Assembly (NCBI RefSeq): GCF_021491375.1
Contig: NZ_JAKEVY010000001.1
Location: 1,054,001 to 1,118,000 of the forward strand
From: Flavihumibacter fluminis
GTDB taxonomy: Bacteria > Bacteroidota > Bacteroidia > Chitinophagales > Chitinophagaceae
Direction: 5' to 3'
DNA length: 64,000 bases
Positions 1 through 64,000 of this stretch are shown piece after piece. The number at the start of each line of letters is the position of its first letter. The stretch's first letter is position 1. A program made the translations under genes and the position numbers. The notes beneath the pieces are model-generated. The model worked only from the letters and a program-made list of their open reading frames with translations, had not been told where the DNA came from and did not search any database.

Positions 1-3000
1 CACTGTATTGCACACTTACCCGCTTCACTGAAGTGATGATTCTTCCTACAATTTTTACAACAGTTCCAATCTCCGGCAAGTCATTCGGATCTCTCTTGAT
101 TTTCAATTTTCCTCTCTTATTTCGAACCGTATCCGGAGCAGGTTTCGCATTTGATTTATCCGGTTTTGGCGCATCCCAGTCGATGGCACGCAACCACCTG
201 GATTTTGCATACAACCTGGTGAAATCCAGTTCAGCTGCCATGTTTTTCTCCTGTCCATTGGAGATAAAATTCCCCAGGCTCTTGGCAAACTCATCCTGCG
301 AAGCAGTCAGCCAGTTGTAACGGGCGGTATAACCAACTCTCACTGTGGTCCAGTCGAGCAGCGGAACCTTTGCAGTTGGTAAGGTATAGGTTATATTGGC
401 CGACTGATCATAGGTGGTATTACGTCCGCCCCTCCAGAACAATTGCCACATCCGACGGCGTTCTCTCTGATCCAGTCTGCCTGAATCTTCGTCTACCCTT
501 GCCCGGTTGACTGCTGTAAAATCAATATTAAGCGACCGGGTAAGATCCCAGCGTAAATTATAATAACGATCAAAGGTGAAGTACTTGTCGTAGGTTTCGG
601 GAATGATGCCTTTAGGGCCTCCCACATTACGCGGACGAATGGCTCCAAACTGCCGGTTTACATCTGCCCGGAAGCTTAATAAGGACGGTGCATAGTTCAG
701 ATTAAACTCTTTCACCAGGTCGTACCATTTGGAAGGTCCCTTGAATTTTTTCTTGAAGGGCTCCCAATATTTTGGAGTGCCTACATAATTGTAACCCAAT
801 CCCGCACGATGTTTGGCCATCTCTTCTGATTCAATCAGGGGACTGAATCTTTCCACCTTGGTATATGAATAACTCACATCAAAATTCTCCACACTATACA
901 CTTTCTGTTTCTTACCGGAGGTATTCAGTTTTCGAACATTGGTGAAATTGACAGTTTTAGTTGTGGTTACATCCACCGCCTCTTTGCGAATGGAATCCCT
1001 GTCGGCGCCACTGGCAGCATCCAGCTTGTCTTTCAGTTTTACATCCAGGTCGTAGGGATCATACTCCGGTGTCAATACAGTTTGAGAATAACCAGCATAA
1101 ACTGGAATACTCACACCTGCTTTTTCAGGAAGGAGTTTGCCCAACTCCAGGTTGGTGGCCGCATCAAACTGTGTAAAGTTTTCGCGACTCCTTTCATTCA
1201 CTCGCTGCTCCAGGTTACCAAACCCGATACTGCGTGCAGCAGCTGACAAAGAAACGGTTCCCAGATCCGCCAGTTTGATATCAACCCGGCCGGTAGCAGC
1301 CCAACCGCCACTCTCATCCAGTGATGACAAACGCAATTCGTTGAACCATACCTCGGAACATACAGGCGCTCCGGAGTTGTTCACAATACCAAGGAACATA
1401 CCTCTCACTTCACCCAGGTTCGGGTTACCAAAGATGGCATAGGTTTTTCCATCTTCATCTGTTTCAGAATAATAGAGGTTGGTCTGGGTAGAATTATTCC
1501 TGCTCAGCTTCAGGTTGATCAATCGCTGTATAGATAAGTTCAATTCATTTTGTTGTGGCCAAACGATATCCGCCTGCGAATCTGTATAACGTCCGAATGG
1601 TGTAACCTTCAGGGGTATGCGAATTTCATAATAGTTGCCAACGAAATCATTTCCTATCCGGATCACTGCAGATAGCGCATTGTCCTGCACGGCAGGAGAA
1701 CCAACCACACTTTCCGCATGCACAAACATTCTCATCTGACCATACTGACGCAAATCCAGGTTCATCGTTTTGAATACCCCGCGGCCATCCCTGCTTGGCA
1801 GATTACAGAGCTTCATACTCATGGCCTGTTCGTTCTGCAGAATGTTGACGTTGTTATTACTTAATTGCTGAACGCGCAGAATGCCAGGAGGTATCAGGTA
1901 GTTCACCGGTTGACGGGAACCATTCTCTTCCACATTCACTGCCAGCACATTGAATTCGGTAGGCGCATTCGCCGGCAATGGCTTATAGGTTCCTGTTGTA
2001 TCCAGTTCAAAAGCAAAGCGGCGCCATTGGTTGCGCACCAGCTCCAGTTTGGCAAATCGGGTTACTACCGAATCTTCAAAACCAGTCAGGAACATTCGGA
2101 TAAAACGAATCGATTTAAAGTCTGGAATATTTCCCACTTTCTGCTCATACTCAGCAATTGGAATCCGGAAAAGATACCACTTACGCTGAGGACCTTCACC
2201 TGCAATAATGCGTTCATCCGTAATATAGTTCTGTCCCACTACCAGGTCCTGCGGACGCAGGTTCACGCGGTACTGAAAATATTCTTCCAGTTCATTCAGG
2301 GTGTTATCGCGGTTCAGGTCTTCCTGATCTGGATACAAAGTGAAAGCTGTTGTTACAGTTGAGTTCGCTGCCGCGATGGGTGAGTTGCCATGCGGGTTGT
2401 TGATGTTTTTATAACGCGCCAGGATATCTCCCCCGGGGTTATTGTAAAACTCATCCCGATAATTGCGGAAGTTGTCATTCGCAGGATCCGCTAATGCCTG
2501 TTGATACGCGGGCGAGTTGGTTCCAAAATTAGCAGCCAGTTGATTCAGGTAAGCATTGAATTTTCTGCGTTCCGCATCATCATCTAAACCATCGAAACCG
2601 ACATCCTGGAAGGGGCGGTCGGTTGGGTCATTGCTAAAGGCAGTTGTTACCTGGATCGGGTTGTTCGGTGTATTTCCCCAGGTACCACTTGAATCTACAG
2701 TTGCCTGGATGTTGGGAGTTGGTAAACCATTTTCAAAAAACCTGCGACCATCGCGCAGCACATCTTCTGAAATATTACCCAGGTTGAAATAGAGTTGACC
2801 ACCATTGCTGTTTGGGTTATCCAGGAAAGGATCCTGCATCCAGAATTCAATGAACTCCACGTTGCCGGTTTCAAAATCTACCTGGTCCAACCCGCGCATG
2901 ATACCACCCCATCGTTGTTCGGGGTTGAGCAGTTTACCATTGGCACTTACACTTCCCGGTCTTGCATCAAAGTTATACGGACCACGATCTCTCGGGTAAT

Positions 3001-5836
3001 AAGCCAGGTCAAAAGTGATCAGTTGGGCGGTTCCAAAATCAGGTGTTCGCGCAGGAAATAACTGGTTTTGTGTTACCGCGCGGATCTTGGGGTCCAGGAA
3101 ATAATCATTTGGGAAAAAGGACGTCAGCGGGTTATTAGGTGCCCTTCGATCCTGCAGGTTGGGCTCAATATTATACCAGGCCAGTTTGGCGCGATTATAC
3201 CCATAGGCCAATGAATCACTCAGTTCTCCTTCGGGGAACAATCCATTTCCCTGGGGCGTGGAAGCCAGGGTCCAGTTGATCAGCGGAAAGCGAAGATCAA
3301 TACTGTTTCGGGTGCCTTCAAAATCATCTACATATATAAGTCCGCTCTCTCCCTTACCGATTTGTGGTGGGTGACCCGGTTTCAGAATAGCGCCCTCACC
3401 ATAGGCAGTGATGGTACTCATTTCCGTGGTCTTGTAAAACGGAATTTTATCCAGCCATCGGGTTAGTCGGGGTGCTTCTGCTCTGTAACTGAAATCCAAC
3501 CCGTACATGGTATTTCGGATCGGATCTTCATTGTAATTCATTTTCGTGAAAAAGGGGCGCTCACCCAATCGTACAATTTGTCCCCCGATTGTAAAAGATT
3601 CCTTCACTGTATTGATGGCCATATAATCCCACCGGACCCCCATATAATTTCGTTGCTGTATACCGAATGTGGCATTGTTCTCAAAACCCACCTGTACCGG
3701 AATGCCGGAATTGAGAATTGCCTGGTTGATGATCTTCACGGAACCCAGGTTATAATCCACCATGTAATCAATACCTTCTACGAGGGTACGGCCACCAGAG
3801 GTAACAGTAACCGATCCCTGCGGCACATTGAATGCTCCCAGCGGGATATCAGAAGTTGCCTGTCCCTTTGCTGTACCACTAATGATGAAACGATCAAGGT
3901 TCGCATAGGTTTTGGCGATCTCCTTAATGGTATCATAGAGAGGAAGGAAGAGATATTTATCCTTGATTTCCTGTGGCACCCCCTGGAAGGCAACACTGTC
4001 GAGGTCGCGACCAAAAGGCTCCAGGAAAGGAAAGATAATTCTTGCCTGGTTGGAGATCACGGTAAAGCCTTCAATATAGTCAAAGACCCCATCGGGTTGG
4101 GGATCCCGGTTATTATTAAGGCGGTCGAGGTTTAAGATTGTAATAAGAGGTATGCCGGTTCTGGGACCTTCAGGCAGATAGCGTTTGGTACCCAGACTGG
4201 GCTCTTCATATAATACGTTGAGTTTGAAATCAGCCGGCTGCACACTTGAGATATAACCTCCATCCCGCGTACGCAGTGCATACACGTTTTTCATCATGAG
4301 GTCAAAAATGGGCAGGGTGGTACGTTGCGAAGTTGCTTTCAGCATTTTCAGGAAAAGCACTTTGGGATTACCTGCAATGATGGCGGTGGTATCGGGTGGT
4401 ACATCCTGCGAGAATTCACCTACCTGGTAGATTTTTCCATTGTAGCTATACTGAAACGCGATACCTAAAACCTCATCCGGTTGAAGGGGTTGGTTCAGGG
4501 ATAGGAAACCAACCTGCGGGTTGAAATAATAATCATTGGGACCGAGTTTCCGCGCAAAGGTTTTCTCAAAATCCTGTACGGGGCGTAAACCCAAACTACC
4601 CAGTTTGCCGGTAACGGTTGCTGACCTTCTGCTGGCGGGATCAGAAACCAGGGCCTGATACAAACCATTCACTGTATTGGATGGCAAAGAGTCAGGCGTT
4701 ACCGGGGTTGGGAAATTAAAAGGAAAACGTTCCCCGAGGTCGGCCAGTGCTACGATATCACGGGTTTCGGTAGTTGCTCCATTCCGGTTGGTAACCCAAA
4801 CTTCGAGGCGCAGAATATTCACGAGGGAATTCACAGCAGGCAAACTGCCCATCGCCCTGTTATAATTTTTACGGAAGAATTGCGACATCAGGAAGTGCCG
4901 GTTTTCTTCGTAATCATTGATTTTAAATTCAAAGTTGGTGGTGGCAGCACCTCCAACCAAACCGAGTGATTGTCTTTGTGCACGCTGGTTGGCCAGGATA
5001 CCGGTAATAAATAATTTACCAAACTGCAGTTGGGTTTTAATACCAAAAAGGGATTGCGCTCCTGGAATCAAAGAACCCTTGGTTGAAAAAGATACATTCC
5101 CTGCTTCGATGCGTTTGATGATTTCATCCGGGCCGCCGGTATAGTCCAGCTTGAGCTGGTTTTCAAAATCGAAATTGGCCTGGGTGTTATAGGTGATAGG
5201 CAATTTCATTTTATTGCCAATATTCCCCAGCACACTCAGGTTGGCATTCATGTCAAAGTCGAAACCACCATTTCTCCGGGCTCGTTCAGGAAGAGTTGGG
5301 TTTTTGATATTTTGTCCCTGGTAGCCGGCGATGATGTCAACATTCCCCATGGGCCGTACATCTACCTTGCCGCCGCCAAAGATGCGGTTGAAGAAAGATT
5401 CGGAAACCGATAGTTTGGGTTTGATGTTTTTTCTGTTCAGGCTGCTCAGCACATCTGCCCGCTGGCGGAAATAATCACGTTCCTGGATGGCTGCCCTGTA
5501 CCGGAGGTACTCCTCAAAAGTCATGTAGGTTGGTGTCCGGTAGTATTTATCACCAATTTTCTCGACGATGAAATACTGCCGGGTAACCGGATCGTACTCA
5601 ACGGTTTTATTAATATTCGAAGGATCGTTCAGGTCGAAAGGATTTTTCCGGATGCCTGGTTCTGCGCGGCGGTCTTCCAGGGGAAAGCGTAGGGTGTCTG
5701 GAGCTTTTATTACTGGAACATTAGGAACTGTGTCTTGCGGATTGCTTGTAGAATCCTGCTGTGAGTATCCAGCCAATCCCGGGCAAAGAAATGCCAGGAT
5801 CATAGAAATGATCAGTAGGAGACGCCCACATTGCAT
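1..5836 (-). CDS. sprA: SprA/Sov outer-membrane translocon of the type IX secretion system, 3' part missing
   Basis: An open frame of about 1945 codons runs off the left edge without a stop. I translated it from the sequence. It opens with a hydrophobic signal peptide (MQCGRLLLIISMILAF...) followed by a long beta-rich protein with SprA-like blocks such as GGKVDVRPMGNVDIIAGYQG near residue 140, YVDDFEGTRNSIDLR near 850 and APVCSEVWFNELR near 1500. SprA is the giant (about 2400 residue) outer-membrane pore through which T9SS cargo and gliding adhesins leave the cell, so about 450 residues should lie outside the window. ATG at 5836 is used; an in-frame GTG at 5851 would add five residues. The gene follows ruvA with a 60-bp gap and is probably cotranscribed with it. 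Confidence 0.93.
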   Translation of the reverse strand, partial: MQCGRLLLIISMILAFLCPGLAGYSQQDSTSNPQDTVPNVPVIKAPDTLRFPLEDRRAEPGIRKNPFDLNDPSNINKTVEYDPVTRQYFIVEKIGDKYYRTPTYMTFEEYLRYRAAIQERDYFRQRADVLSSLNRKNIKPKLSVSESFFNRIFGGGKVDVRPMGNVDIIAGYQGQNIKNPTLPERARRNGGFDFDMNANLSVLGNIGNKMKLPITYNTQANFDFENQLKLDYTGGPDEIIKRIEAGNVSFSTKGSLIPGAQSLFGIKTQLQFGKLFITGILANQRAQRQSLGLVGGAATTNFEFKINDYEENRHFLMSQFFRKNYNRAMGSLPAVNSLVNILRLEVWVTNRNGATTETRDIVALADLGERFPFNFPTPVTPDSLPSNTVNGLYQALVSDPASRRSATVTGKLGSLGLRPVQDFEKTFARKLGPNDYYFNPQVGFLSLNQPLQPDEVLGIAFQYSYNGKIYQVGEFSQDVPPDTTAIIAGNPKVLFLKMLKATSQRTTLPIFDLMMKNVYALRTRDGGYISSVQPADFKLNVLYEEPSLGTKRYLPEGPRTGIPLITILNLDRLNNNRDPQPDGVFDYIEGFTVISNQARIIFPFLEPFGRDLDSVAFQGVPQEIKDKYLFLPLYDTIKEIAKTYANLDRFIISGTAKGQATSDIPLGAFNVPQGSVTVTSGGRTLVEGIDYMVDYNLGSVKIINQAILNSGIPVQVGFENNATFGIQQRNYMGVRWDYMAINTVKESFTIGGQIVRLGERPFFTKMNYNEDPIRNTMYGLDFSYRAEAPRLTRWLDKIPFYKTTEMSTITAYGEGAILKPGHPPQIGKGESGLIYVDDFEGTRNSIDLRFPLINWTLASTPQGNGLFPEGELSDSLAYGYNRAKLAWYNIEPNLQDRRAPNNPLTSFFPNDYFLDPKIRAVTQNQLFPARTPDFGTAQLITFDLAYYPRDRGPYNFDARPGSVSANGKLLNPEQRWGGIMRGLDQVDFETGNVEFIEFWMQDPFLDNPNSNGGQLYFNLGNISEDVLRDGRRFFENGLPTPNIQATVDSSGTWGNTPNNPIQVTTAFSNDPTDRPFQDVGFDGLDDDAERRKFNAYLNQLAANFGTNSPAYQQALADPANDNFRNYRDEFYNNPGGDILARYKNINNPHGNSPIAAANSTVTTAFTLYPDQEDLNRDNTLNELEEYFQYRVNLRPQDLVVGQNYITDERIIAGEGPQRKWYLFRIPIAEYEQKVGNIPDFKSIRFIRMFLTGFEDSVVTRFAKLELVRNQWRRFAFELDTTGTYKPLPANAPTEFNVLAVNVEENGSRQPVNYLIPPGILRVQQLSNNNVNILQNEQAMSMKLCNLPSRDGRGVFKTMNLDLRQYGQMRMFVHAESVVGSPAVQDNALSAVIRIGNDFVGNYYEIRIPLKVTPFGRYTDSQADIVWPQQNELNLSIQRLINLKLSRNNSTQTNLYYSETDEDGKTYAIFGNPNLGEVRGMFLGIVNNSGAPVCSEVWFNELRLSSLDESGGWAATGRVDIKLADLGTVSLSAAARSIGFGNLEQRVNERSRENFTQFDAATNLELGKLLPEKAGVSIPVYAGYSQTVLTPEYDPYDLDVKLKDKLDAASGADRDSIRKEAVDVTTTKTVNFTNVRKLNTSGKKQKVYSVENFDVSYSYTKVERFSPLIESEEMAKHRAGLGYNYVGTPKYWEPFKKKFKGPSKWYDLVKEFNLNYAPSLLSFRADVNRQFGAIRPRNVGGPKGIIPETYDKYFTFDRYYNLRWDLTRSLNIDFTAVNRARVDEDSGRLDQRERRRMWQLFWRGGRNTTYDQSANITYTLPTAKVPLLDWTTVRVGYTARYNWLTASQDEFAKSLGNFISNGQEKNMAAELDFTRLYAKSRWLRAIDWDAPKPDKSNAKPAPDTVRNKRGKLKIKRDPNDLPEIGTVVKIVGRIITSVKRVSVQYS

Positions 5837-5896
5837 ACGAAGAATGCCCACAGTTTTTTCCCAGGTAATTAGTTAGGTAGAACTCCTGCTATAGGC

Positions 5897-6481
5897 TTAG
5901 AGGTTTTTAAGTGCTGATTTGATAATTTCTTCTACTTTGTCAGAACCTGGATGTAGTTGCATAGACTTACGGAGTGCGATTTCTGCCGCCGGACGAGCAA
6001 TTCCAAGTGCCAACAGAGCATTTAACGCATCGGTTTCGGCGGTATTGCCTATTGACACTGAATTATTTAGATCCAACGACTGCTTGGTGAATTTATCCCG
6101 AAGTTCGAGAATTATTCTCTCTGCAGATTTCTTGCCAATTCCTTTTACAGACTCCAATTGTTTCGCATTTCCCTGGATAATGGCCCTTGAAATTTCTTCC
6201 GGTTTCAGGGAAGAGAGCATCATTCTGGCAGTGGAAGCCCCTACTCCATTCACCCCCAGCAGCTGCAAAAACATATCTTTTTCGGCCGGTGTGGCAAATC
6301 CATACAGCAGGTGGGCATCCTCCCGAACCTGGAGATGGGTATACAGCAACCCCTGGGTTTTACCCTGAATTTCACCATATGTGTTTAACGATATAAAGAC
6401 CTCATATCCAACTCCCTGAACATCAATATGAACAAAAGTGGGTGTAAGAAGCGTGAAATTCCCCTTGAGAAAAGCGATCAT
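5897..6481 (-). CDS. ruvA: Holliday junction branch migration protein RuvA
   Basis: The product is about 194 residues, the usual RuvA length. The N-terminal OB fold starts MIAFLKGNF; two helix-hairpin-helix segments follow (LLGVNGVGASTARMML and LESVKGIGKKSAERII); the C-terminal three-helix domain that contacts RuvB ends at KSALKNL. RuvA tetramers bind four-way junctions and load the RuvB motor. The ATG at 6481 gives the canonical MIAFLKG start; an in-frame ATG at 6490 would add three residues. No ruvB or ruvC is nearby. sprA lies downstream on the same strand, and fabH diverges 55 bp away. Confidence 0.95.
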   Translation of the reverse strand: MIAFLKGNFTLLTPTFVHIDVQGVGYEVFISLNTYGEIQGKTQGLLYTHLQVREDAHLLYGFATPAEKDMFLQLLGVNGVGASTARMMLSSLKPEEISRAIIQGNAKQLESVKGIGKKSAERIILELRDKFTKQSLDLNNSVSIGNTAETDALNALLALGIARPAAEIALRKSMQLHPGSDKVEEIIKSALKNL

Positions 6482-6506
6482 AGGCTGCAAAATAAACTAT
6501 TACCCC

Positions 6507-6514
6507 TAAATTTG
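6507..6514 (+). promoter_or_regulatory. Bacteroidetes -7 element for fabH
   Basis: TAAATTTG matches TAnnTTTG exactly, ends 22 bp before the fabH ATG and lies in the ruvA/fabH divergent gap. No clear TTG -33 element is visible. Confidence 0.55.
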
Positions 6515-6536
6515 TGCCGCTTTTGAAATTAAACGC

Positions 6537-7529
6537 ATGACCAAAAAAATTACAGCCGCCATTACAGCCGTAGGCGGTTTTGTTCCCGAGGATAAGTTAA
6601 CCAATGCTGACCTCGAGAAAATGGTTGACACCAACGACGAATGGATCCGCACCAGAACAGGCATTTCCGAAAGAAGAATTTTACGTGGTGAAGGCAAAGC
6701 AACTTCCGATATGGCAGTACCTGCTGTGTTGGACCTGCTTAGTAAAAGAGGGATGAAACCCGAAGAAATCGACTGTCTGATTGTAGCAACTGTTACTCCC
6801 GATATGGTTTTCCCGGCTACTGCCAACATTGTTTGCGACAAGATTGGTGCCGTGAATGCCTGGGGTTATGATATGAGTGCGGCCTGTTCAGGCTTTCTTT
6901 TCGCGCTCACTACAGGAGCCATGTATATTGAAAGTGGCCGGTACAAAAATGTGGTGGTTGTGGGTGCCGATAAAATGAGTGCCATTGTAGATTATACCGA
7001 TCGTAATACCTGTGTTTTGTTTGGCGATGGCGCCGGCGCAGTGTTGCTGGAACCGGATGAAGAAGGATATGGAATCCTGGACAGTCTGCTTAGAACCGAT
7101 GGAAGTGGTCGCCATTTCCTGAACATGAAAGCAGGCGGATCGGCGTATCCTGCTACAATCGAAACAGTTACCAACCGCGAACATTTTGCTTTCCAGGAAG
7201 GCAAGACTGTTTTCAAGTTTGCAGTAAAAGGGATGGCCGATATCAGCGCCGACCTGCTGGAAAAAAACAACCTGACTGGTGCCGATATCGCATGGCTGGT
7301 GCCCCATCAGGCCAACCTGCGTATCATTGATGCCACTGCTGAACGCATGGGATTGGATAAGGACAAAGTAATGATCAATATTCAGCGCTATGGAAATACC
7401 ACCGCAGCTACTATTCCGCTCTGTTTATGGGAATGGCAGGATCAGCTGAAAAAAGATGATCTGTTGGTGTTTGCTGCATTTGGAGGTGGGTTTACCTGGG
7501 GCGCGACCTTGGTGAAGTGGAAAATGTGA
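6537..7529 (+). CDS. fabH: beta-ketoacyl-ACP synthase III (FabH)
   Basis: At 330 residues this is a full-length KAS III. The enzyme condenses an acyl-CoA with malonyl-ACP to start fatty acid synthesis in the cytoplasm. The catalytic triad is visible: Cys117 in AACSGF, His257 in VPHQAN and Asn in the later GNTTAATIP segment. The FabH signature [10 protein letters not shown] is also present. It has its own promoter box at 6507 and a strong terminator at 7571, so it is probably monocistronic. A GA-rich repeat starts directly after the stop codon. The other fatty acid gene in the window, fabD, is 5 kb away and not linked. Confidence 0.95.
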
Positions 7530-7566
7530 GCATGGAGACAGGAGACAGAGGAGAAGGGAGACGGGA
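7530..7566 (+). repeat. GA-rich stop-adjacent repeat after fabH
   Basis: A purine-only style tract (GAGCATGGAGACAGGAGAC and on, to GGGAGACGGG) begins at the base after the fabH TGA and ends just before the terminator hairpin. It belongs to the GGAGAC family seen at 8.1, 12.1, 15.0 and 33.1 kb. Confidence 0.75.
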
Positions 7567-7570
7567 AATT

Positions 7571-7608
7571 AAAAAAGGTGAAAGAGGTACGCCCCTTTCA
7601 CCTTTTTT
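7571..7608. terminator. intrinsic terminator between fabH and the converging unit
   Basis: AAAAAAGGTGAAAG (7571-7584) pairs perfectly with CTTTCACCTTTTTT (7595-7608) around a 10-nt loop. A-tract and T-tract flank the stem on both strands, so it can stop transcription from either direction. Confidence 0.85.
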
Positions 7609-7623
7609 AATTTCACTAATTTT

Positions 7624-7654
7624 CACATCTCACGTCTCACATCTCACGTCTCAC
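7624..7654 (-). repeat. 7-bp CTCACRT tandem repeat
   Basis: CTCACGT and CTCACAT heptamers alternate about four times. It is the GTGAGAC module read on the minus strand, the same type as at 13.7, 32.5 and 62.7 kb. Here it lies just past the fabH terminator, in the gap shared with the minus-strand unit ending at 8162. Confidence 0.7.
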
Positions 7655-7734
7655 CTTTCCTTTCCTTTCGGGTAATTTTCTCCGTCCATTCGGCCTCTTT
7701 TCTCTAACCAGTCAGTCAATCTCAACCGCTCCCG

Positions 7735-7800
7735 CACTATTGTTTCACTATTATTGAACCACCAGTGAAGCACCAGTGAACCATTCTGCAACCACGCCAA
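7735..7800. repeat. 11-bp phased imperfect repeat
   Basis: Six consecutive 11-bp units can be laid out: CACTATTGTTT, CACTATTATTG, AACCACCAGTG, AAGCACCAGTG, AACCATTCTGC, AACCACGCCAA. Adjacent units resemble each other, with no indels between them. The rest of the 7655-8042 gap is AT-rich and shows no gene that I can support. Confidence 0.5.
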
Positions 7801-8042
7801 TATACTCCACAGGCACAATGAACAGTTCCAGGTTAGTTTAAGCTATACTTAAAGTAATTTATAGCATCTCTATAAAATCAGGTGGTCAGACTCCCTGGTA
7901 TGGTTTCATCAGCATTTTAAATGTCGCATATAGCCATCATTAACCCTATGTAATGTCACCTATAGGTAACCATAAAATTCATCAGAAAACAGTTCCCATA
8001 TTTCTTCCATGCCTCCTTCCCACCAACTTCCTATGCCAATAT

Positions 8043-8161
8043 TCCATGCCTCCCTTGTCTCCCGTCTCCTCTGTCTCCTTTGTCTCCTTTGTCTCCTTTG
8101 TTTCCTCTTCCATTCCTCCATCTTCCATTCCTCCATCTTCCATTCCTCCATCTTCCCTGCT
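8043..8161 (-). repeat. GA-rich stop-adjacent repeat after the nucleoid protein gene
   Basis: Read on the plus strand this is pyrimidine-rich: TTTGTCTCC-type 9-mers (about 8056-8105), then three exact 15-bp copies of CATTCCTCCATCTTC at 8111-8155. It ends at the stop codon of the minus-strand gene at 8162, so the purine strand is the coding strand. Open frames across it are artefacts of the repeat. Confidence 0.8.
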
Positions 8162-9208
8162 TCATGCCTCCTCATCAAAATACAACTTGTAATACTTCTT
8201 GCCTACCGTTTCATCATAACCGCGTTCCAGGAGGTCGCGGCGACCATGGATGTACACATGGAAGTTCTTGTCGAGTTTGAGCACTGATTTGAATACTTTC
8301 TGCTGTTTCTTTACAGCGGCCAGGTGGATATCAAATTCTTCATCAATCACATAGTTGCGATTGGCTTCAAAATGTCGTTTATAATCCATGAAACTGTCCA
8401 CCACATCGGGGTGATGAATCACTTCATCCGCAAATTCCTGGAGATTGAACTGTTCCTTCGACTTGAAATAATCCATCGACTTATTCAGCAAATCAATCTG
8501 ATCGGATTTGCTTACTTCAAATTTCTCTGCATATTCTTTTTCAATAAAGAGTTTGCAAAGTCCCAATGCCTGGTTGGTATGGTGGTAGCTATCCGTATAA
8601 GGCTGTACCTGCAGAAACTCACTGATCCAGTATTGGGTATCGTTCTGTTTATTGGTAGTATCCACCACCAGCACTTTATACCCTTCCGCTTCATTTTCCC
8701 GGATAATCAGACAACCTTTATCCAGCTTATTGATATTGATACCGTCCTCTGCCGCCAACTCCCAGCCACCCGCATGCGAAAACACTTTCAGGAAGGTTTC
8801 CTTGGTTTCAGATTTGAATAAGCCCAATGCTTTCTTTTCTTCCCCCTCCACTAACAACTTATCAAATAACACCACATACAATTCCCCTTCCTTTACTCTA
8901 GCATGCGTGGATTTCTGATAGAGCAACTGCGCCAGGAACGCAGCCACTTTCTGAAAACTGCCGGGATCATCAAAGATCTTTTTGGCATATTGGTATACAT
9001 CATTCAGCTCCAGATCGCTGATATGTGTAAAATGATATACATCGTGTTCATTGAAAGGTGCCAGGAAATAGCGGGTTAATAATCCACGTACAATTTCATC
9101 ATTAAGCGTAAGCGTGTTGGGCGAAAGTTGCAATGCTTCCCCGCGGGTCGGATTTCCTACTTTATGAACGATGGCTTTTTCCAGCGTAACTGCATCAATT
9201 CCTGTCAT
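8162..9208 (-). CDS. nucleoid-associated protein, NdpA/YejK family
   Basis: The 348-residue product has the length and segments of the 37-kDa nucleoid-associated (NdpA) family: an N-terminal region with LTLNDEIVRGLLTRYF, a central FDKLLVEGEEKKALGLFKSETKETFLKV block, and a lysine-rich C-terminal part with HVYIHGRRDLLERGYDE. Relatives bind DNA with the nucleoid; the exact role is not well known. The ATG overlaps the stop of the upstream gene by 4 bp, so translation is probably coupled. Its stop codon abuts a long GA-rich repeat. Confidence 0.8.
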   Translation of the reverse strand: MTGIDAVTLEKAIVHKVGNPTRGEALQLSPNTLTLNDEIVRGLLTRYFLAPFNEHDVYHFTHISDLELNDVYQYAKKIFDDPGSFQKVAAFLAQLLYQKSTHARVKEGELYVVLFDKLLVEGEEKKALGLFKSETKETFLKVFSHAGGWELAAEDGININKLDKGCLIIRENEAEGYKVLVVDTTNKQNDTQYWISEFLQVQPYTDSYHHTNQALGLCKLFIEKEYAEKFEVSKSDQIDLLNKSMDYFKSKEQFNLQEFADEVIHHPDVVDSFMDYKRHFEANRNYVIDEEFDIHLAAVKKQQKVFKSVLKLDKNFHVYIHGRRDLLERGYDETVGKKYYKLYFDEEA

Positions 9209-9756
9209 GGCGCGAAGATAGCGCCTTTGGTATTTTTTTCCTGCAGGGTTCGCTGGGCAGTGAGCTCTCGGTAGCGGGATTTAAACCGCGACCATAAATC
9301 ATAGGAAGAAAGGCGGCTGTATTCATCAGGAACAGTCCCCATGGTCACAAATTGTTTTACTGATGGCCCCTGAAAGAACCTGACTGCTCCCCATCTGATT
9401 CGGTCATCCTGCTGTGCAGGATATTCGATTACATATTGTTCGGTACAAACCACCTGGTCGCGGTCGAGATAATAAACCTCCAGGTATTCTATGGTATCCA
9501 CGAAATAATGTATCTCAAAAATCACCACCCTTCCTTCGGAAACGGTATAATGCCAGGTTTCCCGAATAGGTCGATCGTCTGACAGGAATTTTTGAATATG
9601 AAAGGTTTGTTGTGAAACCAGGGATAAGCTATCCGCCTTATACACAAGGTCATCAATCCGGCTTCGCCAGTCGAATCGTTGTGCAACTGCTTCCTCCCAC
9701 CAAAAATTGCCGGCAACAAGCAACAGCAACCATACCCGGAAAAATCCCCCTTTCAT
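9205..9756 (-). CDS. exported protein of unknown function
   Basis: The 183-residue product begins with a signal peptide (MKGGFFRVWLLLLVAGNFWW, cleavage probably after EEAVA-Q). The mature part is rich in aromatic and charged residues (FEIHYFVDTIEYLEVYYLDRD near 85-105) and shows no catalytic motif that I recognise. ATG at 9756 is preferred over the in-frame TTG at 9765. It overlaps the following nucleoid-protein gene by 4 bp, so the two form an operon. Function unknown. Confidence 0.65.
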   Translation of the reverse strand: MKGGFFRVWLLLLVAGNFWWEEAVAQRFDWRSRIDDLVYKADSLSLVSQQTFHIQKFLSDDRPIRETWHYTVSEGRVVIFEIHYFVDTIEYLEVYYLDRDQVVCTEQYVIEYPAQQDDRIRWGAVRFFQGPSVKQFVTMGTVPDEYSRLSSYDLWSRFKSRYRELTAQRTLQEKNTKGAIFAP

Positions 9757-9796
9757 AACACTCAATTTGCTTTCCGTAAGTTACGAAAATACGGCA

Positions 9797-10294
9797 CTAC
9801 TTTTTCAGTCCCCTCGACCACACAATAAAGTCGGTTGCCGGGATATCGGTAACTCCAAGCTGCCGTAAAATCGTTACCAGCTGACCGCGGTGATAGGTAC
9901 CATGGTTAAATAAATGCATCAGGAGATGCGTATAGGAACTTTCATAGGACTGCCCCTTCAGATTGGTGTAGGGAAAAACCTCATTTAATTCTGCTTCAGA
10001 CTTTGATTCCAGCCATTCCTTCCAAACATGGCCCTGCATCAGCAAGGCTTCTGCTCCCTTCAACGGATGTTCATGAAAGTTTTTACTGGGGATAAACATT
10101 TCCGTTTTACCCTGGATCCGCTGCCACCAAAGTGATTCAGCATCCCACATATGCAAGAGTGTTTTTAACAGGGACGGAAAACTGCTGGTTACCTCCTTTG
10201 TCCAGCTCTCTTCGTTCAGGTTTTTGATACAGCCATACAGTTGTTCATTGGCCCAAATATGATAAGTGGCATATTCCAGTAAAAGGGTCTTCAT
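9797..10294 (-). CDS. DinB-family protein
   Basis: The 165-residue product fits the DinB/YfiT four-helix bundle: LLEYATYHIWANEQLY at the N-terminus, LLKTLLHMWDAESLWWQRI near 43-61 with a metal-binding His, and HLFNHGTYHRGQLVTILRQLG near 128-148 with two further His residues. The three His positions suggest an intact metal site. Family members include thiol-dependent transferases, and the DNA-damage link of the name is historical. It is divergent from the methionine gamma-lyase-type gene across a 42-bp gap. Confidence 0.85.
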   Translation of the reverse strand: MKTLLLEYATYHIWANEQLYGCIKNLNEESWTKEVTSSFPSLLKTLLHMWDAESLWWQRIQGKTEMFIPSKNFHEHPLKGAEALLMQGHVWKEWLESKSEAELNEVFPYTNLKGQSYESSYTHLLMHLFNHGTYHRGQLVTILRQLGVTDIPATDFIVWSRGLKK

Positions 10295-10336
10295 GGTTTT
10301 CAGTTAATTTTACTAAAATTAAAGCCTGATTCACAT

Positions 10337-11563
10337 ATGTCGAGTAAAGATTTTAAGATGAAAGGAAGCAGCACGGTAGCCGTTCATGGCGGAAATGAAC
10401 CTGACCCTATGTATTCCCATATCACACCGATCTATGCAAGTTCCACTTTCTATTTCGATACCGCTGAGCAGGGCATGGAGCGATTTGCCGGTGAAGACAA
10501 AACGCAGATCTATACCAGACTTGGCAACCCTGGTTTTAAAGTGGCAGAACAAAAAATCGCTGCCCTGGAAGCACATGGAATTACCGGGCAGGATGGCAAT
10601 CCCCTTCAGCTGAAAGCCTTGTTGCATGCAAGCGGACAAGCGGCCATGTCCACCCTGTTTTTATCTACCTGCAAACCGGGTGATAAAATCCTGACACATT
10701 TTTCCTTATATGGTGGCACCCAGGAATTGCTGACCAAAGTTGTGGAAGAGCATCAAATCGAAATCATTGTTGCCGATTTACGCAATCCTGAGCTGGCGGC
10801 GAAAGCAATGGAAACACCTGGCATCCGGCTGGTTCATATCGAAACGCCTGCCAATCCAACCCTAAGTTGTGTGGACATCAGCCTGATTAGTGAGATGGCA
10901 AAACAGAAAGGATACTTGGTTTCGGTTGATAACACATTTGCAAGTCCCTATCTGCAGCAACCTTTCAAATATCCCGGAGTCGATTTTGTGTTTCATTCCA
11001 CCACCAAATACTTAAACGGTCATGGTTCTGCAATTGGTGGCGTTTTACTAGGAAGGGATCTTGAGTTCATGAAAACCAAAGTCTGGAAATGGCATGTATT
11101 ACTGGGCGGCAATGCAAATCCCTTTGATTGTTACCTCTTGATCCAGGGAATGAAAACACTCGAATTACGCATGGACAGACATTGCAGCAATGCCATGGTG
11201 GTTGCTGAGTACCTGGAAAAACATCCGCAGGTGGAGAAAGTTATGTTTACGGGACTGCCATCGCATCCGGATCATGCCATCGCTAAAAAACAGATGAAAA
11301 ATTTTGGTGGCATGCTTAGTTTCGAAGTGAAAGGAGGCATTGAAGCAGGTGTTCGCTTTATAAACCGATTACAGCTTTGCACCAGGGCTGTGTCATTAGG
11401 CACGCTGGATACACTGGTATCTCACCCGGCATCTATGTCGCATGTTGGAGTACCAAAGGCTGAAAGAGAATCCTATGGTATTACAGATGGATTGATCCGC
11501 ATGAGTGTGGGAATTGAAAACATCGAAGACATCCTGACGGATCTGGAACAGGCATTACAATAA
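10337..11563 (+). CDS. PLP-dependent Cys/Met metabolism enzyme (methionine gamma-lyase / trans-sulfuration type)
   Basis: The 408-residue product belongs to the Cys/Met metabolism PLP family. The PLP lysine lies in HSTTKYLNGHG, the cofactor Asp in VSVDNTFASPYLQQP, and the substrate arginine region near the C-terminus reads GLIRMSVGIE. SLGTLDTLVSHPASMSH is typical of methionine gamma-lyase and cystathionine lyase or synthase. Reactions in this family eliminate or replace the gamma or beta substituent of sulfur amino acids; sequence alone does not fix which. A GNAT gene follows after 17 bp, probably in the same operon. Confidence 0.85.
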   Translation: MSSKDFKMKGSSTVAVHGGNEPDPMYSHITPIYASSTFYFDTAEQGMERFAGEDKTQIYTRLGNPGFKVAEQKIAALEAHGITGQDGNPLQLKALLHASGQAAMSTLFLSTCKPGDKILTHFSLYGGTQELLTKVVEEHQIEIIVADLRNPELAAKAMETPGIRLVHIETPANPTLSCVDISLISEMAKQKGYLVSVDNTFASPYLQQPFKYPGVDFVFHSTTKYLNGHGSAIGGVLLGRDLEFMKTKVWKWHVLLGGNANPFDCYLLIQGMKTLELRMDRHCSNAMVVAEYLEKHPQVEKVMFTGLPSHPDHAIAKKQMKNFGGMLSFEVKGGIEAGVRFINRLQLCTRAVSLGTLDTLVSHPASMSHVGVPKAERESYGITDGLIRMSVGIENIEDILTDLEQALQ

Positions 11564-11580
11564 TCAATTAAACTATAACG

Positions 11581-12027
11581 ATGATCACTATACGAAGAGC
11601 GGTTGAATCTGACTGTCCGCGTTTACTCGAGTTAATTAATGAACTGGCCCTCTATGAAAAAGCGCCGGAAGAAGTTACAGTAACCCTGGAGCATTTTACC
11701 AAAAGTGGATTTGGCGACCAGCCAGTCTGGTGGGCATTTGTAGCCGAAGAAAATGGAGTAGTGCAGGGATTTGCGTTGTACTATATCCGGTACAGCACCT
11801 GGAAGGGACAACGCATGTACCTGGAAGATATCCTGGTAACCGAAGCGATGCGTGGCAAAGGAGTTGGGAAATTATTATTCGACCGATTGATAGAAGAAGC
11901 GAAAGAAAAAGGATTAAACGGAATTGTTTGGCAGGTGCTGGAATGGAATGAACCTGCTATCAATTTCTATAAAAAATACAATGCCACCTTTGGCCATGAA
12001 TGGGTCAACTGTTCTATCTCAGTATAA
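11581..12027 (+). CDS. GNAT N-acetyltransferase, diamine (spermidine/spermine) acetyltransferase-like
   Basis: The 148-residue single GNAT domain has an acetyl-CoA-binding loop at MRGKGVGKLLF (Q/RxxGxG/A type) and the C-terminal NEPAINFYKKYNA motif. The N-terminal DCPRLLELINELALYEKAPEEV block and LEDILVTEAMRG closely resemble the SSAT-type diamine acetyltransferases, so a polyamine or thialysine substrate is plausible but unproven. It lies 17 bp after the PLP enzyme gene and ends at a strong bidirectional terminator. Confidence 0.85.
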   Translation: MITIRRAVESDCPRLLELINELALYEKAPEEVTVTLEHFTKSGFGDQPVWWAFVAEENGVVQGFALYYIRYSTWKGQRMYLEDILVTEAMRGKGVGKLLFDRLIEEAKEKGLNGIVWQVLEWNEPAINFYKKYNATFGHEWVNCSISV

Positions 12028-12035
12028 AAAGAAAA

Positions 12036-12082
12036 TCCGCCATAGTGAACAGCACCGAACCGGTGGCATTCACTATGGCGGA
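12036..12082. terminator. bidirectional terminator between GNAT and fabD
   Basis: A 14-bp perfect stem, TCCGCCATAGTGAA (12036-12049) with TTCACTATGGCGGA (12069-12082), has a 19-nt loop and A-rich/T-rich flanks (AAAA before, ATTATTTT after). It separates two converging transcripts. Confidence 0.85.
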
Positions 12083-12090
12083 ATTATTTT

Positions 12091-12123
12091 GTCTCCAGTC
12101 TCCTCTGTCTCCTCTTCCATGCC
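12091..12123 (-). repeat. GA-rich stop-adjacent repeat after fabD
   Basis: GTCTCCAGTCTCCTCTGTCTCC followed by TCTTCCATGCC runs up to the fabD stop codon. On the fabD strand it is GA-rich and lies between the stop and the terminator, as it does after fabH. Confidence 0.7.
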
Positions 12124-13014
12124 TCAGCTTATTCCATCCACCGCAACCGTCTTATCAATCTTGCCAATCAATCCCTGCAACACTTTACCCGGACCCACTT
12201 CCGTAAACCTGGAAGAGCCATCCTGGATCATCGCCTGCACACTTTGTGTCCAGCGAACAGCTCCTGTCAATTGCTGAATGAGGTTGTGTTTGATTTCATC
12301 TTTATCAATAACGGCTCTTGCAACCACATTCTGGTAAACGGGACAAACAGGCGTTTGAAATTTCATCGCTTCGATCGCATCTTTCAATTCCTGCCGTGCG
12401 GGCTCCATCAAAGGAGAATGGAAAGCACCACCAACAGGCAACACCAGTGCGCGTTTGGCTCCTGCTGCTTTCATTGATTCGCAGGCCAGTTCGATTCCTT
12501 TTACAGAACCGCTGATCACTAACTGACCAGGACAATTATAATTGGCAGGCACTACAATTTCACCGGACTCCTCCTGCACGCGGGCGCAGACTTCTTCAAC
12601 TTTTGCATCATCCAATCCGAGTACGGCAGCCATAGTGGAAGGTTGCAACTCACAGGCTTTTTGCATAGCGAGGGCGCGAATCGAAACAAGTTGAAGACCA
12701 TCTTCAAAATTCAATACGCCATTCGCCACCAATGCGGAAAACTCACCCAGTGAATGTCCGGCAACCATATCCGGCCTGTTCTGTTCAATACCTTTATAGG
12801 CAATTACTGAATGCAGGAATACAGCAGGCTGAGTAACCTTGGTTTGTCTGAGGTCTTCATCAGTACCAGTAAAAAGAATGTCGGAGATACGAAAGCCAAG
12901 AATTTCATTGGCTTGTTCAAATAACTTCTTAGCAAAGGCACTGTTTTCATAATGCTCTTTACCCATTCCCGGAAACTGAGATCCCTGTCCGGGAAAAACA
13001 TAAGCATGCTTCAT
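12124..13014 (-). CDS. fabD: malonyl-CoA:ACP transacylase (FabD)
   Basis: The 296-residue product carries the oxyanion-loop motif VFPGQGSQFPGMG at the N-terminus, the nucleophile Ser in AGHSLGEFSALVA near residue 84, and the catalytic His in GGAFHSPLM. FabD loads malonyl groups onto ACP for fatty acid elongation. folE lies upstream on the same strand, 36 bp away, and may be cotranscribed. The stop codon abuts a GA-rich repeat. Confidence 0.95.
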   Translation of the reverse strand: MKHAYVFPGQGSQFPGMGKEHYENSAFAKKLFEQANEILGFRISDILFTGTDEDLRQTKVTQPAVFLHSVIAYKGIEQNRPDMVAGHSLGEFSALVANGVLNFEDGLQLVSIRALAMQKACELQPSTMAAVLGLDDAKVEEVCARVQEESGEIVVPANYNCPGQLVISGSVKGIELACESMKAAGAKRALVLPVGGAFHSPLMEPARQELKDAIEAMKFQTPVCPVYQNVVARAVIDKDEIKHNLIQQLTGAVRWTQSVQAMIQDGSSRFTEVGPGKVLQGLIGKIDKTVAVDGIS

Positions 13015-13050
13015 ATAGGCGGTTCTAGTTATACCGCAAAAATAATCAGA

Positions 13051-13647
13051 TCAGCTCAGTTTGGACGAAATCAATTTTGTGAACTCACTCCTGGTTTCTG
13101 ATTTTTCAAATTCTCCCCAGAAAGCAGAGGTAGTGGTAACAGAGTTTTGTTTTTGAACACCCCGCATCATCATACAGAGGTGTTTGGCCTCGATAACAAC
13201 TGCTACACCAATAGGATTGAGTGATTCTTTAATAGCATTCAGAATTTGTGAGGTAAGTCTCTCCTGCACCTGCAGTCTTCTGCTGTAAACGTCCACAACG
13301 CGGGCAATCTTACTCAAACCAGTGATATAACCATTGGGGATATACGCGATATGCGCTTTACCAAAAAAGGGCAGCATATGGTGTTCGCACATGCTGAACA
13401 GCTCGATATCTTTCACGATGATCATCTCACTAACATCTTCATGAAACTTGGCAGATTCGAGGATGGCTTTCGCGTCCATTTGGTAACCCTGGGTGAGATA
13501 CTGCATCGCTTTTGCAACACGTTCAGGAGTTTTTAGCAACCCCTCACGTTCAGGATCTTCTCCTAATAAAGCCAGCGATTCGCGATAATTTTCGATCAGT
13601 CCGGAGGTTATTTTGTCTTCGTACTGTTCAACTTTTTGATATGCCAT
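13051..13647 (-). CDS. folE: GTP cyclohydrolase I (FolE)
   Basis: The 198-residue product shows zinc and active-site motifs: [20 protein letters not shown] (Cys and two His), [23 protein letters not shown], and CMMMRGVQK with the third zinc ligand Cys. It converts GTP to dihydroneopterin triphosphate, which is the substrate of the neighbouring 6-carboxy-tetrahydropterin synthase (13714-14130) and the start of folate synthesis. The two genes are on the same strand, separated only by a repeat-filled 66-bp gap. Confidence 0.95.
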
Positions 13648-13682
13648 TTTTTAGTGTTTTTGAATTTAATTTGAATGCCCCC

Positions 13683-13713
13683 TTCTCACATCTCACGTTT
13701 GACGTCTCACATC
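13683..13713 (-). repeat. GTGAGAC-type stop-adjacent repeat after queD
   Basis: CTCACAT, CTCACGT, TTGACGT and CTCACAT heptamers on the plus strand end at the queD stop codon (TTA at 13714-13716). The module fills most of the gap to folE. Confidence 0.75.
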
Positions 13714-14130
13714 TTACTTCCCCGGGTAGTCCACAAAATTCCTTGCCGTCTCATACAACCGGATACCCAGTTCATGTTTCGGATCTATATGTGGTCGCAA
13801 CAATTCGTAGATCACGATCGCTATGTTTTCAGCGGTTGGGTTTCTCTCTTTGAAATAAGGTGTGTCGAGGTTCAGGTTGCGATGATCAAACACCTGAAGG
13901 ACTTCGCGATTAATGATATCCGACAACTGCTTCATGTCAATTACGAAACCAGTCACGGGATCAGGCTCACCCAGCACTTTAACCTCTAATTCATAGTTGT
14001 GCCCATGATAATGAGGGTAACTGCATTTGCCAAAAACCGAAAAATTCTGTGCATCATCCCAATCAGCCCGAAACAACCTGTGTGCTGCATTAAAATGTTC
14101 CTTCCTGTAAACGGCCACTTTGTTTGACAT
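13714..14130 (-). CDS. queD: 6-carboxy-5,6,7,8-tetrahydropterin synthase / PTPS family (QueD)
   Basis: The 138-residue product has the three zinc His of the family: HFNAAHRL near residue 15 and the HYHGHNYELEV pair near 41-43. The catalytic region VIDMKQLSDIINREVLQVFDHRNLN and the Glu in NPTAENIAI are also present. It turns dihydroneopterin triphosphate, the FolE product, into the queuosine precursor CPH4, or acts as a pyruvoyl-tetrahydropterin synthase. ATG 14130 follows GGTTGGAG; an in-frame ATG at 14136 would add two residues. folE lies downstream on the same strand. Confidence 0.9.
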   Translation of the reverse strand: MSNKVAVYRKEHFNAAHRLFRADWDDAQNFSVFGKCSYPHYHGHNYELEVKVLGEPDPVTGFVIDMKQLSDIINREVLQVFDHRNLNLDTPYFKERNPTAENIAIVIYELLRPHIDPKHELGIRLYETARNFVDYPGK

Positions 14131-14284
14131 CTCCAACCTGTTTAATAATTGTTGCTGGAAAGTTTAACAGAACAGAATTCAATTTGTTCAGAAATTGATA
14201 AAAAGCTGGTCTGATTGCCTTACAAAGCTAGTCATTCGGCAGGATTTATCAGGAATCCCGACATTTGCGGCAAACTATTCAGGA

Positions 14285-14941
14285 ATGCATTGTTTACTGG
14301 TCGCGGCCACTGCCGCCGAAATCACTCCTTTTACAGAACACCTGGCTGAGACAGACAAACTGATTCATATAGATTTTGATGTGGATATCCTGATAACCGG
14401 GGTAGGCTCCGTTGCCACCACCTATGCCCTGACGCGTTACCTCCAGCATAAACGTCCCGAGTTGATCATACAGGCTGGGGTAGCTGGCAGTTTTGACCCA
14501 ACAGTACCAGCCGGGACTGTTTACGCGGTTCAGAAAGAAATCATTGCAGACATGGGAGCTGTTGAAAAACAGGGATTTGCGAACTTATTTGAGCTGGGAC
14601 TGGCCAATCCGAATGAAGCACCTTATAAGAGATCCTGGCTGACCAACCCGAATACCACCCTGCTGAAAAGAAGCCGGCTTAAAAAGGTGAATGCCATCAC
14701 GGTGAATGAAATCTCCACTTCAAAAAAAAGGATCCAGTCCTACCAGGATGCCTACCAGCCCGCGCTTGAATCCATGGAAGGGGCTGCCTTTCATTATGTA
14801 TGCCTGCAGGAGAATATTCCTTTCATGCAATTGAGAAGCATCTCCAATACGGTTGGAGTGCGCAACAAAAAACAGTGGGATCTTCCTCTGGCCATTGAGA
14901 ATTTGAACAAGGTGTTGGTGAGGTTGTTGGAAGCGCTGTAG
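14285..14941 (+). CDS. mqnB: futalosine hydrolase (MqnB)
   Basis: The 218-residue product belongs to the nucleoside phosphorylase/hydrolase superfamily: MHCLLVAATAAEITPF at the start, ITGVGSVATTYALTRYL, IQAGVAGSFDP, and the ribose/catalytic region LESMEGAAFHYVC followed by LRSISNTVG. MqnB removes adenine from futalosine (or aminofutalosine) in the alternative menaquinone pathway. Its assignment is supported by mqnD 199 bp downstream. The ATG at 14285 gives the family start; the upstream frame extension lacks similarity. A long GA-rich repeat starts at the base after its TAG. Confidence 0.9.
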   Translation: MHCLLVAATAAEITPFTEHLAETDKLIHIDFDVDILITGVGSVATTYALTRYLQHKRPELIIQAGVAGSFDPTVPAGTVYAVQKEIIADMGAVEKQGFANLFELGLANPNEAPYKRSWLTNPNTTLLKRSRLKKVNAITVNEISTSKKRIQSYQDAYQPALESMEGAAFHYVCLQENIPFMQLRSISNTVGVRNKKQWDLPLAIENLNKVLVRLLEAL

Positions 14942-15117
14942 ATGTGAGACGTGAGAATGGAAGATGGAGAAAAGGAAGAAAGGAGGAATGGAACAGGAGG
15001 CAAAGGAGAATGGAAGAGGAAACAAAGGAAACGGGAGGCAAGGAAGAGGAGACAAAGGAGACGGGAGACAAAGGAGACGGGAGACAAAGGAGACGGGAGA
15101 CAAAAGAGACGAAACCT
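14942..15117 (+). repeat. long GA-rich repeat between mqnB and mqnD
   Basis: The tract opens with GATGTGAGACGTGAG directly after the mqnB stop, passes through GGAAGATGGAG-type units, and ends in 16-bp GGAGACAAAGGAGACG units repeated three times (about 15049-15110). All three repeat types of this window occur in one run. It has no stable hairpin and separates two genes that belong to one pathway. An open frame through it is an artefact. Confidence 0.85.
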
Positions 15118-15140
15118 GAAAAGATAATGAACCAGAAAAA

Positions 15141-15947
15141 ATGAGCAAACCGATTACCATAGCATTTTCGCCCTGCCCGAATGATACCTTCATATTTGAT
15201 GCATTGGTAAATGGCAAGATTGATACTGGTGGACAGCAATTTGAGGTGGTGCTGGAAGATGTGCAAACCCTGAATGAATGGGCGCTGGAAGGCAGGTATC
15301 CGATCAGTAAAATAAGCTATGGGGTATGGCCGCAGGTGAAGCACCAGTACAGACTTCTGGACGCCGGGGGAGCACTTGGATTTGGTGTTGGTCCGCTCCT
15401 GATTGCAAGAGAGCCTATTGCGCTCGAAGACATTCACCTGAAGCGCATCGCCCTGCCTGGCAGAAACACTACCGCTCACCTACTTTTCTCGCTTGCTTTT
15501 CCAGATGCGCAAAACAAAGACTTTGGCATCTTTCATGAAATTGAAGAAGCCGTCTTATCCGGAAAGGCAGATGCAGGTGTTATCATTCATGAAAACCGGT
15601 TTACTTACGAAGCGAAGGGCCTGGTGAAGCTGCTCGACCTGGGTGCCTATTGGGAATCCAAATTGCAATGCCCGGTACCACTGGGAGGCATTATCATTCG
15701 AAAAGATCTTCCGGCAGCAATGGATGAGCAATTGAACCAGTGGATTCGGTCCAGTATACAATATAGCTGGTCTAACTACCCTGAACTCTCCTCCTTTGTG
15801 AAAAACCATGCACAGGAAATGAGTGAGGAAGTGATGCGCAAGCACATCAATCTCTATGTGAATGAGTATTCTCTTTCATTGGGCGAAACAGGTAAAAAAG
15901 CAGTCTCCGTGCTGGAGGCTACCTACGAACGGATTGCTGCTGCATAA
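15141..15947 (+). CDS. mqnD: 1,4-dihydroxy-6-naphthoate synthase (MqnD)
   Basis: The 268-residue product has the MqnA/MqnD periplasmic-binding-like fold signatures: IAFSPCPNDTFIFDAL at the N-terminus, ISKISYGVWP with the loop lysine and serine, GFGVGPLL, and AGVIIHENRFTY with the catalytic His. MqnD turns cyclic de-hypoxanthine futalosine into dihydroxynaphthoate for menaquinone. With mqnB upstream this is half of the futalosine pathway; mqnA and mqnC are not in the window. Its last 25 bp overlap the 3' end of the converging photolyase gene. Confidence 0.95.
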   Translation: MSKPITIAFSPCPNDTFIFDALVNGKIDTGGQQFEVVLEDVQTLNEWALEGRYPISKISYGVWPQVKHQYRLLDAGGALGFGVGPLLIAREPIALEDIHLKRIALPGRNTTAHLLFSLAFPDAQNKDFGIFHEIEEAVLSGKADAGVIIHENRFTYEAKGLVKLLDLGAYWESKLQCPVPLGGIIIRKDLPAAMDEQLNQWIRSSIQYSWSNYPELSSFVKNHAQEMSEEVMRKHINLYVNEYSLSLGETGKKAVSVLEATYERIAAA

Positions 15948-17233
15948 GTATCCAGGCAACGTTTTCTTGCGAGTTCATGCTCCACAATTGGCCGGGGATA
16001 GGTCAACTCATTTAATTCCGGCACCCATTTTTTGATATAGGCTCCATCCGGATCAAACTTCTTGGTTTGCAGATATGGATTGAAAATTCGAAAATAAGGA
16101 GCTGCATCACAGCCACTTCCTGCTGCCCATTGCCAGCCTCCATTGTTCGCAGCCAGATCAAAGTCAAGCAACTTCTTCGCAAAATAAGCCTCGCCCCAGC
16201 GCCAGTCAATCAACAAGTGTTTCGTCAGAAAAGAAGCTACAATCATGCGTACCCGGTTGTGCATATAACCGGTGGTATTCAATTCCCGCATGCCCGCATC
16301 CACGATTGGATAACCAGTACGCCCCTCGCACCAGGCGGCAAATTCTTTTTCATTGTTCCGCCACTTGATCTGATCGTATTCCGGTTTGAAGGAGAGCCCC
16401 TTGCCTACCCGCGGGAAATTCCAGAGGATCATATGATAAAAATCCCGCCAGATCAATTCATTCAAATATGTCTCGTTCAACTGAGTTGCCTGCTTCGCCA
16501 GCTGTCGTATACTGATGGTACCAAATCGCAGGTGTACACCCAGCCTGCTGGTTCCACGAACAGCAGGAAAGTCGCGTTGTTCTGTATATTTTTTGGCAAT
16601 TTTCGGATCCAGCTCAGGATCCGGAAAAGAAAATGAACCAGCTGAAAAACCGATGTCTTCCAGGCTGGGTAAGGCTTTGGGACTGCGTTTATGAAACCCA
16701 TTAAAATAGTCGGCAGTCGGATAGGATTTGAGATAGAAAGCATTCAGCTTGGCTTTCCATTTTCTTGAATAAGGAGTGAATACGGTATAAGGCTTACCAT
16801 CATCCTTCACTACTTCTTCCTTTTCAAAAATCACCTGGTCTTTAAAGGTATGAAATGCAATACCCTTTTCTTTCAACATGGCTGCTATTGCTGCATCACG
16901 CTCGCTGGCATAGGGTTCGTAATCATGATTGGTATATACTGCTGCAATTTTATACTCACTGAGAAGCTGGGTAAATACTTCCATCGGTTTACCGTGGCGC
17001 ACATCCAGGCTGGATTTCAATCCCACCAATTGAGCCTGGATTTGCTCCAGGGCCTGATGAATAAACAAGACACGTTTATCGGCTTTATCTTCCAGGTCAT
17101 CCAGGATATTGGAATCAAAAATGAATATCGGCTGAACCTGCAATCCCGAACGCAGGGCATGATACAAACTTGCATTGTCCTCCAGACGGAGATCCCTGCG
17201 AAACCAGAAAATTGCGATGTTGCCTGCAGCCAT
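15923..17233 (-). CDS. phrB: deoxyribodipyrimidine photolyase (cryptochrome/photolyase family)
   Basis: The 436-residue product has an N-terminal photolyase domain (IFWFRRDLRLEDNASLYHAL) and a C-terminal FAD domain with TSRLGVHLRFGTIS, LIWRDFYHMILWNFP, the GRTGYPIVDAGMRELNTTGYMHNR lesion/FAD region and WRWGEAYFAKKLLDFDLAANNGGWQW. The enzyme repairs UV pyrimidine dimers using blue light. The class I signature and the intact Trp-rich FAD pocket favour a CPD photolyase over a cryptochrome. Its 3' end overlaps mqnD by 25 bp in convergent orientation. Confidence 0.93.
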   Translation of the reverse strand: MAAGNIAIFWFRRDLRLEDNASLYHALRSGLQVQPIFIFDSNILDDLEDKADKRVLFIHQALEQIQAQLVGLKSSLDVRHGKPMEVFTQLLSEYKIAAVYTNHDYEPYASERDAAIAAMLKEKGIAFHTFKDQVIFEKEEVVKDDGKPYTVFTPYSRKWKAKLNAFYLKSYPTADYFNGFHKRSPKALPSLEDIGFSAGSFSFPDPELDPKIAKKYTEQRDFPAVRGTSRLGVHLRFGTISIRQLAKQATQLNETYLNELIWRDFYHMILWNFPRVGKGLSFKPEYDQIKWRNNEKEFAAWCEGRTGYPIVDAGMRELNTTGYMHNRVRMIVASFLTKHLLIDWRWGEAYFAKKLLDFDLAANNGGWQWAAGSGCDAAPYFRIFNPYLQTKKFDPDGAYIKKWVPELNELTYPRPIVEHELARKRCLDTYAAAIRS

Positions 17234-17278
17234 AAATGGAATTTAGAGCATTAACAAGCAATTCTATGCTTGGTTCAA

Positions 17279-18133
17279 CTAATTTTTTGGATGAAAGAGC
17301 GGCTGGATGGCTTCCTTGTACAAGCGGGCACTAAAGCTGTTTGCATATTTCCTGTCGCCCAGGCTTCCTACCCAGCGAATGCCATAGCTGGTGTTAGTAA
17401 GAAAAATTTCATCTGCCTGTTGCAGATCTTCTTCGTTGATAGTTGTCTCTTTAAAAGGCAATCCTGCTTTCCTGCAATAATCCAGCATATATCGCCTCAT
17501 GATGCCCAGCACCGGGCCTTCGGATGCTGCAGGTGTATAGAGCACTCCTTCTTTTACCAAAAAGAGATTCGCGATAGTGCAGTCGGCCACTCTTCCTACA
17601 GCATTCAGTACCACTGCATCATTCCACTTTTCTTTTTTCACCTCGAGGGCCCCGAGTACATAGGGCAGGTAATTGTTGGACTTGGTATTTGCCAACAGAT
17701 CCATTGTTTTATGTGCAGTTCGGTGAATTCCTAAAACAAGGCCATTTTCATTCCACTGGTGATTGGCAGGAGGCAGCGACCAGCACTGAATTACATGATG
17801 GGGAAAATGACTGACCGTATCATACAGTCCTCCATTTCCACGAAAGATCATGAGCCGAATCCTTGCCAGGTTGCTATGACCATTACGATGGGCCAGTTGC
17901 AGTATTTTATCCTTCAGATAGGCAGGAGTAAAATAGGAAGGGCATTCAAATTGTAAGAGCGCCAGCCCTGAAAACAGTCGTTCAAAATGCCAGTCGGCCA
18001 GTTGAATACTGCCCTTGTTGACTTTCATTGTTTCAAACAATCCATCTCCATACCGGATGGCCCGGCTATTGGCTCCTATCAATAATTTATCATCCCGGTA
18101 AAACTGACCGTCTTCAAATAAAACCTGCGACAT
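17279..18133 (-). CDS. class IV aminotransferase, aminodeoxychorismate lyase (PabC)-like
   Basis: The 284-residue product shows the fold-type IV PLP signature: AIRYGDGLFETMKVNKG at the N-terminus, the PLP lysine in ANTKSNNYLPYVLG, and VADCTIANLFLVKEGVLYTP plus EIFLTNTSYGIRWV near the C-terminus. Family members are branched-chain aminotransferases, D-amino acid aminotransferases and PabC. The short length and the ETMKV start favour PabC (4-aminobenzoate for folate), with folE and fabD a few kb away, but substrate choice cannot be settled here. A small membrane-protein ORF lies 34 bp upstream and may be cotranscribed. Confidence 0.8.
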   Translation of the reverse strand: MSQVLFEDGQFYRDDKLLIGANSRAIRYGDGLFETMKVNKGSIQLADWHFERLFSGLALLQFECPSYFTPAYLKDKILQLAHRNGHSNLARIRLMIFRGNGGLYDTVSHFPHHVIQCWSLPPANHQWNENGLVLGIHRTAHKTMDLLANTKSNNYLPYVLGALEVKKEKWNDAVVLNAVGRVADCTIANLFLVKEGVLYTPAASEGPVLGIMRRYMLDYCRKAGLPFKETTINEEDLQQADEIFLTNTSYGIRWVGSLGDRKYANSFSARLYKEAIQPLFHPKN

Positions 18134-18167
18134 ACTTGCCCGTTTGACCGGTAAACTTACAACGCAA

Positions 18168-18317
18168 TCACCTTTGGGCTCTCATTTTGTTTTTAATGCT
18201 TACAGAAATGATGACTGCCAGAACCAGCAGTACCAACAAAAGCAGGCAGGCCGGCAGAACAGGATACAGCATTTTTTCCAATGCCGGCGGAGGTGGGGTA
18301 AAAAGGTAAACTAACAT
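18168..18317 (-). CDS. small single-pass membrane protein, 49 residues
   Basis: Starting at ATG 18317 the product is MLVYLFTPPPPALEK followed by a strong membrane helix (LPACLLLLVLLVLAVIISVSI) and a basic tail (KNKMRAQR). An exact -7 box (TAAGTTTG, 18342-18335) ends 17 bp before this ATG, and the pabC-like gene follows 34 bp downstream, so this is probably the first gene of a two-gene unit. No family recognised. It could be only a leader region of pabC, but the promoter spacing and the helix/charge pattern favour a real protein. Confidence 0.5.
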   Translation of the reverse strand: MLVYLFTPPPPALEKMLYPVLPACLLLLVLLVLAVIISVSIKNKMRAQR

Positions 18318-18334
18318 AGCACAAGGTTGAAATG

Positions 18335-18342
18335 CAAACTTA
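18335..18342 (-). promoter_or_regulatory. -7 element for the small membrane protein / pabC-like unit
   Basis: TAAGTTTG on the minus strand matches TAnnTTTG exactly; the predicted transcript start is about 10 nt before ATG 18317. Confidence 0.5.
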
Positions 18343-18371
18343 GTGCTTCCATATGAACAGAACATGAAGAA

Positions 18372-18396
18372 AAAACACCCCCGGAAGGGGTGTTTT
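18372..18396 (-). terminator. intrinsic terminator of tex
   Basis: AAAACACCCC (18372-18381) pairs with GGGGTGTTTT (18387-18396) around CGGAA. Read on the minus strand the stem is followed by TTTCTTC, giving a U-rich tail 25 bp past the tex stop codon. Confidence 0.85.
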
Positions 18397-18420
18397 CCCC
18401 ATCACCTTAAAGTGGTATTG

Positions 18421-20685
18421 TTATTTGAATTTCTTCTTCAATTCATTCAGTTTCGCCTGGAAATCATTCACCGGCTCCGGCCCCTTCTTCCTTTCCTCCG
18501 TCTTCCTTTCTCCCCCTCTCCTTTCCTCCATCTTCCTTTCCCCCATCTTCCGTTCTCCCGTCTTCATCGACAAACCAATTCGTTTCCTGGCAAGATCAAC
18601 TTCTGTCACTGTTACCTTCACTTTCTGCTGCAATTTCACCACTTCTGCAGGATCACTCACATAGGTATCACTGAGTTGGGAAATATGAATCAATCCATCC
18701 TGTTTTACACCAATATCCACAAACACACCAAACTTGGTAATATTGGTTACGATGCCCGGCACTACCATGCCCACTTTTACATCTTCCATTGTTTTGATAC
18801 TGTCATCAAAACGAAACTCTTCAATTGGTGCACGTGGATCACGTCCCGGTTTTTCCAATTCCTTCAGAATATCTTCAATCGTGAATTCACCAATGGTTTC
18901 TGAAATGTATTTTTTCCGGTTGATCTGCCGGCGCAATTCAGCTTTTTCAATCAGGTCTTTCACTTTGCAATTCAGGTCCTTTGCCATGGATTCCACCACT
19001 GGATAAGTTTCCGGGTGCACGGCACTGTTATCAAGTGGATTAACGGCCTCGCGTATACGCAAAAAACCGGCGCATTGCTCAAAGGTTTTGGGGCCCATCA
19101 GGCTCACCTTTTTCAATTCTTCCCTTGATTTAAACGGACCATTTTTCTGGCGATACTCCACAATGTTTTTAGCAAGTGTGGCACTTAGTCCGGATACATA
19201 CATCAGCAAATGTTTGCTGGCTGTATTCAAATCCACACCCACATGGTTCACGCAGCTTTCTACTACACGATCCAGGCTCTCTTTCAAACGCGACTGGTTT
19301 ACATCGTGCTGGTATTGTCCTACACCAATTGATTTGGCATCAATCTTTACCAATTCACTTAACGGATCCAGTAAACGTCTTCCTATACTTACTGCACCCC
19401 GAACAGTAACATCGTAATCAGGAAATTCTTCGCGGGCCACTTCTGATGCAGAATAAATGGAGGCACCACTTTCATTCACCTGGAATACACTTACAGGTTT
19501 TCCAAAATCAATAGATCTTGCCAATGTTTCAGTTTCTCTTCCGGCAGTTCCATTCCCTATACCTATTGCTTCAATTCCAAACTGCTTCACCAATTGTTTG
19601 ATAGTGTCTACACTTTTCTGCCATTCATTCTGTGGCGGATGCGGGTAAATGGTGCTGGAATGAATCAGATTGCCCTGTTCATCCAGGCATACCAGTTTAC
19701 AACCGGTACGATATCCAGGATCAAGTGCCAGTACTCTTTTGGAACCCAGCGGAGAGGCCAGCAAAAGCTGTCGCAGGTTTTCTGCAAATACCTGGATGGC
19801 TTCTTCATCAGCCGCATTTTTGGTTGTTAACCGGAATTCATTTTCAATGGATGGCTTTAGCAAACGATCAAAACTATCTGCAATCGCCAGCCTGATTTCT
19901 TCGGCAGCTTCACTGTTGTTTTTTACAAATAATCTTTCCAGTTCAGGTACCGCTATGGCTTTTTCAATATTGATATCCATTAGCAGATAACCTTCCTTTT
20001 CACCTCTGCGAATCGCAAGGATCCGGTGGGAAGGGCATTTGGAAAGTGGCTCAGAGAACTCAAAATAATCCCGGTATTTCTGTGCATCTGCTTCTTCTTT
20101 TTTAGAACTCAGCACGCGTGAAACCAGGATGGCAGAAGTTTCAAACAAAGACCGGATGGCAGTCCTTGCCTGCTGGTCTTCAGCCACGCGTTCTGCAATG
20201 ATATCTCTTGCACCCTGTAAAGCATCTTTGGCTGATTTCACTTCCTCTTTTACATAAGCCTGTGCAGCAGCTTCCGGACTGCCGGACTGCTGTTCCCAAA
20301 TCCAGTCGGCCAAAGGTCCCAGTCCTTTTTCAATGGCCTGGCTGGCTCTTGTTTTTCGCTTGGGTTTATACGGCAGGTAAATATCTTCCAGTTCCGTAGC
20401 ATTGATACAGGCTACAATTTTTGCAGATAATTCCGGTGTCAGTTTCCCCTGTGAGTCGATTGTTTTCAGTACGGTTTCCTTTCTTTTCTCCAGGTCTTTG
20501 AAATAGGCGATTTCTTCTACAATAGAAGTAATAACTACTTCATCGAGGTTACCGGTTGCTTCTTTCCGGTACCTTGCCATAAAAGGAACAGTAGCCCCTT
20601 CCTCCTGCAGTTCATATACATTCACTACCTGCTTTATGGAAAGGGATAATTTCTGCGCGATTACACTAACATATTTTGGATCCAT
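18421..20685 (-). CDS. tex: Tex family RNA-binding transcription accessory protein, with a repeat insertion
   Basis: The 754-residue product has the Tex order: N-terminal helical domain, YqgF/RuvX-like domain (RVLALDPGYRTGCKLVCLDEQG near 320), helix-hairpin-helix segments (DLNTASKHLLMYVSGLSATLAKNIVEYR), and an S1 RNA-binding domain (VGMVVPGIVTNITKFGVFVDIGVKQDGLIHIS). Tex affects transcription and RNA handling. ATG 20685 is preferred because an exact -7 box lies 19 bp upstream (20705-20712); a longer frame starts at 20730. Between the S1 domain and the conserved end FQAKLNELKKKF the protein carries about 27 residues of ERKMG/ERKMEE repeats encoded by the GA-rich repeat family. Confidence 0.93.
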   Translation of the reverse strand: MDPKYVSVIAQKLSLSIKQVVNVYELQEEGATVPFMARYRKEATGNLDEVVITSIVEEIAYFKDLEKRKETVLKTIDSQGKLTPELSAKIVACINATELEDIYLPYKPKRKTRASQAIEKGLGPLADWIWEQQSGSPEAAAQAYVKEEVKSAKDALQGARDIIAERVAEDQQARTAIRSLFETSAILVSRVLSSKKEEADAQKYRDYFEFSEPLSKCPSHRILAIRRGEKEGYLLMDINIEKAIAVPELERLFVKNNSEAAEEIRLAIADSFDRLLKPSIENEFRLTTKNAADEEAIQVFAENLRQLLLASPLGSKRVLALDPGYRTGCKLVCLDEQGNLIHSSTIYPHPPQNEWQKSVDTIKQLVKQFGIEAIGIGNGTAGRETETLARSIDFGKPVSVFQVNESGASIYSASEVAREEFPDYDVTVRGAVSIGRRLLDPLSELVKIDAKSIGVGQYQHDVNQSRLKESLDRVVESCVNHVGVDLNTASKHLLMYVSGLSATLAKNIVEYRQKNGPFKSREELKKVSLMGPKTFEQCAGFLRIREAVNPLDNSAVHPETYPVVESMAKDLNCKVKDLIEKAELRRQINRKKYISETIGEFTIEDILKELEKPGRDPRAPIEEFRFDDSIKTMEDVKVGMVVPGIVTNITKFGVFVDIGVKQDGLIHISQLSDTYVSDPAEVVKLQQKVKVTVTEVDLARKRIGLSMKTGERKMGERKMEERRGGERKTEERKKGPEPVNDFQAKLNELKKKFK
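18481..18566 (-). repeat. GA-rich repeat inserted in frame in tex
   Basis: On the tex strand the DNA reads GGAAGATGGGGGAAAGG, GGAAGATGGAGGAAAGG and related units, matching the ATGGAAGATGGAGGA module found after stop codons elsewhere. The 15-bp unit keeps the frame and yields charged ERKxEE residues in a linker. Confidence 0.8.
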
Positions 20686-20704
20686 ATTCACAAGTTTCGG
20701 ACCG

Positions 20705-20712
20705 CAAATATA
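20705..20712 (-). promoter_or_regulatory. -7 element for tex
   Basis: TATATTTG on the minus strand, exact match, 19 bp before ATG 20685, in the short gap after the hydrolase gene. Confidence 0.55.
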
Positions 20713-20737
20713 GCCGGATGAGGCATGCAAAATCCAG

Positions 20738-21388
20738 CTATTTATTCCCTGCCAAAATCGCAGCCAGGGTCTGATTGATTTCAGGCGCCCGGTTCATCAC
20801 CATCAGGTGGCCGGCTCCTGGTATCAGATGGGTTGGATGGGTATACCGAATGGGCAACAAACGATCACTTGTGCCATGTATATGATAAATTTTTCCAATT
20901 GGTTGTTCTGTTTTCCATTCCAGGATAGCGCCCATCGCCCAGCGTAAAAAGGCAGGATCGGATTCGCGAATAATTTTTCGCAGGAGTTCTTTGTCTTCAC
21001 TGGTTTCTGTAGTGAAGAGGCGTTTCGCAATAGATGCCTGCTGAAACAGACCGATAGGAAGTATTTTATGCAATTTCAATGGCGCTGCCCATCGAAAATA
21101 AAAAGGCAGTTCCTGTGGCGACTGAATACTGGCAATCAAAATCGTTTTTTCGGGATGACGAAACTTACTGATTTCCGTTGCAAGCATGCCACCGAAGGAT
21201 AGTCCCACCAGGCAAAAGGGATCTTTATCCGGAATCATTGCTGCCAGTCGTGCAGCATAATGCGTCAGGCTTTCTCCCTGTTCCGGAGGCAACCAGTTGA
21301 TATGTTCAATAGAATAGCCGGGTGGCAACTGAATATGTTTGAACACACGCTTATCAGCACCTAATCCCGGTATAAAGTAAACGGTCAT
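20738..21388 (-). CDS. alpha/beta hydrolase
   Basis: The 216-residue product starts MTVYFIPGLGADKRVF (oxyanion-loop region). The nucleophile is Ser in LVGLSFGGMLATEI near residue 67, the probable acid is Asp in HGTSDRLLP, and the catalytic His lies in GAGHLMVM near the end. The substrate is unknown. An in-frame ATG at 21397 would add three residues. It is divergent from the cystathionine beta-synthase gene across about 45 bp, and tex follows on the same strand with its own promoter box. Confidence 0.8.
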   Translation of the reverse strand: MTVYFIPGLGADKRVFKHIQLPPGYSIEHINWLPPEQGESLTHYAARLAAMIPDKDPFCLVGLSFGGMLATEISKFRHPEKTILIASIQSPQELPFYFRWAAPLKLHKILPIGLFQQASIAKRLFTTETSEDKELLRKIIRESDPAFLRWAMGAILEWKTEQPIGKIYHIHGTSDRLLPIRYTHPTHLIPGAGHLMVMNRAPEINQTLAAILAGNK

Positions 21389-21436
21389 TGCAGCCATTTG
21401 TAAAATTGTACCTTAGCGGCTTACTAACAGCCTGCT

Positions 21437-22798
21437 ATGGACATTAAAAATAACATTCTCGAAACGATTGGCAACACGCCATTGATCAGACTTAACAAAA
21501 TTACAAAAGGACTCCCCGGAACCATACTTGCCAAAGTGGATTATTTCAATCCCGGCAATTCCATTAAAGACCGGATGGCACTCAAAATGGTGGAAGTAGC
21601 TGAACAGGAAGGCAAACTCAAACCAGGTGGAACCATCATCGAATGTACAAGTGGAAATACAGGAATGGGGCTTGCATTGGCTGCTGTTGTGAAAGGATAC
21701 AAATGCATTTTCACAACAACCGATAAGCAGAGTAAGGAGAAGATGGATATCCTTAAAGCAGTTGGTGCAGAAGTAATTGTTTGTCCAACGAATGTGGAAC
21801 CTGATGATCCCCGTTCTTATTATTCAGTAGCGCAACGACTGGCGCGTGAAATTCCGAACTCCTATCATTTCAATCAATACGATAACCTGGCGAATCGCCT
21901 GGCGCATTATGAAACAACCGGACCGGAGATCTGGAAACAGACCGATGGAAAAATCACTCACCTGGTATGTACTGCAGGAACAGGAGGAACGATTACCGGA
22001 ACAGCGCAGTACCTGAAGGAAAAGAATCCCAATATCCAGATATGGGCAATTGATGTATATGGTTCTTTGCTCACCAAGTATTTCCGCACCGGAGAAATTG
22101 ATATGGATGAAGTGCATCCTTATATCTCGGAAGGATTTGGTGAAGATTTTGTTCCGAAGAATTACGACATGTCGGTGATTGATCATTTTGAACAGGTCAC
22201 AGATAAGGATGGTGCCATCATGGCAAGAAAACTGGCTAAAGAAGAAGGTCTGTTTTGCGGATACAGCGCCGGTTCCTGTATACAGGGACTTCTGCAATTA
22301 AAAGACAGACTGAAAGCAGATGATATGGTGGTTTGCATCTTTCATGATCATGGCAGCCGCTATGTAGGAAAGATCTACAACGACCAATGGATGATGGAAC
22401 GCGGGTTCATGGAAGCCAAAACCTTCCGCGATGTAGTAAGTGCAAGAGGTGGCAAACAGCGTTTAATCACGCTGTCTCCTGATAAAACAGTAACAGACGC
22501 AGTTGACCTGATGCGCAAGTACGATATTGAACACATCCCAGTATTTGATGGAGAGAACATGATTGGTTCCATTTCTGAAGGAGGACTGTTTCAGCAGGTA
22601 TTTGCACAACCGGAAATCCGCCAGGCTACCATAGAGGAAGTGCTTGAAAAACCATTCCCCATGGTGGAATTCACTACTCCGATTGAGAAATTAAGCAGCT
22701 TAATCAATAAGGAAAATGGAGCTGTACTGGCGAAAGATGAAATTGGTAACTATCATATCGTAACCAAGTACGACCTCTTGCAGGCCCTGGGCAAGTAA
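21437..22798 (+). CDS. cbs: cystathionine beta-synthase (PLP domain plus CBS pair)
   Basis: The 453-residue product joins an N-terminal cysteine synthase/CBS PLP domain to a C-terminal pair of CBS regulatory domains. The PLP lysine lies in NPGNSIKDRMA near residue 43, the phosphate-binding loop is CTAGTGGTITGTA near 185, and ECTSGNTGMGLA binds substrate. The C-terminal half has DAVDLMRKYDIEHIPVFDGENMIGSI and a second CBS motif with NYHIVTKYDLLQALGK. CBS condenses serine and homocysteine; the tandem domains point to ligand control. A cysteine synthase role cannot be excluded. A box TACCTTAG (one mismatch) lies at 21409. Confidence 0.9.
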   Translation: MDIKNNILETIGNTPLIRLNKITKGLPGTILAKVDYFNPGNSIKDRMALKMVEVAEQEGKLKPGGTIIECTSGNTGMGLALAAVVKGYKCIFTTTDKQSKEKMDILKAVGAEVIVCPTNVEPDDPRSYYSVAQRLAREIPNSYHFNQYDNLANRLAHYETTGPEIWKQTDGKITHLVCTAGTGGTITGTAQYLKEKNPNIQIWAIDVYGSLLTKYFRTGEIDMDEVHPYISEGFGEDFVPKNYDMSVIDHFEQVTDKDGAIMARKLAKEEGLFCGYSAGSCIQGLLQLKDRLKADDMVVCIFHDHGSRYVGKIYNDQWMMERGFMEAKTFRDVVSARGGKQRLITLSPDKTVTDAVDLMRKYDIEHIPVFDGENMIGSISEGGLFQQVFAQPEIRQATIEEVLEKPFPMVEFTTPIEKLSSLINKENGAVLAKDEIGNYHIVTKYDLLQALGK

Positions 22799-23437
22799 GC
22801 TACCCTTTCGCGTAGTTTTACGATACTTTCCGAAGTAGATTAACTAGCAGACAGATGTGCCAGATACGAGCACATGAGTAAAATCCGTATTGTTAAAATT
22901 CAGCAAATGCGCTATTGTTCAGTGTCTGGCAGCGGCCTACTTTTGAATTCGAAATCAGCGCCAAGATCCTACGAAAAAACGAGCAAAATCTGAAGCCAGT
23001 GCAAACCAATGTCCAGTAACCAACGTCCAAAACGAAATACTGGTTTCAGGTTATCCAATTGTCCGGTGGAAAACACCAAGTCCTTAAAACCACTATGATT
23101 CGAAAGAGTCAGATCCTGAAATCCGGTACCCTCCTGCCCTGTAGCCCGTCCAAGCTGTAAGGCAGGAGGCCGATAGTGGTTCCGAAAAATTGTTGCCCCG
23201 TTTTTATAATCCATACACCCTGACCGCTGCACCAGCGAGACTCAGTTTATCCGAAACCCCATGAAGCTATCAGTTGATAGCCCCTAACCTCTACTTTTCG
23301 AATGGCGCCTTACGGCCTGTGCTTACCTAACCTTAGAATTCCGTTTCCCGGCTTTTGCTGTAGCAAAGTATATTGTCATGAAGTCCTGACAATTGTACCT
23401 GTTACAACAAAAGCTTTTTTATTTTGCGCAAAAAAAA
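22799..23437. other. 640-bp non-coding gap with several hairpins
   Basis: No convincing gene lies here; an 87-residue minus-strand frame (22969-23232) has no recognisable domain. The DNA has a nested fold: outer stem AACCACTA (23088-23095) with TAGTGGTT (23174-23181), and inner stem CCTCCTGCC (23130-23138) with GGCAGGAGG (23161-23169). Further hairpins are CGCTG/CAGCG (23225-23237), GCTATCA/TGATAGC (about 23266-23281) and ATTGTCA/TGACAAT (23372-23393). A TGTCCA/CGTCCA short repeat occurs near 23010-23030. It could be an RNA gene, a leader of the downstream gene, or the remains of a small mobile element. Confidence 0.45.
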
Positions 23438-24232
23438 TTGCAGCAGTTCACTGATCAGACCGGTTTTACTATTCAGCTGGACTCCCAGCCGAAACGGATT
23501 GTTTCCCTGGTACCCTCTCAAACAGAACTGTTATATACGCTGGGCCTGGAAGAAAAGGTGGTGGGTATCACCAAATTCTGTATTCATCCGGAGCATTGGT
23601 TCCGCAACAAAACCAGGATTGGCGGAACAAAAGGAATCCATGCCGAAAAGATATTCTCCCTTCAGCCCGATCTCGTAATTGCCAATAAAGAGGAAAACCT
23701 GCAAGCAGAGGTGGAACTGCTTCGCAGCTGGGTGCCTGTATGGACCAGTGATATAGACACCCTGGATGCAGCCCTGGAAATGATTCAGCAGGTGGGAGCA
23801 CTAACTGGCGAAATCGAGAAAGCAGCCACCCTGATTCAGCAGATAAGTACTGCTTTTGCCCAGCTAAAACCAGCTTCCTATTCTGCAACAGTTGCCTACC
23901 TGATCTGGAAGAAACCCTATATGACAGTGGGATCAGATTGTTTTATTTCAGACATGCTCAAAAAATGTGGTTTTACTCCAGCCTTTGACCACTTACAACG
24001 ATATCCTGAAATTTCAGCAGCTGATCTGCAGGCGGCTGCTCCTGAATTTGTGTTTCTTTCTTCAGAACCTTACCCTTTCAAGGAAAAAGATATCGAGGAA
24101 TTAAAACTGCTTCTACCGGCTTCGCGAATACTGCTCGTAGACGGAGAAATGTTCAGCTGGTATGGCAGTCGGCTCCAATATGCACCTGAATATTTTCAGG
24201 ATTTGATTGATCAGCTTGGTGCAAATCCCTAA
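23438..24232 (+). CDS. BtuF-like periplasmic-binding-fold protein (helical-backbone metal receptor)
   Basis: From TTG 23438 the product is about 264 residues and starts MQQFTDQTGFTIQLDSQPKRIVSLVPSQTELLYTLGLEEKVVG, the usual opening of cobalamin/iron-siderophore binding proteins (PKRIVSLVPS, then GTKGIHAEKIFSLQPDLVIAN). No signal peptide is visible from this start, and the frame above it (first codon TTG 23393) also lacks one, so it may be cytoplasmic, as many short Bacteroidetes members of this group appear. No permease or ATPase genes adjoin it. The kinase-fold candidate follows 78 bp downstream. Ligand unknown. Confidence 0.8.
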   Translation: MQQFTDQTGFTIQLDSQPKRIVSLVPSQTELLYTLGLEEKVVGITKFCIHPEHWFRNKTRIGGTKGIHAEKIFSLQPDLVIANKEENLQAEVELLRSWVPVWTSDIDTLDAALEMIQQVGALTGEIEKAATLIQQISTAFAQLKPASYSATVAYLIWKKPYMTVGSDCFISDMLKKCGFTPAFDHLQRYPEISAADLQAAAPEFVFLSSEPYPFKEKDIEELKLLLPASRILLVDGEMFSWYGSRLQYAPEYFQDLIDQLGANP

Positions 24233-24310
24233 CTTGTTTCCACTTTGTATACACCCTTCAGATCTGGCTATTCAAGAGGCGAACCGGATCGCCCTTCCAG
24301 GAAAAAACCT

Positions 24311-25351
24311 ATGTTTCCTGTCAGCCAGGCCCTGCGCGGCTTTCTGAAACAACATGGCAGAGAGGTTAAACTGCCTGTTTCCTATCGTGATCTGCAGCGT
24401 TTCACCTATTCTGTTCCCCTGAAAGACAAGGAAGGACAGGATACTCACTGGGAGACGGTAGTCTATGATATGCGGGAATGGGAATATATCCGGGAGGGAC
24501 TGGTCCGAATTTATGCCCTGCTCCGGACGGAAGGAGATATGACCTTCAGCAAACACCTGGATGTAGCCCGCATTGATTACTGTGCCTTTGGTAATTCCCA
24601 GCCTTTCAGGATCCGGATCGTCAATAAGTTCAATGACAATTACGATCATTATTATATCAAAATCGCAGATGCCTCCCGCATCTACGGGCTGGAACTGGAG
24701 CACATGCTCTCCCCCAACCGGATTACCTTTCTAACAAATAACCATAGCCTGGTGGAGGAACATATCCCCGGAATTCCGGGTGATGTATTTATTCAGCAAC
24801 ACCTCAACCGGCCCGACACTAACAAAATCCGCATCGCCAAAGAATTTGTGAAGTTCAATGAACGCTGCTTTGTGAGGCTGCTCGGAGATATGAGGAGTTA
24901 TAATTTCGTAATTGACATCACGCCGGATATTGAGGATTACCAGTACCGGATCAGGGCCATCGATTTTGATCAGCAGTCCTATGAAGGCAGGAAAAATTTA
25001 TACCTGCCCCAGTTTTTTAAAGAAAATTTTCCACTGGTAGAAACCACCCTGAAACATCTCAATAAAGACAGTATCCAGCAATACCAGACGGAGGAACGAA
25101 CGATGATGACTTTCCGGCTGGTATCAGCCCGCTACCGGTTGAAAGAATTGCTGGACATTATGGGCAAAGACACGATTTCCACTCCTGAGAAATTACACCA
25201 GCTCGCTTCCGAACTCAGTGAAATGCACCATAACCACAAAGGACTTTTAAGGGCCCGGAATATGGGGCAGCTGGTGAAAGAACACCTGAAAGTCTGCCTG
25301 CGCAAAAATCTGCTGCTGATCCCCCGCTTCCAGGGGCGTTCGGAAGACTAG
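24311..25351 (+). CDS. uncharacterised protein with protein-kinase-like (PKL/APH) fold features
   Basis: I do not recognise a named family for this 346-residue protein. Several spaced motifs resemble aminoglycoside phosphotransferase/HipA-type kinases: a beta3-like lysine in YYIKIAD (Lys117), Glu in ELEHM (128-130), the hinge-like EEHIPGIPGD (149-158), a catalytic-loop-like GDMRSYN (Asp193, Asn198), and a metal-binding-like AIDFDQ (Asp218, Asp220). The last 100 residues are helical with a His-rich EMHHNHKG. ATG 24311 is used because the upstream extension is low in similarity to anything. It follows the BtuF-like gene. The kinase assignment is inference. Confidence 0.6.
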   Translation: MFPVSQALRGFLKQHGREVKLPVSYRDLQRFTYSVPLKDKEGQDTHWETVVYDMREWEYIREGLVRIYALLRTEGDMTFSKHLDVARIDYCAFGNSQPFRIRIVNKFNDNYDHYYIKIADASRIYGLELEHMLSPNRITFLTNNHSLVEEHIPGIPGDVFIQQHLNRPDTNKIRIAKEFVKFNERCFVRLLGDMRSYNFVIDITPDIEDYQYRIRAIDFDQQSYEGRKNLYLPQFFKENFPLVETTLKHLNKDSIQQYQTEERTMMTFRLVSARYRLKELLDIMGKDTISTPEKLHQLASELSEMHHNHKGLLRARNMGQLVKEHLKVCLRKNLLLIPRFQGRSED

Positions 25352-25439
25352 GCCGGTCATTCAACTCATAATTGTTATATTAGCGCTTCTTTTTAACGAT
25401 TGCAGTTGCCCGTTTTATCAAAAAACCCAACAAAAAACA

Positions 25440-26507
25440 ATGAGCAAGTACAGTGCAGGCGTTCTTTTCGGCGATGAATTGGAAGCCCTTTATAAAGACG
25501 CAAAAGCCAACAATTTCGCAATGCCCGCGGTAAATACCATCGGTACAGATTCAATCAATGCAACCCTGGAAACCGCAGCAAAAGTTAACTCTCCGGTTAT
25601 TATTCAGTTTTCCAATGGCGGCGCCCAGTTTATCGCTGGCAAAGGAATGCCCAATGATAAAATGCAGGCCAATATTTCCGGTGCTATTTCAGGAGCGCTT
25701 CATATTCACAATGTGGCGAAATACTACGGAGTACCGGTTGTATTGCATACCGACCATGCTGCCCACAAATGGCTTCCCTGGATTTCAGCCCTGGTTGATG
25801 CAGGAGAAACCTTCTACAAAGAAAAAGGTCAGCCCCTTTTCAGTTCTCACATGCTGGATCTTTCTGAAGAAAGCATCGAGGAAAACATTCAAACCTCTGT
25901 ACAGTATTTCAAAAGAATGCAACCGCTGGGCATGGGTATTGAAATTGAACTCGGGGTTACAGGTGGTGAAGAAGATGGAGTAGACAACAGTGGTGTAGAA
26001 AATGATAAACTTTATACACAACCACAACATGTTGCCTATGCTTATGAAGAGTTAGGCAAAGTGGGTCGCCTCTTTACAGTTGCTGCTGCTTTTGGTAATG
26101 TGCACGGTGTTTATAGTCCGGGTAATGTGGAACTGCGTCCGGAAATCCTGAAGAACAGCCAGGACTATATCCGTCAGCAATTCAACACCGAAGAAAAGCC
26201 TGTATACTTTGTATTCCATGGTGGCAGTGGTTCTCCAAAAGAGCAGATTCATGAGACACTCGGATATGGAGTTATCAAAATGAATATCGACACTGATATG
26301 CAATGGGCATTCTGGGAAGGTGTACTGGGATATTATCAGAAGAATGAAGCCTATCTTCAGGGTCAGCTGGGTAATCCGGAAGGACCAACCAAACCCAATA
26401 AAAAATACTACGATCCAAGAGTATGGTTGAGAAAAGGTCAGGAACATTTCGTACAAAGACTGGAAGAAGCGTTCACTGATTTGAATTGTATCAACAGAAA
26501 TGCATAA
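25440..26507 (+). CDS. fbaA: class II fructose-bisphosphate aldolase
   Basis: The 355-residue product shows the class II signatures: zinc ligands in VVLHTDHAAHKWLPW, the ELGVTGGEEDGVDNSG block, the His of NVHGVYSPGNV, and VFHGGSGSPKEQI. The YGVIKMNIDTDMQWAFW phosphate-binding segment is also there. The enzyme interconverts fructose-1,6-bisphosphate with dihydroxyacetone phosphate and glyceraldehyde-3-phosphate. The length and sequence fit the long (E. coli FbaA) subgroup. It stands alone with a perfect terminator directly after the stop. Confidence 0.95.
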   Translation: MSKYSAGVLFGDELEALYKDAKANNFAMPAVNTIGTDSINATLETAAKVNSPVIIQFSNGGAQFIAGKGMPNDKMQANISGAISGALHIHNVAKYYGVPVVLHTDHAAHKWLPWISALVDAGETFYKEKGQPLFSSHMLDLSEESIEENIQTSVQYFKRMQPLGMGIEIELGVTGGEEDGVDNSGVENDKLYTQPQHVAYAYEELGKVGRLFTVAAAFGNVHGVYSPGNVELRPEILKNSQDYIRQQFNTEEKPVYFVFHGGSGSPKEQIHETLGYGVIKMNIDTDMQWAFWEGVLGYYQKNEAYLQGQLGNPEGPTKPNKKYYDPRVWLRKGQEHFVQRLEEAFTDLNCINRNA

Positions 26508-26509
26508 TA

Positions 26510-26543
26510 AAAAAAGGTGTTAGAAAATTCTAACACCTTTTTT
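26510..26543. terminator. bidirectional terminator between fbaA and the M16 peptidase
   Basis: AAAAAAGGTGTTAGAA (26510-26525) pairs perfectly with TTCTAACACCTTTTTT (26528-26543). It begins 3 bp past the fbaA stop and ends 5 bp before the peptidase stop, so it serves both converging genes. Confidence 0.9.
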
Positions 26544-26547
26544 CTTT

Positions 26548-29397
26548 TTAGAAAGGCTTCTTAGCCTCTGTTATCTTCTCAGGCATCAGGATAGCACTGA
26601 ATACATTCTTTCGGTTCAGCAGGAGTTTGGCAGCTTCCTGGATATCCTTCACCGTTAGTTTATTTACTTTTTCTTCATACTGCAGGAAATAGGACGGATC
26701 CTGTCCTTCAGAAGCCTGGCTCATCAGTTGCCGCAACCAGGTTCCATTTTCTTTCTGATTGGTTTTGTATTGTTCGATCCACTGTTTTTTCACCTTGTTC
26801 AGGTAGGAAGAATCCGGACCTTTTTTGGTGATCCAGTCAATCTCTGCATTCACTGCTTTCAACAATGTATCAACCTTTTCAGGTCCGCAGGGCAGTTGCA
26901 ATACGAATGAATAATTGGGATAAGGGAACTTAGCCACTTCCACAAAAAAGCCACCTCCGTAAATACCCTGGATTTTTTCTCTCAATTCTTCAATCACCCG
27001 GATATTCAGGATTTCAGCAATTGCCTGGGCTTTCAGTTCCATGTCCTGGCTATACTTGAGTTCCCCGGTATAGAAATTCAGGATCAGACTTTTCTGCTCC
27101 TTACCCTTCATCACCATCAGTTGTTTGTTACCGGAAATGGGCCTTACCTTATTATCCTTTTTCTCAAACTTCTGACCGCTAACCGGCAAACTACCCAGGT
27201 AGGTTTCCAGTAACGGGATCAGTTCCTCTTCTTTAAAACTTCCTACCAGTACGAACTGCATGCCGGTTGCATCCCCAATTCGTTCTTTATAGATTTCCAT
27301 GGTCCGGTCGAGGTTGATCTGTTTGAAATTTTCCACTTTAGGAAACACGACCGGAGCTTGTGGATTATTGTTGTACAATACCTGGTTCAGGGTATCGAGG
27401 AAGGCTGCCTGCGGATTCGCTGACAATGCTGCGTACTGTGCAACAGAACGCTGGATGAAGGAACGAAACAGCGCAGTGTCTTTCCTGGGTGATGTCACCT
27501 GCAGGTGAACCAGTTGCAATAAGGTTTCGATGTCCTTGTTTCCGGAAGACCCATTGAAACCATCTGAAACTTCTCCAATGGAGGGAGCCAGATTGACTGT
27601 TTTACCAGCCAGTGCTTTTTTCAGATCGGTGGGACTGAATTCGCCCACACCCATGGAAGAAATTACCTGTACTGCAAACTGCGCATTGTATTTGTCAGCT
27701 GCACCATAATAGTTTCTGCCTCCGTTTCTGGTTGCACCCAATAAGATCTGATCATTTTTAAAGGAAGTTGGCTTGAGGGTAACCATCACACCGTTGCTCA
27801 GGGTAAGTTTGGTAGTACCCATCGTTTTATCCAGCTCTTTTTTAACCACCTTACCTGCTTTAGGAGTAGCAGCCAATAAGGAACTGGCTACAGCTTTCTC
27901 TTCATAGGCTGTGATATTTTTAGAAGCAGCGGAGCTCACGATCGCCAGCAAATCAGCAGGTGCAGGCAAACTGCTGTTTGCATCCGGTTCAGGACCTGTA
28001 ACATATACCAGTTGATTGTCCTTTGCCAATGCATTCTTTCCGGTGGCATTCAGTTCTTCCAGGCTGATACCAGGCACCAGTTCTTTCACCAGCGCAAATT
28101 CCTTTTCGATTCCAGGAATAACTTCACCACTAAGGAAGTTGCGCACGTATTCGTCTATCCATACCTGTGATTCTGTTTTATCGCGGTTGTTATAAGAACG
28201 TTCCATTGAACTCAGCATGGATTTCTTTACTCTATCCAGCTCGGAAGCAGTGAATCCAAACTTGTTTACTCTTTCTAGTTCTGTAGTAAGCGCTTCCAGT
28301 CCTTTTTTGATATCACCGGTTCCAACAACTGCAACAGCCCGGAAATTCTCATGTCCTCTTACAAAATCACCATAGCCGGCTCCTGCCCCAACAAAGGGTG
28401 GATTCGCCTGCTGAGCTACTTCCTGCAGGCGCTGGTTCAGCATGCTTGAAAACAACTGACGAACCAGGTTGCGGCGATACCCTCCAACTGTCTTGTCTTC
28501 TTCTGCTGAAGTAATCGGGTAGTTCAGTGTGATGGAATACCCGGTTGCTTCTTTATCTGTAACCACTAAGGCTTCTTTTTTCAGGTATTCGGGAATTTTT
28601 ACCGTTTCCCGCTTTCTTTCATTAGCCGGATTTTTTAATCCTTCAAAATGTTTGCGGATCAGTTGTTCTGCCATGCCCGGTTCTACATCACCCACCACCA
28701 TTACTGCCATAAGATTAGGCCGATACCAGTCTTTATAGAAGCGGCGAATTGCATCCGGTTTGAAAGTCTTAATGACTTGCTCCGATCCAATCGGGAGTCG
28801 AGCTGCATATCTTGAACCTGCAAATAAAGCAGGATAAATCTGCCGCATCATGCGATCCTGTGCACCTTTACCCAGCCTGCTTTCTTCCAGAATGATGGCT
28901 CTTTCAGACTCGATGTCTTCATCCAGGTAAGTAACCTGGTGTGCCCAGTCTTCCAGCACCTGAAAACCTTTTTCCAGATTGCCGGGCTTATCGGTTGGGA
29001 TGGGCAGCATATAGACAGTTTCATCAAAACTGGTATAGGCATTCAGGTCATTTCCAAAACCCACACCGATATCCTGGAGGAAGGATACAATTTCATTCTT
29101 TTTGAAATTTTTAGTGCCGTTAAATGCCATATGTTCCGCCATATGCGCCAGGCCCAGCTGATCATCATCCTCATTATTGGAGCCGGCATTAATTACCAGG
29201 CGGAGTTCCACTTTATTTTCAGGCATTTTGTTGGATCGTATGTAGTAAGTCAATCCATTGCCAAGTTTGCCAATTTTTACAGATGGGTCAGGAGGAAGTA
29301 CAGCGTCCATGGATTGCTGCGCAAGTACTGTCCCGAGTTGTGTCACTAGGAACAGCAGCATCAATAAACACTTGCGAAACCAGGTGTTTTCTTTCAT
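26548..29397 (-). CDS. M16 family zinc metallopeptidase, secreted/periplasmic (PqqL-like)
   Basis: The 949-residue product has a signal peptide (CLLMLLFLVTQLGTVLA-Q) and two M16 halves. The N-terminal half has the inverted zinc motif HMAEH (85-89), and the third ligand Glu lies in the ESERAIILEES stretch. The second half lacks HxxEH, as usual for the inactive M16_C partner. M16 clamshell proteases cut peptides of limited length. It sits alone between terminators; pafA lies upstream on the same strand but has its own terminator. The substrate is unknown, perhaps peptides in the periplasm. Confidence 0.92.
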   Translation of the reverse strand: MKENTWFRKCLLMLLFLVTQLGTVLAQQSMDAVLPPDPSVKIGKLGNGLTYYIRSNKMPENKVELRLVINAGSNNEDDDQLGLAHMAEHMAFNGTKNFKKNEIVSFLQDIGVGFGNDLNAYTSFDETVYMLPIPTDKPGNLEKGFQVLEDWAHQVTYLDEDIESERAIILEESRLGKGAQDRMMRQIYPALFAGSRYAARLPIGSEQVIKTFKPDAIRRFYKDWYRPNLMAVMVVGDVEPGMAEQLIRKHFEGLKNPANERKRETVKIPEYLKKEALVVTDKEATGYSITLNYPITSAEEDKTVGGYRRNLVRQLFSSMLNQRLQEVAQQANPPFVGAGAGYGDFVRGHENFRAVAVVGTGDIKKGLEALTTELERVNKFGFTASELDRVKKSMLSSMERSYNNRDKTESQVWIDEYVRNFLSGEVIPGIEKEFALVKELVPGISLEELNATGKNALAKDNQLVYVTGPEPDANSSLPAPADLLAIVSSAASKNITAYEEKAVASSLLAATPKAGKVVKKELDKTMGTTKLTLSNGVMVTLKPTSFKNDQILLGATRNGGRNYYGAADKYNAQFAVQVISSMGVGEFSPTDLKKALAGKTVNLAPSIGEVSDGFNGSSGNKDIETLLQLVHLQVTSPRKDTALFRSFIQRSVAQYAALSANPQAAFLDTLNQVLYNNNPQAPVVFPKVENFKQINLDRTMEIYKERIGDATGMQFVLVGSFKEEELIPLLETYLGSLPVSGQKFEKKDNKVRPISGNKQLMVMKGKEQKSLILNFYTGELKYSQDMELKAQAIAEILNIRVIEELREKIQGIYGGGFFVEVAKFPYPNYSFVLQLPCGPEKVDTLLKAVNAEIDWITKKGPDSSYLNKVKKQWIEQYKTNQKENGTWLRQLMSQASEGQDPSYFLQYEEKVNKLTVKDIQEAAKLLLNRKNVFSAILMPEKITEAKKPF

Positions 29398-29440
29398 ATG
29401 TGTAAGATTTGTAAGTCGGCGAATCTACAATGTATATCAA

Positions 29441-29470
29441 AAAAAATCCCGGACTGTTGAACAGTCCGGG
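29441..29470 (-). terminator. intrinsic terminator of pafA
   Basis: CCCGGACTGTT (29448-29458) and AACAGTCCGGG (29460-29470) form an 11-bp perfect stem; on the minus strand it is followed by ATTTTTTTTGA. It lies 34 bp past the pafA stop codon. Confidence 0.9.
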
Positions 29471-29503
29471 TTAATATACCCGATTACCTCAGGATTCAAC
29501 TTA

Positions 29504-31156
29504 TCATGGTCTGATTGCCTCAATGACAGTACCTACAGTTCCATTCGGCATCTGAATATGCAGAAGGGCTGCAATTGTTGGAGCGATATCTGTCATATAA
29601 ACTTCCTTATTTGATTTTCCCGGCTTGATATTCCAACCATACCAAACAAGGGGTATATGCGCATCGTAAGGATTCCACAATCCGTGGGTGGTACCTGTTG
29701 GACCGCCATCGATGTATTGTGGGTACAGAACCAACTGGATATCACCACCGCGGTCGGGAGCATAGCCATTGGCAATCATGGATTTGATTTTGGCCGGCAG
29801 GGTTGTTTCTTCGAGTTCAGCGATATCAAACACGCGCATTACTTCAGGTTGTTTTTCCATGAAACGCACTACGGTTTCGATGATATCTTCCCTGTCAAGA
29901 TCCAGGCTGTCCATAACATATCTGTTCAGGTGAATCTGGTAGTTATACATACTGATCACCATATTAGGATAACCTGTTTTTGCTTTGAGAATAGCATTCA
30001 GTGTATCTCTGTATTTTCCGTCATCAAAAGTTCCTGCCGGTATTTTATGATCTTTCATATAACCGGGGATATGAGCAACACCATGATCTGCTGAAATAAA
30101 AAACAGGTATTGTCCTTTTCCAATTTCCTTATCCAGAAAATCAAAGAACTCACCCAGGTCTTTATCGAGGCGGAGATAGGTATCTTCCACTTCAACAGAA
30201 TTGGGCCCGAAGGAGTGGCCAATATAATCAGGTGACGACAAACTAACGGTAAGCATATCCGTAAAAGATCCCTTGCCTAATTTTTCACCCTTTAGTGCCG
30301 CCTTGGCGAGCTCGAGGGTCATGGTATTGCCATAGGGAGTAGATGAAATCGCCCCATAGTTTTTACCGATCATAGATTTCAGATCGTAGGGGTGCGCCAA
30401 TGCTTTGGCTCCCAGCGGCCTGCTTTTATAGGGCTTGTCTGCTCTCTCACTGTTCACATAGGTATCTATGGGATAGAGGGTATTCCAGCCTGTTTCATAT
30501 ATTTTATCCACCCACTTGGAGTCGTTGAAGGCTTTCACCCAGGTAGGTAACTCGTTGCGGTAATAGGTAGAAGTAATCCAGTTACCGGTACCACCATCGT
30601 ACCAGTAGGCACCATCGGCAGTATGGCCGGCAGGAAGGATACCACCTCTGTCTTTAATTGCTATACCGATAACTTTTGATCTGAAATTGGTTGCGAGTTT
30701 TAATTCATCCCCAATAGTGGTGGTATGCATGTTGCGGGGACTCATCATCCCTGCCTTGGAGCTGCTACCTACGGTTTGAACAGAGTTGTCTTCCACGCAA
30801 TAGACGATTCTTCGCTGACGCTGATCATACCAGGCATTTCCGGCGATCCCTGTAATAGCAGGTACACTGCCAGTATAAATGGTACTATGGCCGCAGGCGG
30901 TAACAGTTGGGGCGTAGGGAATGAAGGTATTTTCGTTGGAAAAGCCTTGTTTCAGGAGCCGGTTGAAACCACCATTAGGCAGGTAGCGATCCTGGTAACG
31001 ATAGAGGAAATCCCATCTCATCTGATCTACTACTAAGCCAATAACCAGTTTCGGGCGGCTGATACCGGATGCCTGCCCTGTTTTCTGTGTGGATTGGGCT
31101 GCCAGGTTCAAACTGGCAAGCGTGGCCATACAGAACACGAAGAAGCGTTGAAGCAT
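29504..31156 (-). CDS. pafA: alkaline phosphatase family protein, PafA type
   Basis: The 550-residue product has a signal peptide (FFVFCMATLASLNLAA-Q). The metal-binding Asp44 lies in LVVDQMRWDF, the Thr nucleophile in APTVTACGHSTIYTG (84 or 86), and further metal ligands in SSPDYIGHSFGPNS and ISADHGVAHIPGY. The Thr nucleophile and the TACGH context fit the PafA group of Bacteroidota phosphomonoesterases, which act in the periplasm and are made regardless of phosphate supply. It has an exact -7 box 14 bp before the ATG and shares a divergent gap with spt. Confidence 0.9.
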   Translation of the reverse strand: MLQRFFVFCMATLASLNLAAQSTQKTGQASGISRPKLVIGLVVDQMRWDFLYRYQDRYLPNGGFNRLLKQGFSNENTFIPYAPTVTACGHSTIYTGSVPAITGIAGNAWYDQRQRRIVYCVEDNSVQTVGSSSKAGMMSPRNMHTTTIGDELKLATNFRSKVIGIAIKDRGGILPAGHTADGAYWYDGGTGNWITSTYYRNELPTWVKAFNDSKWVDKIYETGWNTLYPIDTYVNSERADKPYKSRPLGAKALAHPYDLKSMIGKNYGAISSTPYGNTMTLELAKAALKGEKLGKGSFTDMLTVSLSSPDYIGHSFGPNSVEVEDTYLRLDKDLGEFFDFLDKEIGKGQYLFFISADHGVAHIPGYMKDHKIPAGTFDDGKYRDTLNAILKAKTGYPNMVISMYNYQIHLNRYVMDSLDLDREDIIETVVRFMEKQPEVMRVFDIAELEETTLPAKIKSMIANGYAPDRGGDIQLVLYPQYIDGGPTGTTHGLWNPYDAHIPLVWYGWNIKPGKSNKEVYMTDIAPTIAALLHIQMPNGTVGTVIEAIRP

Positions 31157-31170
31157 GATACTGTTTTTTA

Positions 31171-31178
31171 CAAATATA
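31171..31178 (-). promoter_or_regulatory. -7 element for pafA
   Basis: TATATTTG on the minus strand, exact match, 14 bp before the pafA ATG. Confidence 0.55.
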
Positions 31179-31193
31179 AACCCTTAAAAAAAC

Positions 31194-31201
31194 TACCTTT
31201 G
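31194..31201 (+). promoter_or_regulatory. -7 element for spt
   Basis: TACCTTTG, exact match to TAnnTTTG, 33 bp before the spt ATG. It lies back to back with the pafA box only 15 bp away. Confidence 0.6.
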
Positions 31202-31234
31202 CGACAATTTAAAAACACAAATTATTCATAACAT

Positions 31235-32491
31235 ATGGCAGATATCTTCGAGAAGCTGGTGAAAGATGGCGGACCGATAGGTCAGCACATGAAACGTGCG
31301 CATGGTTATTTCGCATTTCCGAAACTGGAAGGGGAACTGGGTAGCAGGATGTTTTTCAGGGGCAAGGAGCGAATTGTATGGAGCCTGAATAACTACCTGG
31401 GGCTTGCCAATCACCCTGAAACACGCAAGGCTGATACCCTGGCGGCGGAAAAATGGGGAATGGGATACCCTATGGGCGCGCGTATGATGAGTGGAAACAG
31501 CGTTTATCACGAAGAACTGGAAAAAGTATTGAGTGGATTTGTACAGAGAGAAGATGCCATGTTGCTGAATTTCGGCTACCAGGGCATTATGAGTTGTATT
31601 GATGCACTGGTAAATCGTCGCGATATCATTGTATACGATGCAGAATGTCATGCCTGTATCGTGGATGGTATCCGGATGCACCTGGGTTATAGCTATACCT
31701 TTAAGCATAACGATATCGAAGATTGTGAAAAGCAATTACAGCGCGCTGTGAAGATGGCGGAGAAAACAGGTGGTGGTATTCTCCTGATCACGGAAGGTGT
31801 ATATGGAATGAGTGGTGACCAGGGTAAGCTGAAAGAGATTGTTGCCTTAAAAGAAAAATACGAATTCCGTATCCTGATTGATGATGCGCATGGCTTTGGA
31901 GCAATGGGACCAACTGGTGCCGGAACTGATGAAGAACAAGGCTGCCAGGCTGGAATCGACCTGTATTTTTCAACCTTTGTAAAATCAATGGGAAGCATCG
32001 GGGCATTTATAGCCGGACCAAAAGATGTGCTATCCTACCTGCGGTACAATACACGTTCCCAGATCTTTGCGAAGAGCCTGCCCATGATCATCGTGGAAGG
32101 TATGCTGAAGCGTATGGAGATGTTAAAGACCATGCCGGAGCTGCGCGAAAAACTCTGGAAGGTGACCAATGCGCTGCAATCTGGTCTGAGAGAACGCGGA
32201 TTTGACCTGGGCAAAACCAACACCATGGTAACCCCGGTTTACATGAAAGGAGACGTGCCGGAAGCAACTGCCATGGTACTGGACCTGCGTGAAAATTATA
32301 ATATCTTCTGTTCTATAGTAGTGTATCCGGTAATCCCGAAGGGGCAGATTATTTACCGCCTGATTCCTACTGCAGCGCATACAGAGGAAGATATCAACCT
32401 CACGCTGAAAGCGTTCACCGAAACCAAAGCCAAGCTGGATGCCGGAGCTTATAAAGTGGCGGAGATTCCGGATATGGCGGAGGCGATGTAA
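31235..32491 (+). CDS. spt: alpha-oxoamine synthase, probable serine palmitoyltransferase
   Basis: The 418-residue product belongs to the PLP alpha-oxoamine synthase family (SPT, KBL, BioF). The PLP lysine is Lys250 in STFVKSMGSIGAF, the cofactor Asp/His are in ILIDDAHGFGAMG, and SGNSVYHEELE and ECHACIVDGIRM are conserved. The TFVKSMGS lysine context and 418-residue length resemble Bacteroidetes serine palmitoyltransferases, which join serine and acyl-CoA in the first step of sphingolipid synthesis. BioF or KBL remain possible. A GA-rich repeat starts right after its TAA, then a strong terminator. Confidence 0.8.
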   Translation: MADIFEKLVKDGGPIGQHMKRAHGYFAFPKLEGELGSRMFFRGKERIVWSLNNYLGLANHPETRKADTLAAEKWGMGYPMGARMMSGNSVYHEELEKVLSGFVQREDAMLLNFGYQGIMSCIDALVNRRDIIVYDAECHACIVDGIRMHLGYSYTFKHNDIEDCEKQLQRAVKMAEKTGGGILLITEGVYGMSGDQGKLKEIVALKEKYEFRILIDDAHGFGAMGPTGAGTDEEQGCQAGIDLYFSTFVKSMGSIGAFIAGPKDVLSYLRYNTRSQIFAKSLPMIIVEGMLKRMEMLKTMPELREKLWKVTNALQSGLRERGFDLGKTNTMVTPVYMKGDVPEATAMVLDLRENYNIFCSIVVYPVIPKGQIIYRLIPTAAHTEEDINLTLKAFTETKAKLDAGAYKVAEIPDMAEAM

Positions 32492-32580
32492 GGAACGTGA
32501 GACGTCAGACGTCAGATGTGAGATGTGAGAAGGGTATGGAAGATGGGGAAAGGAGAAAAGGAGGAAGGGAAGACGTGATC
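32492..32580 (+). repeat. GA-rich stop-adjacent repeat after spt
   Basis: GGAACGTGAGACGTCAGACG starts at the base after the spt stop and runs into TATGGAAGATGGGGAAAGGAG-like units, ending just before the terminator. It combines the GTGAGAC and ATGGAAGATGG modules. Confidence 0.8.
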
Positions 32581-32593
32581 ACTGATAAATAGA

Positions 32594-32630
32594 GAAGTGG
32601 GTACCAGGGGTCTGGTACCCACTTCTTTTT
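32594..32630 (+). terminator. intrinsic terminator of spt
   Basis: GAAGTGGGTACCAG (32594-32607) pairs perfectly with CTGGTACCCACTTC (32612-32625) around GGGT and is followed by TTTTT. Confidence 0.9.
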
Positions 32631-32639
32631 GGTAGTGGT

Positions 32640-32786
32640 TGAGTCAATTGCGGTGATCTATGAGCCAAATATGGGTAATTGTGAGCCAATTAAGGGTCGC
32701 CGTGAGCCAATTAGGGTGATTTTTGGGCCAATTTTATAGTAGTATGAGCCAATTAGTAGTTTTCATGAGCCATTTATACCTGGCTT
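32640..32786 (+). repeat. 21-bp phased array, seven TGAGCCAATT units
   Basis: Units start at 32640, 32661, 32682, 32703, 32724, 32745 and 32766, exactly 21 bp apart. Each begins with TGAGCCAATT or a 1-2 base variant (TGAGTCAATT, TGAGCCAAAT, TGGGCCAATT, TGAGCCATTT) followed by about 11 variable bases, often containing GGGT. Both strands have stops in all frames that I checked, so it is not coding. A second array of the same design lies at 62387. The rest of 32787-32887 shows no gene. Confidence 0.85.
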
Positions 32787-32887
32787 CCAAAACGCTGGCC
32801 GGTAGCCCTTAATTGCTGTAGCAGCGGCGGTTTCAGGGTAAAACAAGATCCAGGTCAGCCTTGTCATCAGATCAAAATTATTTATTC

Positions 32888-32927
32888 ATCCTATGTTATC
32901 CTACGCAATCCTACGTGATCCTTCGTC
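32888..32927 (+). repeat. 10-bp phased repeat, four ATCCTNCGNN units
   Basis: ATCCTATGTT, ATCCTACGCA, ATCCTACGTG and ATCCTTCGTC follow each other with no gap. The same unit in the same order recurs at 62544, also downstream of a 21-bp array. Confidence 0.8.
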
Positions 32928-32980
32928 TTTCATTTGACCCACTTACAGCCCAACACCATCCCAGGACCGCTAATCACATA

Positions 32981-33225
32981 CCCTTCTCCTTTTCTCCATC
33001 TTCCATACCCGTTTCCTTTGTCTCCTCTTCCATGCCTCCCGTCTCCTCTGTTTCCTTTCTACCTTGTCTCCTCTTCCATTCCTCCTTTCTTCCTTTTTTC
33101 CATTCTCCATGCTTCCATTCTCCTATGTCTCCGGTTTCCTTTGTTTCCTGTCTCCCTTCTCTCCATTCTTCCTTTCTTCCTTTCCTCCATCTTCCATTCT
33201 TCCTTGTCTCCCCTTCCATACACCC
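32981..33225 (-). repeat. long pyrimidine-rich (GA-rich on minus strand) repeat
   Basis: TTTCTCCATCTTCCAT, TTTGTCTCC, CTTCCATGCCTCC, TTCCATTCTCC and similar units fill 245 bp. It abuts the minus-strand hairpin terminator at 33229-33256, so the purine strand again lies downstream of a minus-strand transcript. Several long frames cross it on both strands and are artefacts. Confidence 0.8.
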
Positions 33226-33228
33226 CCC

Positions 33229-33256
33229 AAAAAAAATCCCGCCGAGAAACGGCGGG
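33229..33256 (-). terminator. intrinsic terminator on the minus strand
   Basis: CCCGCCG (33238-33244) pairs with CGGCGGG (33250-33256) around AGAAA; read on the minus strand eight T residues follow. It is 300 bp from the nearest minus-strand gene stop (33564), and only about 50 bp from a minus-strand promoter box at 33306-33313. Confidence 0.8.
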
Positions 33257-33300
33257 ATGCACTAATCAAATACCATTAACCATTAAACCTTATCCTATGA
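33229..33300 (-). ncRNA. candidate small RNA of about 70 nt
   Basis: A minus-strand exact -7 box (TATATTTG, 33313-33306) predicts a start near 33299, and a strong intrinsic terminator ends near 33229. Between them there is no reading frame longer than a few codons. The transcript would be an A/U-rich 5' half and a GC-rich terminal hairpin. It could instead be the decayed leader of a lost gene. The neighbouring 33314-33563 stretch is AT-rich and holds no gene that I can support. Confidence 0.4.
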
Positions 33301-33305
33301 AAATT

Positions 33306-33313
33306 CAAATATA
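33306..33313 (-). promoter_or_regulatory. -7 element for the candidate small RNA
   Basis: TATATTTG on the minus strand, exact match; no clear -33 TTG upstream. Confidence 0.4.
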
Positions 33314-33563
33314 AGATGTTAATGAGGAAACATTAGTTGCATCCTGCAATTTTTTTTGGAGTAGCATGAAAGAAGTTGACGAAAATCAATACTTCCTAAG
33401 TGCTTCCTTAAAAGAAAGCTGATTGATCCGTCAATTTTGACCCTGGGAGAGTCAATGAGAAGAAATCCTATGAAAAACCAACTATATAGATAGGAATTTG
33501 ATCAGAAACGTTGCAGGGGTGTTAAAACTATCTTGATTTTTTAATGTGTTTTTAATACTGTAA

Positions 33564-34088
33564 CTACCATTTCGTCTTCAATTGCTTGTGAAAAACAGGA
33601 AATGGGGTATTCGGATACGCTTTATCGCCAAAGTACTTGACGAAGGGTTCCAGCTCTTTGGGCATCATAAAGCCGGCTACCGCCTGGGGGGCCTCCCCTG
33701 GAGCAGGAATGATTACGGTACTTGGATAAGACAACTGCCCTCCGGTTAGGTAAATGGCAAAATCATTGGTCCGGTACTGTGGATTAAACTCAAATGTCTT
33801 TCCCATCCACTGGTAAGGAGTTTTAGCCTCCGCATTCAGCTTAACAGCATAAAAATGCTGGTTCAGATATTGCACCACTTTCGGGTTTTTATAGGTTCTT
33901 TTGTCCATCACTTTACACCATCCGCACCAGTCTGTATAAAGATCAATAAGAACCGGACGCGGAGCTGTTTTGGCAGCCTGCTCAGCTTCCTGCAAACTCA
34001 TCCAGCGTATATCCTTATCCGTTGTTTTTTGTGCGTTTAACATACTGCAACTGATGAGGAGGAATAAAAACCCAATAAACCTTGGCAT
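33564..34088 (-). CDS. exported thioredoxin-fold protein (WCGWC)
   Basis: From ATG 34088 the product is 174 residues, with signal peptide MPRFIGFLFLLISCSMLNAQ, a thioredoxin-fold domain with the redox pair in DWCGWCKVMDKRTYKNPKV, and the cis-Pro region near YPSTVII. This DsbD-gamma/thioredoxin_7 type usually acts on periplasmic disulfides. The frame continues upstream to 34121, but the signal peptide begins at 34088. The C-terminal half (GGQLSYPSTV..GFMMPKELEPF) completes the fold. It is divergent from ubiX. Confidence 0.85.
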   Translation of the reverse strand: MPRFIGFLFLLISCSMLNAQKTTDKDIRWMSLQEAEQAAKTAPRPVLIDLYTDWCGWCKVMDKRTYKNPKVVQYLNQHFYAVKLNAEAKTPYQWMGKTFEFNPQYRTNDFAIYLTGGQLSYPSTVIIPAPGEAPQAVAGFMMPKELEPFVKYFGDKAYPNTPFPVFHKQLKTKW

Positions 34089-34091
34089 GAT

Positions 34092-34099
34092 TACATTTG
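34092..34099 (+). promoter_or_regulatory. -7 element for ubiX
   Basis: TACATTTG, exact match, 23 bp before the ubiX ATG and directly beside the start of the divergent thioredoxin gene. Confidence 0.55.
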
Positions 34100-34122
34100 T
34101 TACTCTAAAATAACGAATCAAA

Positions 34123-34692
34123 ATGCAAAGAATTGTTATTGCTATTACTGGGGCTAGCGGATCAATTTATGCTCAACTGCTGATTGAGAAGCTTCTAAAA
34201 ATCAGGGAACAATGGGATGCATTGGGTATCGTTATGACTAAAAATGCCAAAGAAGTCTGGAAAACCGAACTTGACAATGAATCCTTCCTGGAATATGAAC
34301 AAGCCGGTGTGCGCTTTTTTGATAAATATGATTTCTCAGCCCCCTTTGCCAGCGGGTCGGGACAATACAATACGATGATTGTAGTGCCCTGTTCCATGGG
34401 AACACTGGGAAGAATTGCAGGCGGACAATCAGATGACCTGATTACCCGGGCCGCCGATGTTATCCTGAAAGAAAGAAGAAAGCTGATCTGTGTAGCCCGG
34501 GAAACCCCTTATAATCTCATCCATATCCGAAATATGGAAACCATCACCCTGGCAGGAGGAATTATTTGTCCGGCTACCCCTTCCTATTATTCCAGACCCC
34601 AAACAATTGAAGAACTGGCCGAAACAGTTGTTGACAGGGTGCTTGACCTTGCCGGACTGGACATACGTACATTCCGGTGGGGAAGCGATTGA
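34123..34692 (+). CDS. ubiX: flavin prenyltransferase UbiX
   Basis: The 189-residue product has the UbiX flavodoxin-like features: ITGASGSIYAQLLIEKL at the N-terminus (FMN phosphate), FASGSGQYNTMIVVPCSMGTLGRIAGGQSDDLITRAADVILKERRKL in the middle and the conserved RETPYN. UbiX makes prenylated FMN for UbiD-type decarboxylases. In an organism using menaquinone by the futalosine route, the partner may be a UbiD-like enzyme elsewhere in the genome; none is in this window. An AraC regulator follows with its own promoter box. Confidence 0.93.
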   Translation: MQRIVIAITGASGSIYAQLLIEKLLKIREQWDALGIVMTKNAKEVWKTELDNESFLEYEQAGVRFFDKYDFSAPFASGSGQYNTMIVVPCSMGTLGRIAGGQSDDLITRAADVILKERRKLICVARETPYNLIHIRNMETITLAGGIICPATPSYYSRPQTIEELAETVVDRVLDLAGLDIRTFRWGSD

Positions 34693-34702
34693 AATTCTTC
34701 CG

Positions 34703-34710
34703 TACTTTTG
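34703..34710 (+). promoter_or_regulatory. -7 element for the AraC-type regulator
   Basis: TACTTTTG, exact match, 19 bp before TTG 34730. The spacing supports the TTG start over the downstream ATG at 34781. Confidence 0.55.
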
Positions 34711-34729
34711 AATAACCAATTCTCATAAC

Positions 34730-35716
34730 TTGTTCAGTTTTGAATATCAGTCAAATAACTACAGACACCTGCTTTCGCGCATGGCGTATGAACTAGGTGT
34801 TTCGTTGCAAGGTGATACCCTGGTTTATCCAAAGGAAGTTGCAACCGGATATTCAACTGTTTTCGAACTGCCAAACGGTCTTCAGGCTATACTTTCTGAC
34901 TACACACTGAATGACCACTTTTACATGAAGCGGATAAAAGAAGCAGAAGAATTTTATGTACTCCGTTATGAAGAATTCCGTATTGCAGATGAGTTGACAT
35001 TGAAAATAGATGGAGAAACATTGTCTACCAGAAATGTACATCACTCCGGTGTTTATCTCACAAGCTCCTTATTCGATCTCTCCTACTTCGGAAGAAAAGG
35101 CAGCCACAACAAGAGTATAAACATCACTTTTGACAAAAATTGGCTAGCTGTTCATTTAGATATTAAAGACCCTGAAGAAGTACTGTCTACCTATTTGCAG
35201 CTTAAAACGGCTTCCTATACTATGGAACCAATAGACAATGAATATCGTCGTTACTTTACAGAAATACTGCATGCACAAGAAGATAATCCGTTACGTATTG
35301 CAACTATACAAAATCGGATCATGCTCCTGATCGAGCGATTCTTTTCAAGACTATATGAAAGAAGCAAATCTGTTTTAACCAGCCCCAAAATATCACGTCA
35401 CGATATTCAGCAACTGATGCATGTGGAGTCTTTACTTACAGCAAATGTTGAAACCCGTCCGCCTACTATAGATCAACTGGCGCAGGCAGCTGCCATGAGT
35501 TCCGCCAAGCTGAAAAAACTATTCAAAGAAGTGTACGGAACCAGCATATATGCCTATTACCAGAAGCAACGAATGCAAATGGCCAGAGACTTGCTGTTAC
35601 GCGGCGACTATTCAGTAAAAGAAGTAGGCTTACAAGTTGGGTATTCCAACCTCAGTAATTTTGCTGCTGCCTTTAAAAAAGAATTCAAACTGCTGCCGAG
35701 TGAAATCCGAGCCTGA
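34730..35716 (+). CDS. AraC-family transcriptional regulator
   Basis: The 328-residue product has a C-terminal AraC/XylS double helix-turn-helix: first HTH in TIDQLAQAAAMSSAKLKKLFKEV, second in DYSVKEVGLQVGYSNLSNFAAAFKKEF near the end, followed by the usual LPSEIR. The N-terminal 220 residues resemble the effector/dimer part of Bacteroidetes regulators but show no motif that names a ligand. Start: TTG 34730, supported by the -7 box at 34703; ATG 34781 is the alternative. The target is unknown. lolA converges 2 bp past its stop. Confidence 0.88.
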   Translation: MFSFEYQSNNYRHLLSRMAYELGVSLQGDTLVYPKEVATGYSTVFELPNGLQAILSDYTLNDHFYMKRIKEAEEFYVLRYEEFRIADELTLKIDGETLSTRNVHHSGVYLTSSLFDLSYFGRKGSHNKSINITFDKNWLAVHLDIKDPEEVLSTYLQLKTASYTMEPIDNEYRRYFTEILHAQEDNPLRIATIQNRIMLLIERFFSRLYERSKSVLTSPKISRHDIQQLMHVESLLTANVETRPPTIDQLAQAAAMSSAKLKKLFKEVYGTSIYAYYQKQRMQMARDLLLRGDYSVKEVGLQVGYSNLSNFAAAFKKEFKLLPSEIRA

Positions 35717-35718
35717 GC

Positions 35719-36372
35719 TTATCTCAGATCAATCTCTTCTACTCCGGGATATTTTTTCTTATCGAATACAAACTGTGCGTCAGGAATCACTGCTTTCCCG
35801 TTGAAATTGGATACTGTGTAGGTGTACACATTGCCATTCTTCTCCAGGATTTTAGCGCTGTAAATGGATTTCTGCGCTTTGTCTACCAGCAGATATACTT
35901 TATGAAATGCCTTGGATTTGTCGATTGGAGTAAGCTCAATTTCCTGCATCAGGCGATTGCCCACTTTCTTCTCACCATTTAATTTGTACAGGAAGTCTTT
36001 ATCGTAGAAATTGGTAAATAATTTCTGAGGAGTTAATGAATTTTGTCCGCCTTCCATTTTAGTGATGGTTACTTCGTTTGCTCCTTTGTCGTAGGTCCAA
36101 ACATTGGATCCGTCACTGTAAATTTCCTGTCCGGATATATTCACGCGATACTTGCCACCTTTCATAAATACAACACCGGATTTTTCTCCCTGCACTTTTC
36201 CTTTTCCATCTTCCACTTTCAGGGTAAAACCGGATTGTACGGCCTTGAATGTTTTGAATTTTGCACTCACCCCATCCAGGATTTGCTTGGCTGCAGGATC
36301 TGACTGAGCCTGACTGGAGTTAACAGAACCAAAACCTATCAATAATGCTACGAGTGTTAAAATTTTATTCAT
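35719..36372 (-). CDS. lolA: LolA-like outer-membrane lipoprotein carrier
   Basis: The 217-residue product has a signal peptide (ILTLVALLIGFGSVNSSQA-Q) and the LolA half-barrel pattern: QILDGVSAKFKTFKAVQSGFTL, GVVFMKGGKYRVNISGQEIYSDGSNVWTYD, and LTPQKLFTNFYDKDF. It shuttles lipoproteins across the periplasm, or acts as a related hydrophobic carrier. The promoter box TATCTTTG lies 24 bp before the ATG. The gene is on the same strand as ftsK, which lies 109 bp upstream, as in many Bacteroidetes, where lolA and ftsK are close neighbours. Confidence 0.88.
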   Translation of the reverse strand: MNKILTLVALLIGFGSVNSSQAQSDPAAKQILDGVSAKFKTFKAVQSGFTLKVEDGKGKVQGEKSGVVFMKGGKYRVNISGQEIYSDGSNVWTYDKGANEVTITKMEGGQNSLTPQKLFTNFYDKDFLYKLNGEKKVGNRLMQEIELTPIDKSKAFHKVYLLVDKAQKSIYSAKILEKNGNVYTYTVSNFNGKAVIPDAQFVFDKKKYPGVEEIDLR

Positions 36373-36395
36373 GTACTCAAATTAAAAATAAGTTG

Positions 36396-36403
36396 CAAAG
36401 ATA
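36396..36403 (-). promoter_or_regulatory. -7 element for lolA
   Basis: TATCTTTG on the minus strand, exact match, 24 bp before the lolA ATG. Confidence 0.55.
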
Positions 36404-36481
36404 ATTGACAATGGTATAGACTGCAATTAAGATGCAGGGATTAAGCAAGTGGTTGTCTTTAAGCCGTTTTTAACAGAAAGG

Positions 36482-39031
36482 CTACATATTTGTTAGGAAT
36501 TCTTCCAGTTCGTGCTCTGTTTTGATCAACACTTCGCGGGCTTTACTCCCCAGGTTGGGGCCTACCACCCCGGCAGCTTCAAGTTGGTCCATCAATCGGC
36601 CCGCCCTGTTATAGCCCAGTTTCATCCGGCGTTGCAGCAAGGAAGTAGAACCAATCTGATTGGCTACAATCAGTCGGGCTGCCTCTTCAAAAAGCGGATC
36701 CTTATCTCCCAGGTCAAAATCTTTTCCTTCCATGTCTTTTTCATCCACATATTCCGGCAGTAAAAATGCCTGAGGATATCCCCGCTGGTTTCCAATAAAA
36801 TCAGTCACTTCCTCCACCTCTGGCGTGTCCACAAAGGCGCACTGCAGGCGGGTCAGCTCTCCATTGTAGGAAATCAGCATATCCCCCTTCCCGATTAACT
36901 GCTCAGCTCCTCCGGCATCCAGGATGGTTCGGCTGTCAATTTTAGAGGATACTTTAAAGGCGATCCGGGCAGGGAAGTTGGCTTTGATGGTACCGGTGAT
37001 AATATTTACAGATGGACGCTGGGTGGCAATGATCAGGTGAATACCTACCGCCCTGGCCAATTGCGCTAATCGCGCGATGGGCATCTCCACTTCCTTACCT
37101 GCTGTCATAATGAGGTCTGCAAACTCATCAATCACCAATACGATAAAGGGCAGGAACTGGTGCCCTTTTTGCGGATTCAGTCTGCGCTTGATAAACTTCT
37201 CGTTGTATTCTTTAATGTTTCGGGTGCCTGCTTCCTTGAGGAGATCATAGCGGTTGTCCATCTCTATACAAAGCGCATTGAGGGTATTAATCACCTTTTT
37301 GGTATCCGTAATGATGGCTTCCTCTTCACCGGGTAGTTTGGCCAGGAAATGGTGTTCGATGGTTCTGTAAATGCTCAATTCCACCTTCTTGGGGTCCACC
37401 AGCACGAATTTCAGCTGAGAAGGATGTTTCTTATAAAGAAGTGATACCAGGATAGCATTCAATCCAACTGATTTACCCTGTCCCGTTGCACCTGCCATCA
37501 GGAGGTGGGGCATACTGGCCAGGTCAACAATAAAGTTTTCATTGTCGATTTTCTTACCAATGGCGATAGGCAGACTGAAATTGTTATGTGTGAATTTTTC
37601 AGAACTGAGCAGGGTTTTCATGCTCACCACTGTCTTTTTCACATTGGGCACTTCAATACCAATGGTACCTTTCCCGGGAATAGGTGCTATAATACGGATT
37701 CCAAGTGCAGCCAGGCTAAGTGCTATATCATCTTCCAGGTTTTTGATCCGTGAAATACGGACCCCGGCAGCAGGTACAATTTCATACAGTGTAACGGTAG
37801 GACCAACAGTTGCACTGATTTTCTGGATATTGATATCGTAATTCTTCAGGGTGTTGATGATCTGGTTTTTGTTCATCTCCAGTTCTGCCGGATCCTGAAC
37901 AATTTTTTCACTTCCATGGGTTTCAAGCAGATCCAGTCCCGGGTATTTATAATCGCGCAAATCCAGGGTTGGCTCATATGGAGGCAGTTCATCCACTTTA
38001 ACCGCATCCTCTTCCGATTCCTCAGACAGTGGTTGTGATTTTATTTCCAATGGAAGGTCCTCCACCGGTTGATTTTTCTTCACCGGGGGAGCTATAACAA
38101 CCGGGGGCTTAACTTCATGTACCGGCTCTGGTTCGGGTTCAGGCTCAGGTTCTGGTTCCGGGGTGATTTCGGCAACCAACTCTTCTTCTTTTTCAATAAT
38201 GTCAAACGGGATCATTTCCTCTTCTTCCGCCGGAGGAACTACCACTATACCACCTTTTTTCTTCAATCCATTTTTAGAAGCAAGGGTTTCATCAACCAGT
38301 AAGCGGGCACCGGAATTTTCCACCTCTTCTTCATCCTCATCAACTGGCAGTGGTGGAGTTAGGGTATCATTCTGGGATTCGGACTGTTGATTCCTGGTTG
38401 GCAGTTTGGGAATTTTGGGCACATCAAACTGCGGGTTGAATCTCCAGATGAAATAGGCGATCCCACCCAACAACAAAATAGCAGCTGTTCCGATGGTTCC
38501 TAAAAAACTGGTCATCCATTTGCTGATCATGTTTCCTACAGCACCGCCCCAGGCAAAGCTGCTGGATCCTGAAAAAAAGGCCAGGCTAACGCTGAAGTAT
38601 AGGAGTCCCACCAGCACATACCGGATATTCCTGCTAACCCGGAAAAGTTTTTTTCGAAAAAGCAGATTGGCACCCAGCACAAAAAACAGACTGCAGAGAA
38701 AATAAGAAGCAAGGCCAAATCCCTTGTAAAAAAAGAAATGGGAAACCCAGGCGCCGAGTCTTCCAAGCAGGTTGGCCACTTTGATATCCTCGGCAAACAG
38801 GAAATAGCTGCCACCGCGGAAAACCTTGTCCTGATCTGCCTTCCAGGTGAACAGGTAGGAACTAAAGGCGATAAACAGAAATATGGCCAGTAACAGGCAT
38901 ACTGCACCAATGATCTTCAGTGTTCGTTCATCCTTCACCAGCGTTTTCATTTCCACCTGCTCCTCTTTATCAGGTCGCAGATCAACTGCATCGGGACGTG
39001 ATTTTTTACGGGTCTTCGCCTTATTCGCCAT
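36482..39031 (-). CDS. ftsK: DNA translocase FtsK/SpoIIIE
   Basis: From ATG 39031 the product is 849 residues: a basic N-terminus (MANKAKTRKKSR), four or five membrane helices (about 30-205), an acidic and Pro/Glu linker with a run of EP dipeptides, the alpha/beta motor (Walker A in AGATGQGKSVGLNAIL, Walker B in FIVLVIDEFADLI) and the C-terminal gamma winged helix (STSLLQRRMKLGYNRAGRLMDQLEAAGVV). It pumps chromosome ends at the septum. The -7 box sits only 5 bp before this ATG, so the mRNA is probably leaderless. A longer frame to 39118 exists but lies upstream of the box. Confidence 0.95.
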   Translation of the reverse strand: MANKAKTRKKSRPDAVDLRPDKEEQVEMKTLVKDERTLKIIGAVCLLLAIFLFIAFSSYLFTWKADQDKVFRGGSYFLFAEDIKVANLLGRLGAWVSHFFFYKGFGLASYFLCSLFFVLGANLLFRKKLFRVSRNIRYVLVGLLYFSVSLAFFSGSSSFAWGGAVGNMISKWMTSFLGTIGTAAILLLGGIAYFIWRFNPQFDVPKIPKLPTRNQQSESQNDTLTPPLPVDEDEEEVENSGARLLVDETLASKNGLKKKGGIVVVPPAEEEEMIPFDIIEKEEELVAEITPEPEPEPEPEPEPVHEVKPPVVIAPPVKKNQPVEDLPLEIKSQPLSEESEEDAVKVDELPPYEPTLDLRDYKYPGLDLLETHGSEKIVQDPAELEMNKNQIINTLKNYDINIQKISATVGPTVTLYEIVPAAGVRISRIKNLEDDIALSLAALGIRIIAPIPGKGTIGIEVPNVKKTVVSMKTLLSSEKFTHNNFSLPIAIGKKIDNENFIVDLASMPHLLMAGATGQGKSVGLNAILVSLLYKKHPSQLKFVLVDPKKVELSIYRTIEHHFLAKLPGEEEAIITDTKKVINTLNALCIEMDNRYDLLKEAGTRNIKEYNEKFIKRRLNPQKGHQFLPFIVLVIDEFADLIMTAGKEVEMPIARLAQLARAVGIHLIIATQRPSVNIITGTIKANFPARIAFKVSSKIDSRTILDAGGAEQLIGKGDMLISYNGELTRLQCAFVDTPEVEEVTDFIGNQRGYPQAFLLPEYVDEKDMEGKDFDLGDKDPLFEEAARLIVANQIGSTSLLQRRMKLGYNRAGRLMDQLEAAGVVGPNLGSKAREVLIKTEHELEEFLTNM

Positions 39032-39036
39032 AAACG

Positions 39037-39044
39037 CAAATATA
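39037..39044 (-). promoter_or_regulatory. -7 element for ftsK, leaderless spacing
   Basis: TATATTTG on the minus strand, exact match; its last base is 6 nt from the A of ATG 39031, which puts the expected transcript start at or next to the start codon. Confidence 0.6.
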
Positions 39045-39106
39045 CATGCTGAGCAGGCTGGAAATAAATTGTATTTTGGCACATCCAATAGGGAAATGAG
39101 CTGCGC

Positions 39107-41047
39107 ATGACCATACATACCAAACCAATCATCCTGAAAATCTGCCTGCTATTTTTTTGGGTGCTGTGCGGAAGTTCAGCATCTCTGCTGGCGCAGCAAA
39201 AGCCGGGGTGGGATACTATCAAAACCAGTGAGATCCGGTTTTTCAAATCCATTAAGGAGAAAACGGGGTTGTATTTGGATGAGCAGGGGAGCCCGGAAAA
39301 AGAGGCAGTCAACAGCTTACCTGAATTGCAAACAGTAGGACCCAACTACACCCGGAGAATACCCAGTTCATTTGTTGGGAAGCCCGTCTACCTGCAGTTC
39401 ACCATTAAAAATGACCTGGACACAGTAACTACTGTCTATTTTTTGCCAGGCATGTATTTCGAAGACATTGATTTATTCCGGTACAATAGGCAAACCAACC
39501 AACTGGAACCTGAGCCAGAATACCCTGGCGAAGGGATATTTGATCCCAATGTGGTCAGTAAACTAATGTTGCAGCCTGGCGAGACAGCCACTTTTGTCAC
39601 CAAACTGGCCTTTATCAAAACCACTATCAATACTATTACCCCTACACTCAGTTTTGGCCATTTTCTTCCAACCCTGTTGACCGAATTGCAGAGTGAGCGC
39701 AAGATCAATACTGTGATATCTTTCCTGGTATGCGGTATCATGCTGATGATGATTTTTTATTCACTGGCTGAATTTTACATCAACAGGAACCGGGTATTCC
39801 TGTATTATTCCGCGTATGCGATTCTGCTCGGGGTTATGTTCTTTTTCAAGGCCTACCTGTTTAAAACCCCGACGGTTTCGAATTACTTTTTTGAATCCTA
39901 TTTTGATTTTATCCTGCAGGCAGGCGGAACGCTGTTTTACTTCATGTTTCTCCGGAAATTCACACAGTCGGCAACAGAATTTCCGCTTCTGAATAAGGTT
40001 CTGCTGATTCAGCAGATCGTAACCATTTCCGGCATGCTGCTTTTTACTATCCTTCATTTTTTCACAGATCTTTTCCAGGTACAAAACCTGGTAGAGAATA
40101 TTGTGAAATACGCCTGGTCGGCCTGTACTGTATTCTTTATCATTTTTGCAATTGTCAAACGCCATCACTTACTGACCTACCTTGCTATAGGCCATTGCTT
40201 CCTGTTTGCTGGCGGATTGCTTTCTCTTTTCCTGATCAACTCCACCTACCGGTTTAATCCCTACCTGGGCTCACTGGTAAACGACTCCCTGTTCTGGTAT
40301 GAAATGGGTATTCTGTTCGAACTGATGTTTTTCCTGGTTGCCCTTTCCTATAAAAACAGGCTTGATATTTCTGCAAGAGCCCGTGAAAAAGAAAGGCTGT
40401 TGCTGGAGTATGAAAAAAGTGCGATTGAACGAAAAATGGCCGTGCTTGCTGCCAAACAGGAAGAGAGAAACCGGATCTCTGCAGATATGCACGATGAACT
40501 AGGATCCGGCGTTACGGCGATCCGGCTGATGAGTGAACTGGCAAAAACCAAATTGAAAGATCATTCCCTTCCCGAACTGGAACGGATCTCCAACTCAGCC
40601 AATGACCTGATCAGTAAAATGAACACCATCATCTGGACCATGAAAAGTTCCAATGATACGGTAGACAATATGATCGCATATGTCAGATCCTATGCTGCAG
40701 AGTTTTTTGACACTACTGAAATCCGTTGTATAGTAGAATATCCTGAACAATTACCTGCTATTGAAATGAGCGGGGAAAAGAGGAGGAATGTCTTTCTATG
40801 CATCAAAGAATCACTTAATAATGCACTGAAACATTCCAGTGCCACAGAGGTACGAATCCTCTTTAAAATTGGCCCTCACCTGGTAATTCAAATTATTGAC
40901 AATGGTGTTGGTGTGAAATCGATTAACATATCCGAATTCAGCAATGGACTAACGAATATGCGCAAACGAATGGAGTCCATTGATGGTCACTTCTCCATCC
41001 GAAATGAGAATGGAACCACTGTTACGTTAAGCATTCCGCTTCAATAA
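39107..41047 (+). CDS. sensor histidine kinase, 7TMR-DISM type
   Basis: The 646-residue product has a signal peptide (to about residue 29), a beta-rich periplasmic sensor like 7TMR-DISM extracellular domains, seven membrane helices between about 200 and 405, a short coiled coil, a HisKA_3-type dimer domain with the phosphoacceptor in ADMHDELGSGV, and a HATPase domain (NNALKHS, DNGVG, GLTNMRKRM). It belongs to the NarX/DesK-like kinases, which normally pair with LuxR-type regulators; none is adjacent, so the partner must be elsewhere. The last 21 bp overlap the converging DUF423 gene. Start box: GTATTTTG near 39070, an imperfect -7. Confidence 0.9.
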   Translation: MTIHTKPIILKICLLFFWVLCGSSASLLAQQKPGWDTIKTSEIRFFKSIKEKTGLYLDEQGSPEKEAVNSLPELQTVGPNYTRRIPSSFVGKPVYLQFTIKNDLDTVTTVYFLPGMYFEDIDLFRYNRQTNQLEPEPEYPGEGIFDPNVVSKLMLQPGETATFVTKLAFIKTTINTITPTLSFGHFLPTLLTELQSERKINTVISFLVCGIMLMMIFYSLAEFYINRNRVFLYYSAYAILLGVMFFFKAYLFKTPTVSNYFFESYFDFILQAGGTLFYFMFLRKFTQSATEFPLLNKVLLIQQIVTISGMLLFTILHFFTDLFQVQNLVENIVKYAWSACTVFFIIFAIVKRHHLLTYLAIGHCFLFAGGLLSLFLINSTYRFNPYLGSLVNDSLFWYEMGILFELMFFLVALSYKNRLDISARAREKERLLLEYEKSAIERKMAVLAAKQEERNRISADMHDELGSGVTAIRLMSELAKTKLKDHSLPELERISNSANDLISKMNTIIWTMKSSNDTVDNMIAYVRSYAAEFFDTTEIRCIVEYPEQLPAIEMSGEKRRNVFLCIKESLNNALKHSSATEVRILFKIGPHLVIQIIDNGVGVKSINISEFSNGLTNMRKRMESIDGHFSIRNENGTTVTLSIPLQ

Positions 41048-41419
41048 GGCAAGGAAGAGAAAAATCCAGCCGACTACCAGGAATACGCCGCCAATGGGAG
41101 TGATCAGTCCCAACTTCGAAAGGCCGACAGTATCAGTAGCTTTCAGCAGCGTTAACAGGTAAAGAGATCCACTGAACAGGAGGATGCCGACCAAAAAACA
41201 CTGCGCGGCCCTTCTTAAATGGGCAGACTGAACATGCATTGCAATCAATCCGGTAGCAAGCAATGCAAACACATGATAAAAATGATAGCGCACACCGGTA
41301 TCGAAGGTGGTTACAGTTTCCGGTGGTACAAGTTGCTTGAGTCCATGTGCTCCGAATGCGCCAAGAATAACTGCAAGTGCACCCAGCAGGGCAGCGCTGG
41401 ATAGTATTGATTTACTCAT
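41027..41419 (-). CDS. DUF423 family membrane protein
   Basis: The 130-residue product has four membrane helices and the DUF423 opening ALLGALAVILGAFGAHGLK, then YHFYHVFALLATGL, LLFSGSLYLLTL and ITPIGGVFLVVGWIFLFLAL. Function is unknown in the family. It overlaps the end of aroK by 8 bp on the same strand, so it is the last gene of an aroK operon, and overlaps the histidine kinase 3' end by 21 bp in convergent orientation. Confidence 0.9.
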   Translation of the reverse strand: MSKSILSSAALLGALAVILGAFGAHGLKQLVPPETVTTFDTGVRYHFYHVFALLATGLIAMHVQSAHLRRAAQCFLVGILLFSGSLYLLTLLKATDTVGLSKLGLITPIGGVFLVVGWIFLFLALLKRNA

Positions 41420-41918
41420 GAATTATTGCTGCTTTAATCTGATCAAGAGAAAGTTCTTCTTCGTGCAAGGCGAGATGCGCCTGCTCATAATACATTTTAC
41501 GGTCGTGCAGTTTCTTGATGATAAAGGATTTCATCTCCTCATCAGGAATATCTTTCAGTAAGGGGCGATGTTTTTTCTCTTTAAGCAATCTGTCAATCAA
41601 TACCGGTGTAGCAGTATTCAGCCAGATCACTTTACCATGCTCCTTCATGTAATCAATATTTCCAAAGAAACAGGGAGTACCTCCGCCACTCGAGATCACA
41701 AAATCATCATGGTTTTCGGTCAGGTTGATCAGTGTGTCTTTTTCAAGCAGGCGAAAATACTCCTCTCCTTTTTCTGCAAATATTTCGGTGATGGGTTTGC
41801 CTTCTCTGAAAACAATCACATCATCCAGATCAAAGAATGGAATGTTCAGGGAATCTGACAGTTTTCTTCCCCAATGCGATTTTCCGCTCCCCATAAAACC
41901 AATCAGATAGATTTTCAT
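41412..41918 (-). CDS. aroK: shikimate kinase
   Basis: The 168-residue product opens MKIYLIGFMGSGKSHWGRKL with the Walker A loop, then FFDLDDVI with the shikimate-binding Asp, the FRLLEKDTL segment, SSGGGTPCF and the lid RHRPLL-like KKHRPLL. It phosphorylates shikimate on the way to chorismate. ATG 41918 gives the family start; the frame reaches 41933. It follows the glutaryl-CoA dehydrogenase gene by 1 bp, so both are probably one transcript. Confidence 0.93.
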   Translation of the reverse strand: MKIYLIGFMGSGKSHWGRKLSDSLNIPFFDLDDVIVFREGKPITEIFAEKGEEYFRLLEKDTLINLTENHDDFVISSGGGTPCFFGNIDYMKEHGKVIWLNTATPVLIDRLLKEKKHRPLLKDIPDEEMKSFIIKKLHDRKMYYEQAHLALHEEELSLDQIKAAIIHE

Positions 41919-41919
41919 A

Positions 41920-43098
41920 TTAACTGAATGCATTCAGTCCGGTTACATCCATACCGGTTATTAATAAATGAATATCATGCGTGCCTTCGTAGGTGATCAC
42001 ACTTTCCAGGTTCATCATATGACGCATCACACTGTATTCTCCTGTAATACCCATTCCACCGAGCATTTGACGGGCATCTCTGCAAACATTGTGAGCTACT
42101 TCACAACCGTTGCGTTTTGCCATACTTACCTGGGCAGGTGTAACCTTGCCTTCGTTCATCAGCACTGCAACTCTCCAATTCAATAATTGTGCCTTGGAAA
42201 TTTCAGTGATCATTTCAGCCAGTTTCTTTTGCTGCAACTGAAAACCTGCGATCGGCCGGTCAAATTGAACCCGTTCTTTTGCATAACGAAGAGCAGTATC
42301 ATAACAATCCATTGCTGCTCCTACAGTACCCCAGGCAATCCCGAAACGCGCTTTTGTCAAACAACTCAGCGGACCTCTCATTCCTTTCACATTGGGAAGA
42401 ATATTCGCCTTTGGAACTTTTACATTATCAAACACCAGTTCCCCGGTGGCAGAGGCCCGGAGGCTCCACTTACCATGCGTAGTGGGAGTGCTGAATCCTT
42501 CCATGCCTCTTTCAACAACCAATCCATGTACAACGCCCTCTTCATTTTTTGCCCATACCACTGCGATATCAGCAAAAGGGGCATTCGAGATCCACATTTT
42601 TGCTCCATTCAGGATCACATGATCACCCGCATCTTTGAAATTGGTCAGCATGCCAGCAGGATTACTACCATGATTGGGTTCTGTTAATCCAAAACATCCT
42701 AACCATTCACCACTTCCAAGTTTAGGCAGGTATTTTTTACGCTGCTCTTCATTTCCATATTCATAAATCGGGAACATCACCAATGAACCCTGTACAGAGG
42801 CAGTAGAACGAACGCCACTATCTCCTCTTTCCAGTTCCTGCATCATCAACCCGTAGGAGATATAATCCAGTCCGCCTCCTCCATATTCCGCCGGAATAGT
42901 GGGACCAAAAACACCCAGTTCTCCCATCTGCTTAACAATTTGGCGGGGAAACTCAGCTTTCTGTGCATACTCTTCAATGATCGGAGAAATCTCCTGTTTC
43001 ACATAATTGCGGACAGCATCTCGGATCATTTTGTGTTCTTCGGTCAACAAATCATCCAGCTGCAAATAATCGGGAGATTGAAATAGGTCCTGGGCCAT
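41920..43098 (-). CDS. gcdH: acyl-CoA dehydrogenase, glutaryl-CoA dehydrogenase type
   Basis: The 392-residue product has the FAD-binding segments GCFGLTEPNHGSNP and KMWISNAPFADI and the catalytic Glu in ESVITYEGTHDIHLL near residue 370. The RGDSGVRSTASVQGSLVM arginine and Ser block and the Glu position match glutaryl-CoA dehydrogenases, which oxidise and decarboxylate glutaryl-CoA to crotonyl-CoA in lysine and tryptophan breakdown. Kynureninase 0.9 kb upstream and Hbd 5 kb away fit that route. aroK follows directly. Confidence 0.88.
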   Translation of the reverse strand: MAQDLFQSPDYLQLDDLLTEEHKMIRDAVRNYVKQEISPIIEEYAQKAEFPRQIVKQMGELGVFGPTIPAEYGGGGLDYISYGLMMQELERGDSGVRSTASVQGSLVMFPIYEYGNEEQRKKYLPKLGSGEWLGCFGLTEPNHGSNPAGMLTNFKDAGDHVILNGAKMWISNAPFADIAVVWAKNEEGVVHGLVVERGMEGFSTPTTHGKWSLRASATGELVFDNVKVPKANILPNVKGMRGPLSCLTKARFGIAWGTVGAAMDCYDTALRYAKERVQFDRPIAGFQLQQKKLAEMITEISKAQLLNWRVAVLMNEGKVTPAQVSMAKRNGCEVAHNVCRDARQMLGGMGITGEYSVMRHMMNLESVITYEGTHDIHLLITGMDVTGLNAFS

Positions 43099-43133
43099 GG
43101 CATCGTTTTTTTTATCGTACTAATGTAATCAGT

Positions 43134-43937
43134 TTACTGTAAATAGTTGCTCATCTCTGCCTGGTACTGGCTTGCGATGATGCGGGCTTCTTCTGCGAAA
43201 TCTTCTTTTTCGGAAGCATATATAATGGCTCTGCTGGCATTCACCAACAGTCCTGCATCTTTATTCAGCGCTTTCTCTGAAATCTCACGCAAACTTCCTC
43301 CCTGTGCACCAACTCCGGGTACCAGGAAAAAATGATCCGGCAACCAGGATCTGATTGCACTGAATGCTTCTGCCTGGGTAGCTCCCACCACAAACATCAG
43401 GTTACCCGGATTTCCCCAGGAAGCAACCGTCTTCATTACTTTTTCATAGAGGTATTCTTCACCCATCTTTTGCAATTCAAAATCGGCAGCACCTTTATTG
43501 CTGGTTAATCCCAGCACGATGGTCCATTTGTTGTCATATTCCAAAAATGGCTGTACACTGTCGGCACCCATGTAAGGCGCTACAGTGATCGCATCAAAAG
43601 GAAGTGCTTCAAAAAATGCTTTTGCGTATTGTGAACTGGTGTTCCCAATATCACCTCTTTTGGCATCCGCAATTTTCAGATGTGTGGAAGGGATGTAGTG
43701 CACCGTTTCTTCCATGATCTCCCAGCCGCGGGGTCCCATTGCTTCGTAAAATGCAGTATTGATTTTATAGCTAACGCAAGCGTCGAGCGTAGCATCAATG
43801 ATGGCTTTATTGAATGCCAGTACAGCATCCGGCCTTTGTTTTAAATGCGCTGGAATTTTATCCGGGTCCGTATCCAATCCAACACAGAGATAGGATTTTT
43901 TCTTTTTTATCTGCTCAACCAGTGATTGCCTGTTCAT
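43134..43937 (-). CDS. pyrF: orotidine-5'-phosphate decarboxylase, group 2
   Basis: The 267-residue product shows the group-2 pattern: YLCVGLDTDPDKIP at the N-terminus, the catalytic Lys/Asp block KIADAKRGDIGNTS near 95, VAPYMGADSVQPFL, and FLVPGVGAQGG. It makes UMP in pyrimidine synthesis. ATG 43937 is used; the frame opens at GTG 43943. A one-mismatch -7 box (TATCTTCG) ends 5 bp before the ATG. The gene sits between kynureninase and gcdH on the same strand. Confidence 0.94.
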   Translation of the reverse strand: MNRQSLVEQIKKKKSYLCVGLDTDPDKIPAHLKQRPDAVLAFNKAIIDATLDACVSYKINTAFYEAMGPRGWEIMEETVHYIPSTHLKIADAKRGDIGNTSSQYAKAFFEALPFDAITVAPYMGADSVQPFLEYDNKWTIVLGLTSNKGAADFELQKMGEEYLYEKVMKTVASWGNPGNLMFVVGATQAEAFSAIRSWLPDHFFLVPGVGAQGGSLREISEKALNKDAGLLVNASRAIIYASEKEDFAEEARIIASQYQAEMSNYLQ

Positions 43938-43957
43938 GAGCACGAAGATAAGAAGGA

Positions 43958-45214
43958 TTAGCCGCCCAGCACCTGAGCAAAGCGCCAGATTTCTTCATAT
44001 CGGTTATATAAAGGCACTGGTGCCAGCCTGATTACATCTGGTTCCCGCCAGTCGACAAAAAATCCTTTCCGGGTTAATTCATCGAATAATTCCTTGCCTC
44101 CCTGTTTTACCAACAGCGATACCTGGCAACCCCGCGCTGTGGCAGCTGCAGGTGTCAGTATGTGGAACTTTCCCGGATTTGCTTCACTGATCTGCTCTAA
44201 CAGAAACCGGAGATAAGCAGCCATCTGTTTTGCTTTTTGCAAACAGGAATCAAATCCGGCAGTTTCAAAAATTTCAAGAGAAGCGCGAAGGGATGCATAC
44301 AAAATTGGCGAAGGGGTGCTGAGTTGCCAGCCCTCTGCAGACTCCATGGCCACAAAGCCTTTTTCCATTTTGAAACGCGTATTCTTTTCATAGCCCCACC
44401 ATCCTGCAAAGCGATGCAGGGATTTATCCTGGTGATAACGTTCATGAATAAACGCAGCGCCAATAGCACCCGGACCGCCATTCAGGTATTTGTAATTGCA
44501 CCAACAGGCGAAATCAACGTTCCATACATGAAGATGGAGTTCAATATTACCAGCTGCATGTGCCAGATCGAATCCCACTTTTGCTCCCACTGCATGGCCT
44601 GCGCGGGTGATGGCTTCCATGTCAAAAAGTTGACCGGTATAATAGTTCACACCGCCCCAGAGAACGAGGGCCAACTCCTCTCCTGTCTGCTGAATGGCAG
44701 CCAGTATATCTTCCTGATGAATGGTAACTTCTCCAGCACGCGGACTCACTTCAATCAACACATCTTCAGGATCATAGCCCAATGCTTTGATATGTGTTTC
44801 AAACATGTACTGATCACTTGGAAAAGCTTTGGCTTCACAAATAATCTTTACGCGTTTGTCTGCAGGCCGGTAAAAACTAACCATCAGGAGGTGCAGGTTT
44901 ACAGTAAGCTGGTTCATCACCACCACTTCAGCAGAATGCGCACCCACGATCTTTGCAAGAGGGCCCACCAGGTGATCGTGGTAATTCAGCCAGGGATCCT
45001 CCCCCATGAAAAAACTCTCCACACCATATTTTGCCCATTGGTCGAGCACTTTCTGTATATATGGTCCGGTATTCTTTGGTTGCAGTCCCAAAGAGTTGCC
45101 AAGAAAATAAACCTGTTGCTGTCCGTGTTCTTCCGGAATGATAAACTGCTCGCGAAAACCCGCCAGTGAATCAGCAGCATCAAGGGATTGGGCATATGAT
45201 AATTCCAAGTTCAT
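43958..45214 (-). CDS. kynU: kynureninase
   Basis: The 418-residue product is a fold-type I PLP enzyme with kynureninase hallmarks: VYFLGNSLGLQPK, GEDPWLNYHDHLVGPLAKIVGA, VVVMNQLTVNLHLLM, the cofactor Asp in GFDLAHAAGNIELHLH, and the PLP lysine in CNYKYLNGGPG. It cleaves kynurenine or 3-hydroxykynurenine to (hydroxy)anthranilate and alanine, for tryptophan breakdown or NAD synthesis. No other kynurenine gene is adjacent. pyrF lies 20 bp downstream and an atypical SDR gene upstream. Confidence 0.94.
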   Translation of the reverse strand: MNLELSYAQSLDAADSLAGFREQFIIPEEHGQQQVYFLGNSLGLQPKNTGPYIQKVLDQWAKYGVESFFMGEDPWLNYHDHLVGPLAKIVGAHSAEVVVMNQLTVNLHLLMVSFYRPADKRVKIICEAKAFPSDQYMFETHIKALGYDPEDVLIEVSPRAGEVTIHQEDILAAIQQTGEELALVLWGGVNYYTGQLFDMEAITRAGHAVGAKVGFDLAHAAGNIELHLHVWNVDFACWCNYKYLNGGPGAIGAAFIHERYHQDKSLHRFAGWWGYEKNTRFKMEKGFVAMESAEGWQLSTPSPILYASLRASLEIFETAGFDSCLQKAKQMAAYLRFLLEQISEANPGKFHILTPAAATARGCQVSLLVKQGGKELFDELTRKGFFVDWREPDVIRLAPVPLYNRYEEIWRFAQVLGG

Positions 45215-45239
45215 AATTCATAATTCATACTTCTCACTT
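45215..45239 (-). repeat. short stop-adjacent repeat between the SDR gene and kynU
   Basis: The 25-bp gap is CATAATT heptamers (about 3) plus CTTCTCACTTC. On the gene strand AAGTGAGAAGT follows the SDR stop codon, the start of a GTGAGAC-like module, and runs into ATGAATT units. Confidence 0.55.
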
Positions 45240-46025
45240 CTAAAGGCTTCCCGTTCGGCCACCATCCACCGGAATGCTTGTACCAGTTATATAGGCTGCT
45301 GCAGGACTAGCCAAAAACGCCACCAACGCAGCAGTTTCCTCTGCTTTTCCAAAACGCTTGAGCGGAACCTCTGCTGCCATGGAACGTTCCTGTTCTTCAA
45401 CAGTTATGCCTTTGTCAGCAGCCAGGCTTTGGGCCAAACTTTTCAATCTTGCGGTGGAAGTAAATCCTGGCAATACATTGTTCACCGTAATTCCAAATGG
45501 TCCCAGTTCATTCGCCATGGTCTTTGACCAGGAAGCAACCGCACCCCGAATCGTATTGGAAACTCCCAGGTTATTCAGGGGAATCTTAACAGAGGTGGAC
45601 ACGATATTGATGATTCTGCCATAGCCCAGTCTTTTCATTCTAGGTACAACTGCCTGGGTTAACAACTGGTTGACGATTACATGTTGCTGAAAAGCATTCA
45701 GAAACTGGTCGGTATCCGCATCGATTATTGGTCCGGGTTTTGGCCCGCCGGTGTTATTTACCAGGATGCTGATGGTGTGCTTCAACAGAATTTCTTCAAT
45801 CGATTTCTTAACTGCATCCGGACTGGAAAAATCAGCCACAGCAAAACTGTGCTGTTGCCCTTTGGATGTATCGAGTGAATTGACGGCAGTCTGCAAAGAG
45901 CCTTCATTGCGTGCCAGTAAAATACAATTAGCACCCAACAGGGCGAGTTCCCTGGCTGCAGCCAAACCAATGCCCTGGGTGCTTCCGCAAACCAGGGCAG
46001 TTTTATTTTCAAGAGATAATTGCAT
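45240..46025 (-). CDS. SDR-family protein lacking the usual Tyr and Lys
   Basis: The 261-residue product has the Rossmann start ALVCGSTQGIGLAAA, the NNTGG segment at 90-94, the Ser region NIVSTS (143/145) and the C-terminal PVDGGRTGSL of FabG-like SDRs. Where the YxxxK catalytic pair should be, the sequence reads SNTIR (156-160), so Tyr is Ser and Lys is Arg. The nucleotide motif is CGSTQGIG rather than TGxxxGIG. A subgroup of FabG-like SDRs with such changes is known; the activity is unclear. It lies in the kynU/mrp region and may be cotranscribed with kynU. Confidence 0.85.
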   Translation of the reverse strand: MQLSLENKTALVCGSTQGIGLAAARELALLGANCILLARNEGSLQTAVNSLDTSKGQQHSFAVADFSSPDAVKKSIEEILLKHTISILVNNTGGPKPGPIIDADTDQFLNAFQQHVIVNQLLTQAVVPRMKRLGYGRIINIVSTSVKIPLNNLGVSNTIRGAVASWSKTMANELGPFGITVNNVLPGFTSTARLKSLAQSLAADKGITVEEQERSMAAEVPLKRFGKAEETAALVAFLASPAAAYITGTSIPVDGGRTGSL

Positions 46026-46034
46026 GATTTTTTT

Positions 46035-47129
46035 TTAGGCTACCACTTCAATCACGCGGGTGGCTTCCAGGCTGGCATTGCGCATCGCGATGCTGCGTGC
46101 TGCCAATCCGGCAAAATCAGAAAATGCTGACTTGGTAATTTCATCATCCGTCATCATGATCGGCATTCCTTTATCACCACCTTCGCGGATGGATTGCACC
46201 AGCGGAATCTGTCCCAGGAAGGGAATATCATATTCCTCGGCCAGCTTTTTACCACCTTCCTTACCAAAAATATAATACTTGTTATTAGGCAATTCTGCAG
46301 GCGTGAAATAGCTCATGTTTTCAACAATACCAATGATCGGTACTTTGATCTGCGCCTGGCCAAACATGGCGATTCCTTTTTTCGCATCTGCAAGGGCAAC
46401 ATCCTGCGGAGTGGTAACTACAATTACACCTGTAACGGGCACCGTTTGCATCAGTGTCAGGTGAATATCGCCGGTTCCGGGAGGCATGTCAATGACCAGG
46501 TAATCCAGTTCATCCCAGAAAACATCTGTAACAAATTGTTTGATGGCACTGCTGGCCATTGGTCCGCGCCAAACCACTGCATTTTTCTCATCCACCAATA
46601 AACCAATTGACATCAGTTTAATACCATAGCGCTCCAGAGGTACAATCAATCCTTTCTCTCCGCCTGCCATCATTTTCGGGCGTTCACCACGAACCCCGAA
46701 CATAATGGGAACACTTGGTCCGTATATATCTGCATCCATCAGTCCAACTTTGGCGCCTCCCTGAGCTAGTGCCAGAGCCAGGTTAGCAGAAACGGTACTT
46801 TTTCCTACCCCGCCTTTACCACTGACAACTGCAATAATATTTTTTACTTTAGGTAAAATCTGGCCGGGATCTGTTCTCTTACTGTTGGTATTGGCAGTAA
46901 AATTCACCTGCACATTGGCTTCTTTATTCACGAGCAAACGAACCGCATTAATGGCTGCATTTCGCATCAGATCCTTCATCGGACAAGCCGGGGTGGTGAG
47001 TACGATAGTAAAACTCACGTCATTTCCATTGATCTGCACATCTTTAACCATGTTCAGGCTCACGATATCACTGCCCAGATCAGGCTCCTGCACATTTCCA
47101 AGCGCTTTTAATATGTCTTCTTGCGTCAT
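46035..47129 (-). CDS. mrp: Mrp/ApbC-type Fe-S cluster carrier ATPase
   Basis: The 364-residue product joins an N-terminal MIP18/DUF59 domain (ILKALGNVQEPDLGSDIVSLNMV, and TTPACPMKDLM) to a ParA/MinD-type P-loop domain with VVSGKGGVGKSTVSANLA, DADIYGPSVPIMFG and VIDMPPGTGDIHLTL. It assembles or carries Fe-S clusters. The usual CxxC near the C-terminus is not evident, so cluster binding may use other residues. The exact -7 box TAATTTTG lies 32 bp before the ATG (47161-47168). Confidence 0.92.
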   Translation of the reverse strand: MTQEDILKALGNVQEPDLGSDIVSLNMVKDVQINGNDVSFTIVLTTPACPMKDLMRNAAINAVRLLVNKEANVQVNFTANTNSKRTDPGQILPKVKNIIAVVSGKGGVGKSTVSANLALALAQGGAKVGLMDADIYGPSVPIMFGVRGERPKMMAGGEKGLIVPLERYGIKLMSIGLLVDEKNAVVWRGPMASSAIKQFVTDVFWDELDYLVIDMPPGTGDIHLTLMQTVPVTGVIVVTTPQDVALADAKKGIAMFGQAQIKVPIIGIVENMSYFTPAELPNNKYYIFGKEGGKKLAEEYDIPFLGQIPLVQSIREGGDKGMPIMMTDDEITKSAFSDFAGLAARSIAMRNASLEATRVIEVVA

Positions 47130-47160
47130 TATTTATATGTATTGATTGGGAATTTTAGTG

Positions 47161-47168
47161 CAAAATTA
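47161..47168 (-). promoter_or_regulatory. -7 element for mrp
   Basis: TAATTTTG on the minus strand, exact match, 32 bp before the mrp ATG. Confidence 0.5.
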
Positions 47169-47212
47169 ACCAATGCGGTCGGTAAATTGTTGAAGCTGAT
47201 ATATTGATATCC

Positions 47213-47220
47213 TATATTTG
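47213..47220 (+). promoter_or_regulatory. -7 element for the carboxypeptidase-regulatory-like gene, leaderless spacing
   Basis: TATATTTG, exact match, with TTG at 47190-47192 20 bp upstream as a good -33 element. The last base is 6 nt from the A of ATG 47226, as for ftsK, so the mRNA is probably leaderless. Confidence 0.65.
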
Positions 47221-47225
47221 GCATA

Positions 47226-47867
47226 ATGAAGCGAATTCTACCACTTGTCATAATAAGTTTTTTTTGCATCTGTAAGCAGGCTTCCGCGCAGTTTGAAACG
47301 ATGAAAGACTCTGTAGTGATGCTGTATGGAGTTGTGATGACGGCTGATAGCCTGGATGGTATACCGGCGGTAAGTGTCAGCATCAAAGGAAGCGGTCGTG
47401 GTACCATCACCAATGACCAGGGTGTGTTTTCCATCGTTGCATTAAAAGGAAATATAATTGAATTCACCAGTGTGGGATACAAGCCTAAAATAGTTGAGAT
47501 TCCAAGAAACCTGGAAGGCAATCAATTTAGCATAGTGCAGTTAATGGTGGTTGATACGCAATACCTTCCTGCTACAATCATCCGGCCCAGACCTACCCGT
47601 GAACAATTTGAAAGAGATTTCGTCAATATGCAGGTGCCGGATGACGATCTGGAGATCGCGCGGAAAAATACTAATGAGCAAACCCGCAGGGCTTTGATGA
47701 ACATATTACCCGCAGATGGTAAAGAAGCCGCGAACTACGCCCTGCGTCAGCAGGCAACCCGCTATTCCTACCAGGGAACTACACCTCCCATCAACCTGAT
47801 GAACCCGATGGCCTGGGCAGAGTTTATCAAGTCCTGGAAAAGAGGTGATTTCAAACGTAAAAACTAG
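47226..47867 (+). CDS. exported protein with a carboxypeptidase-regulatory-like (CarboxypepD_reg) domain
   Basis: The 213-residue product has a signal peptide (RILPLVIISFFCICKQASA-Q), then a beta-sandwich domain of the type that opens TonB-dependent receptors: LYGVVMTADSLDGIPAVSVSI, GTITNDQGVFSI, and EFTSVGYKPKIVEIP. After it comes a charged helical tail ending in FIKSWKRGDFKRKN. There is no beta-barrel, so it is a free-standing envelope protein. The gene lies 5 bp before hbd on the same strand, probably cotranscribed. Confidence 0.85.
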   Translation: MKRILPLVIISFFCICKQASAQFETMKDSVVMLYGVVMTADSLDGIPAVSVSIKGSGRGTITNDQGVFSIVALKGNIIEFTSVGYKPKIVEIPRNLEGNQFSIVQLMVVDTQYLPATIIRPRPTREQFERDFVNMQVPDDDLEIARKNTNEQTRRALMNILPADGKEAANYALRQQATRYSYQGTTPPINLMNPMAWAEFIKSWKRGDFKRKN

Positions 47868-47872
47868 CGTGT

Positions 47873-48766
47873 ATGTTTAATCAGATTGCTGTCATCGGTG
47901 CGGGCACCATGGGAAATGGTATTGCACATATTTTCGCTCAACATGGTTATAAAGTAAACCTGGTAGATCTGAATCCAGAGCAGTTGGAAAAAGCAATAGC
48001 AACGATCCGTAAAAATCTCGAAAGGCAGGTAGCCAAAGGAATTCTTTCAGCAGCAGAGAGCCAGCAGGCAATTGATAACATCACTACTACATCCGGATTG
48101 GGAGAAGGTGTAAACAGGGCAGATCTTATCATTGAAGCTGCCACTGAAAATACACAGTTGAAACTATCCATCTTCAGCGAGATTGATAAACTGGCTCCCG
48201 CGAATGCAGTATTGGCCACCAACACATCTTCAATTTCCATTACCCAAATAGCAAGTGCCACCCAAAGACCCGAAAAGGTGATAGGTATGCATTTCATGAA
48301 TCCTGTTCCGGTTATGAAACTGGTGGAGGTAATCAATGGGTATTCAACCGAAAAGCAGATCACCCAACAAATTGTGGAGCTCAGCAAAAAGCTGGGAAAG
48401 GTTCCGGCTGTGGTAAATGATTACCCCGGATTTATTGCCAACCGGATTCTGATGCCCATGATCAATGAAGCTATCTACAGTTTATATGAAGGCGTAGCCG
48501 GCGTGGAAGAAATTGACACCATCATGAAGCTGGGTATGGCGCATCCCATGGGGCCTCTGCAACTGGCAGACTTTATCGGACTGGATACCTGCCACAGCAT
48601 TTTGCAGGTGCTGCACGAGGGCCTCGGAAATCCCAAATATGCGCCCTGTCCACTGCTGACCAATATGGTTACGGCTAAAAAACTGGGGGTGAAGTCCGGA
48701 GAAGGATTTTATCTCTACACAGCCGGTTCCAAAGAACTGGTAGTTCATCCACGATTCAGACCCTGA
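47873..48766 (+). CDS. hbd: 3-hydroxyacyl-CoA (3-hydroxybutyryl-CoA) dehydrogenase
   Basis: The 297-residue product has the NAD-binding loop VIGAGTMGNGIAHIFAQHG at the N-terminus, the catalytic His in IGMHFMNPVPVMKLVEVI, Glu in the later domain, and GDYPGFIANR-type VVNDYPGFIANRILMPMINEA followed by MGPLQLADFIGLDT. It oxidises 3-hydroxybutyryl-CoA with NAD. Gcd H, 5 kb away, yields crotonyl-CoA, which an enoyl-CoA hydratase turns into this substrate, so the two may serve one pathway. It follows the carboxypeptidase-regulatory-like gene by 5 bp. Confidence 0.93.
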   Translation: MFNQIAVIGAGTMGNGIAHIFAQHGYKVNLVDLNPEQLEKAIATIRKNLERQVAKGILSAAESQQAIDNITTTSGLGEGVNRADLIIEAATENTQLKLSIFSEIDKLAPANAVLATNTSSISITQIASATQRPEKVIGMHFMNPVPVMKLVEVINGYSTEKQITQQIVELSKKLGKVPAVVNDYPGFIANRILMPMINEAIYSLYEGVAGVEEIDTIMKLGMAHPMGPLQLADFIGLDTCHSILQVLHEGLGNPKYAPCPLLTNMVTAKKLGVKSGEGFYLYTAGSKELVVHPRFRP

Positions 48767-48923
48767 CTTACACAGTTTACTGATTCCTGTTGCGATTTAA
48801 CCGCGCTTTCTGCTGTTTCATGCGGGAATTTAAGCGGTTAGTCGGATTTGTCTTGTTTACAGGCAGGATTAGGAGCATTTTTACATCCTAATTATTTACC
48901 AGGATATCATTAAACCTTTGATC

Positions 48924-49103
48924 ATGAAACCGGTTACCGCTGTAAGTCTTCTACTAACAATCCTTCTGGCTACTGGAGTTACAGCCGGGGTCAAGTCGGA
49001 TTGTTCTGGTAACCAGCGTTGCATATCTAAAACGTCCAAAGCCATCCAGCCGAAAGAAGTTGAAATGCTTGAACTTTCTGCATTGAGTGTGTTGGTGTAT
49101 TAA
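48924..49103 (+). CDS. small exported protein, 59 residues
   Basis: From ATG 48924 the product has a clear signal peptide (KPVTAVSLLLTILLATGVTAG) and a short mature part with two Cys (KSDCSGNQRCISKTSK) that could form a disulfide, ending LELSALSVLVY. No family recognised. The last 4 bp overlap the converging anti-sigma candidate. The 150-bp gap before it (48767-48923) holds an inverted repeat TAACCGC/GCGGTTA near 48800-48840 and no gene. Small size and lack of a clear promoter keep confidence moderate. Confidence 0.5.
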   Translation: MKPVTAVSLLLTILLATGVTAGVKSDCSGNQRCISKTSKAIQPKEVEMLELSALSVLVY

Positions 49104-49753
49104 GTACTATCCTTTTTCTCTTTTGGCGGTACAATCCGGTAGTCATCGGGACGAATTCCTTTGATACCGGATGGACGTTTTCTACCACCTACTGAATCAG
49201 GGCGCAGGTTATCAGGTTGCTTTATTGTAGGTTCTGCAATTGACTCCGGCGTGGTAGCTTTCACTTCAGGTGCAGCAGCATCCACCACTGGTGGTTGTAA
49301 AACAGCAGCAGAATCTGGTAAGGGGCCTGGTTCAGCACCAGGAACCGGACTGGAATCCTTAGTACTGTCATTTAGTACGGGAGACGATGACCCGGGAGAA
49401 GAGGGCCCGGGAGGAGATAGTCCCGGTGCAGTTGGTAACAATTCAACAGAATCAACCGGCTGGTTAATAACCGGAACAGTTTGATCCACAGGAAGATCAG
49501 ATTTCTTTAACAGGTAAATCAATAGCGCGGCAATGCCTGCCAGCAACAGGAGCCAGCTCCAGCCTTTCCAGCCTGCAACCGGACTACCACCATGCGGACC
49601 AGGATCACCACCAAAATCATTGTCATCCGTAGGCAGTTCTCTGTCAAGCTCTGTGCTAATGCGCTGCCAGATGGAATCAGCCATTTCCGGTAAAGGAGGA
49701 AGTTCACCAAGTTTACGGGCGATCAGGTCTTCGTATGGAAAGGAAGCATTCAT
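49100..49753 (-). CDS. single-pass membrane protein, probable anti-sigma factor
   Basis: From ATG 49753 the product is 217 residues: a cytoplasmic part (about 1-63) with MADSIWQRISTELDREL, one membrane helix (WLLLLAGIAALLIYLL, about 66-82), and a Pro/Ser/Ala-rich outer part. It overlaps the ECF sigma stop by ATGA, so translation is coupled. Position and topology fit an anti-sigma factor; the zinc motif HxxxCxxC of ZAS proteins is absent. The frame extends to 49813, which would lie inside the sigma gene. Function is inferred from context. Confidence 0.65.
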   Translation of the reverse strand: MNASFPYEDLIARKLGELPPLPEMADSIWQRISTELDRELPTDDNDFGGDPGPHGGSPVAGWKGWSWLLLLAGIAALLIYLLKKSDLPVDQTVPVINQPVDSVELLPTAPGLSPPGPSSPGSSSPVLNDSTKDSSPVPGAEPGPLPDSAAVLQPPVVDAAAPEVKATTPESIAEPTIKQPDNLRPDSVGGRKRPSGIKGIRPDDYRIVPPKEKKDST

Positions 49754-50301
49754 GAAAGATGCACCTGCTGTAATTTTTGAATGAGGAATTTTCTTGCTTC
49801 GCTGAGGTGCCATTTACTGGTACCCTCGCTGATAGCTAATTTTTCAGCTATCTCCCGATGGTTATAACCATCCACTGCGTATAAGACAAAAACCGCATGC
49901 GTAGCTGGTGGCAACTGCTGAATCATGGTCATCAGTTCCTTTGCATTCAATTGCTCTATCGCGGCATTATTGATATTGGGGGCGGCAACCGTTTCAAATT
50001 CCAGCTCCATTTCCTGGCTGAACTTTGATCTCGCCTTAATATGATCCAGGCCTTCGTTAATGGCGATTCTGCGCAACCAGGTTTGGAAGCTGGCAATGGA
50101 AGAATCAAAGGATTTTATACTCTTGAATACTTTAACGAAGGCCTGGCTCACAATATCAGCGGCGTCTGCATCATCCCTGGAGTACCGTTGTGCAATCACC
50201 ATCGCATAGGAATAGTATTGCCTGTACAGGTATTCCTGTGCTTTCCGGTTGTTGGCGATACAACCATCAATTACAACCTGTATGTCCAGGGTTTCCGTCA
50301 A
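49750..50301 (-). CDS. ECF RNA polymerase sigma factor
   Basis: The 183-residue product has sigma region 2 (EYLYRQYYSYAMVIAQRYSRDDADAADIVSQAFVKVFKSI and FQTWLRRIAINEGLDHIKAR) and region 4 (MIQQLPPATHAVFVLYAVDGYNHREIAEKLAISEGTSKWHLSEARKFL). There is no FecI-like partner. The only suitable start is TTG 50301, whose bases overlap the stop codon of the upstream lipoprotein gene (TTGA). The anti-sigma candidate follows with ATGA overlap. The four genes 49100-52639 look like one transcript, so the two lipoproteins probably belong to its signalling system. Confidence 0.9.
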   Translation of the reverse strand: MTETLDIQVVIDGCIANNRKAQEYLYRQYYSYAMVIAQRYSRDDADAADIVSQAFVKVFKSIKSFDSSIASFQTWLRRIAINEGLDHIKARSKFSQEMELEFETVAAPNINNAAIEQLNAKELMTMIQQLPPATHAVFVLYAVDGYNHREIAEKLAISEGTSKWHLSEARKFLIQKLQQVHLS

Positions 50302-51101
50302 CGATTGCTTAAATCTTTTTTCTGCTTTAAAAGTAAGGAAGCCGAAGCAGCTGCCAATATCATCTTGTAAGCCGGATACAACTCATTGACCATCCACACC
50401 TGGTTGTCCAGCATATCTACCACACCAACCACGCCATCTTCAAAACGAATTTCATATCCGGCAAAACTGGGACCGCCCAGCACTTTCATCTCCTTTCCTT
50501 TTTTATTGGTATAGGAACCAATTCTTAAGGTCTCAATGGTAAACTGAACATCTCCATTGGTAAGGTATCCCTGCTCCTCAACCATTTCAGCTCTTCCCTC
50601 TTTGTGTACCATAACCAGTTGCCAGGGCTCGGGTTGTTTTTCAGATACCAGCATGATAGCTGCAGAAAAAGCATATTGCAAATTGGTAGTAGCTGCCAAC
50701 TCGCCCCAGCGTGGATTCCGGTTTTTAAATACGAGTTGTTTTTCACTGAGTTTTTCAAGTGCAAATACAGCTGCTTTTTCTTTTCCATTTTCAATGGTGA
50801 ACTGCAGTTTGCTTTTCTCTGTGAGGCTGCGATTGTCGGTATTGATATCAAACACTTTCAGGATCTGGTCTTCCGGGCGAAAACTGATCCGGCTGGCCTG
50901 CCAAACCGAACTGAAATCCCAGCCCCGCTTAACGGGACTGGTTTCATATTCGCCAATTGTCAGGGTCTGATTGATCATCCATCCGTTGACACCTTTCACT
51001 TTCATAGCAGTTGCACCCTTTTCAAACTCACCGGGCACAGCAACTTTCGCTGCACTGCAGGATAACAGCAACACCCAACCGAACAGTATCAGATATTTCA
51101 T
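50298..51101 (-). CDS. lipoprotein of unknown function in the ECF sigma operon
   Basis: The 267-residue product has a lipobox (LFGWVLLLSCSAAK, Cys15). The mature part is a beta-rich soluble protein with no motif that I recognise; a membrane-like helix is seen near the end (PAYKMILAAASASLLL). It overlaps the TTG start of the ECF sigma gene, so both are translated together. The linkage suggests a sensor or target of the sigma system. Its upstream neighbour is a second lipoprotein gene 20 bp away. Confidence 0.7.
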   Translation of the reverse strand: MKYLILFGWVLLLSCSAAKVAVPGEFEKGATAMKVKGVNGWMINQTLTIGEYETSPVKRGWDFSSVWQASRISFRPEDQILKVFDINTDNRSLTEKSKLQFTIENGKEKAAVFALEKLSEKQLVFKNRNPRWGELAATTNLQYAFSAAIMLVSEKQPEPWQLVMVHKEGRAEMVEEQGYLTNGDVQFTIETLRIGSYTNKKGKEMKVLGGPSFAGYEIRFEDGVVGVVDMLDNQVWMVNELYPAYKMILAAASASLLLKQKKDLSNR

Positions 51102-51121
51102 AAAAGAGATTATTAAAGATA

Positions 51122-52639
51122 TTAATTACTATAGGTATAAACAGTTTTCATGCGGTACATATCAGCGTCGCTTACATAAGATTTGTAATAGGTATACAAT
51201 ACTACCGGATATCCGTCTGCATTGTACTCATACTCATATTTGTAGGGAACAGAGGAAGGAATAGCACCGGAATAACCTGAATTTCTTCCTGCCACATTAT
51301 TCTTCGAAACGTGCGACAGATACATATCCGGGAAGAGCTTGTTGGTAAACCTGGGGTTGATCATCTGATCATACTGAAATTTACCACCTTCACGACCGCC
51401 TGTTGAAGTAGCAGCAGTATAACTCACTTTGTTACCACCGGAGAAAGTTGCTGCATAATGAACTGTATGTCCATTGTCCAGAATCATGTATACATCTGTT
51501 ACGCCACCTTCAGTTGAAATACCATTTTCAATTACACTGGTTGTGGTTCGATCATACATTTTCTCTATGATATGAGTAACCTGGCCATTGGCGTCCAGCT
51601 CATAGCGGGTTTCACCTACTCTTTTGTTAGCCGGATCGATACGATCTACTCCAATCAGTGTTGCTCCCTGGTAAACTCCCTTGTCAGAGAAAATATACTG
51701 CAAATCCTGGCTCTGCGGCTTCTTCTGGTAGTAGTTGACTTCCTTCAACTTACCATCGGCTCTTTGCTGATAAATAGTGATGGATTGTTTCTGCCAGTTA
51801 CCCATGATTTCTAAAAAGGTTTCTTCCTGCTGCAACCATTTACGGTTCTTCTGTCCTTCCAGGATGATCAAATTGTCGCCCTCCACTTCTTCACGAGTCA
51901 CAACTTTTTTCACAGGTGTATTCCAGACGTTTCCAGTAATATCATACTTAACAGCTTTCTCACTGAAACGAATCTCTTCTTCCAGACTGCTGCGCTCAAT
52001 GGTACGGGTTACAGTTTCTCCATTGCTTAAGGTGGAAGTAAGGTTGAATTTTAAAACCGGTGCATCATACACAACACCACCGATGGTGATTGCTGCCTGC
52101 ACATTTACCAGGATGCCATTCCGCTGAAATGCACCTTTGGAGTAGCCGAAATCTTGCGGACCAACTGTTTCATCTGTAATCAGCAACTGCGGACGAAAAA
52201 CAGTAACTACATTGGTCAGAGCCTGCTGTTGTGGCAATCCGATCTGGATGTTCTGAGCCAATCGGGAAGTAGACAGCGGGGTAGCATAAAGCGCTTTATT
52301 CTCCTTTTTAACTACTAACTGCGTCATGGAGTAAGTTCCTTTATCAAGAACTATCTCCTGTGATCTCCACTGGTAGGCCTGCGGACCAATTTTTCCAATC
52401 CTGATAGGTTTGTTCTGCATTACAGGCTGGCGTTTATCATTCACCACTGTTATATAGGCATCCAGGCTATCTTCTGCATGCAATTCCTGCAATCCCAGCT
52501 CCAGCTGGAAAATGCCGGAATCTTTTACTGCAACGGGGTCTGTAGGTCCAGGTTTGGAAGGAATAATTACCTCATCGTCTTTCTGACAAGCGGTGAGAAA
52601 AAGAATACTCAAAAGGAAAAGGTTTAAGATCTGTTTCAT
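51122..52639 (-). CDS. large lipoprotein of unknown function in the ECF sigma operon
   Basis: The 505-residue product has a lipobox (LFLLSILFLTACQKDDE, Cys18). The mature protein is beta-rich with no recognised domain; QELHAEDSLDAYITVV and the C-terminal Tyr-rich YKYEYEYNADGYPVVLYTYYKSYV give no family by themselves. It is the first gene of the lipoprotein-lipoprotein-sigma-anti-sigma run, 20 bp before the next gene. There is no gene from 52640 to 52741; the divergent ydcF starts there. Confidence 0.7.
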   Translation of the reverse strand: MKQILNLFLLSILFLTACQKDDEVIIPSKPGPTDPVAVKDSGIFQLELGLQELHAEDSLDAYITVVNDKRQPVMQNKPIRIGKIGPQAYQWRSQEIVLDKGTYSMTQLVVKKENKALYATPLSTSRLAQNIQIGLPQQQALTNVVTVFRPQLLITDETVGPQDFGYSKGAFQRNGILVNVQAAITIGGVVYDAPVLKFNLTSTLSNGETVTRTIERSSLEEEIRFSEKAVKYDITGNVWNTPVKKVVTREEVEGDNLIILEGQKNRKWLQQEETFLEIMGNWQKQSITIYQQRADGKLKEVNYYQKKPQSQDLQYIFSDKGVYQGATLIGVDRIDPANKRVGETRYELDANGQVTHIIEKMYDRTTTSVIENGISTEGGVTDVYMILDNGHTVHYAATFSGGNKVSYTAATSTGGREGGKFQYDQMINPRFTNKLFPDMYLSHVSKNNVAGRNSGYSGAIPSSVPYKYEYEYNADGYPVVLYTYYKSYVSDADMYRMKTVYTYSN

Positions 52640-52741
52640 GATTGTATATTGTTTTATTTAAAGACTATACCCCTGGTGGTTTCAAAACCGTTGGGTAGGG
52701 TTCTTGTGTTTTGAATAACTTTAACAATTATTGATTTTTTC

Positions 52742-53482
52742 ATGCTTCCACTGCTTTCAAAAATTGTCACGTTTTTTCTTTCTCCCGCCAACTGGATATG
52801 GATTCTGGTTATACTGTTTTTAATAGGGAAACCCGGAAAATGGAAACGTCGCTATGGGATAGCCCTGATCACGATAACATTGCTCTTCACCAATCCTGCC
52901 CTTTTTTATTTCTGTCTCCAATCCTGGCAACCAGCTTTTGTGCCGGCTACTGGAAAATTTGAGGCAGTTATTCTGCCAGGCGGACTTTCCAGCTATGATA
53001 AAAATGGACAGGGATATTTCGGACAGGCTGCGGATCGATTCATTCAGGCCGCAAAGCTGGTGCATAGCGGTGTGGCAGAAAAGGTAATTGTGACCGGTGG
53101 AAATGGTTTTCTGAACCGGAAACTCCCGCCAGAAGCGGATTTTGTTAAAGCAGAATTAATCCATAATGGAATTTCACCGGTCCTCATTTTTGCGGAAAAT
53201 AAAAGTCGAAATACAAAGGAAAACGCAGTCTTTACTAAGTCATTGATTGACAGCCTGGGAATGAAGGGACCTTTTATTTTGGTGACCTCTGCCATGCATA
53301 TGCGTAGGTGTGAAGCTGAATTTAACAAAGTTGGAATCAAGACAACCAGGCATTGCGCCAACTATGAAGTGATCAACGGTTTTCAGCAATGGTACGACTG
53401 GTTATGGCCAGACTTTTCATTGCTTGATAAATGGAATCGTTTGAATAAAGAAGTGGTTGGCTATTTGGTCAGCAGGCTTTGA
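52742..53482 (+). CDS. YdcF/ElyC-like membrane protein (DUF218)
   Basis: The 246-residue product has two membrane helices at the N-terminus (about 15-27 and 38-58) and a DUF218 domain: AVILPGGLSSYD, RFIQAAKLVHSGVAEKVIVTGGNG, ENKSRNTKENAVFTKSL and FILVTSAMHMRRCEAEFNKVG. ElyC and SanA relatives are linked to envelope integrity, and the reaction is not known. Its final 14 bp overlap the converging yigZ gene. Confidence 0.87.
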   Translation: MLPLLSKIVTFFLSPANWIWILVILFLIGKPGKWKRRYGIALITITLLFTNPALFYFCLQSWQPAFVPATGKFEAVILPGGLSSYDKNGQGYFGQAADRFIQAAKLVHSGVAEKVIVTGGNGFLNRKLPPEADFVKAELIHNGISPVLIFAENKSRNTKENAVFTKSLIDSLGMKGPFILVTSAMHMRRCEAEFNKVGIKTTRHCANYEVINGFQQWYDWLWPDFSLLDKWNRLNKEVVGYLVSRL

Positions 53483-54074
53483 CTTCCACTGTATGCAATT
53501 GCTTCAACCTATATAATACTTCCTCTTCGCGGTTGAGGGGAACTCCGATTTTATACAAACAGAATAATTGTACTTCCTGCTGCAGCAAGGTGCAATTGCA
53601 TTGTTTGATGATCATCATTATCTCATTGATCATGGTATAATCAAACTGCAGTTGATAGGAACGTTCAATCGTTTTTTGAACAAAGGGGATGGTCTGCAAT
53701 ACCACGCTGGCGGTGGTCTTATACGCATTGATCAAACCCGGAACGCCCAGCATGGTTCCTCCGAAATACCGAACTACAACAACTCCCACATTTACCAGTT
53801 CCTTGGTGTCGATCTGTCCAAGGATGGGCTTACCTGCAGACCCCGAGGGTTCTCCATCATCGTTCACCCGGAAACTGTTTCCATCCAGGCCGATCCGGTA
53901 GGCAAAACAGTGATGTGTGGCTTTGGGATGTTCTTTTTTAATCTGTTCCAGTTCTTTTTTGAATTGCTCTACCGAAGCAGCCGGAAATGCATAACCGATA
54001 AAGCGGCTGCCTCTGTCGCGGAATTCGGCCGTACCTGATTTTTCAATTGTAGTATAAAAAGTCTTATTGTCCAT
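53469..54074 (-). CDS. yigZ: YigZ family protein (UPF0029/IMPACT)
   Basis: The 201-residue product has the IMPACT N-terminal signature GSRFIGYAFP, then THHCFAYRIG, DDGEPSGSAGKPILGQI and VVVVRYFGGTMLGVPGLI, followed by the UPF0029 ferredoxin-like C-terminal domain. Function in bacteria is unclear. ATG 54074 is used; the frame begins at GTG 54083. An exact -7 box (54097-54104) lies 22 bp before the ATG. It converges with ydcF with a 14-bp overlap. Confidence 0.92.
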   Translation of the reverse strand: MDNKTFYTTIEKSGTAEFRDRGSRFIGYAFPAASVEQFKKELEQIKKEHPKATHHCFAYRIGLDGNSFRVNDDGEPSGSAGKPILGQIDTKELVNVGVVVVRYFGGTMLGVPGLINAYKTTASVVLQTIPFVQKTIERSYQLQFDYTMINEIMMIIKQCNCTLLQQEVQLFCLYKIGVPLNREEEVLYRLKQLHTVEVKAC

Positions 54075-54096
54075 AGTGTACACTGGAAACAGCGCG

Positions 54097-54104
54097 CAAA
54101 GGTA
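54097..54104 (-). promoter_or_regulatory. -7 element for yigZ
   Basis: TACCTTTG on the minus strand, exact match, 22 bp before ATG 54074. Confidence 0.55.
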
Positions 54105-54121
54105 CAGCTTTACGGGGGAGA

Positions 54122-55159
54122 TCAGGGGCGATAATAAATCAACTGGTCGGTTCCCAGGGAGCAGGACTTCAGCTCTCTGGCATCCGTAATAACAGGGGCG
54201 GGATAGCCTCCCTCCAGCACCACCGACCTGGATTGAATCCTGCGGATCTCATCCCAGTAGCCTGCAGTCATAAATTCCTGGTGGGTTTTGGCACCTCCTT
54301 CCACCAGAATGGAAAGGAGTTTGCGCTTGTACACATCCTCCAGTAACTGGTCGAGTAAAGGTGTTTGTCTGTCCAGTTGTACCCATTCAATCCCTTCCTC
54401 CTTCCCGGATTGATGGTAATTAAATATAATAGTAGGTGCTTCAGCAGAAAACAAACGATTGGTGCGTGGCACTCTTAATTCAGGATCTATGAGTAGGCGA
54501 ACCGGATTTTTTCCAGCAACCAACCGTACCGTTAATGATGGGTCATCCATAAGCGCAGTAGTGGCGCCTACCAGGATGGCAGCTTCTTCCGCCCGCCACT
54601 GGTGAACCAGCCGGTTGGTTTGGGCAGAACTGATCGCAGCCGGCTTTTTTTCATTCGTGGCTATTGCCCCATTTACAGATTCCGCCCATTTTAAAATAAT
54701 ATAAGGGCGATGGGTTTCATGAAACTGTAAAAAACGTTTGTTGACTTCCCGGGCCGCCTCCTGTTCCACACCTAATATCACTTCTACTCCCGACTCCTGT
54801 AATTTTTCAATTCCTTTTCCATCTACCGCATCAAATGGATCCCGGATAGCAACTACCACTTTTTTGATCCCGCTTCGAATGATCAGGTCTGCACAGGGCG
54901 GTGTTTTCCCAAAATGCGCACAGGGCTCCAGTGAAACATACAGGGTACTTTCAGGGATGAGTAACCGATCTTCTTCTTTAACAGCAGCAAGACAATTTAC
55001 TTCCGCATGTGCCTGTCCGTATTGTTCATGATATCCTTCTCCTATGATCCGGTTCTGGTACACCAATACAGATCCTACCATTGGATTGGGTGCCACCTTG
55101 CCCGCACCTAATGCTGCGAGTTGCAGGCAACGTTTCATATATAGATTATCCTTGTGCAT
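54122..55159 (-). CDS. ribD: bifunctional riboflavin biosynthesis protein RibD
   Basis: The 345-residue product has an N-terminal deaminase domain with zinc ligands in GQAHAEVNCL and SLEPCAHFGKTPPCADLI, and a C-terminal reductase domain (YIILKWAESVNGAIATN, AAILVGATTALMDDPSLTVR, LLSILVEGGAKTHQEF). It carries out two successive steps of riboflavin synthesis. Length matches the family. It starts in line with ecsC upstream; an imperfect box TAATTTAG lies before the ATG. Confidence 0.95.
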   Translation of the reverse strand: MHKDNLYMKRCLQLAALGAGKVAPNPMVGSVLVYQNRIIGEGYHEQYGQAHAEVNCLAAVKEEDRLLIPESTLYVSLEPCAHFGKTPPCADLIIRSGIKKVVVAIRDPFDAVDGKGIEKLQESGVEVILGVEQEAAREVNKRFLQFHETHRPYIILKWAESVNGAIATNEKKPAAISSAQTNRLVHQWRAEEAAILVGATTALMDDPSLTVRLVAGKNPVRLLIDPELRVPRTNRLFSAEAPTIIFNYHQSGKEEGIEWVQLDRQTPLLDQLLEDVYKRKLLSILVEGGAKTHQEFMTAGYWDEIRRIQSRSVVLEGGYPAPVITDARELKSCSLGTDQLIYYRP

Positions 55160-55171
55160 GGGGATGCTAAA

Positions 55172-55888
55172 TTAAGGCAGAATGCGCATGCGGTAGGCAT
55201 TCATGGCAGTTACTCCCAGTTTGCGAACCAGCCGATAATTCACAACCAGGCCTACCGGTGCGCCAATGATAGGGATCAGTTGAGCCAATTTGGCAAGATC
55301 CAGGTAATCGCGGTATTCCTGCTGGAACCGGCGCCAGTCGAATTGATGAATATCATCCGGCAGCAAAGCTGCTTTTTCTTTCCAGTTTACCATTTTCTGA
55401 TATACCTGGTTACGGTGTTCCTGGCTGGAAAAGGCAAGCTCGAGAATGTGCAGTATATACACCCGCTCCTTGTAGTCTTTTACATCAAAGCCATACAAAC
55501 TGGCGATATCAAAAAGCAGTTTCAGTTTTAATCCCAATAAAATAGGAAAATCAGCCAGCCCGAGTAATAAGCCGCCGGCACCTGTTACGGCGCCTTCTAC
55601 AGAAGCAGTTTTCTGATAGAATTCAATGCGTTCTTTCACTGCCATTTCTCTTGCCCAGAAAGATTCCGATTGCAATGGAGGGGCGCTGGTGTATTTCGCG
55701 CCAAACAATACCGCGCGAATCATTTGTTTGATCGTAGTCGTAACTACCTGGTGTACTTTTTCAGGTATCCAGGAGTTTACTTTGTTCTGCCAGGATTTGG
55801 AGAGACGATTAAAGAAACCTGGTGAGGACTGCATTTCCTGCTGCCATACCCATAGTTCTCTTGTGATATCCTGCTCATATCCCTGCAT
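55172..55888 (-). CDS. EcsC family protein
   Basis: The 238-residue product fits the EcsC family: TTTIKQMIRAVLFGAKY, SVEGAVTGAGGLLLGLADFPILLGLKLKLLFDIASLYGFDV, and IPIIGAPVGLVVNYRLVRKLGVTAMNAYRMR at the end. There are two hydrophobic segments, so it may be membrane-associated. Bacillus EcsC sits beside an ABC transporter; here ribD (12 bp downstream) and the GMC pair (upstream) are the neighbours. Function unknown. Confidence 0.85.
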   Translation of the reverse strand: MQGYEQDITRELWVWQQEMQSSPGFFNRLSKSWQNKVNSWIPEKVHQVVTTTIKQMIRAVLFGAKYTSAPPLQSESFWAREMAVKERIEFYQKTASVEGAVTGAGGLLLGLADFPILLGLKLKLLFDIASLYGFDVKDYKERVYILHILELAFSSQEHRNQVYQKMVNWKEKAALLPDDIHQFDWRRFQQEYRDYLDLAKLAQLIPIIGAPVGLVVNYRLVRKLGVTAMNAYRMRILP

Positions 55889-55900
55889 GCAGGCAATTTC

Positions 55901-57616
55901 CTACAAATCTCCGGTTTTTAGTGCTTTGAATGCATAATCAGCTGCCCGGGCAGTTAACGCCATATAGGTCAAACTGGGATTCTGCGTTGCCGTAGAGGTC
56001 ATACAGGCGCCGTCTGTTACAAATACATTTTTACAATGATGCAATTGATTCCATTTATTCAGCAGTGATGTTTTAGGATCATGCCCCATGCGAACGCCCC
56101 CCATTTCGTGAATATCAAGTCCGGGTGCCTGCTTGGAATCCACTGTTTCAATATTCTTGAATCCAGCAACAGTAAACATCTCCGTCAGTTGCTCCAGGTA
56201 ATCCTTCACCATTTTTTCATCATTGTCGTCATAGTCCACGTTGACATGCAGTAAAGGAATGCCCCATTCATCTTTGTTGCTGGCATCCAGGCTTACCTGT
56301 CCGCTTTCTTTGGGGATGGTTTCTCCCATCATGTGAGAGCCTACATACCAGGGACCCAGGGTTGGATTCAACAGGCTTTTTTTCAGGTCCTCACCCCAGC
56401 CTTCTGCACCCTGGTTGTACCGGGAGGCACCAAAGCCGGCAGCATAACCACGTAAGAAATCTGTATCCTGCTTTTTGACATTCCGGAACCTTGGAATATA
56501 TCCACTGTTGGGTCTTCTTCCACCGGAGCTGGTTTTATCCAGGTGCCCTTCGTATACAGCGGATACCCTAGCCCGGTAGTTGTGGAAGGCTACATATTTA
56601 CCCAGCAATCCATTATCATTCCCCAGCCCATTCGGAAACCGGGAGGAGGTGGAGTTTAATAAAATCAAATTGGTATTGAGAGCCGCTGCATTTACAAAAA
56701 TCACTTTGGCAAAATACTCAGTAGCCTGCTTGCTAACGGCATCGATCACCCGAACACCGGTTGCTTTCTGTTTGGCATCATCATAAATAACGGAATGCAC
56801 TACAGAATTGGGTTTCAGTGTCAGCTTCCCGGTTTTCATAGCCCAGGGAATGGTGGAGGAGTTACTGCTGAAATAACCTCCAAAAGGGCAACCACGCTGA
56901 CACAAATTTCGATTCTGACATTGTGCCCTGCCCTGGTCGAGATGAATCTGTTGTGGCGAAGTTATATGAGCAGCTCTGCCTATAATAACTGGCCTGTTTC
57001 CGTTATAGGAAGCTGCCATCTTTTTGGAGAAATAATCTTCCACACAATTCATTTCCATCGGCGGAAGAAACTCTCCATCAGGGAGAATATCCAAGCCATC
57101 TTTATTTCCGGATATGCCTGCAAATTTCTCAACATAACTGTACCAGGGTGCGATATCCTTATACCGGATCGGCCAGTCGACCGCAAAGCCATCACGAGCC
57201 GGACCTTCAAAATCATATTCACTCCAGCGTTGGGTTTGCCTGGCCCATAAAAGCGACTTCCCTCCTACCTGGTATCCACGGATCCAGTCGAATGGTTTAT
57301 CCTGCACATAGGGATGTTCTTTATCCTTCACGAAAAAATGCAGCGCATCTTCCCGGAACGCATAACATTTACTCACCACCGGATTCTCTTCAATCAGCTG
57401 ACGTGTTAGCTGTCCGCGATGTTCAAACTCCCAGGGCATTTTATTGGTAGTAGGATAATCTTTCTGATGTTTCACATCCCGGCCTCTTTCCAGCACCAGG
57501 GTATTCAATCCTTTTTCTGTGAATTCCTTGGCGGCCCAACCACCACTGATACCAGATCCAATCACAATAACATCAAAGGTATTTTGATCCACTCCTTTTG
57601 TATTCAGATAACCCAT
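55901..57616 (-). CDS. GMC-family FAD-dependent oxidoreductase, large subunit of a sugar/gluconate dehydrogenase-type complex
   Basis: The 571-residue product has the FAD-binding loop VIVIGSGISGGWAAKEF and ERGRD, a GWIRGYQVGGKSLLW block, a Cys-rich CQNRNLCQRGCPFGGY segment, HEMGGVRMGHDP with the probable catalytic His, and TDGACMTSTATQNPSLTYMALTAR near the end. Such proteins with a Tat-exported small subunit act as membrane-bound sugar or gluconate dehydrogenases. It lies 2 bp after the small-subunit gene, so the two form an operon. It has no signal of its own and is probably carried out with its partner. The substrate could be a glycoside C3 hydroxyl; a cytochrome subunit is not seen here. 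Confidence 0.88.
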   Translation of the reverse strand: MGYLNTKGVDQNTFDVIVIGSGISGGWAAKEFTEKGLNTLVLERGRDVKHQKDYPTTNKMPWEFEHRGQLTRQLIEENPVVSKCYAFREDALHFFVKDKEHPYVQDKPFDWIRGYQVGGKSLLWARQTQRWSEYDFEGPARDGFAVDWPIRYKDIAPWYSYVEKFAGISGNKDGLDILPDGEFLPPMEMNCVEDYFSKKMAASYNGNRPVIIGRAAHITSPQQIHLDQGRAQCQNRNLCQRGCPFGGYFSSNSSTIPWAMKTGKLTLKPNSVVHSVIYDDAKQKATGVRVIDAVSKQATEYFAKVIFVNAAALNTNLILLNSTSSRFPNGLGNDNGLLGKYVAFHNYRARVSAVYEGHLDKTSSGGRRPNSGYIPRFRNVKKQDTDFLRGYAAGFGASRYNQGAEGWGEDLKKSLLNPTLGPWYVGSHMMGETIPKESGQVSLDASNKDEWGIPLLHVNVDYDDNDEKMVKDYLEQLTEMFTVAGFKNIETVDSKQAPGLDIHEMGGVRMGHDPKTSLLNKWNQLHHCKNVFVTDGACMTSTATQNPSLTYMALTARAADYAFKALKTGDL

Positions 57617-57618
57617 AC

Positions 57619-58116
57619 TTATGATTTTGAAGTAGTACTGTCAACAGGCACACACCCGTAATATTTACCGGGCACCAATTGATATGGCAATAGGTTGGTC
57701 ATTACATATTCCGATTGCGTATAGCCTTGAATTATCAGGCGGCGAAAGGCTTTCATAAAGGCAAGCGCGTCTTCGTCCTTTTCCTGCTCCGCGGCACTCA
57801 TGAGGGTAGCCGGATTGGGTTCTTTTCCCTGCAGCTTTTTTAATCCCGCCATGAATTTATCCTGCTCCTGTTTTTCGAAACAGTCGTCCACCATTTTCAG
57901 TGCAAACAGATGGCTTCCCAGTTCCGCTGCACCCGGTGTATCAGTTGGGGGAATAATGGCATCCGCGAGCTGCTTTAAAAAGCTTTCCTGATCAGGATTG
58001 ATTTGAATGGATTGCAGTTGAATGGAAACTTTTCCATCCTTGTAAACACAGGAGGACATGAAGGCCAGTCCCGCTCCAACTACTAAAAAATGCCTGATAA
58101 CCTGTCGTCGATCCAT
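57619..58116 (-). CDS. gluconate 2-dehydrogenase subunit 3 family protein (Tat-exported)
   Basis: The 165-residue product begins with a Tat signal (MDRRQVIRHFLVVGAGLAFMSSC, Cys may be lipidated) followed by the subunit 3 domain: ILPDQESF-like LKQLADAIIPPTDTPGAAELG, FALKMVDDCFEKQEQDKFMAGL, and a C-terminal AFMKAFRRLIIQGYTQSEYVMTNLLPYQLVPGKYYGCVP. It anchors and helps export the GMC subunit encoded 2 bp downstream. Start ATG 58116. Confidence 0.87.
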   Translation of the reverse strand: MDRRQVIRHFLVVGAGLAFMSSCVYKDGKVSIQLQSIQINPDQESFLKQLADAIIPPTDTPGAAELGSHLFALKMVDDCFEKQEQDKFMAGLKKLQGKEPNPATLMSAAEQEKDEDALAFMKAFRRLIIQGYTQSEYVMTNLLPYQLVPGKYYGCVPVDSTTSKS

Positions 58117-58222
58117 AACATGCAGATTCGTTGATCAATTGGTAGAACTGGAAGTTATGTTATTTTAAATCCACCTTGTAGAATTGTCAAATTTTTGATA
58201 CCTTCTGTTAAAATCATATTGA

Positions 58223-59326
58223 ATGAAAAGTCTGCTTTACCTGCTTTGCCTGGTCTTTTCATTTGGTCCGCAACAACCTCCTGTATTACCAATCGGCGCC
58301 AGCGCGCCAGATTTTTCCTTACCGGGTGTGGATGGAAAACAACATCGCCTGAGTGACTATAAAAAAAGCAAGTTGCTGGTGGTAGTATTTACCTGTAATC
58401 ATTGTCCCACTGCACAGGCTTATGAGGATCGCCTCATCCAGCTCACACACGATTACCAACCCAAAGGAGTAGCTGTTATTGCGATTTCTCCCAACGATCC
58501 AAAAGCCATCCGCCTGAATGAATTGGATTATACTGATTTGAACGATAGTTATGAAGAAATGAAAGTCCGCGCGGAAAGAAAAAAGTTCAATTTCCCTTAT
58601 CTCTACGATGGTGATCTGCAACAGGTTTCCCGGGCATATGGTCCGGTAGCAACGCCCCATGTTTTCATCTTTGACCAGGATCGTAAACTGCGGTTCCAGG
58701 GGCGCATTGACAATGTAGAGAAGCCATCCGGCAAACCAACTATACAGGACACCCGTGCTGCGTTGGATGCCTTGCTCAAAAATGAACCGGTTGCAACTCC
58801 CACCACCAAGGTTTTCGGTTGTTCCATTAAATGGGCTGAAAAGCAGGACTGGCGGGAGAAAGCCATGAAGGAATGGGCAGCAGAAAAAGTAAGCCTGGAA
58901 GCAATCGATTCAATGGGTATACGCAAGCTCTTGCAAAACGATTCCAAAAAACTGCGACTCATCAATGTATGGGCCACCTGGTGTGGTCCCTGTACTAGGG
59001 AGTTTCCTGATTTCATCACCATCCATCGGATGTACCGGGGAAGAGCATTTGAGTTCATCAGTATCAGTGCCGATGATCCGGAAAAAAGGGCCAATGCGTT
59101 GGAGTTTCTGCAAAAGCAACAGGCATCCGGCACAAATTATATTTTCAATTCCAGTGATAAATATGCCCTGATTGAAGCCATCGATCCCAACTGGCAGGGA
59201 GCCCTTCCTTACACCCTGGTGGTAGAGCCCCGAGGCAAGATTGTATATGCCAAACAGGGCACTATTGACCCGGATGCGATGAAAACTCTGCTAATCGACC
59301 ACCCCTTACTTGGACGATATTTCTGA
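58223..59326 (+). CDS. exported double thioredoxin-fold protein (AhpC/TSA-like plus TlpA-like)
   Basis: The 367-residue product has an N-terminal signal-like segment (LLYLLCLVFSFG) and two thioredoxin folds in one chain. The first (about 22-185) has SAPDFSLPGVDGKQ and a peroxiredoxin-like TCNHCPTA (Cys58, Cys61). The second (about 225-367) has the TlpA redox pair VWATWCGPC (Cys254, Cys257). The pairing suggests thiol-disulfide work in the envelope. Its end overlaps the frame of the next gene. Start ATG 58223 follows the AT-rich gap 58117-58222, which shows no other gene. Confidence 0.87.
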   Translation: MKSLLYLLCLVFSFGPQQPPVLPIGASAPDFSLPGVDGKQHRLSDYKKSKLLVVVFTCNHCPTAQAYEDRLIQLTHDYQPKGVAVIAISPNDPKAIRLNELDYTDLNDSYEEMKVRAERKKFNFPYLYDGDLQQVSRAYGPVATPHVFIFDQDRKLRFQGRIDNVEKPSGKPTIQDTRAALDALLKNEPVATPTTKVFGCSIKWAEKQDWREKAMKEWAAEKVSLEAIDSMGIRKLLQNDSKKLRLINVWATWCGPCTREFPDFITIHRMYRGRAFEFISISADDPEKRANALEFLQKQQASGTNYIFNSSDKYALIEAIDPNWQGALPYTLVVEPRGKIVYAKQGTIDPDAMKTLLIDHPLLGRYF

Positions 59327-59343
59327 TACTGGTCGCTATGCGG

Positions 59344-59351
59344 TAAATTTG
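59344..59351 (+). promoter_or_regulatory. -7 element for the radical SAM gene
   Basis: TAAATTTG, exact match, 18 bp before TTG 59370. Confidence 0.5.
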
Positions 59352-59369
59352 CCCGCTAAACTGGAATCT

Positions 59370-61565
59370 TTGAGCACACCGGTATTTCTTGTTACGCCTC
59401 CCTTTACACAGTTGAACACGCCTTACCCGGCCACTGCTTACCTGAAAGGATTCCTGAACACTAAAGAGATTGCATCAGAGCAGGCGGACCTGGGTATTGA
59501 TCTTACACTGGCCTTGTTCAGCAGACAGGGATTGGAAGAAGTTTTCAGTACAGTGGAGCCTGCCTCCATTGAAAGTCCCAACTCCAAAAGGATTTACCGG
59601 CTTCGCAACCAGTACATGGAAACCATTGATGAAGTCATCCGCTTTTTACAGGGAAATGAACCTACCCTGGCGCATCGCATTGCCGGAAGAAATTTTCTTC
59701 CCGAGGCAGGCAGGTTCGCCCAATTGGATGACCTGGTCTGGGCTTTCGGTAAAATGGGCACACAGGACAAGGCCAAACACCTGGCCACCCTATACCTGGA
59801 AGATTTATCCGATTTCATTAAGGAAAACCTGGATGAACATTTTGGTTTTAGTCGGTATGCAGAAAAGCTGGCGCGTTCCGCCAATCGGTTTGATGAACTG
59901 TATGCCGCATTACAAAATGCACCGGGTTTTATTGATCAGAAAATGACGGCCTTACTGGAAGACTACATTCAGCGTTATCAACCTTTACTGATTGCCTTTT
60001 CTGTTCCTTTCCCAGGCAACCTCTTTGCGGCCCTGCGTTGTGGTCAATATATAAAACAGCAGCATCCTGCCATCAAGATTGCGATGGGTGGAGGCTTTGC
60101 CAATACCGAATTGCGCTCCTTAAAAGATGCCCGCATCTTTGAGTTTTTTGATTTCATCACACTGGATGATGGAGAAGCCCCCATCGAACAACTGCTCGCT
60201 TATGTGAGAAAGCAGATTGATGCGGCTGAATTGAAACGAACCTTTCTGCTTGCCGAAGGCGCGCTGACCTATATTGAAAACAAAGCCTGCCGCGATTATA
60301 AACAGGCAGAGCTGGGCACCCCCGATTACAGCGGCCTGCGACTATATGAATACATTCAGGCCATTGAGATCATCAACCCGATGCATTCCTTGTGGAGTGA
60401 CGGGCGTTGGAACAAACTAACGATGGCGCATGGTTGCTATTGGGGCAAATGCACGTTCTGTGATATCAGCCTGGATTATATTCGGTTATACGAGCCTGTT
60501 GCAGCTTCTCTGATCGTTGACAGGATGGAAACCATCATTCAGCAAACCGGCAACAATGGATTTCATTTTGTGGATGAAGCAGCGCCGCCTGCCCTGATGC
60601 GCGCGGTTGCATTGGAGATCATCAGGCGTAAACTAATAGTGAGCTGGTGGACCAATATCCGTTTTGAGAAAAGCTTTACAAGGGATCTCTGTTTGTTGTT
60701 GAAAGCATCTGGTTGTATAGGCGTATCAGGTGGATTGGAAGTTGCATCGGACCGTCTGCTGGCATTGATTGATAAAGGAATCACTGTTGCACAGGTAGCG
60801 CGGGTGAACAAACATTTCACGGAAGCGGGTATCATGGTACATGCGTACCTCATGTATGGCTTTCCAACTCAAACGGATCAGGAGACTATTGATTCGCTGG
60901 AGATGGTGCGACAATTATTTGCTGCCGGGGTATTGCAGAGTGCTTTCTGGCATCAGTTTACGATGACGGCTCATAGTCCGGTTGGACTGGAACCTGAAAA
61001 ATTCAAGGTAAAAGCGCTTCGTCCGGCTGAAATTTTATTTGCCGATAATGATGTGGAACACGAAGATCCAACCGGTGCAGATCATGCTGCGTATGGATAT
61101 GGGTTGAAAAAATCCCTACTGAATTTTATGCATGGAGCCTGCCTGGATTTCCCCCTCCATAAATGGTTTGATTTTAAAGTGCCGAAAACAAGTATTGCAC
61201 CGGATTATATAGAACGAATTTTGAAGGAAGAAGATTTTTCAGCGACCAAGCCAACTACTAAAGTTGTTTTCATTGGCAATCTGCCATCATCTGAAATAGT
61301 TGTGAAGTCAAAAAAAGGGCAGCAATGGGAATCCATGGAGTTATCATTTGAAACCCTGCAATCTGACCTAACCATTCGCCTATCAAAAGAAGAGGGAGCA
61401 TGGTTGGTAGCCATACTCCCTCAACTGCAATTAGATAATCCCAAAACGATGACCCGGCAGGAATTGAAAACTTCGTATGAAGCAGCCGGACTACCGGATT
61501 TCGAGCTCTTCTGGGATAATAAGCCAATCAGCAACCTGTATAAAGCAGGCCTGCTGCAGCTGTAA
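59370..61565 (+). CDS. B12-binding-domain-type radical SAM protein of unknown substrate
   Basis: From TTG 59370 the product is 731 residues. The N-terminal 330 residues contain a Rossmann-like B12-type domain (LLIAFSVPFPGNLFAALRCG, IKIAMGGGFANTEL) without an obvious DxHxxG motif. The radical SAM core has its cysteines at 356, 361 and 364 (HGCYWGKCTFCD), that is CX4CX2C where CX3CX2C is usual, then HFVDEAAPP and GVSGGLEVASDRLL. The function is unknown. The -7 box at 59344 supports a start at TTG 59370; the frame is open to 59310, inside the previous gene. Confidence 0.82.
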   Translation: MSTPVFLVTPPFTQLNTPYPATAYLKGFLNTKEIASEQADLGIDLTLALFSRQGLEEVFSTVEPASIESPNSKRIYRLRNQYMETIDEVIRFLQGNEPTLAHRIAGRNFLPEAGRFAQLDDLVWAFGKMGTQDKAKHLATLYLEDLSDFIKENLDEHFGFSRYAEKLARSANRFDELYAALQNAPGFIDQKMTALLEDYIQRYQPLLIAFSVPFPGNLFAALRCGQYIKQQHPAIKIAMGGGFANTELRSLKDARIFEFFDFITLDDGEAPIEQLLAYVRKQIDAAELKRTFLLAEGALTYIENKACRDYKQAELGTPDYSGLRLYEYIQAIEIINPMHSLWSDGRWNKLTMAHGCYWGKCTFCDISLDYIRLYEPVAASLIVDRMETIIQQTGNNGFHFVDEAAPPALMRAVALEIIRRKLIVSWWTNIRFEKSFTRDLCLLLKASGCIGVSGGLEVASDRLLALIDKGITVAQVARVNKHFTEAGIMVHAYLMYGFPTQTDQETIDSLEMVRQLFAAGVLQSAFWHQFTMTAHSPVGLEPEKFKVKALRPAEILFADNDVEHEDPTGADHAAYGYGLKKSLLNFMHGACLDFPLHKWFDFKVPKTSIAPDYIERILKEEDFSATKPTTKVVFIGNLPSSEIVVKSKKGQQWESMELSFETLQSDLTIRLSKEEGAWLVAILPQLQLDNPKTMTRQELKTSYEAAGLPDFELFWDNKPISNLYKAGLLQL

Positions 61566-61569
61566 AATA

Positions 61570-62325
61570 TTAATCGCGACTGCTAAGCTTACTCAGCAAC
61601 CGGAGGATTTCAATATAGAGCCAGATGATGGTCACCATCAATCCGAAGGCGCCAAACCACTCCATGTATTTTGGAGCACCCATCTTTACTCCGTTTTCAA
61701 TCATATCAAAATCGAGGATGAGGTTAAGTGCTGCGATGGCAACCACAAAAAGTGAGAAGCCAATGCCCAGCAAACTGCCTTCGTGCAGGAAAGCCAGTTC
61801 AACGCCAAATAATCTCAGTACCAGTGCGATGAGGTAAAAAACCGCAATACCTGCTGTAGCGGTGAATACGATAGATTTAAAACGCTGGGTGGCTTTAATA
61901 ACACCGGTGCGATATAAAACATACATGGCGATAACAGTTCCGAAAGTGAGTGCCACTGCCTGCATCACCAGCCCGGGAGCCACTTCTGAGAATGCATCCG
62001 CGTATATGGCAGAGATACCTCCCACAAAAACACCTTCTACCAAACCATAGGCAGGTACAGTGTATTGTCCGTATTGAGGACGAAAACTGGTAACCAGAAC
62101 CAGGATCAAGCCAACAATTGCGGATCCGATTACCCAGGGCATTACATTAACCCCTTCGAAATGGGCTTTCCAGGTAAGTAAAGCAGAAGCCATCAACAGG
62201 AAGAAGAGGAAGATAAATTTGTTCATCGTGCCTCTTTCGGTCATGGTTTCGGTACCAGCACCGGTAAGAGAAGCTTCAAAACGTTTTTCAGAAAGTGCCG
62301 GGTTTCCGGACTTAAAAATTGCCAT
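61570..62325 (-). CDS. Bax inhibitor-1/YccA family membrane protein
   Basis: The 251-residue product has about seven membrane helices after a soluble N-terminus (MAIFKSGNPALSEKRFEASLTGAGTETMT is typical of the Bacteroidetes/YccA-like branch) and ends with an Asp-containing helix (LILDFDMIENGVKMGAPKYMEWFGAFGLMVTIIWLYIEILRLL). Family members are linked to ion leak or stress tolerance. It ends 4 bp from the radical SAM stop. Its upstream region contains the second 21-bp array (62387-62491), 62 bp before the ATG. Confidence 0.9.
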   Translation of the reverse strand: MAIFKSGNPALSEKRFEASLTGAGTETMTERGTMNKFIFLFFLLMASALLTWKAHFEGVNVMPWVIGSAIVGLILVLVTSFRPQYGQYTVPAYGLVEGVFVGGISAIYADAFSEVAPGLVMQAVALTFGTVIAMYVLYRTGVIKATQRFKSIVFTATAGIAVFYLIALVLRLFGVELAFLHEGSLLGIGFSLFVVAIAALNLILDFDMIENGVKMGAPKYMEWFGAFGLMVTIIWLYIEILRLLSKLSSRD

Positions 62326-62386
62326 AGGTCTGAGTTTAGGGGATCAAAGTAGTAAATACTGGTTGAAAATCAAAACATTCGAGGCA

Positions 62387-62491
62387 TGAGCCAATTATAG
62401 GGTTTTATGAGCCAATTATTGGCAAAAATGAGTCTTTTAGGGGATAAAATGAGCCAATTATCAAAAAGCATGACCCCATTAAAAAAACACA
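62387..62491 (+). repeat. 21-bp phased array, five TGAGCCAATT units
   Basis: Units start at 62387, 62408, 62429, 62450 and 62471, exactly 21 bp apart. Cores are TGAGCCAATT (three), TGAGTCTTTT and TGACCCCATT. The design equals the array at 32640. It lies between the starts/ends of two minus-strand genes. The spacer 62492-62543 is AT-rich and empty. Confidence 0.85.
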
Positions 62492-62543
62492 ATTCATTGA
62501 TTTTCATTTAAATATCTGAAATTTTCAAAAATCAAAACCCGTA

Positions 62544-62583
62544 ATCCTCCGCAATCCTTCGCCATCCTCCGTCTTCCTAGGAT
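62544..62583 (+). repeat. 10-bp phased repeat, ATCCTNCGNN units
   Basis: ATCCTCCGCA, ATCCTTCGCC, ATCCTCCGTC and a weaker TTCCTAGGAT follow without gaps. Same unit and order as at 32888. Confidence 0.75.
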
Positions 62584-62647
62584 ATTGAACCAGCCCAGCT
62601 TCGACCCACCACCACCCATGGTCCGATAAAGAACACCCACACGGCCC

Positions 62648-62692
62648 CTCTCACGTCTCACGTCTCACATCTGACGTCTCACTTCTTCCATA
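62648..62692 (-). repeat. GTGAGAC repeat overlapping the end of the VOC gene
   Basis: CTCACGT and CTCACAT-type heptamers on the plus strand. The VOC stop codon (62651-62653) lies inside the repeat, and the last dozen codons are made of it. Confidence 0.8.
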
Positions 62693-63073
62693 CTCAATCA
62701 AATCCCAAAGATTTCCATACAAATCTTCGAAAACGGCTACTGTTCCGTAGGGTTCAATACTTGGTCCCCGGACTATTTTAATCTTATTGTCAAGCAGGTT
62801 CTGATAATCTCTCTCGAAATTGTCCGTGCACAAAAAAAGAAATACACGTCCGCCTGTTTGATTTCCAATCCTGCTTTTTTGTTCATCTGTTGCCGCTCTG
62901 GCTAACAAGATTGAACATTCGGTTGCACCCGGTGGACTTACTAAAACCCAGCGTTTGGTATCTGAAAGAACAACATCTTCCAATAAGATGAAATGCAATT
63001 TTTGTGTGTAAAACTCAATGGCTTTATCATAATCGTCAACTACAATTGCTATGTGCGCTAAGTGCTGTTTCAT
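62651..63073 (-). CDS. VOC (glyoxalase/bleomycin-resistance fold) protein with a repeat-derived tail
   Basis: The 140-residue product has the VOC layout MKQHLAHIAIVVDDYDKAIEFYTQKL, ILLEDVVLSDTKRWVLVSPP, FLCTDNFERDYQNLL and VAVFEDLYGNLWDLIEY, with candidate metal residues His and Glu. The last residues GRSETSDVRRET are encoded by the GTGAGAC repeat and lack family character, so the repeat extended the gene. ATG 63073 or 63079 both fit. The RelE-type toxin gene lies upstream. Substrate unknown. Confidence 0.82.
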   Translation of the reverse strand: MKQHLAHIAIVVDDYDKAIEFYTQKLHFILLEDVVLSDTKRWVLVSPPGATECSILLARAATDEQKSRIGNQTGGRVFLFLCTDNFERDYQNLLDNKIKIVRGPSIEPYGTVAVFEDLYGNLWDLIEYGRSETSDVRRET

Positions 63074-63105
63074 TTGCATTATGATCCAAAAACAGAAAAT
63101 GTATT

Positions 63106-63408
63106 TTAGTATTTCAATTGACCTGGATCCTGTCTGGTATTCCAAAAGCTTAAAAGGATGATTTTCTTTCGAGTAGTGTAATACCGATAATATAGTGTAG
63201 TATATTTATTGAGACGCGCTCTTCGAACTTGTTTTTGCTTTAACGATGGATTATATGACTCTGGATATTCTTGTAAACGACTAATTACATATTCTGTTTG
63301 CTGAATAAAACGCTTAACTTCCTTTTCTGACCATTTTCTGAGCAAATAAGAGACTATTTCATCAAAGGTTTTCTTCGCTTCCTCAGACCATGTTACTTCG
63401 ATAGCCAT
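63106..63408 (-). CDS. RelE/ParE-family toxin
   Basis: The 100-residue product fits the ParE/RelE fold: VTWSEEAKKTFDEIVSYLLRKWSEKEVKRFI at the N-terminus, then YPESYNPSLKQKQVRRARLNKYTTLYYRYYTTRKKIILLSFWNTRQDP at the end, with the usual basic and aromatic residues. ParE types inhibit gyrase; RelE types cut mRNA; this cannot be told apart here. It overlaps the antitoxin frame by 16 bp on the same strand, the normal antitoxin-then-toxin order. Confidence 0.85.
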   Translation of the reverse strand: MAIEVTWSEEAKKTFDEIVSYLLRKWSEKEVKRFIQQTEYVISRLQEYPESYNPSLKQKQVRRARLNKYTTLYYRYYTTRKKIILLSFWNTRQDPGQLKY

Positions 63409-63629
63409 TTGCGGTATTTTTTCATTACCACATCATGTGATATAACACGACCCGCTCTTGCGTCTTTTAACCCTTGCTCAATGGAAGCTTTCGTTTCGTC
63501 CCCCAAATCATCCCACCAATCGCTTTCATGTTCCACTTCCAGCATGGCATGTATCATCTTTACCACCTTTTCATCTGCCATGTCTATATATTGCTTTACT
63601 TCTTCGCGTAAAATGGATACTCCCTTCAT
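63393..63629 (-). CDS. probable antitoxin partner of the RelE/ParE toxin
   Basis: From ATG 63629 the product is 78 residues. The N-terminal half (KGVSILREEVKQYIDMADEKVVKMIHAMLEVE) is helical and acidic, followed by SDWWDDLGDETKASIEQGLKDARAGRVISHDVVMKKYRKWL. No standard ribbon-helix-helix or HTH signature is evident, so DNA binding is uncertain. It lies immediately upstream of the toxin gene and overlaps it by 16 bp. The frame reaches 63677 (TTG). Confidence 0.7.
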   Translation of the reverse strand: MKGVSILREEVKQYIDMADEKVVKMIHAMLEVEHESDWWDDLGDETKASIEQGLKDARAGRVISHDVVMKKYRKWLSK

Positions 63630-63717
63630 AGCAATTATACTTTGAATAAAATTACTTTTAAAAAAACTTTTATCCAAATGAGCAGTTGCTCCCTACAATT
63701 GCCCACTATTAATTCTG

Positions 63718-64000
63718 CTAAGCCGCTTCACCTACTGATTTTTGCAAGGCTTTCTGCTGACGGCGCAATTCTTTCTCCTGGCGTTTTTTTTCTTTATCCT
63801 GACGTTTCAATTGCTTCTGGTGTTGCTTTTGTTGTTTATCCAATTTCTTTTGCGACTTCTTCAGCTTCTTTTGTTTTTTTTTCGCCTTTTTAGCATGCTT
63901 CTGCGTTTTCCTATGCTGCTTAGCCATCTCTTTCTGTCGTTTGATAGCCGCATTATCGGGAGCCTGCGCATGTACAGTTCCTGCGACTGTAAAGAACAGG
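63718..64000 (-). CDS. Lys/Gln-rich secreted protein, 5' end outside the window
   Basis: The frame runs off the right edge. I read the visible part as a signal peptide end (FFTVAGTVHA-Q), then APDNAAIKRQKEMAKQHRK and a repetitive stretch of KKxQK, KKLDKQQKQHQK and RQEKELRRQQ units, about 30% Lys and 20% Gln, with coiled-coil character, ending in QKSVGEAA. The composition suggests a small exported, highly basic protein, perhaps bound to nucleic acid or polymer outside the cell. No family recognised. Confidence 0.6.
   Translation of the reverse strand, partial: LFFTVAGTVHAQAPDNAAIKRQKEMAKQHRKTQKHAKKAKKKQKKLKKSQKKLDKQQKQHQKQLKRQDKEKKRQEKELRRQQKALQKSVGEAA

Follow-up and report, generated by a model that had tools for sequence, protein, structure and literature searches.

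Outward-running G-rich heptamer arrays at gene ends in Flavihumibacter

Introduction

Short GA-rich repeats in a 64-kb stretch of Flavihumibacter DNA (the window) raise a simple question: what rule places them at gene ends, and what keeps them there? The first-pass annotation had named eight such sites, proposing that each repeat is anchored at a stop codon with its purine strand on the coding strand. All eight are present in the window sequence, and the purine strand is the coding strand at 8 of 8. Searches of open-licence PMC papers showed no description of such repeats for Chitinophagaceae or Flavihumibacter. We find hundreds of short G-rich repeats at gene ends, mostly of seven-base units, with the G-rich strand nearly always running outward.

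Results

Window genes were named by Pfam. A few bases past the fabH stop codon (7527-7529) lies a GGAGACA-type arm (7534..7565, + strand), followed by a terminator-like hairpin (GGTGAAAG...CTTTCACC; 7566..7615, no strand given) that contains runs of A and T and is itself built on a GTGAAAG unit. A heptamer arm of GTGAGAC/GTGAGAT units (7592..7669, - strand; array core 7623-7654) converges on the fabH arm, and between this heptamer arm and a GGA-type arm sits a dispersed core repeat of ~130 bp (7678..7815, - strand), which has more copies in the same genome and in the related genomes G231 and G008. Past the stop (8162) of the NdpA-like NA37 gene we find a ATGGAAGATGGAGGA + GGAGACAAA arm (8003..8161, - strand), past the fabD stop (12124) and ahead of a hairpin a GGAGACAGA arm (12091..12123, - strand), and past the queD stop (13714) a GTGAGAC heptamer arm (13678..13713, - strand), the orthologous place in G008 carrying GGAGACGGG-type units. 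Heptamers followed by GGA-type units lie past the stop (14941) of a mqnB-like gene (14942..15104, + strand) and past that (32491) of a spt-like aminotransferase (32492..32578, + strand). Heptamers of GTGAGAA/TATGAAT type follow the TAG stop (45240) of an SDR gene (45199..45239, - strand), and those of GTGAGAC/GTCAGAT type overlap the end (stop 62651) of a glyoxalase/VOC frame (62649..62686, - strand).

Three window tracts, all on the - strand, do not follow a stop codon: the heptamer arm at 7592-7669, with no stop codon directly before it and the nearest same-strand stop 492 bp away; GGA-type 15-bp units that lie in frame within Tex, in its C-terminal linker (18481..18565), at a place that is Ala/Pro-rich in G179; and a long GGA-type arm (32959..33222) directly past the terminator of a probable sRNA, with no stop codon before it. 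No known RNA family matched anywhere in the window at gathering threshold; the 18 sub-threshold matches in 7400-8300 comprise 17 miRNA models on hairpins and one CsrC.

To count such tracts we used a sample of 864 kb of the 4.71-Mb genome, made up of 800 kb of spaced stretches on five contigs (C11, C21, C32, C36 and C37; about 5 kb masked) and the window; one stretch, L042, stood off the 100-kb grid, where pattern matches had already appeared. The sample contains 73 tracts, including the 10 of the window in which tracts were first noticed. At 10 in 64 kb the window is richer than the remaining sample (63 in 800 kb), and extrapolation from these 63 suggests about 370 tracts per genome. The excess is large by every measure: ATGGAAGATGGAGGA with at most one mismatch occurs 70 times genome-wide versus 0 for the reversed pattern, GTGAGACGT occurs 74 times in the sample versus 0.7 expected, and the tract model finds 73 tracts forward versus 14 on sequence read backwards. 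Ten of the backward matches, those listed, resemble reversed tracts. Because the model was trained on window tracts and then extended by its own matches, we added a sequence-agnostic test for period-7 arrays. Only a unit length of seven is strongly favoured: period-7 arrays number 52, whereas none of periods 5, 6 and 8-11 has more than 8. At a stricter threshold 26 of 27 arrays are intergenic.

The arms consist of GTGAGAC and its relatives, with GGGAGAC/GGAGACAAA and ATGGAAGATGGAGGA units distal; in mixed arms the heptamers are gene-proximal in 11 of 11 cases. G exceeds C on the outward strand in 106/106 arms, the arm model having been trained on such arms. GGG is absent from GTGAGAC, GTGAAAG, ATGAATT and GTAAGAG, and occurs only in the minor GGGAGAC unit (ACGGGAG, 3/52 arrays of this genome). 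The unit includes a stop codon on the purine strand in 140/159 arrays versus 27/159 on the other strand, counted over five genomes with related, not independent, units. Presence across the family is patchy (14/244 genomes). The viral contigs contain the heptamer pattern in 42 stretches (of the 14 listed, 9 nearly duplicate a single locus) but no match to the GGA pattern.

Genes were called with a custom hexamer caller, which missed some. Sense arms stand at a stop codon in 38 of the 73 tracts, versus a mean of 7.1 and a maximum of 18 in 2000 runs of random placement, while opposite-polarity arms do so only twice (random 7.0). The onset falls -4 to +5 nt from the stop in 37/38 sense arms, and in 13/38 the stop codon is the TGA of a heptamer. 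Thus both the stop-codon excess and the strand bias of the first-pass annotation survive random placement on the sample, and the equal numbers in 5′ gaps that it had set as a refutation did not appear. Among gaps of at least 50 bp, in counts that leave out 12/73 tracts without an assignable gap, an arm is present in 10/31 convergent, 27/216 co-directional and 3/123 divergent gaps; the corresponding fractions are 6/20, 8/74 and 0/37 in G231 and 3/7, 6/59 and 0/19 in G008.

The placement rule extends beyond stop codons: at gene ends in general, the G-rich strand leads outward. The arm lies nearer the gene on its purine-5′ side in 56/61 cases here, 15/18 in G231 and 35/39 in G021, but in only 8/13 in G008. 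Arms ahead of start codons are mostly on the non-coding strand, and outward arms at start codons taken alone show a weak excess (14 versus a random mean of 8.7, reached in 85 of 2000 runs). In co-directional gaps 25 of the 38 tracts are sense and 13 antisense, so that the coding-strand rule, true of all eight window sites, fails genome-wide for 13/38; five sense arms sit just ahead of the next start. Stop-codon anchoring, although real as an excess, was therefore too narrow a description, since arms are also found at starts, within a protein linker and beyond the terminator of a probable sRNA. A -7-like box (TANNTTYG) adjoins only 5/18 of the 5′ arms of this genome, and we reject these arms as promoter parts. 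Nor is there a clear association with intrinsic terminators: they are predicted in 10/36 tract gaps versus 36/206 tract-free gaps (convergent plus co-directional), without clear enrichment, and one shuffled control gap also scored. Of the 10 tract gaps in which a terminator is predicted, 8 show the proposed order of stop, repeat and hairpin on manual reading, the exceptions being L049 and L070.

Neighbouring arms on opposite strands converge in 36/36 cases (18 here, 2 in G231, 2 in G008 and 14 in G021), with two further neighbours on the same strand. Convergence also holds in another genus with other heptamers, and sequence-agnostic period-7 arms give 46 converging versus 3 diverging pairs, from data that overlap the 36-pair set. 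The G021 set includes a stretch (L179) placed over known matches; a stretch likewise placed over known matches in G225 (L187) is excluded from the sets. Could hairpin pairing alone account for the polarity? With Markov-defined arms of this genome it is unsupported: complementarity is no higher between cognate than between non-cognate arms (mean rank 0.56; the cognate arm ranks best in 0/18). With agnostic arms it is moderately supported, cognate arms matching better than non-cognate ones; the mean rank, 0.5 being chance, is 0.15 ± 0.03 in G021 (20 pairs), 0.33 ± 0.09 here (12), 0.38 ± 0.12 in G231 (6) and 0.30 ± 0.13 in G008 (6), and the only two pairs in G179 give 0.50. At one G021 locus (L178) the arms match over about 100 nt. 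Several pairs consist of a heptamer arm and a GGA arm, which are unable to pair.

We compared these sites with their orthologs in related genomes. An arm is present at 13/13 orthologous tract gaps in G231 and 10/12 in G008, and gaps that have no tract here have an arm in only 1/75 and 0/59 cases, respectively; among 88 gaps compared with G231 there was no clear site gain or loss. Gap length agrees within 3 bp in 68/75 (G231) and 53/59 (G008) tract-free gaps, but in only 1/13 and 2/12 tract gaps. This result, with gap length changing mostly at tract gaps, agrees with the earlier suggestion of a slippage-prone sequence that prefers gene ends, as do the stop-codon excess and the strand bias, both of which survive random placement; mobility, the other half of that suggestion, is unsupported among near relatives.

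The dominant heptamer varies between species, and at some sites both arms vary together. At L060:14352 both arms are GTGAGAC here and in G231, ATGAATT in G008 and GTAAGAG in G179; at L066:2279 both are GTGAGAC here, GTGAAAG in G231 and G008, and GTAAGAG in G179. The loci for this comparison (L060, L066 and L067) were picked for arm richness and scanned in relatives at a laxer score (22 versus 30), and the site comparison with G179 and G108 used the model trained on this genome, which is blind to their own heptamers.

Discussion

We give even chances to the following account as a whole: the tracts are slippage-driven, site-stable heptamer arrays at gene ends, outward-polarised and kept as transcript-separating structures. 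Slippage would add and remove heptamer units, and copying would carry them from site to site (concerted evolution). An array would last only where its cost is small, which would be why most lie past a stop codon; there the heptamers, nearly all of which contain TGA or TAA, could themselves supply the stop. Transcription would set the polarity, RNA leaving a gene reading G-rich and RNA entering it C-rich, and selection would retain the array in place, both for spacing and because it forms one side of a hairpin that helps keep neighbouring transcripts apart. These last two steps are the weakest, and a role in separating transcripts is plausible but unproven. The step from transcription is not favoured by the Xanthomonas data in the available portion of Rehm et al. 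2015 (PMC4692102), since in the quadruplex group of Xac transcripts carry the C-rich strand no less often than the G-rich one (49.3% versus 39.7%; control set 37% versus 50%).

How much of this requires selection for the array? Purely neutral long simple-sequence repeats would arise by slippage everywhere and be purged by selection from coding DNA and promoters, polarity being a by-product, with sense arms supplying stops at 3′ ends and false starts avoided at 5′ ends. The period-7 excess, the heptamer TGA used as a stop in 13/38 arms and the avoidance of divergent gaps agree with this, as do the heptanucleotide excess and polymerase slippage known from Mrazek 2007 (as cited in PMC4679880). 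We nevertheless find it doubtful, for near species differ by no clear site gain or loss even though content turns over fast, pairs converge 36:0, both arms switch family together, and the Xanthomonas unit GGGAATC, stop-free on both strands, has a similar reported polarity (PMC4692102, in part). Rho could instead act at the border, halting antisense and read-through transcription on entering RNA that is C-rich and G-poor (rut-like): the composition, with G>C on the outward strand in 106/106 arms of a model trained on such arms, fits rut sites, and the polarity is as needed at both gene ends. Some C-rich arms, however, lie directly ahead of an ATG between close co-directional genes, and placement in Nostoc is similar (PMC4692102) although cyanobacteria are described as lacking Rho in the available text of PMC13289151, which makes insulation by Rho improbable.

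A mobile or decayed palindromic element, a MITE/REP-like cassette once spread between gene ends, would have outer heptamer arms, inner GGA arms and a central terminator or core. The estimated 370 or so copies (from 63 in 800 kb), the patchy presence in 14/244 family genomes, the heptamer-outside, GGA-inside order (11/11), the dispersed core between arms and the match of about 100 nt between arms at a G021 locus all suit it. Such an origin is nonetheless quite unlikely: occupancy is common to near species (13/13 and 10/12 tract gaps) and nearly absent elsewhere, many arms are single, the heptamer differs between species at the same site, and we saw neither target-site duplication by eye at inspected loci nor the presence or absence of whole copies between near relatives that marks a transposon or MITE. 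Outward G-rich polarity and partly independent arms would also fit a telomerase-like reverse transcriptase that adds repeats to broken ends, the G-rich strand being extended outward and the ends then joined. RVT_1 matches occur in 4 of 17 genomes searched, none of them the five array-rich ones (G000, G231, G008, G021 and G225), so that we reject this or another reverse transcriptase; Ku is absent in array-rich G021, which removes Ku end-joining as a requirement. End addition is thus extremely improbable and largely refuted, unless the enzyme lies outside RVT_1.

Beyond Flavihumibacter, we tentatively consider, at somewhat less than even odds, a gene-border rule independent of sequence and common to Gammaproteobacteria, Cyanobacteria and Bacteroidota: 7-bp arrays would survive mainly with the G-rich strand outward, and a lineage could rewrite the heptamer, on both arms together, without losing the site. 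Quadruplexes are unavailable to the units here, stops are absent in GGGAATC and Rho is reported absent in Cyanobacteria, so none of these can be the common cause. What would remain is generation coupled to transcription, for instance through R-loops formed by G-rich RNA leaving the gene, or selection on structure rather than sequence. Low Shine-Dalgarno use, which the first-pass annotation had offered, is probably an unlikely general cause, since the repeats of Xanthomonas and Nostoc have a similar reported placement (PMC4692102, in part). It is, in our judgement, unusual for bacteria to rewrite dispersed arrays while the sites stay fixed. Close species whose heptamers differ at shared sites provide a natural experiment on what is retained, and conserved sites with a changed repeat sequence make a little-studied class of bacterial repeats testable.

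It is instructive to compare the tracts with known systems. REP/BIME elements have hundreds of copies, 3′ gaps and inverted pairs, as here, but their unit is palindromic and associated with the REP-associated tyrosine transposase, whereas the Flavihumibacter unit is a non-palindromic direct heptamer repeat and single arms are common. The TAACTGA direct repeats of Beggiatoaceae, Cyanobacteria and five Bacteroidetes (MacGregor 2015, PMC4679880) are likewise intergenic 7-nt arrays of patchy taxonomic spread, with stops in all frames. Their unit is different, however, and in the best-studied genome they lie mostly forward just upstream of starts; the Flavihumibacter tracts have neither TAACTGA among their commonest units nor this placement, and the portion of that paper available describes no rule of converging pairs. 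The long simple-sequence repeats of Mrazek 2007 (via PMC4679880), for which slippage is the proposed source, and the Calothrix heptanucleotide repeats (mentioned in PMC4692102) share the preference for heptamers; gene-end polarity is not described in these second-hand accounts.

The closest known kind is the dispersed, intergenic G-rich heptamers of Xanthomonas (GGGAATC) and Nostoc (GGGGA(C/T)T), as described in the available portion of Rehm et al. 2015 (PMC4692102), to which the comparisons below are limited. Those heptamers lie near stops in sense or closely upstream of ORFs in antisense and avoid divergent gaps; they form plus/minus converging pairs in Xanthomonas (70 in Xcc, 75 in Xac) and few in Nostoc, and Xcc and Xac share 83% of sites at variable length. 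The Flavihumibacter tracts are also intergenic tandem 7-nt units that avoid divergent gaps, with the G-rich strand sense past stops and antisense before starts (the latter weak alone), with converging pairs, and with sites conserved at variable length between related species. They differ in their host phylum, Bacteroidota, in their additional GGA-type units, in the stop codons that most heptamers carry, in the other heptamer found on both arms at orthologous sites, and in the excess of sense over antisense arms (25 versus 13; 30% versus 35% in Xcc). GTGAGAC also has no adjacent G bases, so that the proposed quadruplex is unavailable to it. An architecture discussed for Xanthomonas and Nostoc with reference to G-quadruplexes recurs here with heptamers that lack G runs, which removes the quadruplex as a general explanation: the Flavihumibacter tracts have the architecture of the Rehm et al. 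class, but are not of the quadruplex type.

Placement of the arrays

We sampled the F. fluminis genome (4.71 Mb in 41 contigs, the window included) as forty spaced 20-kb stretches plus the window, 864 kb in all, and called genes on it. A Markov model trained on the window's tracts found 73 tracts (arms) in this sample, versus 14 in the same sequence read backwards; with the window left out, 63 tracts in 800 kb extrapolate to ∼370 per genome. All eight sites reported in the first-pass annotation, at the ends of the fabH, NdpA-like, fabD, queD, mqnB-like, spt-like, SDR and glyoxalase/VOC genes, were confirmed, with the coding strand being the purine strand at each and the gene names consistent with Pfam. 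Near-identical arm pairs in one stretch (L042, 11119-11355 and 18384-18632, 7.3 kb between them) are apparently a local duplication, arrays included.

Of the 73 arms, 38 begin at a stop codon in sense orientation; random non-coding placement, run 2000 times, gave 7.1 on average and never more than 18, while arms of opposite polarity at stops are below chance (2 versus 7.0). At start codons there are 14 outward arms (8.7 random; 85 of 2000 runs reach 14) and 5 inward arms (8.7 random). The start of the arm falls −4 to +5 nt from the stop in 37 of the 38 sense arms, the TGA of a heptamer is itself the stop codon in 13 of them, and TGA usage is enriched among their genes (20/38 versus 206/749 for all genes, p = 0.001). 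The earlier description of the family as stop-codon-anchored is borne out as an excess at stops with a sense bias, but it does not cover all arms: among 38 arms in co-directional gaps, 13 have the anti-sense orientation, one lies directly 3′ of the terminator of a probable small RNA, and a GA-rich repeat (window 18481-18565, minus strand) runs in frame within the C-terminal linker of Tex. At Tex, a type of non-coding repeat is tolerated within a reading frame; the linker is Ala/Pro-rich there in G179, a distant genome of the same genus.

A probable small RNA with a terminator lies at window 33226-33330 (minus strand), where five of the group's species share 73 identical alignment columns, although identity of the flanking proteins is just 57-92% in the two distant species (G179 and G108). 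Its match to RF04319 (Bacteroidetes FopS sRNA) is weak and stays below threshold, at 27.4 bits versus a cut-off of 56.

Outward polarity and convergence

A broader rule holds more widely and is not tied to stop codons: the purine/G-rich strand points outward from the gene that the arm touches. The nearer gene is on the side predicted by this outward orientation (the purine 5′ side) for 56/61 arms in F. fluminis, 15/18 in G231 and 35/39 in G021 (another genus of Chitinophagaceae), but only 8/13 in G008; G231 and G008 are near species assigned to the window's genus. Neighbouring arms on opposite strands converge in 36 of 36 cases across these four genomes, with 2 further neighbours on the same strand, and arm pairs detected as period-7 arrays without a sequence model give 46 converging versus 3 diverging (data overlapping the 36). 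Among gaps of at least 50 bp in F. fluminis, arms occupy 10/31 convergent, 27/216 co-directional and 3/123 divergent ones (convergent versus divergent, p = 5e-6); the corresponding counts are 6/20, 8/74 and 0/37 in G231, and 3/7, 6/59 and 0/19 in G008.

Repeat units

Period 7 alone is prominent, with 52 arrays versus at most 8 at any of periods 5, 6 and 8-11. The dominant heptamer is TGAGACG in F. fluminis, TGAAAGG/TGAAAAG in G231 and G008, and TAAGAGG in G179; G021 has TGAGACG, TGACGGA, ATGTTGG and TGACAGA. Of 159 arrays from these five genomes, 140 have a stop codon within the unit as read on the purine strand and 27 as read on the other strand, and because the unit length is not divisible by 3, stops occur in all frames within three units. 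Mixed arms carry heptamers proximal to the gene and GGA-type units distally in 11 of 11 cases. GGA-type blocks include the heptamer GGGAGAC (as ACGGGAG), one base away from GTGAGAC, from which, judging by sequence, GGA-type units may therefore have descended. Among the genomes named in the scan, one GGA-type pattern is carried by Flavihumibacter cheonanensis WS16 and by a genome from a metagenome, labelled Flavipsychrobacter.

G021 (L169, L175, L177, L178 and L179) has 45 period-7 arrays in 240 kb, including one stretch picked over known matches; it is richer than F. fluminis, its heptamers differ, and its arms match over up to ∼100 nt. G225 has one array in 140 kb. G108 has no period-7 array in 79 kb; by eye, a looser TAAGGTY array is seen at its spt site. 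A further kind of repeat in the window has the unit TGAGCCAATTA every ∼20 bp (62386-62461 and ∼32655-32770); it is unrelated to a ∼19-bp GCCAATAGGTACGCGC-like array that G108 has at the spt site. The TGAGCCAATTA array at 62386-62461 also occurs in G231 with more units; as a guess, a transposon since lost may have used such repeats as binding arrays. A dispersed core repeat of ∼130 bp (window 7678-7815, L117-L126, L129-L134) is flanked by C-rich arms in many of the listed copies, of heptamer type at one end and of GGA type at the opposite end; several copies terminate right 5′ of a TATCTTYGC-like box and ATG (L118, L123, L126, L131, L132).

Exact GTSAGAYGTSAGAYGTSAGA is present in 14 of 244 family genomes and 10 of 101 genera (one match for the reversed control), with 321 copies in F. 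fluminis, 164 in G231, 83 in G021, 42 in G008 and 27 in G225; it is absent from the same-genus G108 and G179, and occurs in 42 stretches of viral contigs.

Stable sites, changing contents

We compared 96 orthologous gaps from the window, L060, L066 and L067. Where F. fluminis has a tract, an arm is found in 13/13 gaps in G231 and 10/12 in G008, both exceptions holding a different heptamer by eye; the model trained on F. fluminis finds 0/10 in G179 and 0/10 in G108. In gaps without an F. fluminis tract, arms number 1/75 (G231), 0/59 (G008), 1/53 (G179) and 0/40 (G108), the sole G231 case being the VOC site, where the F. fluminis arm overlaps the gene. Most non-tract gaps differ in length from their F. 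fluminis counterparts by no more than 3 bp (68/75 in G231 and 53/59 in G008), but the same is true of just 1/13 and 2/12 gaps with a tract, respectively (p = 3e-9 and 9e-7). Thus, among the three near species, sites persist while array contents turn over.

One site can carry different heptamers on both arms in different species. At L060:14352 both arms are GTGAGAC in F. fluminis and G231, ATGAATT in G008 and GTAAGAG in G179; at L066:2279 they are GTGAGAC in F. fluminis, GTGAAAG in G231 and G008, and GTAAGAG in G179.

Arm pairing and mechanism

Two arms in G008 (L060:1964) match over 27 bases, variant order included. Cognate arms found without a sequence model have mean ranks of 0.33 (F. fluminis), 0.38 (G231), 0.30 (G008), 0.15 (G021) and 0.50 (G179, two pairs only), and among 18 Markov-model pairs in F. 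fluminis the cognate match is no better than a foreign one (mean rank 0.56). These mixed results indicate that hairpin pairing is a part of the picture, not the entire cause.

Placement, polarity, period, content turnover, the stability of sites among near species, and joint arm replacement at some sites are established by these observations. The arrays may arise by slippage plus exchange between sites, and sites would be retained for a role in separating neighbouring transcripts. Intrinsic terminators show no clear link with tracts (10/36 tract versus 36/206 non-tract gaps, convergent and co-directional). Polarity might be caused by transcription direction; this step is not favoured by Xac transcripts, in which, according to Rehm et al. 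2015 (PMC4692102), the C-rich strand is about as frequent as the G-rich. Reverse transcription is an unlikely source of the arrays, and Ku is not needed.

Comparison with known heptamer repeats

Gene-end heptamer architecture is already known, and the present arrays are a variant of that kind. Rehm et al. describe the heptamers GGGAATC (Xanthomonas) and GGGGA(C/T)T (Nostoc), which resemble our arms in position and polarity and likewise avoid divergent gaps. In Xanthomonas there are converging pairs too, and sites are conserved but vary in length, whereas Nostoc has few pairs. That study discusses quadruplexes and states that a role could not be assigned; the present heptamers, unlike those units, have no G runs, so quadruplexes cannot explain the shared rule. 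Nor can a supply of stop codons, since GGGAATC contains none on either strand, nor Rho, which cyanobacteria reportedly lack (PMC13289151). The TAACTGA arrays of MacGregor 2015 (PMC4679880) differ from ours in unit and mostly in position. Two aspects are worth pursuing: a rule that holds across phyla, and sites that stay fixed while their arms are rewritten.
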